A stretch of 33,617 nucleotides of DNA from Spirochaetes bacterium ADurb.Bin215 (lineage in GTDB: Bacteria > Spirochaetota > Spirochaetia > Treponematales > Treponemataceae): assembly GCA_002070025.1 (NCBI GenBank), contig MWCL01000017.1, positions 1-33,617 on the forward strand, in the 5' to 3' direction. The notes beneath the pieces are model-generated. The model was not told where the DNA came from. It did not search any database and saw only the letters and a list, made by a program, of their open reading frames with translations. A program made the position numbers and the translations under genes. Positions 1 to 33,617 of this stretch are shown here, piece by piece (position 1 is the stretch's first letter; the number at the start of each line of letters is the position of its first letter).

Positions 1-19
1 TAGAGTAAATCAGGGCAGA

Positions 20-75
20 ATGGCCAGGAATTCAGGCTTTTTGGGCAAGATTATTTCAACAATTTTGATAGCAGT
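20..75 (+). repeat. 56-bp element shared with the activase promoter, copy A
   Basis: This segment aligns without gaps to 17581-17636, with 43 of 56 positions identical by hand count. The right half is best conserved: 25 of 27 bases match around the core TTTCAACAATTTTG and AGCAGT. It ends 10 nt before a putative -35 box of rpoN. The other copy ends 8 nt before the -35 box of the activase gene. Both copies can be read as open frames, but the differences are not concentrated at third codon positions, so I treat it as a DNA element rather than coding sequence. The core is an imperfect palindrome (CAA.A.T.TTG), which would suit an operator, but that is inference. Confidence 0.5.
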
Positions 76-85
76 CTTTTCAATC

Positions 86-114
86 TTGACCTTGAATCTC
101 CGGTGCCGTATCTT
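86..114 (+). promoter_or_regulatory. putative sigma-70 promoter of rpoN
   Basis: TTGACC at 86-91 and TATCTT at 109-114 are separated by 17 bp. The predicted transcription start lies near 120-122, only a few bases before the ATG at 125, so the transcript would be leaderless or nearly so. No Shine-Dalgarno sequence precedes that ATG. The promoter is inferred from sequence only. Confidence 0.4.
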
Positions 115-124
115 GAAAGTACCA

Positions 125-1540
125 ATGCAAGGGCAAAAACTCGTTCTGTCGCAGCAGCAGCGTCTCACCCTCAGTCCTCAGCTTGTTCAGTCAATCAAGC
201 TGATGGCAATGCCGTTTGCCGATCTTCGGGAACGCATACTGGAAGAAGTTGAGAAAAATCCCGCCCTTGAAGTTGTATCGGATCCGTTCGAATCCATTCC
301 ATGGTCTCAGCGGGAACCAGCATCCCGAATTTCGGTATCTACCGTACGTAGTAATGATGATGAAAGCGATGCGCACCGGGACTATATCGAGGGAGCGCTT
401 TCACGTGAGGAAACGCTGCAGGAACACCTGCTCGAACAGCTAGGCGAGCTCGTTCTGGAACCTCGCGTACGTGCCCTTGCGGAACTGGTTGTCCAGAATC
501 TTGATCCCGATGGATTCCACCGGGTCCCCCCTGAAGAACTGTCCGGAGCCGATGATCCCGCGGTGCTGCACAAGGCACTCGATACGGTCCGCCGTCTTGA
601 ACCGGTCGGTTGCGCTGTACGGGACTTCCACGAGAGTCTGCTTGTGCAGGCAATGGTTCTCCGGGACCGGTATACCGCAGGGAAAACCGATCCCGGTCTT
701 GAGACAACCATTCACATACTTGATAAGTATTTTCATCTTCTGGAGAAAGGCCGTCCCGATGCGTTGGTGAAGGGACTCGCCAAGGAACCGGATGCCGGGT
801 TTACCCTCGACCTTGAGGGCGCGGAAGAGGTGTTCGACATTATCAGGATGCTCGATCCTTTCCCCGGGCGGATTTTCGACAGTTCTCCGGAAACATACAT
901 TGTCCCCGACGTGTTCGTAAACAGGAGCGAGGAGGGGTATTCGGTTGTAATCAACGAGGAAGAGGTTCCTGTTCTGGGTATTTCACCATTTTTCATGGAA
1001 CTGGAAGAACAGGTAGATGATTCCGCCAGAGACTTCGCCCGGGAGGCGGTTAAGGAAGCACGCTGGTTTTTGGGCACTATCGAACGCCGAAATCTCACAC
1101 TGCTCAAGCTGGTACGGGCGCTTGTCGTATTTCAGCGCGAGTTTTTCATACATGGTCCGACTCGCCTCATGCCCTTGCGCATGAAGGATGTCGCCGAAGA
1201 AATCGGTATGCATGAGGCAACGGTTTCACGCGCGGCGAACGGGAAGTATCTCCAGTGTGAATGGGGTACATTCGAAATACGGTACTTTTTCAGTAACCGG
1301 GTGGGCTCTCCGCCGCGAACCGGCTCGCGGACTCCTGATCAGGCGGGCGGGTATACTTCGGGACGTTTTTCCAAGCAGGGTGTCAAAGAGGTAATACGGG
1401 AGCTCATCGAGAGTTCGGAAACAGCTCTTTCCGACCAGAAAATCACGGAACAGCTCAAGACACGCGGTATTCATATAGCCCGCAGAACGGTCGCCAAGTA
1501 CCGGGCCGAGCTTTCCATTGCTTCGTCATTTGAAAGATAA
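125..1540 (+). CDS. rpoN: RNA polymerase sigma-54 factor RpoN
   Basis: Sigma-54 directs RNA polymerase to -24/-12 promoters and needs an AAA+ activator to melt DNA. From the ATG at 125 the protein has 471 residues, close to the family norm. The glutamine-rich activator-interaction region is at residues 1-45 (LSQQQRLTLSPQLVQSIKLM). The core-binding domain is near 90-300, a helix-turn-helix near 353-373 (VAEEIGMHEATVSR), and the RpoN box ARRTVAKYR at 452-460. The frame stays open upstream, to an ATG at 20, but those extra 35 residues look unlike the family and overlap the promoter and the shared element, so I choose 125. It heads a block with hpf, hprK and ptsH, resembling the proteobacterial rpoN-hpf-pts locus. 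Confidence 0.95.
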   Translation: MQGQKLVLSQQQRLTLSPQLVQSIKLMAMPFADLRERILEEVEKNPALEVVSDPFESIPWSQREPASRISVSTVRSNDDESDAHRDYIEGALSREETLQEHLLEQLGELVLEPRVRALAELVVQNLDPDGFHRVPPEELSGADDPAVLHKALDTVRRLEPVGCAVRDFHESLLVQAMVLRDRYTAGKTDPGLETTIHILDKYFHLLEKGRPDALVKGLAKEPDAGFTLDLEGAEEVFDIIRMLDPFPGRIFDSSPETYIVPDVFVNRSEEGYSVVINEEEVPVLGISPFFMELEEQVDDSARDFAREAVKEARWFLGTIERRNLTLLKLVRALVVFQREFFIHGPTRLMPLRMKDVAEEIGMHEATVSRAANGKYLQCEWGTFEIRYFFSNRVGSPPRTGSRTPDQAGGYTSGRFSKQGVKEVIRELIESSETALSDQKITEQLKTRGIHIARRTVAKYRAELSIASSFER

Positions 1541-1565
1541 TCAATTCCATATTATTATTAGAGAA

Positions 1566-1585
1566 GGTACCGCTGTTGCGGTGCC
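1566..1585 (+). other. hairpin in the rpoN-hpf gap
   Basis: GGTACCGC and GCGGTGCC form an 8-bp stem with one G-T wobble and a TGTT loop. It lies between the rpoN stop and the Shine-Dalgarno of hpf. No U-run follows directly, so it is not a classical intrinsic terminator. It could be an mRNA processing, stability or attenuation element. Confidence 0.45.
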
Positions 1586-1610
1586 CTACATCTTTCAGGG
1601 AGGTTCATCA

Positions 1611-1901
1611 ATGAATATCAACGTACAGGCAGTCAAATTTTCCATGGATGAGGATCAAAAAGAGTTCGTGGACAAGAAACTTGAGCGGATCCGCTTTGCC
1701 GAGGATCTGATCACGGATGTTCTGCTAAATATAAAATACGACAAGAAATTTTCCTATGAATGCACGGTGAATTTTCGCTGGGGGGATGTTGCTCACGTAT
1801 CAACCGAGGACTTCTCCTTTGAACCGGGGTTGAACAAGATGGTCGATGTGCTCGATCAGAAAATCAAGAAAGAAAAGGACAAGATTCAGGAGAAAAAATA
1901 A
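1611..1901 (+). CDS. hpf: Short ribosome hibernation-promoting factor (HPF/RaiA family)
   Basis: The 96-residue product matches the short HPF type: an N-terminal strand (MNINVQAVKF), then DEDQKEFVDKKLERI, a central basic stretch, and a lysine-rich C-terminal helix. Such proteins bind the 30S decoding region and help form inactive 70S dimers or protect idle ribosomes in stationary phase or starvation. A strong Shine-Dalgarno GGGAGG at 1598-1603, 7 nt before ATG 1611, fixes the start; the longer frame from 1518 would begin inside rpoN. Its place directly after rpoN is the same as in proteobacteria. There is no long-form dimerisation domain. Confidence 0.9.
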   Translation: MNINVQAVKFSMDEDQKEFVDKKLERIRFAEDLITDVLLNIKYDKKFSYECTVNFRWGDVAHVSTEDFSFEPGLNKMVDVLDQKIKKEKDKIQEKK

Positions 1902-1927
1902 GCAAACGCGGGTTTGTGTTCCTTCTC

Positions 1928-1956
1928 TTTACATAACGGATTCGTAAGGATATAGT
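1928..1956 (+). promoter_or_regulatory. sigma-70-like promoter abutting the hprK start
   Basis: TTTACA at 1928-1933 and TATAGT at 1951-1956 (each 5 of 6 to consensus) are separated by exactly 17 bp. The ATG of hprK starts only 6 nt after the -10 box, where transcription would normally begin, so the mRNA is predicted to be leaderless. An AAGGA at 1946-1950 is 11 nt from the ATG and would lie upstream of the predicted transcript; it could act only in read-through mRNA. Confidence 0.55.
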
Positions 1957-1961
1957 CAGGT

Positions 1962-2951
1962 ATGGCTGTTAAACGGTTTTCCGTGCTCGACCTGCTTGGC
2001 TTGAATCTCAAGGAACACGACTCTCTTGATTTGCGCTGTATTTGCGGTCGGCGGGGTTTGGTGCGGGAAATAACCATACCAGATCTCAACCGGCCCGGTT
2101 TGGCGCTTTCGGGTTTTTATGATTCGTTCGCGTATCAGCGGGTACAACTGTTCGGTCGTGGAGAAGTGGCGTTTTTGAACAAGCTCGTTACCGAGGGTAA
2201 ACTCGAAACAATCGAGCAGATGTTCACGTATCCGCTTCCGTGTTGCATTTTTACTCATAATCTTGATCCGGCAGACGAGTTTTCTGCCATAGCGGAGAAC
2301 TCAGGATGTGCCGTACTGCAAACCGGGCTGGATTCGAGCGAGTTTTCGTCCCGGCTTTTGCGGATTTTGTCCAATATATTCGCCCCCAAGATTTCAATTC
2401 ACGGGGTTTTGGTGGAAGTGTACGGTCTCGGGATTCTCATCCTCGGCGATTCCGGGGTCGGGAAAAGTGAAACCGCACTTGAGCTTATTGAGCGCGGACA
2501 CCGCCTTGTGGCGGATGATGTTGTCGAGATATCTTGTGTAAACGGTAATATACTGATCGGGCAGGGTGCCAACAAGATTATCGGGCACCACATGGAAATA
2601 CGCGGTCTCGGAATCATCAATATCACCCAGCTTTACGGAGTCGGGTCGATCCGTGAGCGCAAGGAAGTTCAGCTGGTGGCGACCCTGGAGGAATGGGATG
2701 CCAACAAGGTGTATGACCGCCTGGGGACCGAAAAGTTGACCATGGACATTCTCGGCGTCCAGGTTCCCAAGATTGAAATACCGGTTAAGCCCGGACGGAA
2801 CGTTCCCATTATTCTGGAAACGGCCGCGATGAATGAACGGCTCAAGAGTATGGGGTATTTCTCCGCGAAGGAATTCAACCAGAATGTCCTGAAGTGGATT
2901 GAATCCGATGCTGCCCGCGCGCCATATTACGGCGACGATGATTCTTATTAG
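1962..2951 (+). CDS. hprK: HPr kinase/phosphorylase
   Basis: HprK phosphorylates and dephosphorylates Ser46 of HPr in response to metabolites and phosphate. The 329-residue length is typical. Visible motifs are the conserved His147 before the P-loop (ISIHGVLVEVYG), Walker A GDSGVGKS at 162-169, HRLVADD at 180-186, the HprK signature EIRGLGIIN at 212-220, and the C-terminal region PVKPGRN. ptsH, encoding its substrate, follows 12 bp downstream. This kinase is classically Firmicute but is also known in spirochaetes and some proteobacteria, where sugar uptake by the PTS may be absent and the system is thought to be regulatory. A good promoter sits immediately ahead of the ATG, so the gene may be transcribed both from rpoN read-through and on its own. 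Confidence 0.95.
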   Translation: MAVKRFSVLDLLGLNLKEHDSLDLRCICGRRGLVREITIPDLNRPGLALSGFYDSFAYQRVQLFGRGEVAFLNKLVTEGKLETIEQMFTYPLPCCIFTHNLDPADEFSAIAENSGCAVLQTGLDSSEFSSRLLRILSNIFAPKISIHGVLVEVYGLGILILGDSGVGKSETALELIERGHRLVADDVVEISCVNGNILIGQGANKIIGHHMEIRGLGIINITQLYGVGSIRERKEVQLVATLEEWDANKVYDRLGTEKLTMDILGVQVPKIEIPVKPGRNVPIILETAAMNERLKSMGYFSAKEFNQNVLKWIESDAARAPYYGDDDSY

Positions 2952-2963
2952 AGGACTTGCTAA

Positions 2964-3230
2964 ATGACGACCAAGACAGTGACTATCAGGAACCGCGCCG
3001 GAATACACGCCAGGCCTGCAGCGCTCATCGCGCAAACCGCGAACCGTTTTGCTTCGGAAATACTGATAGAGCGGGACAATACCCGGATCAACGCGAAATC
3101 GATCATGGGTATTATCACCATGGCGGCCAGTTACAACACCCAGCTTACCATTTGCGCCGACGGGACGGACGAGAAAGAAGCCGTTGAGGCGCTCGACCTC
3201 CTGTTTGAGAACAAATTCGAGGAAGATTGA
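2964..3230 (+). CDS. ptsH: Phosphocarrier protein HPr
   Basis: An 88-residue HPr. Both phosphorylation sites are intact: His15 within GIHARPA (target of enzyme I) and Ser46 within NAKSIMGI (target of HprK). Having both sites means it can link phosphoenolpyruvate status to HprK regulation. AGAGGA 8 nt upstream of ATG 2964 is a reasonable ribosome-binding site. It lies 12 bp after hprK and its stop overlaps the putative TTG start of the next gene. No enzyme I or enzyme II gene is in this window. Confidence 0.95.
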   Translation: MTTKTVTIRNRAGIHARPAALIAQTANRFASEILIERDNTRINAKSIMGIITMAASYNTQLTICADGTDEKEAVEALDLLFENKFEED

Positions 3231-4345
3231 ACCAGTTACGGCGGGTAATTCCCGCCACGATATTCAGTATTCCCTTTCTCCTGTTCCTTTTTGTGCTTGT
3301 TCTTGTTGCTTCGTATTTGCTCGCGGACAATAGTATCAGCGGTCTTTTTTCACCTACCATGTTTTCGACTCCGCGGGGTTTCCTGCTTCTTGTCGTAGCG
3401 CCGCTTTCATTGATTCTTTTCCTGTGTTTATTCTTTTACATGCTCTTTTCCCATACCTGGCATACCGGCAGATCAAGCCGTTTCGGACGGAAAATTTTCG
3501 TGCTTCTTGCTGTTCTTGTTACGGTAACGTCTCTTTCCATAACCCTCATTGTCGGGCGGTTTACCGGTATAGCCGTATCAAGCGGGTTTGACGGTGATGT
3601 TCCCGAAGCGCTTCGTGCCGCACGAGAGATATCAGACCTGTACCAGAATGAACGAAAACTGGCGATTGAACGGGTATCCTTCCGGTTTTTTAATGGGCTT
3701 GCCATTGTCAATCAGCGGGCGATGCGCCGCGACTGGATGGACGAACTGCGGGTCGTTGACGCGTACGCCGCGGCCTGTCAGGTATATCGTGAAGACGCAA
3801 ACGTGACACCGTACGGGTACGAAGCGGTTATTGAAACCGGCGACATGGATTATTTCTTTCCCCGTGAAGAGTTGTATACGGTCCGCGACGGATTTTTCCC
3901 GCCCAATGCTGACGACCGGGTTCTCCGGTACGGCAAGCTTGTACGGTACAGCAATGAAACCTATGTCTGTGTATATTCATCGCTCATTCCCACGCAATTG
4001 TTTGCCCGGGATGCACTGATTCGAACCGTATACGAGGAGTCCAGGGTCATCAATGCCCTGGATCGCATCATGCCGTATCTGGGATTGTGGATCTTCTTCA
4101 TGTTCTGTCTTCCGCCGGTCATGATGGCGGTCCTGCTCGGGTATGTTCTGGTCATGCATCTGGTAACCCCGCTCGGTTCGGCTGCGGAGTTTTCCGGCTT
4201 GCTTGTGGAGGGGAACCGGAGTTTCCGGCTCGTGCCGAAAGGCGGTGATGAAGCAGGGGTTATCGCGGAGAACCTGAATCGCCTTGCGGAAAAACCGGCG
4301 GAATCCGAAAAACGGGGCGACAAAAAGGCCAGCTTGCGGTTATAA
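3227..4345 (+). CDS. Membrane sensor-like protein, NtrY-like N-terminal half without a kinase
   Basis: This is a 372-residue membrane protein. Hydrophobic segments are visible at about 10-33, 50-74 and 89-111, followed by a roughly 170-residue extracytoplasmic region, a fourth segment at 284-313 and a HAMP-like stretch (TPLGSAAEF...GDEAGVIAENLNRL) ending near 358. Three N-terminal helices, a sensor loop, a helix and HAMP is the layout of the NtrY histidine kinase before its PAS and kinase domains. No HisKA or ATPase domain follows, and holA begins 21 bp later. The start is TTG 3227, overlapping the ptsH stop (TTGA) with GAGGA just upstream; I see no in-frame ATG that keeps the first helix. 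It may be a receptor working through protein contacts. Family assignment is inference from architecture. Confidence 0.65.
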   Translation: MNQLRRVIPATIFSIPFLLFLFVLVLVASYLLADNSISGLFSPTMFSTPRGFLLLVVAPLSLILFLCLFFYMLFSHTWHTGRSSRFGRKIFVLLAVLVTVTSLSITLIVGRFTGIAVSSGFDGDVPEALRAAREISDLYQNERKLAIERVSFRFFNGLAIVNQRAMRRDWMDELRVVDAYAAACQVYREDANVTPYGYEAVIETGDMDYFFPREELYTVRDGFFPPNADDRVLRYGKLVRYSNETYVCVYSSLIPTQLFARDALIRTVYEESRVINALDRIMPYLGLWIFFMFCLPPVMMAVLLGYVLVMHLVTPLGSAAEFSGLLVEGNRSFRLVPKGGDEAGVIAENLNRLAEKPAESEKRGDKKASLRL

Positions 4346-4346
4346 T
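4317..4346 (+). promoter_or_regulatory. possible promoter of holA
   Basis: A perfect -10 hexamer TATAAT at 4341-4346 overlaps the stop codon of the preceding gene. A weak -35 match, GCGACA, lies 18 bp upstream. The predicted leader is about 14 nt and contains the Shine-Dalgarno GGAAGGA, so this would be an ordinary leadered transcript, unlike hprK. Confidence 0.35.
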
Positions 4347-4366
4347 GCCGCAGGAAGGAACCGTGT

Positions 4367-5368
4367 ATGGCAGCAGCAGCTCCCGTCTGGTTGTTCACCG
4401 GTCCGGAAATTGGTGAACGCAACGAGGCGGTACAACAACTCAAGGCTCAGGCAATAAAGACGCATGGAGATCCGGAAATGCATACGGTCTACGCGGGGGA
4501 TACGCCCTTCGGCGAGCTTGTTTCCCTGCTCCAGAACGGATCGCTTTTTTCCTCCGCGCGGTTTGTAACCCTGCGCAATGCCGAGCTCATCAAGAAAAAA
4601 GAAGATATTTCCCAGCTTGTTTCCTGGGCGGAGGAGTCCTGTGGCCGGGACGACGTGTATCTCGTGCTCATTTCCGATGAAATCGGCGTGGATAAAAAAG
4701 TGGAAGCCTGTGTCGCAAAAGAACGAAAGCGTATTTTCTGGGAACTTTTTGACGACCGCAAGGAACAGTGGATAACCGCCTTTTTCCGGAAGGAAGGGTA
4801 CCGTATTGAACCGGAAGCCGTGTCCGCGATCCTGGAGACGGTGGAAAACAATACCGACGCGCTCCGGACCGCCTGTTCGCGGCTAATGCTTTTTTTTGAT
4901 AACGATCATGGTATTACGGAAGACGATATCATAACCCACGTATCCCACAACCGGGAAGAAAACGCGTTTACCCTGTTCGACGCGCTTACCCATCGTGACG
5001 CAGAAGCCGCTCTCGCCATTCTTGAGAAAATATCCCTTTCAAAGGATTCTTCGCCGGTTCAGGTGATTGCCGGAGTGACCTATTGTTTCCGCCGGCTCGC
5101 TGACTGGCACCGGCTTGCCTCGCGGGGCGTTCACGACGAGTTCGGCTTGAAAAAAGCCGGGTTCTCGGGGAAACGGGCCCTCTCCCAGTACCGCCGTGCA
5201 GCCGACGTGTGGGATGCTTCAGCGGTTTCCCGGGTGCTGGCGCTTCTGGCGGAAACAGACCGGGATCTGCGTGCGTCGGGAACCGCAGTGCACCGCATTC
5301 TGCTCGATACCGGTATTCTCGGCATCCTGAAAACAGCCGGCACACCCCCGCGGTCCCGCCGCCAGTAA
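4367..5368 (+). CDS. holA: DNA polymerase III delta subunit
   Basis: The delta subunit is the clamp-loader 'wrench' that opens the beta sliding clamp. The 333-residue length fits the family. The N-terminal fold begins VWLFTGPEIGERNEAV, the degenerate P-loop-like segment of HolA. FSSARFVTLRNAE and the following acidic segment match the clamp-binding domain, and the C-terminal helical collar includes ENAFTLFDALTHRD and the QVIAGVTYCFRRL helix. GGAAGGA upstream supports ATG 4367. It converges on the next minus-strand gene with 11 bp between stops and no terminator. Sequence divergence is typical of this subunit, so the call rests on the overall pattern. Confidence 0.85.
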   Translation: MAAAAPVWLFTGPEIGERNEAVQQLKAQAIKTHGDPEMHTVYAGDTPFGELVSLLQNGSLFSSARFVTLRNAELIKKKEDISQLVSWAEESCGRDDVYLVLISDEIGVDKKVEACVAKERKRIFWELFDDRKEQWITAFFRKEGYRIEPEAVSAILETVENNTDALRTACSRLMLFFDNDHGITEDDIITHVSHNREENAFTLFDALTHRDAEAALAILEKISLSKDSSPVQVIAGVTYCFRRLADWHRLASRGVHDEFGLKKAGFSGKRALSQYRRAADVWDASAVSRVLALLAETDRDLRASGTAVHRILLDTGILGILKTAGTPPRSRRQ

Positions 5369-5379
5369 CCTCCGCCTCT

Positions 5380-7095
5380 TTACCTGTTTCTGTCGTACTT
5401 CCATTGGATTCCCGTTTTGATCACGGTTTGGTGCCGGGTGTTTCCTTCGCGGTGTGCGTAGTTCTGGATAACAAGGTAGTCTATCTCCGCGTCCACCGTG
5501 GTGTTCTTCCAAACCGGCCAGACGCATCTGAGATTGAATACATGACTGTACTTCTTCGTTGAACCGGTAATGCGGTTCAGTTCACCCGTTCCGGCCCAGT
5601 CGTCAAAGTCGTAGTACACCGGTACCTGGTATGTTTCTCCGTCCCGGGTAACTTCCTCGATTCTTCCAAGATACAGGGGCCCCTTGGTTATCCAGGTATA
5701 GCCGAATTCAATTCTGTGTTCATCCCTGCCGAGCGCGGTTACGCTGAGGCCGAGCTGTGTTACATCGTTTCCTTCCGGATGACCGAGCGGGATATCCAGC
5801 CCGCGGTGTCCTCCGGTAAGGATTTGACGCTGGGTCATGGTCAGATACGGTTGCCAGCGGGCGTAGGTCCATTCGTCAACATGGCTGTACTCGAGATTGA
5901 CAGAAATCGTCCAGTCCTTCGGTGCAATCGGCAATACCGCGGTTGCGCCTGCTTCCCAGCCCCAACAATTGGGTTTGGACGTTTTGCTTTCCGACGGCGC
6001 ACGGCTGTCGTCCATGATGAACTCTCCATACACAAGCAACCCCGGCAGTGGAACCGCCCATACATCCGCCATGGACATGACATTGGTCGTTCCCGACGAG
6101 TAGGTGTTGTGCCAGATCATGAGGGGCATGAGGTTCGAAAAGTCGGGTGTTTTCCCGCCGACCATCTGCATCTCGCTCAGGGCAAATCCGAGCCAGCGGA
6201 ACGGTTTGAACTCAACACGGTGGTAGGTGAACATCTTTAAAGCGGAAGAAATTCCGCTCGAGTAATCGTGATTATCGTTGATATCCCATCCCAGGAAATT
6301 TTCTCCGGTATTACCCGGGTCGAAATTTGTCTGAACTTCATATTCCTGTTCATTCAGATGCGGGGAGGACGTTCCCCACAGGGAGAAAAAACGCATTTTT
6401 TCTGACCACCAGGAAAACTGGAGATGGTCGTACCAGAATGCCTGACCGTTCAGGAAAAGATTGGCCTTTCCCAGGCCGATACCGGTGGGGAAGCGTCCTG
6501 CGGCGATGGTCACATGGTTTCCGCTCCAGGCTGCATAGGCTACTTTGGGAAAAATCCACCAGGAAAAGTATTCTCCGGGTTGCCAGAACCCCAGAATGCC
6601 GTCTTCTTCCACGCTGCGGAGAAGGGAATCGGTTGAAAAGTCTATTGATGCTTCGGCGAAAAATGAACCGGAGCCGAAGGAAAGCCCGGCGGCCAGAAGC
6701 GGGTCGTTGAGCGTCAGCCGGTTTGCCAAAGGAAAGTCGGCGAGTTTGCGCTGATAGCCCTCGTCCCAGGGTTCCGGGTCGAGCCCGGACCATCCGACCA
6801 TGAACGGTTGAACTGAAAAGGACCCGTGCCAGGTCGCTGTATCGTCGGTGTCATCGGTATAATCGATGTCTTCGGGGGAAAGCAAGCCGTAAAACCGGGC
6901 TTCGGCTTTTGAAATGCTCTGTACCGTTGTGGGGGGGATTTTCCCTTGTCGTATCGTCTGCAGATACAACCGTTCAAGCGTTCCATCCCTTCTTCCGAGC
7001 ATCGCACCGCTCTCCCCGCAAAGGGAGGATAGTGTGAGGAGGGTAATCAAAATATACAAAAGATGTATACGACGGGGTAGTAGACTGTTCATCAC
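5380..7095 (-). CDS. Outer-membrane beta-barrel protein, Wzi-like
   Basis: The 571-residue product starts with a signal peptide (hydrophobic LLYILITLLTLSSLC) and then a soluble N-terminal segment. Most of the rest is alternating aromatic/polar beta-strand sequence rich in Trp and Tyr. The segment GRFPTGIGLG and the later stretch with PLMIWHNTYSS...NVMSMADVWAV...YGEFIMDD resemble the Wzi capsule-assembly barrel family, in which a barrel anchors surface polysaccharide. The GTG start at 7095 overlaps the uvrC stop by 4 bp (GTGA), and AAGGAG lies 8 nt upstream (7104-7109), indicating translational coupling. An ATG directly follows as an alternative. Barrel nature is well supported; the Wzi label is a moderate inference and the ligand is unknown. 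Confidence 0.65.
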   Translation of the reverse strand: MMNSLLPRRIHLLYILITLLTLSSLCGESGAMLGRRDGTLERLYLQTIRQGKIPPTTVQSISKAEARFYGLLSPEDIDYTDDTDDTATWHGSFSVQPFMVGWSGLDPEPWDEGYQRKLADFPLANRLTLNDPLLAAGLSFGSGSFFAEASIDFSTDSLLRSVEEDGILGFWQPGEYFSWWIFPKVAYAAWSGNHVTIAAGRFPTGIGLGKANLFLNGQAFWYDHLQFSWWSEKMRFFSLWGTSSPHLNEQEYEVQTNFDPGNTGENFLGWDINDNHDYSSGISSALKMFTYHRVEFKPFRWLGFALSEMQMVGGKTPDFSNLMPLMIWHNTYSSGTTNVMSMADVWAVPLPGLLVYGEFIMDDSRAPSESKTSKPNCWGWEAGATAVLPIAPKDWTISVNLEYSHVDEWTYARWQPYLTMTQRQILTGGHRGLDIPLGHPEGNDVTQLGLSVTALGRDEHRIEFGYTWITKGPLYLGRIEEVTRDGETYQVPVYYDFDDWAGTGELNRITGSTKKYSHVFNLRCVWPVWKNTTVDAEIDYLVIQNYAHREGNTRHQTVIKTGIQWKYDRNR

Positions 7096-9149
7096 GATTG
7101 TTGCTCCTTGCCGGCCGCATCGTGCGTCCCGAGAGCCCGGGATGCCATGGCGGTCACGTCAGATTTTTTGGTAATTCCCGAACGGACTTTTTTACGTTCA
7201 TCCTGCTGTGCGGCGAGTGCCGGCAGCGCCGCGAGGATGGCTTCCGCACGGTCCCGGGAGAGTCCCAGCAGGGACGCGATTTCATCCGGACCTTCCGCGC
7301 CGGAGGTCTTCCGTATCATGATAGCAACAGTACCATAGGTTTTCAAAAGAAGGGCGGCTTTTTTGGGGCCGATTCCGGGAAGTTCCTCGAAAAGGAGCCG
7401 GGTGTTTTCCCGGGTACGAAGCCGCTGGTTCCGTGTTGTCGCGAACCGGTGGGTTTCATCCCTGACACGCTGAAGCAGACGCAGTGCATCCGATCGGCGG
7501 GGCAGGCTCAGGGGAGTCGAATTCCCGGGCAGGTACAGTTCTTCGTCCCGCTTGGCGAGACCGATTATCGGAATTTCAAGCGCGAGGGCGTCCAGTACAC
7601 CCTTCACTGCGTTTACCTGTCCGATACCGCCGTCTATCACGACAAGATCGGGAAGCTCCGCCTGCTCATTGAGCAGGCGGGTATACCGGCGGGTTGCGGC
7701 TTCACGCATGGACGCGAAGTCGTCAATGACACCGTCCGTGGTACGCAGGCGGAATATGCGGTAGTTCTTCCGGTCGGGATTGCCGTTGTAAAATGAAACA
7801 AGACTGGCTACCGGGAGCCTCCCGCCAATATGGGCAATATCGAATCCTTCGATACGGGAGGGTACCTGCTGAAGATCAAGGAGGGAGCGGAGTTCCTCAA
7901 GAGCCGGGAAATCTCCGCGTTCGCGCAGGCGTCTTCCGGCATCTTCCCGGGCGTTGAAGCGGGCCATGGCCATTGCCGTGGCATGGCGCTTTTCGGTGGT
8001 GACTCGTCCTGACCGGTACGTTTGCTTCGGAGCTGCCGCTTCACCGGGGGATTGTGCGGTTTCTCCGGTCGTTGAGCCGGAACCGCTGCGTGGTATTTCA
8101 CCTTCGTCGTTGATCGCGACGGTCTCAATACGGGTTTCACAGCCGAGAACGTCGGAAAACCAGCGCTCGGCCAGGGAAAGGCCCTGTTCGGTCGGGACGA
8201 AGATCCGGGGAGGAACTTCTTCCGGCCGGTTGTAAAAAGCCATGAGAAACTCGGGAAGGATTTCTTCCTCGTCCTTGAGGCTCCGGACACGATAGAGGTC
8301 CCGTGATACAAGTCGGCCGTTCCGCATGCGGAGTACGGAAAAAGTGACCATGACTCCTTCGGCTGCCCAGGCAATGTAATCCCGGGCCTCGCTGTCCATG
8401 TCTACAACGGCATTTTGCCCGTGCAGTTCCTGTACCGCGGTTATACCGTCGCGGATTTGAGCTGCGAGCTCGAACTTGTGTTCACCGGCTGCGGCTTTCA
8501 TGGCTCTTTCGAGGCGCGTGAGGGCCGCTTTCGAGCCCTCCAGCAGACTGATTATCTTCCGGACTTCCTTCTTGTAGTCCGTCTCGCTTAGTCGGGCGCA
8601 GCAGGGCGCTGTGCAAAAACCCATGTGATAATACAGGCAGGGTTGCGTTCGTTTTATCAGTCGCCGGCACTGGCGCAGACGGAAGTATTTTTTTACGAAG
8701 TCCAGAAAACTGTCCGCTGCGTTGAGGTTCGGAAAGGGGCCGAAATACCGTGCTCCGTCTTTCTGGATTCTTCGCGTACGGTAGATTCGGGGAAAGGGTT
8801 CGTTGGTTATCTTGATAACCGGATAAGTTTTCCCGTCTTTGAGATTGATATTGTACCGCGGACTATGCTGTTTGATGAGTGTATTTTCGAGGAGAAGCGC
8901 TTCATATTCATTGTCGCAGGTGATATAGTCCAGTGAGTAGGCGCGGGAAACAAGGATCGCGGTTTTTACATCCCGATTGGAGGAAAAGTATGACAAAAGC
9001 CGGTTTTTCAGGGACTTTGCCTTTCCGACGTAGAGTATCTCCCCGTTTTCATCCTTCCAGAGGTACACACCGCTCTGTTTCGGGGCAGAACGCGCGATTT
9101 CATGGAGTTTTTTCCTGTTTTCCGCCTGCGCTTTCATTGGATTTATCAT
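7092..9149 (-). CDS. uvrC: Excinuclease ABC subunit C
   Basis: UvrC makes both incisions around UvrB-bound DNA lesions. The 685-residue protein has the GIY-YIG nuclease at about 26-105 (GVYLWKD, LYVGKAKSLKNRL), a four-cysteine iron-sulfur cluster site (Cys161, Cys171, Cys179, Cys183), a UVR helix near 224-240 (HKFELAAQIRD), the endonuclease V-like domain with Asp in IEGFDIAHIGG, Asp in LVVIDGGIGQ and His in RDETHRFA, and helix-hairpin-helix motifs (LPGIGPKKAALLL). A Gly/Ser/Thr-rich linker of about 30 residues lies between the N- and C-terminal halves. AGGA 4 nt before ATG 9149 supports the start. It is divergent from the next gene with only 32 bp between them. Confidence 0.97.
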   Translation of the reverse strand: MINPMKAQAENRKKLHEIARSAPKQSGVYLWKDENGEILYVGKAKSLKNRLLSYFSSNRDVKTAILVSRAYSLDYITCDNEYEALLLENTLIKQHSPRYNINLKDGKTYPVIKITNEPFPRIYRTRRIQKDGARYFGPFPNLNAADSFLDFVKKYFRLRQCRRLIKRTQPCLYYHMGFCTAPCCARLSETDYKKEVRKIISLLEGSKAALTRLERAMKAAAGEHKFELAAQIRDGITAVQELHGQNAVVDMDSEARDYIAWAAEGVMVTFSVLRMRNGRLVSRDLYRVRSLKDEEEILPEFLMAFYNRPEEVPPRIFVPTEQGLSLAERWFSDVLGCETRIETVAINDEGEIPRSGSGSTTGETAQSPGEAAAPKQTYRSGRVTTEKRHATAMAMARFNAREDAGRRLRERGDFPALEELRSLLDLQQVPSRIEGFDIAHIGGRLPVASLVSFYNGNPDRKNYRIFRLRTTDGVIDDFASMREAATRRYTRLLNEQAELPDLVVIDGGIGQVNAVKGVLDALALEIPIIGLAKRDEELYLPGNSTPLSLPRRSDALRLLQRVRDETHRFATTRNQRLRTRENTRLLFEELPGIGPKKAALLLKTYGTVAIMIRKTSGAEGPDEIASLLGLSRDRAEAILAALPALAAQQDERKKVRSGITKKSDVTAMASRALGTHDAAGKEQQS

Positions 9150-9181
9150 ACCATCCTGCCGATATTCTGATAAGTACCGTT

Positions 9182-10684
9182 ATGTATAGTAATAAATTAT
9201 CGTTTTTTCTGGTGTTTTTCCTCATTGTATTGGTCTTGTCCGGTGTTCCGGAGGAGAAAACCATGCTGTTGGGCGGGCCTGCCGGCTGGACGGCTTTTTC
9301 ACGGGAACAGAATCTTGCCCGGGCGCGCGGTCGTCTCGGGTATGAGGCGGTTGTCCTGGATTCGTCCGGCGACTCCGCCACCGACGATCTGTACCTTTCG
9401 TTCGACGGAACCGTATTTGGGGATGAAGCCGAAAACTATGCGCTCGTTTCCAATGATCTGCTTCCCGCGGGCACCGCGCAGGCACGGCATGGCGGCGCTG
9501 CATTGTGCAACACGGATAATTCCGGACTGGTGCTCCGGGGCAGTCCCGAGTCACTTTTCGGTTCTCCCGGAGCGGCAAAATCGTTTACGATCGAATTCTG
9601 GCTGTACCCGGCGGTAACCGAGAACGGAAGCATTCTTTTCCAGTGGCGGTCTTCACGCACCGGAGACGGCCTCCCCCGGTATCAGTACATCCGCTCGGTA
9701 ATCATGAAAAATCGTCTTGAATGGTCGTTTTCCAATATCTGGAGCACGTTCGCCGGTGAACCGGTCAATGTGGTGCTCTCCGGCAGGCGTAATCTGGTAC
9801 CCGGAGAATGGACCCATCATGCGCTGTCGTACGACGCGGTTACCGGACTTCTTGAATACCGTATCGATGGAGAGACGGAAGTTATCCGGTTTCTTACTCA
9901 CGGAGGGCGGGAATCAGGCGATGTATATCCCGCGATACTCGGAGCGGTATCAGAAATCGAGATTGCTCCCCGGTTTTCCGGTCTTCTGGATGAATTCCGC
10001 ATACGGCGAAGTCCCGCCGGGAGCGTGACCATAGAAAACCGTAATGAACTCATGAACCGTTACCCCGTCCGCGGCGGGCGGTTTGAAACCAATCCCCTCG
10101 ATTCCGGCGGCCCTGCGTCGGTTCTTGAATCGCTTGATGCGGAAATCGATCGTCCGGGCGAGACCGGCGCTGCCTTTTTTGTCCGCGCCGGCGAGAATTT
10201 CTACCGCTGGACCGACACCTCGCCCGAATGGCAGCCGGTTCGTCCGGGAGAACCGGTTACCGGTGTATCCGGCCGGTACTTTCAGGTCGCGGTTGAACTG
10301 TATCCCGACGGTGAAGCGGCCGCCACTCCCGTGCTTACATCCATTTCACTCAAATACCGTGAAGATACGCCTCCATGGCCGCCGGTCCGTCTCCGGGCCG
10401 AACCGGGAGACGGCTTTGTCACACTTTCCTGGCCTGCATCCATCGATCATGATACCGCAGGATACCTGGTGTATTGGGGTACCCGCTCCGGAGAGTATCT
10501 CGGCAGCGGTTCGCCCCTGGACGCGGGCAAGAACCTTTCGGCCAAAATTGAGAATTTGGAGAATGGTGTGCTATACTATTTTTCTGTTGCCGCCTATGAT
10601 GCAGCCGGAAAAACCCATCAGGGACCACAATCGGCCGAAGCATCAGTCCGTCCCCTTGCTGTGTACGGTTCTGGTGGAAACTGA
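9182..10684 (+). CDS. Exported LamG/fibronectin type III domain protein
   Basis: From ATG 9182 this is a 500-residue protein with a hydrophobic export signal (LSFFLVFFLIVLVLSG) and no lipobox cysteine. Residues about 80-280 look like a concanavalin/LamG jelly-roll (SFTIEFWLYP, GEWTHHALSYD, GLLEYRIDGE). The C-terminal ~100 residues form a fibronectin type III domain (PPWPPVRLRAEPGDG, VTLSWPAS, DTAGYLVYWG, YYFSVAAYDAAG). Such modules bind carbohydrate or protein on the cell surface or in the periplasm. The open frame runs back to 8933 but that part is antisense to uvrC. No Shine-Dalgarno precedes 9182. The TPR gene follows 21 bp later, probably in the same operon. Confidence 0.75.
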   Translation: MYSNKLSFFLVFFLIVLVLSGVPEEKTMLLGGPAGWTAFSREQNLARARGRLGYEAVVLDSSGDSATDDLYLSFDGTVFGDEAENYALVSNDLLPAGTAQARHGGAALCNTDNSGLVLRGSPESLFGSPGAAKSFTIEFWLYPAVTENGSILFQWRSSRTGDGLPRYQYIRSVIMKNRLEWSFSNIWSTFAGEPVNVVLSGRRNLVPGEWTHHALSYDAVTGLLEYRIDGETEVIRFLTHGGRESGDVYPAILGAVSEIEIAPRFSGLLDEFRIRRSPAGSVTIENRNELMNRYPVRGGRFETNPLDSGGPASVLESLDAEIDRPGETGAAFFVRAGENFYRWTDTSPEWQPVRPGEPVTGVSGRYFQVAVELYPDGEAAATPVLTSISLKYREDTPPWPPVRLRAEPGDGFVTLSWPASIDHDTAGYLVYWGTRSGEYLGSGSPLDAGKNLSAKIENLENGVLYYFSVAAYDAAGKTHQGPQSAEASVRPLAVYGSGGN

Positions 10685-10705
10685 CCAAAACCGAGGAGAC
10701 TCCAG

Positions 10706-13450
10706 ATGGCTGATCAAACATCTGTAATACTTGAACGGGCCAATTCCGCCCTGATTGCCCGGGATTTTACCTACGCTGAGAAAATTCTCCTCAACCTCAT
10801 GCGTCAAAACGAAGATTCGATCGACGTATTGTCCTTGCTGGGTGCTGTGTATCTCCGTTCGGACAATCTTGAAAAAGCACTGTCGGTGTTCAAGAAGCTT
10901 TCTGCAATCGTTCCCGGCGATGTCGAGATCCTCAACAACCTTGGTATTATTTACCGGCGCCTTGAACGTTTTGAAGAATCGATCGCCGCGCTCAAGGAAG
11001 CCCGGAGCACGGGCAAGGATTTTGACACCGTTCTCTACAATCTTGGAAACACCTACAAGCAGATGGGCCGGTATGATGACGCGGCCCGGTGTTTCGCCGA
11101 GGTAATAGACAACAAACCCGACGATGTTCTGGCATATAATCATCTTGGCAGCATTCATGCCCTCAGCGGCCGCCATGATCTGGCGCTCCAGGCCTACCGG
11201 CGCGGGCTGCAGATTGACCCGAATCATCCATTCATTCATTACAACATGGCGCACAGTTATGACAAGCTCAACCGGCCCCAGGAAGCCATTACCGAGTTCA
11301 CGCTGGCGCTCAAAACCAAACCGGGATGGCTTGATGCGCTTCGCGACCTGGCCGTCCTCTATTCCCGCCAACAGGACGAAGCAAATTGTATTGCGACGCT
11401 TCGCCGGATTCTCGCCGTAGATCCCGGGGAAACCCGTGCCCTGCTCGAGATGGGAACTATTGCGGCCAGAAAAGGTCATGATGACGAGGCTCAGAGCTAT
11501 TTCCGCAAAGCGATCAATTCGGACAGTTCGAATGTTCACGCCGTTCTGGCGCTGGTGCAGTTGTTCGAGAAACAGGGTAATACCGACGATGCTCTTGCGG
11601 AACTGCTCGCGCTTCGGGAAAACAACCCCGGAAATGTCGACATACTGCTCCACCTGGCGCGTTTCTATCTTAAAACCCAGGATTACGCCGAAGACCGCGC
11701 AATTTTCCGTGAACTTGAGCGACTTGTTCCTGAAAATATCACCATGCTCCGCCTCAAGGGCCGGATGCATGCCCAACTCGGCGAGAATGAAGAGGCTGAA
11801 CTCTGTTTTGCCCGGATACTGGCGATAGACCCGGGTGAAATTGATTTCCGTATTGACCTTGCCGAACAGCTGGTACAGTCCGGGAAACTGCCCGAAGCCG
11901 AGGAACAGCTGCTGGCCTATCTCAACGAACGGCCCCGGGACTGGGATGTCCGCATTTCCCTTGGACAGCTCTATGAAACCATGGGCACCATGGACCTTGC
12001 CGAAAAGACATATCATGAGGTGCTTGACCGGCAGCCGGAACACATTGATGCCCGCGCTGCCCTCTGTATGCTCTACCAACGTACCGGCCGGAATTCGGAG
12101 GCTGTGCAGCTTGCCGACGAAATCATCAATTTGCAGGGAAGCCGCGGCTCCGAAGAGGATCTCGCCAGACTCTCGGAATCGCTGGAGCTGTATGAACAGG
12201 CGGTACAGCGGTACGGATCCATGAATCCCGGTGTTCTGGGGAAAAACCTCGAGCTGCTCCGGGACCGGAGCCTGCCGGACGACAGTTTCTCCATCGATCC
12301 CCTGCAAACCTCCGATGCCGGCGAAGATGAGGAATTTGTTCCGGTAGATGAAGAAACGGACCCGCTGACCCTGTACGAGGACGAGGAACTCGTTGATGAC
12401 AGCGAAATCCCCTTTGATGAGCTGGTAGCCACCGATGCTCTGGATGATGATGAAGACACTGAAAACGGATTCGAAGATCTCGTGCAGTTTGAAGAACCTC
12501 TGGAATCCCCCGTGGATGATATCCTCACCCTCGGGAATGACGATCCCTTTGATTCCGTAGAAACCGACGTGCTTCCGGCCGAGCCGGAAGATATAGCCCC
12601 TCCGGCTGTACCGGAACCGCCGTCGCCCCCGCTGCCGTACGAACCGCCGTATGAACCGCCGTATGAACCGCCGTATGAACCGCCGTATGAACCGCCGGTT
12701 CGGTCCAGCCCCGAGCCGCAGCCTCCCCGTGAGCCTCCCGCAGACGAAACGCAGTATCCCGACGAACCGGCTGTTCAGGAACCCCGTCCTCCCCGTGAAC
12801 CGGTGGAGAATGAAAACCGTCCTCCGTTTGAGCCGGCCGCTGATGAACAGGCATCCCGCTCCCCGGAATCGGAACCGGCCCCGGTTGAACCTGAAATTCC
12901 GGCAGATGACGATGTAGAACTTGTGCTCGAGCCCGAACCTGAATCCGACCTGACCTCCCGGGACGAAGTACAGCTCGAGGATGATACAACAGAAGAAATT
13001 GCTGCCGGGACCGGAGAAGCTGGTGCGCCGTCCTATTCGAATCCCTATGGATTCCCCATCGGCCGTCCGGTCCTTACTCCGCCCCGTCTCGATGAAATTC
13101 TGGAAGAACTGACCGGAATCAGCCTGCTCCGGCTTTTCAGTTATCTCAAGACCATTACCATGGCATTGCCGGAAGACATCCTTGCCGACTATCTGCTCAG
13201 CAACGAACGGGTACAGCTTGAATACCTCATTGACCGGCTCGCGGGAAAACCGGGAATCCGTGATCTTTCAATGGTGCGCCGCATCAGGCAGGAGAAGGGT
13301 TATATACAGAAAAAGTCCGGGAATTTATGGGAGTCCTTCGACTACATTGAACGGCTTCTTGAAGACTTGCCGGACCAGGGTTTTGCAGTAACCATGAAAA
13401 ATCGTATGGAACGGATCAAGAGCCGTTTCGCGGTAATGCCGGCATCCTGA
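10706..13450 (+). CDS. Large TPR protein with acidic and proline-rich linker
   Basis: A 914-residue protein with no signal peptide, so probably cytoplasmic. Residues 1 to about 490 are consecutive tetratricopeptide repeats (for example LYNLGNTYKQMGRYDDAARCF), which act as protein-binding scaffolds. Then comes a strongly acidic segment (about 525-620), a proline/glutamate-rich segment with five PYEP repeats, and a separate C-terminal domain of about 145 residues beginning near PRLDEILEELTG. The C-terminal domain is basic and helical and I do not recognise it. GAGGAG at 10693-10698, 7 nt before ATG 10706, is a strong ribosome-binding site. The stop is only 4 bp from the convergent M24 gene. Partners are unknown. 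Confidence 0.8.
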   Translation: MADQTSVILERANSALIARDFTYAEKILLNLMRQNEDSIDVLSLLGAVYLRSDNLEKALSVFKKLSAIVPGDVEILNNLGIIYRRLERFEESIAALKEARSTGKDFDTVLYNLGNTYKQMGRYDDAARCFAEVIDNKPDDVLAYNHLGSIHALSGRHDLALQAYRRGLQIDPNHPFIHYNMAHSYDKLNRPQEAITEFTLALKTKPGWLDALRDLAVLYSRQQDEANCIATLRRILAVDPGETRALLEMGTIAARKGHDDEAQSYFRKAINSDSSNVHAVLALVQLFEKQGNTDDALAELLALRENNPGNVDILLHLARFYLKTQDYAEDRAIFRELERLVPENITMLRLKGRMHAQLGENEEAELCFARILAIDPGEIDFRIDLAEQLVQSGKLPEAEEQLLAYLNERPRDWDVRISLGQLYETMGTMDLAEKTYHEVLDRQPEHIDARAALCMLYQRTGRNSEAVQLADEIINLQGSRGSEEDLARLSESLELYEQAVQRYGSMNPGVLGKNLELLRDRSLPDDSFSIDPLQTSDAGEDEEFVPVDEETDPLTLYEDEELVDDSEIPFDELVATDALDDDEDTENGFEDLVQFEEPLESPVDDILTLGNDDPFDSVETDVLPAEPEDIAPPAVPEPPSPPLPYEPPYEPPYEPPYEPPYEPPVRSSPEPQPPREPPADETQYPDEPAVQEPRPPREPVENENRPPFEPAADEQASRSPESEPAPVEPEIPADDDVELVLEPEPESDLTSRDEVQLEDDTTEEIAAGTGEAGAPSYSNPYGFPIGRPVLTPPRLDEILEELTGISLLRLFSYLKTITMALPEDILADYLLSNERVQLEYLIDRLAGKPGIRDLSMVRRIRQEKGYIQKKSGNLWESFDYIERLLEDLPDQGFAVTMKNRMERIKSRFAVMPAS
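12638..12697 (+). repeat. 12-bp tandem repeat, five copies, inside the TPR gene
   Basis: Five consecutive copies of TAYGAACCGCCG. The first copy has TACGAA and the other four are identical TATGAA. Each encodes Tyr-Glu-Pro-Pro. Near-perfect DNA identity suggests recent slippage expansion. Because the unit is a multiple of three, copy number can change without a frameshift. Confidence 0.9.
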
Positions 13451-13454
13451 GCGC

Positions 13455-14579
13455 TTACAGGCGGATAATACGGGATTTTGTCAGGACCCGGTGTCCGTCT
13501 TCAGTAATAAGAATGTCGTTCTCGAGCCGGCAGCCGCCGTACACCGGATCATATAATCCCGGCTCAAGCGTAACCACCATGCCCTTTTCGAATATCCACT
13601 CATTGTCCTCGCGGTTGCGTATTCCCGGACCTTCATGAGGTTCAAGCCCTATACCGTGACCCAACGCGTGCGGCATGCTTTTTTTCGCTTTTTTGAATAC
13701 CCCGTCCGCAGCAAGCGCCGCTTCCCGCGTCGGAACTCCCGGCTTGTACAGGGCAAGTGCTGCCGCGTACGCTTTTTCCACCAGGGTTATGAGTTTTTCC
13801 TGTGCGGGATCAAGTTTCCCGGTTGCGATGGTGAGTGTTGTATCACTCGTGTACCCGTCTATCATGACGCCGAAATCGATGATGGAAAGACCGTCTGTTC
13901 CGATTTTTGCATGGGTATAGGCCGGAACGGGATGAATGGCGTAGCTCCGGCTGCTGCCGGCTGCGAGCGTTTCAAAACCGATTCCGTCGCCTCCCGCTTC
14001 ACGAATCGTCCGCTCGATGAAAAGGGCCGCGTCAATCTCGGTCTTTATTTTTCCCGATCCGATATGCTTTTCCAGAAGACCGGTAATGGTGTCGGAAAGG
14101 GCGCAGGCTGCACCGGTCGCCGTAATCTCGTATTCGTCCTTGATTGAGCGCATCCGGGAAATTTCGGCAAAAACCCCTCCGGTTTCCCGGCACAGAACCA
14201 CATGATCCATGAGTGTTCCGGCATACTGCAAAAAAAGAGGGTAGGGGGTATGTGCCGGAATTTCTATGCGGGAATTCGCCGGAACACCGATTTTTTCAAT
14301 GATCCCGGCCGCCGCTGTTACCGGATGTCGACCGTATTCGCTATAAGGTATAACAACATCAACATCGGCCATCCGTTCGGCGAGATTTTCGTCCCAGGGA
14401 CAGAGTACCGCGTGTCCGGTGATCGTAATGATGAGCAACGCATCTCCCGGATGACCCGAGAAATACCGGACGGCTTTTTCCCGTCTTCCCTCTGTGTCCT
14501 CAAGGACAACAACTGATATGCTGTTCCGGGCCATCCAGGTAACAAGGTCGGCCCGTCTTCGCTGATACATCGTGTTCAT
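13455..14579 (-). CDS. M24 family aminopeptidase (Xaa-Pro dipeptidase/aminopeptidase type)
   Basis: A 374-residue two-domain metallopeptidase. Residues 1-140 form the creatinase-like N-terminal domain and 150-374 the pita-bread catalytic domain. All five metal ligands are visible: Asp235 (IIDFG), Asp246 (GYTSDTT), His308 (ALGHGIGLEPHEGP), Glu339 (TLEPGLY) and Glu353 (RLENDILIT). It should remove N-terminal residues ahead of proline or split Xaa-Pro dipeptides. Exact specificity (PepP, PepQ or other) cannot be read from sequence. There is no clear Shine-Dalgarno; a promoter -10 box ends 8 nt before ATG 14579. The gene is divergent from a sugar symporter gene and its promoter overlaps the symporter promoter. 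Confidence 0.9.
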   Translation of the reverse strand: MNTMYQRRRADLVTWMARNSISVVVLEDTEGRREKAVRYFSGHPGDALLIITITGHAVLCPWDENLAERMADVDVVIPYSEYGRHPVTAAAGIIEKIGVPANSRIEIPAHTPYPLFLQYAGTLMDHVVLCRETGGVFAEISRMRSIKDEYEITATGAACALSDTITGLLEKHIGSGKIKTEIDAALFIERTIREAGGDGIGFETLAAGSSRSYAIHPVPAYTHAKIGTDGLSIIDFGVMIDGYTSDTTLTIATGKLDPAQEKLITLVEKAYAAALALYKPGVPTREAALAADGVFKKAKKSMPHALGHGIGLEPHEGPGIRNREDNEWIFEKGMVVTLEPGLYDPVYGGCRLENDILITEDGHRVLTKSRIIRL

Positions 14580-14587
14580 AGAAACCT

Positions 14588-14616
14588 ACTATACGCAATT
14601 TCTTTGACAGGGTAAA
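14588..14616 (-). promoter_or_regulatory. promoter of the M24 peptidase gene, predicted leaderless
   Basis: On the minus strand TTTACC (14616-14611) and TATAGT (14593-14588) are 17 bp apart. Eight bases separate the -10 box from the ATG at 14579, so transcription would start at or within 2 nt of the start codon. Confidence 0.5.
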
Positions 14617-14632
14617 GCAAATACGCTACCAT
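14604..14632 (+). promoter_or_regulatory. promoter of the GPH symporter gene
   Basis: A perfect -35 TTGACA at 14604-14609 lies 17 bp before TACCAT at 14627-14632. Transcription would start near 14639, giving a leader of about 24 nt that contains the Shine-Dalgarno GGAGGG. The -35 box sits inside the spacer of the opposing M24 promoter, so the two promoters occlude each other. Confidence 0.55.
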
Positions 14633-14662
14633 AAACCGCTACAAGCAGTGGAGGGTCCGTGT

Positions 14663-16027
14663 ATGACAATGAGTTTCGGTAAAAAGCTGGTGTATGCACT
14701 CGGGCAGTTCGCGCTCACGCTCTGTGCGTATGCCGCCGGGAATCTTTTTCTCAGCTACTATGTATCAGCCGGTTCCCCGGTATTCGCCGATCTCATTCAC
14801 CGAAACGCCGTACTCGGCCTTTTTACCGTGGCGGGTCTTGCGATAGCGCTCGGTCGCATAACGGACGCGGGGGCCTCTCTGGTTTCAGGATGGCTCTCGG
14901 ACCGTTCGCGATTCCGCAGAGGGCGAAGAAACACCTTCATGCTTCTCGCGGGCGCTCCGGTTGCCTGCACCTCGTTTCTTGTTTTTACCCCGCCCTCGGA
15001 CAATCCGACCGTGAACTCCGTGTACGTTGTTCTCATCATTCTGGTTTTTTATGCGTTGTTATCGCTGTATGCCGTACCCTATCTTGCCATGCTTCCCCGC
15101 ATCGGACCGACGCGCCGTGAACGCATGACCCTTTCGATACTGATGGCAATCGCCATCGCGACTGCGACCCTTTTGGGAAACCGGATATTTACCCTGACTG
15201 ACCTGCTTGCGCGGACCGCCGGACTGACCATGCCGGAAGCCTTCCGGGGGATCATTGGCCTGTATGCGCTTGTTTCGGCGGTATTCCTTCTTCTTCCGCC
15301 GCTTCTGATCAATGCCGGGGATACCGGCGATTCTCCGGTTCGGGAACCGTTTGGCAAGTCATTCGCACTTGTAATCCGCGACGACCATTTCCGCTCCTAT
15401 CTCCTCGCTGACAGCATGTTCCGTATAGCCTCTGCGCTTGTTATCGCCGGGTTTTCCTGGTTTGTCACCATTTTGCTCGGACTGGATACCCGATCAGCCA
15501 ACCTGCTGTTGCTGACGGTTTTCTTTTCCAACCTGGCATTGTTTTTCCCCATATATCTGCTCGTAAAACGCCTGGGCAAACGGAAAATGCTCTTTATCGC
15601 TTATCTCCTGTTCATTAGTGCGCTTGTCGCGTCAGTATTCGCCGGACTGTATCCGGTCAGCCCCTGGACGCAGGGAATGTTCCTCGCGTTCATGCTCTCG
15701 ATTCCCTACGCGGTTTTCACCGTTATACCCAATGCCCTGGTTGCGGATCTTGTGGTTGCCGCGGAGCGTAAAAGCGGTGAGCAGCGGGGCGGCATGTATT
15801 TTGCGATTCATACCCTCATTGTAAAAACCGGTGTAATTGTCGCCGGGCTCCTGTTTCCATTGTTCACCGTGTTCGTAAACGGAGTTCTCGGTCGGGAGCC
15901 AGAAAGTGGCGGTCTCCGGTTGGTGCTGGCAGCAGCGGCATTGTTTTCAGTTATAGGCTTCTTTTCCCTGTTCGGATACCATGAGAAAGAAGTATCCCCC
16001 CTGCTCCTGACCAGATTGACCACCTGA
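14663..16027 (+). CDS. GPH-family (MelB-like) MFS sugar:cation symporter
   Basis: A 454-residue polytopic inner-membrane protein with about 12 hydrophobic segments. The family signature is seen early: KLVYALGQFA at the N-terminus, RITDAGASLVSGWLSDRSR with the conserved Asp and SDR after helix 2, and RRGRRNTFML. This matches the glycoside-pentoside-hexuronide:cation symporter branch of the major facilitator superfamily, which usually imports sugars or glycosides with Na+ or H+. The substrate is not predictable. GGAGGG at 14650-14655, 7 nt before ATG 14663, fixes the start; the GTG at 14648 is too early. The last 220 bp are antisense to the 3' end of murJ. Confidence 0.88.
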   Translation: MTMSFGKKLVYALGQFALTLCAYAAGNLFLSYYVSAGSPVFADLIHRNAVLGLFTVAGLAIALGRITDAGASLVSGWLSDRSRFRRGRRNTFMLLAGAPVACTSFLVFTPPSDNPTVNSVYVVLIILVFYALLSLYAVPYLAMLPRIGPTRRERMTLSILMAIAIATATLLGNRIFTLTDLLARTAGLTMPEAFRGIIGLYALVSAVFLLLPPLLINAGDTGDSPVREPFGKSFALVIRDDHFRSYLLADSMFRIASALVIAGFSWFVTILLGLDTRSANLLLLTVFFSNLALFFPIYLLVKRLGKRKMLFIAYLLFISALVASVFAGLYPVSPWTQGMFLAFMLSIPYAVFTVIPNALVADLVVAAERKSGEQRGGMYFAIHTLIVKTGVIVAGLLFPLFTVFVNGVLGREPESGGLRLVLAAAALFSVIGFFSLFGYHEKEVSPLLLTRLTT

Positions 16028-17550
16028 ATCAGCAACTGGTCCCTGGTTACGAGGAGGAGTGTCATCCCCATGCCGCCAAATATGACGAGACTGATCATGA
16101 GTGGAATACCCTGCGAATACAGACGGTTGCTTCCGGCAAAGAACTGGTAGAGGGGGGTACGGATCAGATAGATCGGAGCTGCTGCGATCAGGGAAAAAAT
16201 GATCATTTTTACCGCGTATCCCGCGGATGTGCGTACAAGGGACGAGACGGCAAGTAACCGGCTCCGCCCCAGAAAAGCGACAAGCAGGACCGTATTTACC
16301 GCGCTTGCGGCGCTCAGCGCGAGCGCTATGCCGCCGCCACGCAGCGGCCCCACAAGCGCGAGCGCAAGCGTGATATTCACCACAAACGAAAGAATACCCG
16401 CCAGGGTCGGCGAGCGCGTGTCGCTTCGGGCATAAAACGCCGGAGCGAGTATGCGGTTTGCCGCGATGAAGTATAACCCGGGTATGTGCCACACAAAGGC
16501 CTGCAGGGTGAGAGAAACGGACTCGTCGGAAAAACTGCGGGTTTTGAACAGGAGAATGATCAACGATTCACCGGAAACCAGGAAGAAAAGGGTAACCGGA
16601 ATGGTAATAAGGGCGATGGTGTTCATTGCCCGGGACAGAAGATTGTTGAAAGCGTCCCAGGCTTCCTTCGCGGCATGAGCCGAAAGATCGGGCAGAATCA
16701 CCGTACCGATTGATACCGCGAATATTCCGAGGATCAGTTCCTGCAGACGAAGCGAGTACTGCAGGCTAGAAACGATGCCGCGTCCGGCGTTGCTCGCCAA
16801 AATGGAAGAAATGAGATCATTTATCTGATACGCCGCCATGCCGATTACCGTCGGACCGATGAGGCGAAGAACCTTCCTGGTTCCGGGATTCCTGATTGCA
16901 GTTACAAGGGGTACCAGGGAAAACCGGAAACCCCGGGCAACTACAAAAGGAATTTGAAAGGCCATCTGGATGGTTCCCCCCGCGAGGACTCCGATAGCCA
17001 TGGCACGCGCCGGATTTCCCGCCCGGTCGGCGAGGAGCCAGGTGCATCCGATGATGGTCAGGTTGAACAGGATGGGCGTGAAGCCGGACGGGGAAAAAAC
17101 CCGTACCCCGTTGAGAATGCCCTGGAAAAGTGCCGCGACCGAAATGAGCGCGAGATAGGGAAACATGATGCGCGTCAGCAGAAGGGTTTCCGGCGTACCG
17201 GTACCGAAGAGGGGAACAATGACCGGTGCGGCAAGAATACCGGCAACGACCGTCAATGAGACCGCAAACGTGAGAAAGGTGAAGGTCGCAGAAAGGAACT
17301 CCGCAGTTTTTTCACGGGACTCGGTATCGAGGTATCGGCGGAATGTAGGAATGAACGCGACCGAAATGCTGTTCTCGGCAAACAGCCGGCGCAAAAGGTT
17401 TGGAATGAAAAACGCCACGGTAAACGCATCGGAAAGCTGTGTCGTGCCGAGAAAGGCCGCTTTTGTCATTTCGCGCAGAAGACCCAGTATCCGCGAGCCG
17501 AGGGTGAGGAGCGAGAGTCGTGAACCGCTTTTAAGGAGTGAGTGAGCCAT
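15808..17550 (-). CDS. murJ: Lipid II flippase MurJ (MVF family) with extended C-terminal tail
   Basis: MurJ flips the peptidoglycan precursor lipid II across the inner membrane. The N-terminus SRLSLLTLGSRILGLLREM, then LSDAFTVAFFIPNLLRRLFAE and FIPTFRRY, is diagnostic of the family. About 14 hydrophobic segments follow, up to about residue 515. The usual length is about 510-530 residues, but this frame gives 580: the last 60-odd residues are hydrophilic, Pro/Arg/Thr-rich and antisense to the symporter gene. I use ATG 17550; a GTG at 17559 is also in frame. There is no Shine-Dalgarno; a -10-like TATTGT (17563-17558) ends 7 nt before the ATG, though without a good -35. The divergent activase promoter region lies next door. 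Confidence 0.92.
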   Translation of the reverse strand: MAHSLLKSGSRLSLLTLGSRILGLLREMTKAAFLGTTQLSDAFTVAFFIPNLLRRLFAENSISVAFIPTFRRYLDTESREKTAEFLSATFTFLTFAVSLTVVAGILAAPVIVPLFGTGTPETLLLTRIMFPYLALISVAALFQGILNGVRVFSPSGFTPILFNLTIIGCTWLLADRAGNPARAMAIGVLAGGTIQMAFQIPFVVARGFRFSLVPLVTAIRNPGTRKVLRLIGPTVIGMAAYQINDLISSILASNAGRGIVSSLQYSLRLQELILGIFAVSIGTVILPDLSAHAAKEAWDAFNNLLSRAMNTIALITIPVTLFFLVSGESLIILLFKTRSFSDESVSLTLQAFVWHIPGLYFIAANRILAPAFYARSDTRSPTLAGILSFVVNITLALALVGPLRGGGIALALSAASAVNTVLLVAFLGRSRLLAVSSLVRTSAGYAVKMIIFSLIAAAPIYLIRTPLYQFFAGSNRLYSQGIPLMISLVIFGGMGMTLLLVTRDQLLIQVVNLVRSRGDTSFSWYPNREKKPITENNAAAASTNRRPPLSGSRPRTPFTNTVNNGNRSPATITPVFTMRV

Positions 17551-17580
17551 TCCGTACACAATACCACAGCGCGGGACACA

Positions 17581-17636
17581 ATGGCCAGAAAAACGGCCGT
17601 TTCACCCAGGATTTTTTCAACAATTTTGGTAGCAGT
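17581..17636 (+). repeat. 56-bp element shared with the rpoN promoter, copy B
   Basis: This second copy of the element (the other is 20-75) lies in the murJ-activase divergent region. It contains a perfect 12-bp palindrome AAACGGCCGTTT that copy A lacks, and the shared core TTTCAACAATTTTG. It ends 8 nt before the activase -35 box. The orientation and the distance to the promoter are the same as at rpoN. Confidence 0.5.
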
Positions 17637-17644
17637 ACAACATC

Positions 17645-17673
17645 TTGAATCTGCTGTGGTTTCCGGGCATAAT
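17645..17673 (+). promoter_or_regulatory. promoter of the activase gene, predicted leaderless
   Basis: TTGAAT at 17645-17650 and CATAAT at 17668-17673 are 17 bp apart. The ATG at 17681 is 7 nt beyond the -10 box, so it coincides with the expected transcription start. No Shine-Dalgarno sequence exists ahead of it. Confidence 0.55.
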
Positions 17674-17680
17674 GACCATC

Positions 17681-20600
17681 ATGACAAACAGCACAGTATT
17701 GCGTGTGGGTATAGACGTCGGATCAACGACGGTAAAGATAGTTGTTCTGTCCCCGGAAGGGGAAATCCTTCACAGCAAATATGAACGGCACCGTGCCGAT
17801 ATACGGACCACGATAATTTCGGTTGTTGAGCAGGCGCTCGATATTCTTGATGAAAAATACCCGGGGAAACCGGATGATCCGGCGCGTCCGCTGTTGAGCA
17901 TCATGGTTACCGGTTCGGGCGGTCTTGCCGTTTCCCACTGGCTTTCAGTGCCGTTTGTTCAGGAAGTTATCGCCTCCACAACTGCCGTGCGGAAAATGAT
18001 TCCGAAAACCGATGTCGCGATAGAGCTTGGCGGCGAAGACGCTAAAATTACCTATTTTACCAATGGTATCGAACAGCGCATGAACGGTACCTGCGCGGGA
18101 GGCACCGGCGCCTTTATTGACCAGATGGCCGCCCTTCTGGAGACCGATGCCAACGGATTGAACCTTCTTGCCCGCGACGCGACCAATCTGTATCCAATAG
18201 CGGCCCGTTGCGGTGTATTCGCCAAAACGGACGTTCAGCCCCTCATAAACGAAGGCGCGCGCCGGGAAGATATTGCCGCGAGCATTTTCCAGGCGGTGGT
18301 GAGCCAGACCATTTCGGGTCTTGCCTGCGGGAAGCCCATCAGGGGACACGTCGCTTTTCTGGGCGGACCACTCCACTTCATGGATATGTTGCGATTCAGG
18401 TTTATCGAGACCTTGAAACTCAAGGAGGACGAGATCCTTGTTCCGGCGGACTCCCAGCTCTTTGTCGCCGCGGGTGCAGCCTGGACCGCACCGTTCCCGT
18501 CGGATGAAGCACAGGAAAATGAAAAGGAAGAACCGAAGTTCATTACCATAGAAGCGCTCCGTACCGGTCTGAAGACCCTGGTGGATGCGGAGATGAATGA
18601 AATTCAGCGGCTTGACCCGCTGTTCGCGAATGAAAAGGAACTTGAAGAATTCCGTATCCGCCATGCGTCCGAGATGGCCGCGTCCGCGGATCTTGATACG
18701 GCAAAGGGTCCGGTGTTTCTCGGTCTGGACGCGGGTTCAACCACCACCAAGGCGGTCCTGGTCGACGAAAACGGCCGGATCCTCTGGCGGTTCTACAGCA
18801 ATAACGGCGGAAATCCGGTGGATCTCGCCGTCCGGGTGCTCAAGGATCTGTACCGCCGTCTTCCCGATACGGTACGCATCATGCGTTCCTGTTCAACCGG
18901 ATACGGCGAAGCGCTTTTCCAGGCCGCACTCGGTGTCGATACGGGCGAGGTAGAAACCATCGCGCATTACCGGGCCGCGGATTTCTTCGTTCCGGGCGTG
19001 GATTTTATCCTGGATATCGGCGGACAGGACATGAAGTGTCTCCGCATGAAAAATGGAGCCATTACGTCCATCCAGCTCAACGAAGCCTGTTCGTCCGGCT
19101 GCGGCAGCTTTCTGGACAATTTCGCCCGATCGCTCGGCCTTGATATTGCAACATTCTCAAACAAGGCGCTGCTGGCCCAAAAGCCGGTAGACCTGGGAAG
19201 CCGGTGTACCGTGTTCATGAATAGCCGCGTCAAGCAGGCCCAGAAAGAGGGTGCGTCGGTTGGAGACATTTCCGCCGGGCTTTCCTATTCGGTTATCAAG
19301 AACGCGTTGTTCAAGGTTATTAAACTCCGCGATGCTTCGGCCATCGGCGAAAAGGTTGTCGTTCAGGGCGGAACCTTCAATAATGACGCGGTACTGCGGG
19401 CTTTTGAAAAGATTTCAGGCAGGGAGGTGTTCCGACCGGATGTTGCCGGCCTCATGGGCGCCTACGGGGCGGCTCTTATCGCCCTCGATCAGTGGAAGGC
19501 AGCAGGTGCTCCGGGCGATGCCAGAACAGGACTTGCTACAATCGAACAACTGGAGAATTTCAAGGTGGAACTGGAACTGCGCCGTTGCGGCAAGTGTTCC
19601 AATAACTGTCTGCTTACCATAAACACGTTCTTCGCCGGGATTTCCACCGCCGGACCGGTTGAACAGATGGCCGCGCCGCCGCGCCGCTTCATTACCGGAA
19701 ACCGGTGTGAGCGCGGACTCGAAATAGATCTCTCGGTCAAACCCGAAAAAGGCGACCTCACCCATGCGGGTAATTCGGGTTCGATGGAAATTCCCGAGAA
19801 CCATGATGAGGTTGTCGGTATCGGAAAGCCCGAGAAACGGCCGGTGCCCAACCTTTTTGACTGGAAATACAAGCGCTTGTTCCGCTACAAACCCCTTTCT
19901 GCCCAGGAAGCTCCCCGCGGAGACGTGGGTATTCCCCGCGTCCTGAACATGTACGAAAACTACCCGCTGTGGTTTACCTTGTTTACCAAGCTCGGATTCC
20001 GGGTGCGTCTTTCTCCGCGTTCCAGCCGCCATATTTACGAAAAGGGGCTAGAATCGATTCCCTCCGAGTCGGTCTGTTACCCCGGAAAGATCAGTCACGG
20101 TCACGTGGAAACCCTGTTGCAGGCCGGTGTCAAGTTCATCTTTTATCCCTGCGCACCCTACGAGCAGGTTGAGGATGAAGGAGTCGGCAATTCATACAAC
20201 TGTCCCATTGTTACCAGTTATCCCGAAGTACTCAAAAACAACATGGACGCGCTCCGGCAGGACGGGTCCATTGTGTACATGGATCCCTTCCTCCCCATCA
20301 ATGACGAGAAGCGTCTTGCCGAGCGGCTCTTCGAAGAACTCTCCCCCCGCTTTGACCTGACCCGTTCCGAAGTTCGGGATGCGGTGCACGCGGCGTGGCT
20401 CGAACAGGAAGCCTTCCGCGATGAAACTGCCCGGAAGGGCGAAGAAACGCTCGCGGAAATCCGTGAGCGCGGTCTCAAGGGTATCGTTCTTGCCGGTCGG
20501 CCCTACCATCTTGATCCTGAAATCAATCACGGAATACCGGAACTCCTCACGGGGCTCGGTCTCGCGGTTTTTACGGAAGATTCCGTGGCCCATCTGGGTA

Positions 20601-22168
20601 ATATCGAACGGCCCCTGCGCATTGTTGACCAGTGGACCTATCACAACCGGCTTTACCGCGCGGCGCAATACACCACCGGTAACCGCGACATCGAGCTTGT
20701 CCAGCTTACGAGTTTTGGCTGCGGTCTCGACGCGGTAACCTCCGATCAGGTTCAGGAGATTCTTGAAGCCAAGGGGCGCATGTACACGCTGATAAAGATT
20801 GACGAGGGTTCCAACCTCGGCGCCGTACGCATCCGTATGCGCAGTCTCATCGCGGCGATAAAGGAACGCGACCGCCGGGAGACGGAAGAAAAAATTCGTC
20901 CCGCAAGCTACAAGCGTGTGGTGTTTACCAAAGAGATGAAAAAACGGTACACCATCCTCGCTCCTCAGATGTCTCCTATCCATTTCAGGCTGCTGCAGCA
21001 TGCCTTTGAATACTCGGGATTCAACTTTGTCATTCTTCCCGATGTTGACGCGAAAGCGGTTGATACCGGCTTGCAGTACGTAAACAACGATGCCTGTTAT
21101 CCGTCCATAATCGTGGCCGGTCAGATGATCGAGGCGCTCAAGTCGGGTCAGTATGACCTGGACAGCGTTGCCCTGCTCATAACGCAAACCGGCGGCGGAT
21201 GCCGGGCGACGAACTATATCGGATTTATCCGCCGTGCCCTGTCGGATATCGGCTGGGGACATATTCCGGTCATCAGTTTGAGCGCGCAGTCGATCGAAAA
21301 AAATCCGGGATTTGTGATTACGCCCGCGCTTCTTCACCGCGCCATGATGTCCATCATGCTCGGCGACCTTCTTATGCGCGTCCTGTATCGCACCCGCCCG
21401 TACGAGGCGGTTCCCGGCTCGGCAAACGAGCTGTACGAGAAGTACAACACCCGGGCTGTAGCGCAGTTGAAGAGTCTTTCCATCCGCGGATACAACCGGC
21501 TTGTCCGGGATATTGTGAGAGATTTCGATTCCCTGCCGCTCCGGATGGTCCACAAGAGCCGGGTCGGCGTTGTAGGCGAGATTCTCGTCAAGTTCCATCC
21601 GACTGCCAATAACGACATCTTCTCGACCATCGAACGCGAGGGCGCCGAATGTGTCGTGCCCGATCTGGCAGACTTTCTCTTTTATTCGTTCATCAACGGG
21701 GTCTACAAGCACCGAAAACTTGCCTTTCCGAAAAAGACGGAACGAAATGCGCATCTGTATGTCTGGTTTCTGGAACGATACCGTACACAGATCAAGAAGT
21801 CGCTTGAACGGAGCAAAAGGTTTACTCCTCCCGAATCGATTTACCGGCTTCAGGACGGCGTTGAGGACATCGTTTCACTCGGGAATATGACCGGTGAAGG
21901 CTGGTTCCTTACCGCGGAGATGATAGAGCTCATTCATTCCGGAGTTCCCAGCATCGCCTGTGTGCAGCCCTTTGCCTGTCTGCCCAACCATGTTACCGGA
22001 AAGGGCATGATCAAGGAGCTGCGCCACCGGTTCCCGGAAGCGAATATCGCGGCTATTGACTATGATCCCGGAGCAAGCGAAGTAAACCAGTTGAACCGGC
22101 TGAAACTCCTTCTGGCAAACGCGCCGCTCGGAACGCACCCGGACGAAACAAAGAACGGCAACCGCTAG
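17681..22168 (+). CDS. Acyl-CoA dehydratase activase, BadF/HgdC double ASKHA plus DUF2229
   Basis: A 1495-residue protein of the long 2-hydroxyacyl-CoA dehydratase activase-related family. Two ASKHA ATPase units are seen: DVGSTT near residue 12 with NGTCAGGTGAF near 135, and LDAGSTTTK near 348 with ACSSGCGSF near 469. Cysteines in the second unit (470, 474) resemble the iron-sulfur site of HgdC/BadF activators. A second cysteine group (636, 639, 643, 676) precedes the large C-terminal DUF2229/HgdB-like region, which has cysteines in SVCYPGK, YPCAPYE and NDACYPS. The classical role is ATP-driven low-potential electron transfer to a dehydratase or reductase, but the role of these long fusions is unproven. 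No dehydratase subunit gene is adjacent. ATG 17681 is preferred; a TTG at 17645 is part of the -35 box, and ATG 17672 is possible. Confidence 0.88.
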   Translation: MTNSTVLRVGIDVGSTTVKIVVLSPEGEILHSKYERHRADIRTTIISVVEQALDILDEKYPGKPDDPARPLLSIMVTGSGGLAVSHWLSVPFVQEVIASTTAVRKMIPKTDVAIELGGEDAKITYFTNGIEQRMNGTCAGGTGAFIDQMAALLETDANGLNLLARDATNLYPIAARCGVFAKTDVQPLINEGARREDIAASIFQAVVSQTISGLACGKPIRGHVAFLGGPLHFMDMLRFRFIETLKLKEDEILVPADSQLFVAAGAAWTAPFPSDEAQENEKEEPKFITIEALRTGLKTLVDAEMNEIQRLDPLFANEKELEEFRIRHASEMAASADLDTAKGPVFLGLDAGSTTTKAVLVDENGRILWRFYSNNGGNPVDLAVRVLKDLYRRLPDTVRIMRSCSTGYGEALFQAALGVDTGEVETIAHYRAADFFVPGVDFILDIGGQDMKCLRMKNGAITSIQLNEACSSGCGSFLDNFARSLGLDIATFSNKALLAQKPVDLGSRCTVFMNSRVKQAQKEGASVGDISAGLSYSVIKNALFKVIKLRDASAIGEKVVVQGGTFNNDAVLRAFEKISGREVFRPDVAGLMGAYGAALIALDQWKAAGAPGDARTGLATIEQLENFKVELELRRCGKCSNNCLLTINTFFAGISTAGPVEQMAAPPRRFITGNRCERGLEIDLSVKPEKGDLTHAGNSGSMEIPENHDEVVGIGKPEKRPVPNLFDWKYKRLFRYKPLSAQEAPRGDVGIPRVLNMYENYPLWFTLFTKLGFRVRLSPRSSRHIYEKGLESIPSESVCYPGKISHGHVETLLQAGVKFIFYPCAPYEQVEDEGVGNSYNCPIVTSYPEVLKNNMDALRQDGSIVYMDPFLPINDEKRLAERLFEELSPRFDLTRSEVRDAVHAAWLEQEAFRDETARKGEETLAEIRERGLKGIVLAGRPYHLDPEINHGIPELLTGLGLAVFTEDSVAHLGNIERPLRIVDQWTYHNRLYRAAQYTTGNRDIELVQLTSFGCGLDAVTSDQVQEILEAKGRMYTLIKIDEGSNLGAVRIRMRSLIAAIKERDRRETEEKIRPASYKRVVFTKEMKKRYTILAPQMSPIHFRLLQHAFEYSGFNFVILPDVDAKAVDTGLQYVNNDACYPSIIVAGQMIEALKSGQYDLDSVALLITQTGGGCRATNYIGFIRRALSDIGWGHIPVISLSAQSIEKNPGFVITPALLHRAMMSIMLGDLLMRVLYRTRPYEAVPGSANELYEKYNTRAVAQLKSLSIRGYNRLVRDIVRDFDSLPLRMVHKSRVGVVGEILVKFHPTANNDIFSTIEREGAECVVPDLADFLFYSFINGVYKHRKLAFPKKTERNAHLYVWFLERYRTQIKKSLERSKRFTPPESIYRLQDGVEDIVSLGNMTGEGWFLTAEMIELIHSGVPSIACVQPFACLPNHVTGKGMIKELRHRFPEANIAAIDYDPGASEVNQLNRLKLLLANAPLGTHPDETKNGNR

Positions 22169-22206
22169 TCAAGGGAAGGGTGTATTTTGCCGATAATCGT
22201 AGCGGT

Positions 22207-23541
22207 ATGACCCAGATGAACCGCTTCGTTTTGTCAGTATTCCTTGTTTTTCTCGTCGCTTCCGCCGCTTTTTCCCGTGATTTGACGAATCCGCCCGAAG
22301 GATTTGTCGAAACGGCGGATGTCCGGGGAGACCTGTTTGACGACTGGCTGTCCGCCGGTATTTCCCCGCTCATGTCGCTTGCTTCCGACGAGGTTACCGA
22401 CCGCTTCGGCCGTGTATTTGCGGTACGCCGGGAACGGGACGACGAGAACGGTTCGCTCGCGGTCCGCATCCAGGCAAGGGACGCGGCGGGAATTCAGGGG
22501 CAGTGGGTGTTGTACCGCAGTTTTTCCGACGGCCTTCCCCATGAAATCCGCCTATATCCTCTCGATAATTCCCATATATGGGTTTCCCTTTTCCCGGGGG
22601 ATTCCGGACCCGAATCCGGAAAATCGCGTCTTGATCTGGTCCTCTATGGTTCTACCGCCGTGTCCGGTATCCCGGTCGGCGTTCCGCTCGTAAAACTCTA
22701 TACCGCGTCGTTTCAGGACATCATGCTCATGACCCGCGCGCTCGTCCCCTGGGATCTTCTTGACCATCATGTCGATGATTACGCGGCGGCCCGCTCGGCG
22801 GTGTCGGTTATCCGTGACCGCCTGCCGTCGCTGGTGTATCTTGATGACGGGGCTTTTGATCATGACGGCCGGCCGGTCCATATACGGGACGGGTCGCCCC
22901 AGCGTCCCGCTGAAGTGCTTTCCGCGCTCGGTCCGGGGCAGACTCCGGACAATATCGCCGGAGGCGTGAACTGTTCGGGGTTCGCCAAGTGGATTGTTGA
23001 CGGAATCGTGTACCCGGAAGCGGGATCACGGCTCTTCCTTGATCCGCTCAAGAAACAGACCGATTCCCCCGAAACTCATTTCACCGAGCCCTTCAGGGAA
23101 TCCCGCGATGTTTTTTTCGCCCTGGACTGGACCCGTCAGCTCGCGAGCGCGGTTGTGTCCCTTGGCGGACGAGGAACGGTGCTTCCCGCCGAATCGGGTG
23201 TTGATGTAACTGCAGACCCCTTTCCGGGCTTCGCCCGGCATGTTCCCGGAGTCGGGTACCGTTCCGGGGCCCTGCAATCACTGTTGTACTGGCTCGCCAT
23301 CCGGGAGAGCGGCCATATGTACCTCGCGGCGATAAGCCGTGAACGGGGAGATCCCCCATTGCGACAATATCATCATATTGCCGTGTTGTTTCCTTATTTT
23401 GACGAAAACGGACAATTTACCATAACGGTATTCGAAAGTGCTGCGGAAACACCGTATCCGCTGTTTGTCTCCAGAAACGATGATGCGTATATTCATCTGG
23501 TACGGGTACGCTGTCCGGAAAAGGGACGTTTTATTCCGTAA
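22207..23541 (+). CDS. Exported protein with NlpC/P60-like Cys and His motifs, possible amidase
   Basis: From ATG 22207 the product has 444 residues with a clear signal peptide (FVLSVFLVFLVASAAFS, cleavage near AFS-RD), so it is periplasmic. I do not recognise the full-length family. The central motif GGVNCSGFAKWIVDG (Cys256) closely resembles the nucleophile motif of NlpC/P60 or CHAP peptidases, and the C-terminal YHHIAVLFPYF (His389/His390) followed by an ENG turn resembles their His strand. The spacing of about 130 residues between Cys and His is much longer than usual, so an insertion would be needed. It opens the envelope cluster leading to exbBD-tonB. No Shine-Dalgarno precedes it; GATAAT at 22192-22197 lies 9 nt before the ATG. 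An upstream GTG at 22180 is less likely. Confidence 0.65.
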   Translation: MTQMNRFVLSVFLVFLVASAAFSRDLTNPPEGFVETADVRGDLFDDWLSAGISPLMSLASDEVTDRFGRVFAVRRERDDENGSLAVRIQARDAAGIQGQWVLYRSFSDGLPHEIRLYPLDNSHIWVSLFPGDSGPESGKSRLDLVLYGSTAVSGIPVGVPLVKLYTASFQDIMLMTRALVPWDLLDHHVDDYAAARSAVSVIRDRLPSLVYLDDGAFDHDGRPVHIRDGSPQRPAEVLSALGPGQTPDNIAGGVNCSGFAKWIVDGIVYPEAGSRLFLDPLKKQTDSPETHFTEPFRESRDVFFALDWTRQLASAVVSLGGRGTVLPAESGVDVTADPFPGFARHVPGVGYRSGALQSLLYWLAIRESGHMYLAAISRERGDPPLRQYHHIAVLFPYFDENGQFTITVFESAAETPYPLFVSRNDDAYIHLVRVRCPEKGRFIP

Positions 23542-23600
23542 AAAACGTGTTACCTTTACGGGATACCCGGTATTTACCGGTTTGAGGTACGTTTCTGTTT

Positions 23601-25517
23601 ATGACTACTACTGCACGCGCTTCAGCAATTGTTCTTTTCCTCTTCTTCGCCGGAGTCCCGGGCGCCTCCGAGACCGCCGTACGCGACGTGTTCGAACAGG
23701 CTCAATCCGCCGCGTCTCCCGCGGAATCGATACGAATTCTTGAAAAAGGTTTGCCCGATTCGGGCGAATGGCGTTTTTTGTACCTCATGGAAATAACCCG
23801 GCTGTATGGAAATCTTGCGGACTGGCCGTCCGCGCTCACCGCGGTTAATCGCATTACACCTGACATGATTCCCCCGGCGCATGCTGACCGGCATGCCTAT
23901 TTGCTTGCCCTTGCCCGCGAAAACACCGGCGATACCGGTGCCGCCGAACAAACGTATCATGACCGGATCTTCGGCTCCGAAGCCCGTGAACCGCTTCTGT
24001 ATTTGGGATATCTGCGGCTTTCGTCCGCAGGAGCGCAAAAAACGCTTGCCCGTATGGACGCCATGCTACCGGATCTCCGGAAAACCGATCCTGACTCCTG
24101 GCTGTTGTCCCGGTATCTCGGGGGACTTGTCGCGGTCAGGGAAGGGCAATGGGCTTTCGCCGCGGATCTTTTTTCCCTCGTTCTCGACGGTCCTGAACGG
24201 GCGCCAGAAGAGTATCTCCCCTGGGCTTCCTTCTATCATGGATGGAGCTTGTACCGGACCGGGACCTGGGAAAAAGCGTATGGCGCCCTGTCGTTGTATC
24301 TCGAAAAATTTCCGGATCATGAGCGGGTGTGGCAGGCCTCAACCGCAGCGGCTTTTTGCGCCATGCAGACCGGCCGCGACCCGCTCCGTCACGCGGATAG
24401 GGCGGTTTCCCGCGCGCCGACTCCCCGTGACCGCGCGGAAGGGCTCCTTTTCAAGGCATCCATACTGCTCGACCGGGGCGACCACGCCGGTGCGGCAACA
24501 CTACTGCTTTCTGTCGCAGACGGTACCGCTACGTCGGGTTTGACCGTGTTTTCACCGCGCGCGCGATTCATGCTGGCGGATGCCGCGTTTTCCCGCCGGG
24601 ATTTTGCCGAAGCGGAAAAGCACTGGCTCGCGGTCTACCGTGATTTTTCCGACGACCCGCTTGCGGAGGAAGCTCTTTTCCGGGCGGGAGAACAGTGGTA
24701 CCTGCAGGATCGGGCGGACCGGGCGGTGCAGTTATTCACCCGGTATCGGCAAAACCATCCGAATGGAAAATATACCGATCTTGTATTGAAAAATGGCGGG
24801 GAAGCCCTTCGCATGCAGGGAAAAACCGATCTCGCCATCCTCTGGTGGGAATCGTTCGCAACCCGTTTCCCCAAAAGCCGGCTCATGCCCCGTGTATTGA
24901 ACGATCTTGTTTCCGCCTATCGTGATTCCGGCGATTACGCCGCCGCGCTCCGCATGGCGAGAACCTATGCCAATGACTATCCCCGCGAAGCGGAAGCCGA
25001 CCGGATTGCCGGTGAAATTGAAACGCTCGAACTGCTCAACCGGGGGGCCGCTCCCGATACTGCAGCAGTCGCGGTTGAATATCGAAGACTCGGTGGTGCG
25101 GAAACAGGCGAAGGCCGTTCCAAAGCACTGGTTCTCGCGCGGATCTATCTTGCGGACGCGGGCCGGCACGCGGAAGGCCGGCGGATTCTTGAAGAAGTAA
25201 CAGCAACCCTTCCCCGGAACACGGCCATGCTGTCCCGGACGGACCGCGCGGTATACGCGGGCGCGGAAATGCTGCTGGGTAACCATTTACGGGAAACCGG
25301 CGATTTTTCCGCCGCATCCCGGGCCTTCCTGTCGGCGGGGACCCTGTTTGCGCCCATAGACGGCGAACGCGCCGCCGAAGCACTCTACGGCGCAGTAGAC
25401 AGTTTTCTGAGGACTGACCGCCGCGGAGACGCGGAAAAGGCCCTTGAAACCATGCGTTCGTCCTGGCCGCGTTCGGTCTGGACACAACGGGCCGCCCGTC
25501 TCCTGGGCGCTGAATAA
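23601..25517 (+). CDS. Periplasmic TPR-repeat protein
   Basis: A 638-residue exported protein with signal peptide (AIVLFLFFAGVPGAS-ET) and no lipobox cysteine. Most of the rest is helical TPR-like repeats, including ADLFSLVLDGPERA, ARFMLADAAFSRRDFAEAEKHW and AVQLFTRYRQNHPNGKY. The last type resembles the YbgF/BamD repeats used in Tol-Pal and outer-membrane assembly. It lies 59 bp after the putative amidase and 11 bp before the barrel gene, so it is probably part of the same envelope complex, perhaps as a scaffold. No Shine-Dalgarno is at the usual distance; GAGG is 13 nt from the ATG. The precise role is unknown. Confidence 0.75.
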   Translation: MTTTARASAIVLFLFFAGVPGASETAVRDVFEQAQSAASPAESIRILEKGLPDSGEWRFLYLMEITRLYGNLADWPSALTAVNRITPDMIPPAHADRHAYLLALARENTGDTGAAEQTYHDRIFGSEAREPLLYLGYLRLSSAGAQKTLARMDAMLPDLRKTDPDSWLLSRYLGGLVAVREGQWAFAADLFSLVLDGPERAPEEYLPWASFYHGWSLYRTGTWEKAYGALSLYLEKFPDHERVWQASTAAAFCAMQTGRDPLRHADRAVSRAPTPRDRAEGLLFKASILLDRGDHAGAATLLLSVADGTATSGLTVFSPRARFMLADAAFSRRDFAEAEKHWLAVYRDFSDDPLAEEALFRAGEQWYLQDRADRAVQLFTRYRQNHPNGKYTDLVLKNGGEALRMQGKTDLAILWWESFATRFPKSRLMPRVLNDLVSAYRDSGDYAAALRMARTYANDYPREAEADRIAGEIETLELLNRGAAPDTAAVAVEYRRLGGAETGEGRSKALVLARIYLADAGRHAEGRRILEEVTATLPRNTAMLSRTDRAVYAGAEMLLGNHLRETGDFSAASRAFLSAGTLFAPIDGERAAEALYGAVDSFLRTDRRGDAEKALETMRSSWPRSVWTQRAARLLGAE

Positions 25518-25528
25518 GGGAGTTAGCT

Positions 25529-27163
25529 GTGATACCATTGAAAACCATGAAAAAGACTGAATGCGCGGCCCGTTGTGCCGTTTTCGTTGTTTTGCTGGCC
25601 GGACTGCCGGTGTTCGGAGAAACGGTATCGGTTCCGGATATTGAAACACGCATCCGTAATTCGGGAAACGAAGTTCCTTCGTCGGCGCTCCCGGTTTTCC
25701 GCCTTCCGCCACCGGTTGAACTGCCTGAGGAACCGGACCGGGCTGAACCCGTCGTTCAGACAGAACCGGTTTCCCCCGATCCCGCACCGCCCGTGGAAAC
25801 CGGTGTAGTTGCTGATGTCAAACCGGCCGTTACCGGCCATGCGAGCGTAGGGTCCGGCTATCCGGGGAATCTTGCCGGCGAATTTGCCGTAGCACAGCCT
25901 GAAGGCGCGTATCCAGGCTATTCCGCCCGTTTCGGGTATGCCTCAGCGGACGGCTACGGGGGAAAGGATCTCGGAAGCGGCTTCTTTGACCGGTCTGTCG
26001 GTTTGTCGCTCCGGGCCTTCAGTGAAACCGGTACGCATCCCTGGTATGCGGCCGTTTCCATAGGGGACCGGGCAAACGGTCTCCAGGGAGTTCATCCCGC
26101 CTATTCAAGCATTTCCCGCCGGCTTGCCGGGGTAAACGCCGGAGTCGATCTGTATTCCTTTGGAGAAAACGGTCCGCTCCTGTCGATTTTTCTGGACAGT
26201 CAGGTTTTTTCTTCGACCGCCGAACGCGGGTACGCGGATCCGCAATTGGGTGCTGATATCGATGATTACCAGGGATATTATCTTTCCCCGGGAGTCCGCC
26301 TTACCATAACCCCGGCGCAATTCCGCCTGTTCCTGGATGTTACCTATGCCCTTGATACGGTGGTTGATCTGGACGATCTTCATGCCGTTTCGGCATCGTT
26401 TTCCGCGTTCCGTGCGTTCGGCTCGCTTGATCTGGGCGCCGGTGCGGAATTTCACAGTGATACCGAAGAACGGTATCTCATACCTTTTTTCGCACGCCTC
26501 GACTGGAATCCGGAAGACGGTCTTTTTGGCCCGGTTTCCCTTTCCGGCGGGCTCCGTTCGGAACGGAGAACGTTGTTCGATCTTGCCCGCGAAGATCCCT
26601 TTGTCTACCTTGGCGGTATGCCGGTTCACGCGGCCGACTGGTTCGGATCATTCAGTGTGACGGTCAAGCCGCTCACCGATGTCCGCCTCTCGTCGTCTGT
26701 CGATTACCGCAAGACCGCTTTTGACCGTGCCTATCCGGTTCTCACGGACGCGTTTACTCCTGACCAGCGGGTTTTCTGGACGCTCGCCGACCGCGAGAGC
26801 CTGGTTGTCGCCGCGGGTATTATGTATACCGGTGAACTTTTCTCGGTTGAAACAGGATACCGCGGTGAGCTCATGGACGAACTGTGGGCGTCGCATCTCC
26901 ATGAAGTGAACGTGACGGTGTCGGTCCATGATCCGGCTCCCCGAAGCTTCTGGGCAGCAGAAGCTACGCTCGTGGTAATGCCCGATTCGGACGAATTGCC
27001 GCGCGCCGGCCTCTCCGGACGCGTCTACCCGCTGCCGCGGCTGTCCGTAACGCTCGCCTTTGAAGACATCCTGCCGTCCTTGTTCGACGAGGTTCGCATG
27101 ATAAACGACTTGTACCGGGAACGGAGCGGATCGGTGCTCCTCTCGGCCCGGTTTGAATTCTGA
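25529..27163 (+). CDS. Outer-membrane beta-barrel protein with TonB-box-like N-terminus
   Basis: A 544-residue exported protein. The GTG start at 25529 is chosen because AAGGGAG lies about 6 nt upstream; an ATG at 25547 also begins before the signal sequence. After the signal peptide (AVFVVLLAGLPVFG) the mature end reads ETVSVPDIETRI, which fits the TonB-box pattern (acidic-T-hydrophobic-x-V). A proline/glutamate-rich linker of about 50 residues follows, then about 430 residues of alternating beta-strand sequence ending in ARFEF, the C-terminal phenylalanine expected for BAM-inserted barrels. I see no canonical plug domain. exbB, exbD and tonB follow directly, which suggests it is an energised receptor or a partner of that system. 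No ligand can be named. Confidence 0.7.
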   Translation: MIPLKTMKKTECAARCAVFVVLLAGLPVFGETVSVPDIETRIRNSGNEVPSSALPVFRLPPPVELPEEPDRAEPVVQTEPVSPDPAPPVETGVVADVKPAVTGHASVGSGYPGNLAGEFAVAQPEGAYPGYSARFGYASADGYGGKDLGSGFFDRSVGLSLRAFSETGTHPWYAAVSIGDRANGLQGVHPAYSSISRRLAGVNAGVDLYSFGENGPLLSIFLDSQVFSSTAERGYADPQLGADIDDYQGYYLSPGVRLTITPAQFRLFLDVTYALDTVVDLDDLHAVSASFSAFRAFGSLDLGAGAEFHSDTEERYLIPFFARLDWNPEDGLFGPVSLSGGLRSERRTLFDLAREDPFVYLGGMPVHAADWFGSFSVTVKPLTDVRLSSSVDYRKTAFDRAYPVLTDAFTPDQRVFWTLADRESLVVAAGIMYTGELFSVETGYRGELMDELWASHLHEVNVTVSVHDPAPRSFWAAEATLVVMPDSDELPRAGLSGRVYPLPRLSVTLAFEDILPSLFDEVRMINDLYRERSGSVLLSARFEF

Positions 27164-27187
27164 CAGTAACGAGGAATGGAGGTTCCC

Positions 27188-27805
27188 ATGATTGCAATTC
27201 TGATTTCCGGCGGTCCCGCCATGATACCCATCCTGCTGTGCGCGCTGATCGCCACGGTCATCATCATTGAGCGGGTCAGGTATTTTTCGTCAATAAAGAA
27301 AGGCCAGCGGGATCTGCTTCCGCGCCTTAAAAGCTCCCTGGACAAGGGTCATTACGACGAGGCCGCCGCAATCTGCGACACGGTCGAAAGCCCGGTGTCC
27401 CGTCTCATGAAAACGGGTATCGCGTACCGGGAGTACAGCGAGGCGGCCATCAAGGAAGCCGTCATGAACCAGGCGAACCGTGAAATCCCGCGGCTGGAGC
27501 GATATCTCTCCACATTGGGGACGATAGCGAATATCGCGACACTGCTCGGCCTTCTGGGTACGGTTACCGGTAACATCCAGGCGTTCGGAGTACTCGGCGA
27601 CATGGGAACCATGGGAAATCCGGCCGTACTCGCCGGAGCCATTGCCCAGGCGCTGGTTACCACGGCTACCGGACTCATAGTCTCGATCCCGGCCATTATT
27701 TTCTATAATTACTTCATTGCCGAAGTAAACCGGATGATCACCGAAATGGAATCTTCCGTCAGTGATCTTGTCCTTTTGCTCGCGGCGGGGAAACGGAATT
27801 CATGA
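27188..27805 (+). CDS. exbB: ExbB/TolQ/MotA-family proton channel subunit
   Basis: A 205-residue inner-membrane protein with transmembrane segments near 10-28, 108-128 and 152-176. The family motif TLGTIANIATLLGLLGTVTG and the following ALVTTATGLIVSIPA are diagnostic of ExbB/TolQ proton channel proteins, which form a pentamer around ExbD/TolR and couple proton flow to TonB or TolA motion. The start at 27188 has GGAGG 5 nt upstream; the in-frame ATG at 27176 has no usable site. It overlaps exbD by 4 bp (ATGA). Linkage to a tonB gene favours the ExbB name over TolQ, but the two cannot be told apart by sequence alone. Confidence 0.9.
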   Translation: MIAILISGGPAMIPILLCALIATVIIIERVRYFSSIKKGQRDLLPRLKSSLDKGHYDEAAAICDTVESPVSRLMKTGIAYREYSEAAIKEAVMNQANREIPRLERYLSTLGTIANIATLLGLLGTVTGNIQAFGVLGDMGTMGNPAVLAGAIAQALVTTATGLIVSIPAIIFYNYFIAEVNRMITEMESSVSDLVLLLAAGKRNS

Positions 27806-28206
27806 AGTTCAAACGGAGACTCGAAGCACGGGCAGGGGTAGACCTGGTTCCCATGATCGACGTTGTTTTCCAGCTCATTCTCTTCTTTTTGGTGGCCACG
27901 ACCTTCGCGGTATTGCCGGGGATTGAACTCGATCTTCCGGTATCGTCCACGGCGGAAAGCACCCGGACCAACGGAATTACCATTTCGGTGTCCCGTGAAG
28001 GGCAGCTCTACGTGAATTCTGACGAAGTTGCCCTTGAGGCACTGGATGAAGCGCTCATGGCTGTCGCCGTCGACGGCGCCCGCGAAAAGGTTCCGGTCAG
28101 TCTGGAAGCCGACGCGGCTGTCCCGAACGGGCAGATCGTGCAGATTCTGGATTCGCTGCGGCGAACCGGATTTACGGGCGTAAACCTCCGGACCATGGAC
28201 AGGTAG
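27802..28206 (+). CDS. exbD: ExbD/TolR-family protein
   Basis: A 134-residue protein with one N-terminal transmembrane helix that carries the essential aspartate (Asp20 in VPMIDVVFQLILFFL), then a periplasmic domain. The aspartate is the proton-carrying residue of ExbD/TolR. DLVPMIDVVFQLILFF is the family hallmark. Its ATG overlaps the exbB stop by 4 bp, showing translational coupling, and tonB starts 4 bp after its stop. Confidence 0.93.
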   Translation: MKFKRRLEARAGVDLVPMIDVVFQLILFFLVATTFAVLPGIELDLPVSSTAESTRTNGITISVSREGQLYVNSDEVALEALDEALMAVAVDGAREKVPVSLEADAAVPNGQIVQILDSLRRTGFTGVNLRTMDR

Positions 28207-28210
28207 CCGC

Positions 28211-29173
28211 ATGCTTGAACTGGACGCACGGGACAAAAACAGACTTGCCCAAAGCTCGATCATCGCGGCAGCGGTCTGGCTCGTCATGCTGATTATTTTC
28301 ACGCTGTTACCGGTTATGCGGGATGTCCCCGAGGAACGCGCTTTCCCCGAGGTGCGCATCACGCTGAACCGGGAAGATCCGGTGCCGGTACAAACCCGGA
28401 CGGTAGCGCCGGCGACGAGTTCAGCCGAACCGGCCGTACGTCCCGCCGCGGCGCGGCAGGAAAAATCCGCACAGAAACCCGCCAACGCGCCGCCGGTGCG
28501 GCAAAAAACGTCTTCGGGGCTCGGAATCCCGGATTTTCAGAGTACGTCCGGCCGGGAAGCGGCCGCGCCCTCGGGAGAATATCTTGATTTTTCCAGCGAT
28601 CGGCCACGGGAACAGACGGTCCAGGAACCCGGTCCGGTACTCCGCGAATTTGAGGGCAGTGCGGCACGCGTTGACGAACCGGCCGCGCGGCAGGGAACCG
28701 CCACCGTGGAGGGCGGAAGCCGCGTTTCCGCTGCTTCGGATGAAACGCTCCAGGCCCTGGACCGGATCCGTGCCGGCAATGAGGGCGGTGTGACCGTTCC
28801 GGACGGAGCCGCTTCCACGTCTCCCGCTTCGACAACCGGCCGCACCGCGGACACCGACGTGGCAACCACGCCCGGCATGGTAGGCCCCATAACCTTTGAA
28901 GGCACTGCCCGCCGCCTCCTGTATCCGGCGAAGCCCGGGATCATCCTGCCTCCCCATTTGGCGCGGCTCATTGATTCGGACCGATCGGTAACGGTGCTCT
29001 TTGTTGTCCGTGCGGACGGCTCGGTTCCGGCTTCCCTTGTCCGGTTCAGCCCCTCGGCTCTTTTACCGCCCGAGGTTCAGAATTATCTTAAAAACGAGTT
29101 TTCAACCTGGCGGTTTGAACGCGGCAGCGACGATGGACAGGCGCGGTTCCTGTATAGTATAACAGTACAATGA
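28211..29173 (+). CDS. tonB: TonB-like energy transducer
   Basis: A 320-residue protein with a short cytoplasmic end, one transmembrane helix (about 14-34, SSIIAAAVWLVMLIIFTLL), a long low-complexity Ala/Pro/Glu/Arg linker (about 40-230) able to span the periplasm, and a C-terminal domain (about 235-320) whose end (VTVLFVVRADGSV...NYLKNEFSTWRFERG) follows the TonB C-terminal pattern. It should carry energy from ExbB/ExbD to an outer-membrane protein, with the barrel encoded three genes upstream as the obvious candidate. The linker is less proline-rich than in E. coli TonB. The stop overlaps the next start (ATGA). TolA is an alternative name. Confidence 0.82.
   Translation: MLELDARDKNRLAQSSIIAAAVWLVMLIIFTLLPVMRDVPEERAFPEVRITLNREDPVPVQTRTVAPATSSAEPAVRPAAARQEKSAQKPANAPPVRQKTSSGLGIPDFQSTSGREAAAPSGEYLDFSSDRPREQTVQEPGPVLREFEGSAARVDEPAARQGTATVEGGSRVSAASDETLQALDRIRAGNEGGVTVPDGAASTSPASTTGRTADTDVATTPGMVGPITFEGTARRLLYPAKPGIILPPHLARLIDSDRSVTVLFVVRADGSVPASLVRFSPSALLPPEVQNYLKNEFSTWRFERGSDDGQARFLYSITVQ
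29134..29163 (+). promoter_or_regulatory. internal promoter ahead of the HAD gene, predicted leaderless
   Basis: TGGACA at 29134-29139 and TATAAC at 29158-29163 (each 5 of 6 to consensus) are 18 bp apart, inside the last codons of tonB. Only 6 nt separate the -10 box from the ATG at 29170. No Shine-Dalgarno precedes that ATG. Confidence 0.45.
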
Positions 29174-29859
29174 TATCCGGAATCGACGCCGTTGCGTTTG
29201 ATATTGACGGCACCCTCTATCCGAATTCAGCCCTGTACCGGCGCATGATTCCCTTTTTTTTGACCAATGTCCGCTTCATGCTGGCGTTCAGCGAAGTCCG
29301 TCGCGAAATACGCCGCTGGCAGGAAGCCCATCCCGGCGAAGCGCACGAGGACTTCTTCACCTGGCAGGCGTCCCTCATGGCCGGGCGTCTCGGCGGACCG
29401 GTTGAGGCCATGAAAACAACGATCAGGGAACGTATTTACGAGGGCTGGCAACCGGTGTTCGCAAAAGTCCGCCCCTTTCCCCATATCCACGCCTGTTTCA
29501 CCGCCTTCCGCGACGCCGGGCTGAAATTGGGGATTCTGTCGGATTTTCTCCCCTCCCAGAAAGGATCGGTATGGGGTGTAGCCCCGCTCTGCGACGTGGT
29601 CATGGGGTCGGAAGAAACCGGCGCGCTCAAGCCCTCTCCGGTTCCGTTCCTGGCTCTTGCCGACGCACTCGGCGTTTCTCCCGATCGTATGTTATACGTG
29701 GGAAACTCGGTTTCTTCCGACGTACAAGGCGCTTCCGCCGTCGGCATGAAGACGGCCTGCGTCGTTCATCCCCTGGCGCTCACCGCAGGATACCGAATTC
29801 CCGGTGCGGACATTTCTTTTTCTTCCTATCGCAAATTGACCCGGAATGTGCTAAAATAA
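29170..29859 (+). CDS. HAD-superfamily phosphatase
   Basis: A 229-residue cytoplasmic hydrolase with all four HAD motifs: DIDGT with catalytic Asp11 and Asp13, Ser124 in ILSDF, Lys154 in ALKPSP, and YVGNSVSSD with the terminal acidic residue near 184. A helical cap (about 20-100) marks a C1-type cap, as in phosphoglycolate phosphatase, 5'-nucleotidase YjjG and epoxide-hydrolase-like members. The substrate cannot be told. Its ATG overlaps the tonB stop by 4 bp, so it can be translated with the envelope operon, but it also seems to have its own promoter. Confidence 0.88.
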   Translation: MISGIDAVAFDIDGTLYPNSALYRRMIPFFLTNVRFMLAFSEVRREIRRWQEAHPGEAHEDFFTWQASLMAGRLGGPVEAMKTTIRERIYEGWQPVFAKVRPFPHIHACFTAFRDAGLKLGILSDFLPSQKGSVWGVAPLCDVVMGSEETGALKPSPVPFLALADALGVSPDRMLYVGNSVSSDVQGASAVGMKTACVVHPLALTAGYRIPGADISFSSYRKLTRNVLK

Positions 29860-29895
29860 CTCATTACATATTCTGTTTACAAAGGGCGGCCGGTA

Positions 29896-32800
29896 ATGAT
29901 TTTTACTCCCGGAAACATACTTACCCTCTGCATAACCATTGTCCTGTTGGTGCTCTACCGGCAGATGGACAAGGGAAACCGTTCCATCGAGAAGGTAAAG
30001 CGGTTCGGAGACAAACTCAAGGATGATCTGGCCCTGTTTTTAAAGGAACGCACCGCGAAGCTCGAGGAATCCTCGCTCGCGCTGGACGTTCAGCAAACCA
30101 AAGCGGTCGCCGCGGTCAAGCGGCTCGAGGCTATCCGGGCCGACCTGGAAAAAAAAGAAGCGGACCTTCTTGAGCGTACAAAGGCCGTATCTTCCTTCGG
30201 AAAACAGATCGCGTCGTATGATGAAACAATCTCCCGTCTTCTTGAAATGACGAGACAGGCTGAAATCAATCTCGAGAAAATTACCGGTGAGTCCGAGTTT
30301 GTGGACAAGCTGGGACGAACGCTTGCCGCGTCCCAAAAACAGCTCCATGAAATACATGCCGGCATCCCGGCGCTTCGGGATGAATTTTCCCGGGAAAACC
30401 GCAATGCCCTTGAATCGGTGTATGCCGACACGGTAGAAACCTTCACCGCAACCCTTGGCGAACTCGAGAGCCGGATTGACGCGGCGCGCCGTGAATCCGC
30501 CACCCTGGTGGATTCCTCACGGGCTGAACTGGATCGCATTTTCTCCCGCGCGACCGATGAAGCCGTGCGGCGCGCGGATGCCCTTGAAGATACCGCCTTC
30601 CAGAAACTCAAGGAACAGGCGACCGAGCGGCTGGTTCATTTCAAGGATTCCTTCGAAGAAAAAGTGGGAAAACTGCATGAGCAGGCGAAGACCCGCATTA
30701 TTGAAACCCAGCAGATGGTCAAGGAGTTCAAGACAAACTGGAAGGCCGAAGCGGACGAATTCCTCGAGGCAACCCGGGCCGAAATCCGCTCGCTCGACGA
30801 TGAAAGTTCTTCATCCATTGCCGCCCTTCGTGAAAAACTGTCCTCAGCCGAATCGCTTGCCTGCGCCCGGTTTGAAGAATTTGAGGCCGAACTTCACCGT
30901 GTCGAGGCAGATCTCGACAAGAGTATCGGCGAAACCGCCCGCGTTTCACGCGAGAAGATCGAGTCTTTTGAACAGTCCATCGAGAACCGGCTTACCGGCG
31001 CCGAAAACGGCGCGTCGGAGCGGCTTTCCACTATTGAAACCCGTCTCGGTGAACTCGATTCCACCGTTACCCGCGCAATTGATACGGCCGGCAAAACTGC
31101 GGCCGCGCGGATCAATGAAATTTCGAAGGCGATTGATTCGTCCTTCGAGGTATACCGCACGGATGTGGAATACCGTCTGGAAAAGATGACGCATGTATTC
31201 TCGGATTCGGACAAACTCGAGGAGCAACTCCGGCTCAACCTGCGGGATACGGAACAGCGGGTTACCGATACCTTTGACCTGTATGTAAAAGATCAAAAAA
31301 CCCGTCAGGATGAATTCGAGAAGTCGTTGTTCGCTTCCGCCGATTCCATGACGGAACGCATGAATACGCTGGAATCCGGGCTGAATGAGCTGAAGTCCCG
31401 TGCGTACGACAATGTTTCCGAAAAACTCAAGATGTTTGAAGACGACTTCTTCGCGGATCTCGCCAAGCGGAGCGACGCCATTACCGCGGCCCTCGACGGG
31501 TGGAAGTCCAGTGTCGACGAGCGGCTGGAGAGCCTCTCCGCCGAAAACGAAGCGGAACGGCGCGACCTCGAAACGGAGTACACCGCCCGTCTCCAGGAGC
31601 GGCTCGCCGATATCGCCGAACAGTACCATGCACAGACAAAACGGCTGGAAGAACAGATTGCCGGGATCGAGACGGAGCTACGCGGCAAGATTACCGCGAG
31701 CGATCAGTCCATTCTGGACTTTGTCGAGCAATCGCGGCAGGAATTTGCCCACGCAAAGGATACCGCATCGCTCCATGTACAAAACGAGCTTTCGGCTCAT
31801 GCCATAACCGTACAGGAAATACTGCGAAAACAGGAACGGGAGCTTGAATCCCGAACCAAAGAGTTCATCGATTCCATCGAGTCGTCCCGTACCGAGGCCG
31901 AATCCATGCTCGAAGGCATCCGGGCGGACTTTACCACCTGGCAGACACGGAATGAACAGCAGTTCACCGAAGCAAAACGGATGCTCGATGACCGCATCGT
32001 ATCTCTTGATGATTCCGTCCGTTCGTCGATTGCCGACCTTGAGGCAGGATATCAGACCAATTACCGCGACTTTATCGCCGATACCGCCGAAGAACGCCGG
32101 GAAATCCGTGCGTCTCTCGACGCTCTGCGCGGGGACATAACGTCTTCCATGGAAGATTTCAGGCGGCGGTCAGTGGAAGCGCTGGAAGAGTTCAACGCGG
32201 CGTACGAAGAAATGACCTCGGGCACCGCCCTCCGTGTACGGGAGCATGCCGCGGAAACCGACCAGACAATCCGTTCCCTCAAATCCATGGTGCAGGATAT
32301 CCGCGAGTCGGTTGATCAGACCCGGGAACGTCTCTTCGGAAAGGTTCAAAGCGATGCCCAGTCGTTGAATCAGACCATTGAAGAAATTGACAAAAAGCAA
32401 AAAGCGTTCATTGCGCAAACCAGAATTTATGACCGTGCGGACGAGATGAAGGCGTCGCTCGAGACGAGTATAGAAAACATCAAGGATGAAATTTCCCGTC
32501 TCGATATCTACCGTGAAACCATGAATACGCTTGAAACACAGTACGGTAAGGTACGGAAGCTTGAAGAGGAAGCGAACCAGAAGCTCTCGAAGTTCATGGC
32601 GGAGAAAAAGCGCATAGATATCCTCGAGTCGGACTTTACCCGCCTTCTTGCATTGTCCGATTCCATTGACCGAAAAATATCCGAGCTTACCCTTACAAAT
32701 GACGATCTCCAGCAATACCAGGTGCAGATACGCCGGTTTGAAGAAAGCATCGCCGAAGTCAACACACGCTATGAACGGCTCGAAAAGAAAACCGTTGTCC

Positions 32801-33291
32801 TTGACCAAACGGTGGACGGCGTTGACCATGCCTTCGAGAATCTCCGGGATCTTGAAAAATCGCTCGAACAATGGAAAGAAGGCGTTTCCGGCATTCCGGA
32901 ACAGCTTGAAACCATCCGCGAAACACTCGATGTCCTTATGGCAAGCCGTGAAAAATCTGCGTTCATGATTGAAAAACTGGAAACGCTTGATTCGGTTCTG
33001 GAAGACGTGGAAGCGCGGACCGAGAAGATGCAGACTGCCCGGGAGTGGCTCGCGCGGACGGAAACCCGTCTGGAGGAAATCTCGAAACAGTCCCAGGACC
33101 AGCTCAAGCTTCTGGGCGATCTGTTGAAACAGGATAGCGCCGCAAAGAAAACCCGTGGCGCCCCGCCCATCGGTATCCGTGAAAATGTCGTGAAACTCGC
33201 GCATCAGGGATGGAAGGTTGACGAAATAGCCCGTGCGCTTCATCTTTCACGGGGCGAGGTTGAACTGATTCTGGAATTGCCCCAAAAATAA
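29896..33291 (+). CDS. SpiroCoCo-type giant coiled-coil membrane protein
   Basis: A 1131-residue protein. One N-terminal transmembrane helix (about 6-22, GNILTLCITIVLLVLY) is followed by roughly 1040 residues of almost unbroken Glu/Lys/Arg/Ala/Leu-rich coiled coil with few prolines. The last 45 residues form a small helix-turn-helix-like domain (ENVVKLAHQGWKVDEIARALHLSRGEVELILEL), of the type that ends YlxL/DUF2802 proteins near flagellar genes. This layout matches the spirochaete-restricted SpiroCoCo family, whose function is not established. If the helix is an anchor, the rod lies in the cytoplasm and could reach over 100 nm as a scaffold. A weak AAAGGG lies 9 nt before ATG 29896. The stop is 7 bp from the convergent ispF. 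Confidence 0.85.
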   Translation: MIFTPGNILTLCITIVLLVLYRQMDKGNRSIEKVKRFGDKLKDDLALFLKERTAKLEESSLALDVQQTKAVAAVKRLEAIRADLEKKEADLLERTKAVSSFGKQIASYDETISRLLEMTRQAEINLEKITGESEFVDKLGRTLAASQKQLHEIHAGIPALRDEFSRENRNALESVYADTVETFTATLGELESRIDAARRESATLVDSSRAELDRIFSRATDEAVRRADALEDTAFQKLKEQATERLVHFKDSFEEKVGKLHEQAKTRIIETQQMVKEFKTNWKAEADEFLEATRAEIRSLDDESSSSIAALREKLSSAESLACARFEEFEAELHRVEADLDKSIGETARVSREKIESFEQSIENRLTGAENGASERLSTIETRLGELDSTVTRAIDTAGKTAAARINEISKAIDSSFEVYRTDVEYRLEKMTHVFSDSDKLEEQLRLNLRDTEQRVTDTFDLYVKDQKTRQDEFEKSLFASADSMTERMNTLESGLNELKSRAYDNVSEKLKMFEDDFFADLAKRSDAITAALDGWKSSVDERLESLSAENEAERRDLETEYTARLQERLADIAEQYHAQTKRLEEQIAGIETELRGKITASDQSILDFVEQSRQEFAHAKDTASLHVQNELSAHAITVQEILRKQERELESRTKEFIDSIESSRTEAESMLEGIRADFTTWQTRNEQQFTEAKRMLDDRIVSLDDSVRSSIADLEAGYQTNYRDFIADTAEERREIRASLDALRGDITSSMEDFRRRSVEALEEFNAAYEEMTSGTALRVREHAAETDQTIRSLKSMVQDIRESVDQTRERLFGKVQSDAQSLNQTIEEIDKKQKAFIAQTRIYDRADEMKASLETSIENIKDEISRLDIYRETMNTLETQYGKVRKLEEEANQKLSKFMAEKKRIDILESDFTRLLALSDSIDRKISELTLTNDDLQQYQVQIRRFEESIAEVNTRYERLEKKTVVLDQTVDGVDHAFENLRDLEKSLEQWKEGVSGIPEQLETIRETLDVLMASREKSAFMIEKLETLDSVLEDVEARTEKMQTAREWLARTETRLEEISKQSQDQLKLLGDLLKQDSAAKKTRGAPPIGIRENVVKLAHQGWKVDEIARALHLSRGEVELILELPQK

Positions 33292-33298
33292 GGCGGGT

Positions 33299-33617
33299 TT
33301 ACCGGGAGAGCAGGCAGGTTGCCCAGACGGCGACTGCTTCGCTCCGCCCGACTGCCCCGCATCCTTCTCCGGTCTTCGCTTTCACAAAAACCTGGTCAGT
33401 ATCCACTCCGAGAATTCCGGCTATCGAAGCGCGAACCGCTTCCCGCCAGGGGAGAAATTTCGGTTTTTCAAGCGCTACAACCGCGTCGATGTTTTCAAGT
33501 TGCCAGCCCTTGTCCTTGATTGCTGCCCATGCGGATGCAAGCAATTGTGCAGAATCCGCGTCTTTCCAGCGGGGATCTCCCGGCGGGAAAAACTCGCCGA
33601 TGTCGCCGAGACCTGCC
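33299..33617 (-). CDS. ispF: 2-C-methyl-D-erythritol 2,4-cyclodiphosphate synthase, partial 3' end
   Basis: IspF closes the cyclodiphosphate in the MEP isoprenoid pathway. Only the last 105 codons are inside the window and the 5' end lies beyond 33617. Visible features are GDIGEFFP, KDADSAQLL and the signature KAKTGEGCGAVGRSEAVAV near the C-terminus. The frame continues to the window edge, so the TTG at 33544 is not the start. The full protein would have about 158 residues, or it may be the C-terminal half of an IspDF fusion as in some treponemes; the window cannot tell. It ends 7 bp from the convergent SpiroCoCo gene. Confidence 0.9.
   Translation of the reverse strand, partial: AGLGDIGEFFPPGDPRWKDADSAQLLASAWAAIKDKGWQLENIDAVVALEKPKFLPWREAVRASIAGILGVDTDQVFVKAKTGEGCGAVGRSEAVAVWATCLLSR

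Follow-up and report, generated by a model that had tools for sequence, protein, structure and literature searches.

Does transcription of several genes in the window (the whole stretch of 33,617 nt analysed here) begin at or almost at their start codons, so that their mRNAs would lack a leader? The question goes back to an earlier note, which quoted -10 boxes 5-10 nt before the ATG of eight genes lacking a Shine-Dalgarno (SD) sequence and proposed a split between leaderless and SD genes. The eight motif strings and their spacings are all present in the sequence as quoted. Six of the genes (hprK, M24 peptidase, murJ, HAD hydrolase, activase, and rpoN) held up as leaderless-type, the gene at 22207 was reassigned to a sigma-28-like promoter, and the gene at 23601 was removed from the set. 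The host itself is uncultured; it belongs to the Treponema group and is related to Brucepastera. With a probability of roughly 85%, judged from the sequence, sigma-70 would start transcription of the leaderless-type genes at the ATG or no more than about 4 nt before it, giving mRNAs that are leaderless or nearly so. The host would then have two start architectures: most genes led by an SD, and a second class with a start-codon sigma-70 promoter, in which RNA polymerase would initiate on the A of ATG or up to ~4 nt ahead of it and the ribosome would engage the 5'-terminal AUG with initiator tRNA instead of an SD. We observed promoter elements set at a constant distance from the start, an absent SD, conservation among orthologues, and, for hprK and several others, starts that fit those of homologues; from these we infer the RNA 5' ends and the mode of translation.

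The host sample covered 834 kb of the genome and 695 genes, all of whose starts were chosen without upstream information by a custom, simple, and unbenchmarked gene caller. Any 4-mer of AAGGAGGTGA before the start defined an SD gene, a generous label that gave 439 SD and 256 non-SD genes. TAnnnT was used as the -10-like box and counted at 5-9 nt before the start codon, with significance estimated by 200 shuffles. In the non-SD group, 76 of 256 genes had such a box, whereas the shuffles averaged 23.1 (sd 4.3) and never exceeded 35; among the SD genes, 25/439 had one, which is no excess over their shuffled mean of 27.2. In the non-SD genes, 4 boxes were counted at 5 nt, 26, 19, 13, and 20 at 6, 7, 8, and 9 nt, and 3, 8, and 9 farther out at 10, 11, and 12 nt. 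The peak at 6-9 nt was confined to the non-SD group, as the earlier note had predicted for a plot of -10 distance with and without an SD, and this supports a class of such genes that coexists with the SD genes throughout the genome. The split is not clean, as 91 of 316 first-in-operon-like genes carried neither signal. The leaderless count errs on the low side here: AAGG and AGGT inside or beside their promoters put hprK and the M24 peptidase among the SD genes, and CATAAT, the activase box, escapes the TAnnnT pattern. A search of the assembly for 16S rRNA returned no match, and owing to this absence the anti-SD of the host could not be read; Hfq was also searched for, with no match.

Start regions of individual genes were scored with a promoter model built from 72 sequences, a score of at least 3 at 5-10 nt before the ATG being a pass. 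For the orthologue counts identical start regions were entered once, and rows were dropped for hprK (6), M24 (2), activase (4), murJ (3), HAD (0), rpoN (22), 22207 (9), 23601 (9), holA (1), uvrC (1), and HPr (0). Within the window, the model gave 8.0 for murJ, 7.0 for rpoN, 7.0 for hprK, 5.4 for M24, 4.1 for HAD, and 3.6 for the activase, the murJ and HAD scores being slightly circular because both genes are among the 72 model-building sequences. The genes at 23601 (2.0) and 22207 (-2.8) fell below the pass, and 12 other window genes scored -1.4 or less (this count excludes g9165, whose start had been entered wrongly, and gene 3227).

The most extensive record was that of hprK, predicted to be leaderless, in which TTTACA (1928-1933, plus strand) is followed after 17 nt by TATAGT (1951-1956), CAGGT, and the ATG (1962-1964). 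Among orthologues with ≥60% identity, its promoter scored at least 3 in 100/106 (at least 5 in 87), and below 60% in 0/8. Two related organisms in culture, Brucepastera parasyntrophica RmG11 and Breznakiella homolactica RmG30 (L059 and L064), also show this hprK pattern. Among the controls, a score of at least 3 was reached by 1/91 for HPr, 3/72 for holA, and 1/9 for uvrC, and by none at 5 or more. The -35 and -10 are conserved in the 100 hprK promoters while the spacer between them mostly drifts, and the box lies 5-10 nt from the start. The neighbouring hpf, whose product matches family PF02482, is a contrast case: by eye, TTGAAA (1530-1535, plus strand), 17 nt, and TATTAT (1553-1558) precede its ATG at 1611 by a ~46-nt leader that contains a hairpin at 1566-1585 as well as the SD GGGAGG, the whole feature spanning 1530..1613. 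With hpf upstream and a gap of at least 38 nt, the hprK promoter was found in 52/52 distinct loci, versus 0/6 where the gap was at most 18 nt.

It is possible, although we would not bet on it, that the RNAs are not truly leaderless and instead carry very short leaders (1-10 nt), with translation through S1 or direct start recognition. The 13 and 20 boxes at 8 and 9 nt would suit such leaders, as would the gene at 22207 (10 nt after GCCGATAA) and rpoN. In the latter, TTGACC (86-91, plus strand), 17 nt, and TATCTT (109-114) are followed by 10 nt and the ATG (125-127), with a predicted leader of ~0-4 nt, and for this box distance a leader of 3-4 nt is more likely than none. The rpoN promoter scored at least 3 at 5-10 nt in 5/6 orthologues at ≥60% identity and in 8/20 below, and in one locus (L051) the box-to-start distance is 16 nt by eye. 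Against short leaders as the general case, 6 nt is the largest distance class both genome-wide and in hprK (59 of the 100 promoters), and a box at 6 nt would, by the usual rule, place the transcription start on the A of ATG. A pyrimidine at -1, expected if that A is +1, was found in 36/45 of the leaderless-type class versus 267/439 SD genes (p 0.014). The start codon was ATG in 73/76 leaderless-type versus 390/439 SD genes, a preference short of significance (Fisher p 0.06).

Start-codon promoters in the remaining window genes were conserved to different depths. The M24 peptidase (TTTACC 14616-14611, 17 nt, TATAGT 14593-14588, 8 nt, ATG 14579-14577, minus strand) kept its promoter in 11/11 close orthologues and in 1/16 distant ones, and is leaderless-like only inside the genus. 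For murJ, the near-start -10 claimed before was borne out, and the lack of a good -35 noted with it is explained by an extended -10 (TGnTAT...): a TG stands one base before the -10 in TGGTATTGT (17566-17558, minus strand), which is followed by 7 nt and the ATG (17550-17548). Many murJ orthologues have TGG or TGC before the box (by eye, uncounted); 18/26 scored at least 3 and 13/26 at least 5. The acyl-CoA dehydratase activase-like gene has TTGAAT (17645-17650, plus strand), 17 nt, CATAAT (17668-17673), 7 nt, and ATG (17681-17683). By eye, its relatives in the genus pair TTGAA or TTGCA with a box (CATNAT or CACTAT) 6-8 nt ahead of the ATG, and 7/25 orthologues passed the model (1 at score 5).

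The HAD hydrolase promoter (TGGACA 29134-29139, 18 nt, TATAAC 29158-29163, 6 nt, ATG 29170-29172, plus strand) sits within the final codons of the gene at 28211-29173, whose stop overlaps the ATG (ATGA, 29170-29173). From this overlap, HAD is predicted to be coupled to the preceding gene as well. That such coupling is its sole route of expression, with the -10 a by-product of Tyr-Ser-Ile codons, is unlikely: the ATGA overlap speaks for it, but synonymous sites of the upstream gene are almost invariant in the promoter region. In the 17 loci that share the protein tail, a number that counts the window and excludes one spurious match, the frozen codons were TAT in 17/17, AGT in 16/16 serines, ATA in 16/17, and GGA in 17/17, against usages of 0.49, 0.08, 0.20, and 0.31, respectively, and the Ala and Arg codons vary. 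Moreover, a score of at least 3 was still reached by 8 of the 13 orthologues lacking this tail (12 according to the scan, and L240, which was not scanned for it). Overall, 24/29 HAD orthologues reached a score of 3 and 4 reached 5.

Non-SD genes in general require unstructured starts, and the boxes might be chance AT-rich, open sequence at SD-less starts, with the true transcription starts farther upstream. This we consider very improbable. Among five permuted patterns, TnnnAT does rise (10, 13, 7, and 11 at 6-9 nt), but the other four were without a comparable peak. Starts aligned on the boxes revealed a -35 TTG at 16-18 nt in 46/76 genes (spacers of 16, 17, and 18 nt in 3, 29, and 14), and a -35 hexamer 17-18 nt from the boxes is not expected of chance sequence. 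The -35 emerged unprompted from this alignment. A match of at least 4/6 to TTGACA at 16-18 nt was found in 35/76 leaderless-type genes, in 5 and 6 of 76 with shifted spacers, and beside 459 of 4,664 TAnnnT inside genes. Internal ATGs mostly lack the pattern, the cross-validated promoter model marking 21/4,983 of them versus 66/695 starts, and retention of both hexamers in the 100 hprK promoters while their spacer drifts also argues against chance. Still less credible is that the start codons are miscalled, with true starts downstream and promoters feeding ordinary short leaders, for although the starts come from a simple caller and the activase has an in-frame ATG overlapping its -10, HprK alignments start at residue 1-5 (80 loci), 102 of its 106 orthologues begin with ATG and 4 with GTG, and the NCBIfam matches of AsnS, MetG, RNase Z, SmpB, DeoC, and MnmG set in within residues 1-8.

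After chance is allowed for, the leaderless-type share would amount to roughly 8-9% of all genes (raw counts of 76 and 66 of 695 by the two measures). The class included 53/316 first-in-operon-like genes versus 8/296 operon-internal genes. Over local background, non-SD boxes numbered 57 versus 14.3 in first-like and 9 versus 2.6 in operon-internal genes, a similar fold, and operon position therefore supports start-codon transcription only through the per-gene counts. The TAnnnT excess also occurred in six relatives, three of them weakly (G014, G025, and G064, with z of 2.6, 2.5, and 2.3, each inside the range of 200 shuffles). The start-codon promoter pattern in the host looks both real and old.

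The functional survey took the 21 top-scoring members of the 76 and, as murJ had already been named, covered 20 of them. Matches included SmpB, MetG, AsnS, MnmG, MurE, RNase Z, and DeoC, as well as signal peptidase I, an EFR1 ferredoxin, and a Na/Pi symporter; weaker matches were to topoisomerase B, HrpA, another helicase, MntR, a histidine kinase, and a nucleotidase. Four of the 20 had no NCBIfam match at 1e-20. In our judgement these high-scoring genes are housekeeping for the most part, and a stress or Hpf-linked regulon found no support among the 20.

Leaderless and SD genes exist side by side in Mycobacterium tuberculosis and Deinococcus deserti, whose lineages are unrelated to the host. 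The available part of a study of Leptospira interrogans cites 505 and 1,174 leaderless mRNAs for these two species, respectively (PMC5243855). The same study reports, from dRNA-seq of L. interrogans, ~440 mRNAs with a leader <10 nt, half of them <2 nt, and in that part describes sigma-54 but no other promoter motif (PMC5243855). Leptospira belongs to the same phylum as the host but is more distant, and RNA was measured there while our evidence comes from sequence alone. In the accessible text of Zheng et al. 2011 (PMC3160421), TA-led (leaderless) genes have TANNNT ~12 bp before the start as measured from its first T, which leaves a gap of ~6 nt, and 6/18 Spirochaetes genomes have such genes at 3.9% (1.8-6.9). 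The class described there, as far as that text goes, and the host class agree in box distance, lack of an SD, and significance by shuffling; the host differs in its apparent share of roughly 8-9%, not strictly comparable because the methods differ, and in that -35 boxes and orthologue conservation are documented (PMC3160421). Bacterial leaderless genes are already an established category, with transcripts mapped in Leptospira, and the host would be a further case. In a search of open papers that was not exhaustive, no transcription start map for the Treponema group was among the matches listed.

For that group, the host would provide a clear and testable example of leaderless genes, and hprK an unusually clean record, with a promoter when apart from hpf and none when close behind it. 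The class is also relevant for annotation, as gene callers built around an SD could assign wrong starts in the host. We raise only tentatively, as a somewhat doubtful idea, that leaderlessness is a selected trait of a conserved core (hprK foremost, then murJ and HAD). On that idea, hprK would have been freed from hpf and gained its start-codon promoter perhaps once, and the Treponema group would have retained that promoter 5-10 nt ahead of the start. HprK, the carbon-control kinase, would then be made by an SD-independent route, and a shortage of ribosomes or initiation factors may affect it differently from the SD-led HPr beside it. The comparison of hprK with the adjacent SD-led HPr makes the persistence of leaderless genes a testable question.

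Of the two window genes that left the class, the one at 23601 has its own SD, GAGGT (23584-23588, plus strand), 12 nt before an ATG ending at 23603. Its TACGTT box (23588-23593) is not conserved, an SD of at least 5 nt was found in 6/8 scored orthologues, and a promoter in 1/8; the gene is not leaderless. For the gene at 22207, a promoter box does precede the ATG as had been claimed, but its type is sigma-28-like. The consensus of sigma-28 (FliA) promoters is TAAA, 15 nt, and GCCGATAA; the window has GTCAAG (22168-22173, plus strand), 15 nt, GCCGATAA (22189-22196), which we take to be a sigma-28 -10, and 10 nt before the ATG (22207-22209), with a predicted leader of a few nt. GCCGAT occurs 8-11 nt before the start in 12/18 other loci by eye (10/11 in the genus and 2/7 outside). 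The -35 site differs from the TAAA consensus, reading GTCAAG in the window and in L294, L299, and L301, and ATCAAG in L303. The host genome encodes FliA (TIGR02479, 293 bits vs a cut-off of 189.6). As a general leaderless class, sigma-28 boxes were rejected, with 8 upstream GCCGATA in the host sample versus 4.1 expected; one of the 8 lies at a leaderless distance, and two more lie at 7 nt in G025.

The earlier note had proposed that -10 boxes sit directly before the start codons of genes lacking a Shine-Dalgarno sequence (SD), and the genome-wide distance plot bears this out: TAnnnT boxes peak at 6–9 nt, in non-SD genes only. Our sample covered 834 kb (the window plus 40 stretches) of the host assembly (2.6 Mb in 189 contigs, 95.5% complete; the window is contig 17). 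Genes were called with a home-made coding model, with starts picked solely from coding score and start-codon weight; of the 695 with 80 nt upstream, 439 carried an SD of at least four nucleotides and 256 lacked one. Boxes at 5, 6, 7, 8, 9, and 10 nt numbered 4, 26, 19, 13, 20, and 3 in non-SD genes, with 8 at 11 nt and 9 at 12 nt, and SD genes had no such peak (25 at 5–9 nt vs. 36.6 expected from distant positions). Specifically, 76/256 non-SD genes carried a box, compared with 23.1 ± 4.3 (maximum 35) in 200 dinucleotide shuffles, and 25/439 SD genes did, compared with 27.2 shuffled. An earlier 434-kb sample gave a matching picture. SD genes show a low TAnnnT hump at 17–24 nt.

Box genes made up 53/316 first-in-operon-like genes (divergent neighbour or gap of at least 60 nt) vs. 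8/296 operon-internal ones, with a similar fold over local background (57 boxes vs. 14.3 in 144 non-SD first-like genes, 9 vs. 2.6 in 72 internal). Among the 316 first-like genes, 172 had an SD and 91 had neither SD nor box. Twenty high-scoring genes of the 76 were, by our judgement, mostly housekeeping (SmpB, MetG, AsnS, MnmG, MurE, RNase Z, DeoC, signal peptidase I, and others, with some matches under the curated cut-off); for four, NCBIfam gave no match at 1e-20. The window's HprK shares 92% identity with its counterparts in the MAGs Spirochaetales bacterium Spiro_10 and Treponema sp. AS08sgBPME_211, and 87% with the protein of Brucepastera parasyntrophica RmG11; the host therefore belongs to the Treponema group. 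Across six relatives sampled at 200 kb each, the non-SD excess was strong in one of the same genus (G008, 20 genes vs. 6.1 shuffled), one of the same order (G048, 14 vs. 5.2), and one of the same class (G182, 18 vs. 4.8), and weak in G014 (13 vs. 6.9), G025 (17 vs. 10.2), and G064 (8 vs. 3.8), where single shuffles equaled the observed value. SD genes had a box excess in none of the seven genomes (host and six relatives).

The boxes resemble promoters in their upstream sequence as well. Although selection ignored the -35 region, aligning the 76 sequences on the box revealed a TTG at a spacing of 16 nt in 3, 17 nt in 29, and 18 nt in 14. TTGACA (at least 4/6 matching) occurred at 16–18 nt in 35/76, vs. 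5/76 at 10–12 nt, 6/76 at 22–24 nt, and 459/4,664 behind intragenic TAnnnT. A promoter model (extended -10, -10, and -35; two-fold cross-validation) scored at least 5 at 5–10 nt from 66/695 starts (53 non-SD, 13 labelled SD) and from 21/4,983 internal in-frame ATGs. The start codon was ATG in 73/76 of the box set vs. 390/439 SD genes (p = 0.06), and a pyrimidine preceded it in 36/45 genes with a box at 6–7 nt vs. 267/439 SD genes (p = 0.014), as expected if A is the first transcribed base. Host smpB (L131:1408–1875) shows the complete promoter consensus, TTGACA-18-TATAAT, at 7 nt from ATG.

The placement and conservation of these promoters are observed; where the RNA begins and how it is translated are inferred. 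Most likely, housekeeping-sigma RNA polymerase would start on the A of the ATG or at most ~4 nt upstream, with ribosomes then engaging the 5'-terminal AUG directly, the route known from leaderless mRNAs of other bacteria. The phenomenon itself was already known, since leaderless genes have been predicted or mapped in spirochaetes and other bacteria. Three papers give predictions in 6/18 spirochaete genomes (1.8–6.9% of genes; Zheng et al., PMC3160421), ~440 Leptospira interrogans mRNAs with leaders <10 nt by dRNA-seq (PMC5243855), and, as cited by StartLink (PMC9581028), predicted use of leaderless transcription by 21.6% of bacterial species. No Treponema transcription start map was found among the matches listed, which cover open literature only and are not proof of absence. 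New details here are the hprK record and a promoter nearly frozen within a TonB-like gene.

The -10 and -35 strings and spacings quoted earlier for eight window genes are all present in the sequence. That all eight are leaderless held in part: promoters recurred in many orthologues of hprK, the M24 peptidase, murJ, the HAD gene, and rpoN and, for activase, within the genus, gene 22207 has a sigma-28-like box, and gene 23601 is SD-led. Orthologues were counted at a model score of at least 3 at 5–10 nt. For hprK, the promoter was found in 100/106 orthologues with at least 60% identity (87 at score 5) and in 0/8 below 60%; the six misses were L325 (same order), L326–L329 (same class), and L125. 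In L125, a Treponema MAG locus, GGAGGG stands before the start codon in place of the lost box, so that a leaderless gene has naturally become SD-led. Hexamers are conserved across the 100 promoters (first, second, and last -10 bases invariant) and the spacer is mostly variable; the box lies 6 nt from the start in 59, 7 in 16, 5 in 14, 8 in 5, 9 in 5, and 10 in 1. The gap to the upstream hpf, found in 58 distinct loci, tells the hprK start mode, the promoter being present in 52/52 loci with gaps of at least 38 nt and 0/6 with gaps of at most 18 nt. Controls gave 1/91 (HPr), 3/72 (holA), and 1/9 (uvrC), and 0 at score 5. In the hpf leader (1566–1585), a putative hairpin seen by eye, GGTACCGC-TGTT-GCGGTGCC, precedes the SD and could control hpf translation or transcription. 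At holA (4341–4366), TATAAT lies 20 nt from ATG with the SD between, a short-leader counterpart of the leaderless genes.

The HAD promoter (5/5 close and 19/24 distant orthologues, 24/29 overall; 4/29 at score 5) is embedded in the final codons of the gene before it, which is TonB-like judging from its place after exbBD and has no Pfam match. In 17 loci with this protein tail, including the window, the codons are nearly frozen: TAT 17/17, AGT 16/16 serines, ATA 16/17, and GGA 17/17, against usages of 0.49, 0.08, 0.20, and 0.31. Tail-less orthologues scored at least 3 in 8/13 (one of these, L240, not scanned for the tail). The promoter and this codon and orthologue record indicate that HAD has a start-codon promoter as well as its ATGA overlap.

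The M24 promoter occurs in 11/11 close vs. 1/16 distant orthologues, 14 of the latter 16 having an SD, so the start mode has changed. Between M24 and the divergent symporter (14588–14632), the -35 boxes overlap face-to-face, TTTACCCTGTCAA being TTGACAGGGTAAA on the opposite strand, and the stretch TTTACCCTGTCAAAG is conserved in genus members; the symporter side reads TTGACA-17-TACCAT (score 9.1 at 30 nt), followed by a leader with an SD. For murJ (16/21 close, 2/5 distant; 18/26), the -10 is of the extended type (TGGTATTGT in the window; TGCTATGCT, TGCTAGCCT, and similar in orthologues), which explains why no good -35 is visible. The rpoN promoter (5/6 close, 8/20 distant, with a 16-nt distance in one relative) lies at 10 nt in the window and thus fits a leader of few nt. 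Only 7/25 activase orthologues passed the model; by eye, genus members show TTGAA/TTGCA with CATNAT/CACTAT 6–8 nt before ATG.

Gene 22207 has a candidate sigma-28 box, GCCGATAA, 10 nt before its start; GCCGAT recurs at 8–11 nt in 12/18 other loci (10/11 in the genus, 2/7 outside), and the host genome holds a FliA gene. A second box, GCCGATA at 9158–9165, lies between uvrC and a divergent gene, 16 nt from its ATG (9182), and may be another sigma-28 site. For gene 23601, a leaderless start was rejected, with an SD in 6/8 scored orthologues. Upstream of it, GTGTTACC (23547–23554) recurs in several orthologues, and one of these, L279, carries an operator-like palindrome, GTGTTACCATTGTGGTAACAC.

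What the first reader, a model, noticed from the sequence alone, without database searches (positions are those of the whole stretch)
22207..29173. Self-contained envelope machine: amidase-like, TPR, TonB-box barrel, ExbB, ExbD, TonB
Six genes run in one direction with overlaps or short gaps. The barrel at 25529 begins after its signal with ETVSV, which fits a TonB box, yet has a proline-rich linker and no recognisable plug. With a periplasmic TPR protein and a cell-wall-hydrolase-like protein, this looks like a hybrid of Tol-Pal and TonB systems with a plug-less client, and could be a previously undescribed spirochaete transport or envelope-constriction system.
Basis: partly seen in the sequence, partly recalled or inferred. 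Interest (0 to 1): 0.62.

Follow-up and report, generated by a model that had tools for sequence, protein, structure and literature searches.

The report
Plugless TonB-driven outer-membrane barrel system
A conserved spirochaete operon pairs a complete TonB energy motor with an outer-membrane barrel that looks like a TonB-dependent receptor stripped of its plug but still carrying the TonB docking tag, suggesting that TonB does a job here other than pulling a plug aside.

Summary
The six co-directional genes (22207-29173) sit in a syntenic run, activase-AMI-TPR-barrel-ExbB-ExbD-TonB-HAD-SpiroCoCo, that recurs across the Spirochaetota; 17 of 38 independently fetched loci keep all six in order and 34 of 38 keep barrel-ExbB. 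AlphaFold gives a confident barrel behind a 70-residue disordered N-terminus with no plug. The best 50 PDB fold matches are all TonB-dependent receptors, and profile comparison with spirochaete TonB receptors gives 97% against 6% for a FadL control. The N-terminal tag is conserved; plugged TonB receptors of the same Treponema genomes carry the same tag (EILLPEVTTYI against NIELPEVTTVI). Eleven near-complete genomes have no recognisable plugged receptor, yet keep a single ExbB, the one beside this barrel. The sixth protein ends in a TonB-type domain. 'Amidase-like' is not supported: no known fold, Cys lost in several orthologues. 'Tol-Pal hybrid' is weak: TolB not found. Function is inferred: a TonB-energised, plug-free outer-membrane gate or link, with TPR (perhaps AMI) as periplasmic partner. 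New variant of a known kind.

The parts
22207..23541 (+). AMI: secreted 444-aa protein with NCSGF...DGI motif; fold without known relative; linked by gene order to ExbB/ExbD
   Evidence: ORF; no family hit; alignment; AF2 pLDDT 91.5; no significant PDB fold; AMI-ExbB adjacency in L050 and L068
23601..25517 (+). TPR: secreted, probably periplasmic TPR protein, YbgF/BamD-like repeats, no lipobox in the window copy
   Evidence: Pfam/NCBIfam; leader sequences; TPR-barrel pair conserved in 28 of 38 loci
25529..27163 (+). Barrel gene (probable start 25547): plug-free TonB-receptor-type outer-membrane barrel
   Evidence: AF2, Foldseek, hhalign with controls, profile match starting at 25547
25619..25654 (+). 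TonB-box-like tag ETVSVPDIETRI at the predicted mature N-terminus
   Evidence: Conserved in orthologues; same tag in plugged receptors of Treponema genomes
25655..25828 (+). Disordered proline-rich linker in the place where receptors have a plug
   Evidence: pLDDT below 50 over residues 1-20 and 24-68 of the mature protein
25829..27160 (+). Beta-barrel domain, 22-24 predicted strands
   Evidence: DSSP of the AF2 model; top 50 PDB matches all TonB-dependent receptors
27176..27805 (+). ExbB/TolQ-type channel subunit
   Evidence: PF01618 3e-32; invariant T129, T162, T163
27802..28206 (+). ExbD/TolR-type subunit with conserved TM Asp20
   Evidence: PF02472 5e-27; D20 conserved
28211..29173 (+). 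TonB-like protein: N-terminal TM helix, Pro-rich stretch, C-terminal TonB-type domain (28868-29170)
   Evidence: Family profile matches TonB C-terminal domains in the PDB, best E 3.7e-5; TM-helix His in orthologues outside the Treponema group
29170..29859 (+). HAD hydrolase, conserved neighbour (probably not part of the envelope complex)
   Evidence: TONB-HAD adjacency in 25 of 38 loci
29896..33291 (+). SpiroCoCo coiled-coil protein with N-terminal hydrophobic stretch, conserved neighbour
   Evidence: NF047515 9e-111; HAD-COCO adjacency in 24 of 38 loci

Best explanation
The cluster is a dedicated TonB system whose own client is a plug-free outer-membrane barrel related to the barrel domain of TonB-dependent receptors. 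Shown by computation: conserved operon; ExbB, ExbD and TonB homology; receptor-type barrel without plug; N-terminal tag equal to the tag at the TonB-box position of plugged receptors in the same genomes; retention of the motor where no plugged receptor is recognisable. Inferred: ExbB-ExbD use the proton gradient to move the TonB-like protein; its C-terminal domain captures the tag by strand addition and pulls the flexible proline-rich tail; because there is no plug to unfold, the pull shifts the barrel or the periplasmic partner that closes it. The TPR protein is the most likely lid or adaptor, since an open barrel of this width would leak. Most probable output: gating of transport or export of an unknown, probably large, substrate. 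Second: mechanical coupling of the outer membrane to the cell.
For: Synteny; AF2 barrel with disordered plug-free N-terminus; top 50 PDB folds all TonB receptors; hhalign 97% to two groups of spirochaete receptors against under 1% for reversed and 5.8% for FadL controls; conserved tag equal to that of plugged receptors; TonB C-terminal domain; ExbD Asp20 and ExbB Thr residues conserved; 11 near-complete genomes without recognisable plugged receptor keep only this ExbB besides MotA; strand addition of TonB boxes is established for FhuA (PMC11658791).
Against: No complex model could be run, so tag binding by this TonB is untested. In the window's own genus the plugged receptors have other N-terminal boxes and the genome has a second TonB. 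The tag is degenerate in some lineages (L054, L061). Strand number is 22-24, not fixed. The only non-receptor profile control is FadL. No substrate is known.
Confidence: 0.6

Rival explanations
1. Mechanical link: the barrel is a force anchor in the outer membrane and the TonB-ExbBD motor pulls it towards the cell body through tag and TPR protein, as a substitute for Tol-Pal in envelope constriction or outer-membrane stability; nothing is transported.
For: TolB not found in the own genome; TPR protein resembles YbgF/CpoB and ExbB/ExbD score slightly better on TolQ/TolR; cluster embedded among housekeeping genes and kept without nutrient receptors.
Against: Some relatives have no ExbB besides MotA (e.g. 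G020, G015, G005), so a constriction role would be dispensable; the effector domain is TonB-, not TolA-like; anchoring would not need a receptor-type barrel with strongly conserved non-transmembrane motifs.
Confidence: 0.25
2. The plug is supplied in trans: AMI or a TPR domain enters the barrel and is pulled or released, so the system is a split TonB-dependent transporter.
For: TPR and barrel are a stable pair (28 of 38 loci, and next to each other in lineages without ExbBD nearby). An open barrel of this width would be harmful (general knowledge).
Against: AMI occurs with ExbB-ExbD-TonB where TPR and barrel are missing (L050). Neither protein resembles a plug.
Confidence: 0.15
3. The barrel is unrelated to TonB receptors in mechanism: an ordinary porin-like protein that merely shares an operon with a TonB motor serving plugged receptors elsewhere in the genome.
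For: In several genomes (G099, G089, G094 and others) the cluster's ExbB is the only one and plugged receptors exist, so the motor probably does serve them; large barrels resemble each other in fold searches.
Against: Shared tag, adjacency in 34 of 38 loci, persistence of the motor in eleven genomes without recognisable plugged receptor, hhalign specificity.
Confidence: 0.1

Closest known systems
TonB-dependent receptors with TonB-ExbB-ExbD (BtuB, FepA, PirA, FrpB, OprC)
   Same: Barrel fold, N-terminal TonB-box-like tag, ExbB/ExbD/TonB partner genes
   Different: No plug domain; obligate neighbours TPR and AMI; kept where no plugged receptor is recognised
SusC/SusD (RagA/RagB) transporters of Bacteroidota
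   Same: Receptor-type barrel with a TPR-protein partner (RagA 22-stranded barrel, RagB TPR lid: abstract of PMC11817032)
   Different: SusC has a plug and SusD is an extracellular lipoprotein (own knowledge); here there is no plug, and the TPR protein has a plain signal peptide, so it is probably periplasmic
Tol-Pal (TolQ-TolR-TolA-TolB-Pal-CpoB)
   Same: TolQ/TolR-like motor, proline-rich effector, YbgF/CpoB-like TPR protein
   Different: No TolB found, effector domain TonB-like, client is a barrel instead of Pal
Myxococcus Agl-Glt gliding machine
   Same: TolQ/TolR-type motor, effector with TonB-like motif (GltG), periplasmic TPR proteins, outer-membrane proteins (PMC3169522)
   Different: Two TolR-type genes and FHA domain there; outer-membrane proteins OmpA- or autotransporter-like; genes in other clusters and order

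Membership tests
TonB-dependent receptor | Barrel of the 22-strand receptor type | tested here: met
   AF2, 22-24 strands; Foldseek; hhalign. Exact strand number not fixed
TonB-dependent receptor | N-terminal plug domain | tested here: not met
   No Pfam hit; first 70 mature residues disordered. So not filed as a member
TonB-dependent receptor | TonB box at the mature N-terminus | tested here: met
   By motif only: conserved tag equal to that of plugged receptors. Binding not tested
TonB-dependent receptor | Energised uptake of a substrate | not testable with these tools
   Needs experiment
TonB-ExbB-ExbD complex | ExbB and ExbD with the conserved channel residues | tested here: met
   PF01618, PF02472; D20, T129, T162, T163
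TonB-ExbB-ExbD complex | TonB protein with C-terminal TonB fold | tested here: met
   Family profile, best E 3.7e-5 to TonB domains; the single window sequence misses PF03544
Tol-Pal | TolB propeller | tested here: not met
   TIGR02800 finds nothing in the own genome, 95.5% complete
Tol-Pal | Pal lipoprotein | tested here: inconclusive
   Seven OmpA-domain proteins in the genome, Pal not singled out
Agl-Glt gliding machine | One TolQ-type and two TolR-type motor genes with FHA-TonB effector GltG | tested here: not met
   One ExbD and an effector without FHA domain
NlpC/P60-type amidase (gene 1) | Papain-like fold with catalytic Cys-His | tested here: not met
   No family hit; no significant fold match; NCSGF Cys missing in L056, L063, L065, L066

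The most novel reading that the evidence does not exclude
A TonB system in which force is applied to a naturally plugless receptor-type barrel and its periplasmic TPR partner, giving TonB a second mode of action (gating by a lid or tether, or trans-envelope mechanical coupling) that is old within the Spirochaetota and independent of nutrient receptors.
Probability: 0.5. Interest if true: 0.8.

Novelty: new variant of a known kind. Interest (0 to 1): 0.63.

Why it matters
TonB is taught as the machine that pulls the plug of nutrient receptors. A phylum-wide TonB motor bound by gene order to a receptor-type barrel without a plug, and kept where no plugged receptor can be recognised, is a natural separation of the two functions. 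It would allow a direct test of what TonB force does when there is no plug to unfold. It also gives spirochaetes, whose outer membrane is poorly understood, a conserved energised outer-membrane complex with no role found described. Searches of the open-licence literature held here found no description of a natural plugless TonB client: the only paper holding both 'plugless' and 'TonB' concerns pyocin import through FpvAI.

Tried and rejected
Amidase reading of gene 1: rejected for lack of any family or fold match and loss of the Cys in several orthologues. Single E. coli outer-membrane proteins as hhalign controls had no power, even for true receptors (an earlier run, used a wrong global-mode option and is void), so group profiles, reversed sequences and a FadL profile were used instead. 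LptD as a spirochaete barrel control failed, because PF04453 finds LptD over its cut-off in only one of 40 genomes. Pilus ushers as a large-barrel control were located but not fetched. Centring a genome search on Bacteroidota was not possible, so whether the TPR-barrel pair exists outside spirochaetes is untested. The negatives of the phylum scan are not firm: a loose first look scores at most three candidates per genome, and diverged barrels can be missed. G065 was dropped from the no-receptor list because a receptor fragment lies at a contig edge; G078 and G053 were dropped because they carry diverged receptor genes.

Full report
What is there. Window 22207-29173 holds six + strand genes with tight spacing: AMI (22207-23541), TPR (23601-25517), barrel (25529-27163, probable start 25547), ExbB (27176-27805), ExbD (27802-28206) and a TonB-like protein (28211-29173), followed by a HAD hydrolase and a SpiroCoCo coiled-coil protein and preceded by a 1507-aa activase. 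Pfam and NCBIfam recognise ExbB, ExbD, the TPR repeats, HAD and SpiroCoCo, but neither AMI, nor the barrel, nor (above cut-off) the TonB-like protein. The genome is a 2.6-Mb assembly in 189 contigs, 95.5% complete. The named hits place it among Treponema and other Spirochaetales, including Brucepastera parasyntrophica.

Synteny. Searches in the family, in named genome contigs and in the phylum, read with ORF and profile scans, show the order activase-AMI-TPR-barrel-ExbB-ExbD-TonB-HAD-SpiroCoCo again and again. Of the 38 contig loci brought in by ExbB, 34 have barrel-ExbB adjacent, 28 TPR-barrel, 35 ExbD-TonB, and 17 all six in order; many of the rest are cut by contig ends. The order also holds in other families of the class (L111, L112, L123-L126, L128), and TPR-barrel-ExbB-ExbD in other lineages of the phylum (L113-L117). 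In still more distant lineages the TPR-barrel pair stands without ExbBD next to it (L118, L120). In L050 the order is AMI-ExbB-ExbD-TonB, without TPR or barrel. So TPR-barrel and AMI-ExbB-ExbD-TonB behave as two modules.

The barrel. AlphaFold on 34 aligned relatives gives a mean pLDDT of 84.7. From residue 71 of the mature protein on, nearly every 10-residue block is above 85 and mostly strand; the first 70 residues are disordered, so no plug is encoded in this chain. Foldseek against the PDB returns 50 of 50 top hits from TonB-dependent receptors, E about 1e-12 to 1e-10, TM-score about 0.6 by query length. Profile comparison with plugged spirochaete receptors aligns the barrel to their barrel domain as far as the C-terminus (97%, E about 1e-10, for two separate receptor groups); reversed receptors give under 1% and a FadL profile 5.8%. 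By sequence alone no PDB entry is significant. I conclude that this is a receptor-type barrel that has no plug. Because a defining feature of the family was tested and not met, I do not file it as a TonB-dependent receptor.

The tag. ETVSV itself is not the conserved unit. The aligned orthologues keep I-x-[LV]-P-[DE]-[ILV]-x-T-x-[IV] shortly after the signal peptide. Distant lineages keep related forms such as EILVPTLLLEVED, EIKLPQVDINIED and EILLPEIDINIQD; it is degenerate in L054 and L061. The most telling result came from plugged receptors of Treponema genomes that also have the barrel. Their N-termini read AEITLPQVTTYI, GEIVLPEVTTYI, AEILLPEVTTFI and QELELPGITTTI, the same tag as NIELPEVTTVI of the barrel. 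The pattern occurs in 9 of 40 plugged receptors and 31 of 48 barrel sequences, never in 92,312 residues of neighbouring gene families or 22,341 residues of receptor bodies, and in 0.05 receptors on average after shuffling. As related sequences are not independent, these counts are descriptive. Colicin M has the box ETLTV, and strand addition of the FhuA TonB box to the TonB C-terminal domain is established (PMC11658791).

The motor. ExbD Asp20 and ExbB Thr129/162/163 are conserved. Both score a little better on TolQ/TolR than on ExbB/ExbD models, below all cut-offs. The TonB-like C-terminal domain, as a family profile, matches only solved TonB domains with significance, best E 3.7e-5. Orthologues outside the Treponema group keep a His in the TM helix, as E. 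coli TonB does (own knowledge); in the Treponema group Trp stands there in most.

Who is the client? G000 has a second, ordinary TonB locus on contig C13 with a plugged receptor, ExbB, two ExbD and TonB. Elsewhere the picture is cleaner. In G099, G089, G094, G098, G052, G114, G093 and G035 the only full ExbB besides MotA is the one beside the plugless barrel, while a plugged receptor with the tag, or in G114 a near form of it, is present. In G001, G008, G014, G024, G028, G047, G054, G081, G092, G096 and G115 no plug reaches the cut-off and a second receptor profile finds nothing, yet the cluster and its ExbB remain. So the motor is tied to the plugless barrel and probably serves plugged receptors as well where they exist. 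Some relatives have no ExbB besides MotA, among them a 1.1-Mb genome (G020), so the system is dispensable there.

Gene 1. AMI is predicted with very high confidence (91.5) but has no significant relative among solved folds; weak hits to protein-glutaminase and SpvD at most hint at a papain-like core. The Cys of NCSGF is missing in L056, L063, L065 and L066. It should be called a secreted protein of unknown fold tied to this motor, not an amidase.

Mechanism. Shown by computation: anatomy, homology, conservation, shared tag, genomic association. Inferred: TonB captures the tag by strand addition and pulls the proline-rich tail. With no plug to unfold, the pull must act on the barrel itself or on a partner closing its mouth. 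The TPR protein is the most stable partner and the best lid candidate. Transport or export gating is my first choice, because the barrel carries strongly conserved motifs (DGYGxxxxGxGFFxR, GLQG, DWFG, WLD) and the system is dispensable in some relatives. A mechanical link is second.

Novelty. Searches of open-licence papers for SpiroCoCo, Treponema with ExbB/ExbD/TonB, spirochaetes with Tol-Pal and TonB and plugless with TonB found no description of such a system. I rate it a new variant of a known kind. Limits: no complex model, few barrel control families, no search outside spirochaetes, no experiment.

Noticed in passing
TPR orthologues: L043, L045-L049, L051, L054, L056, L060-L062, L065, L066: The TPR protein is about 950-1030 aa in most lineages and only about 640-670 aa in the window's genus, a large size change inside a conserved operon.
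   Followed up: no
L164 (G000 contig C13) 192-4894; L001: A second TonB locus of this genome: a 727-aa protein that looks caspase-like by eye, an 852-aa plugged receptor with an N-terminal extension, then ExbB, two ExbD and a canonical TonB.
   Followed up: partly
L050 5728-9502: AMI-ExbB-ExbD-TonB followed by a small 165-aa secreted protein that could be a small barrel, in place of TPR and the large barrel.
   Followed up: no
window 29896-33291: SpiroCoCo coiled-coil protein with N-terminal hydrophobic stretch and C-terminal HTH-like end is a near-constant neighbour of the cluster; no paper in the held library names it.
   Followed up: no
G020 (L203) and 39 other genomes of the family: PF04453 finds LptD over its cut-off only in the 1.1-Mb genome G020 among 40 genomes of the family.
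   Followed up: no
L044-L053, L066, L069 against the Treponema-group TonB-like proteins: The TM-helix His of TonB is present in orthologues outside the Treponema group and replaced, mostly by Trp, within it.
   Followed up: no
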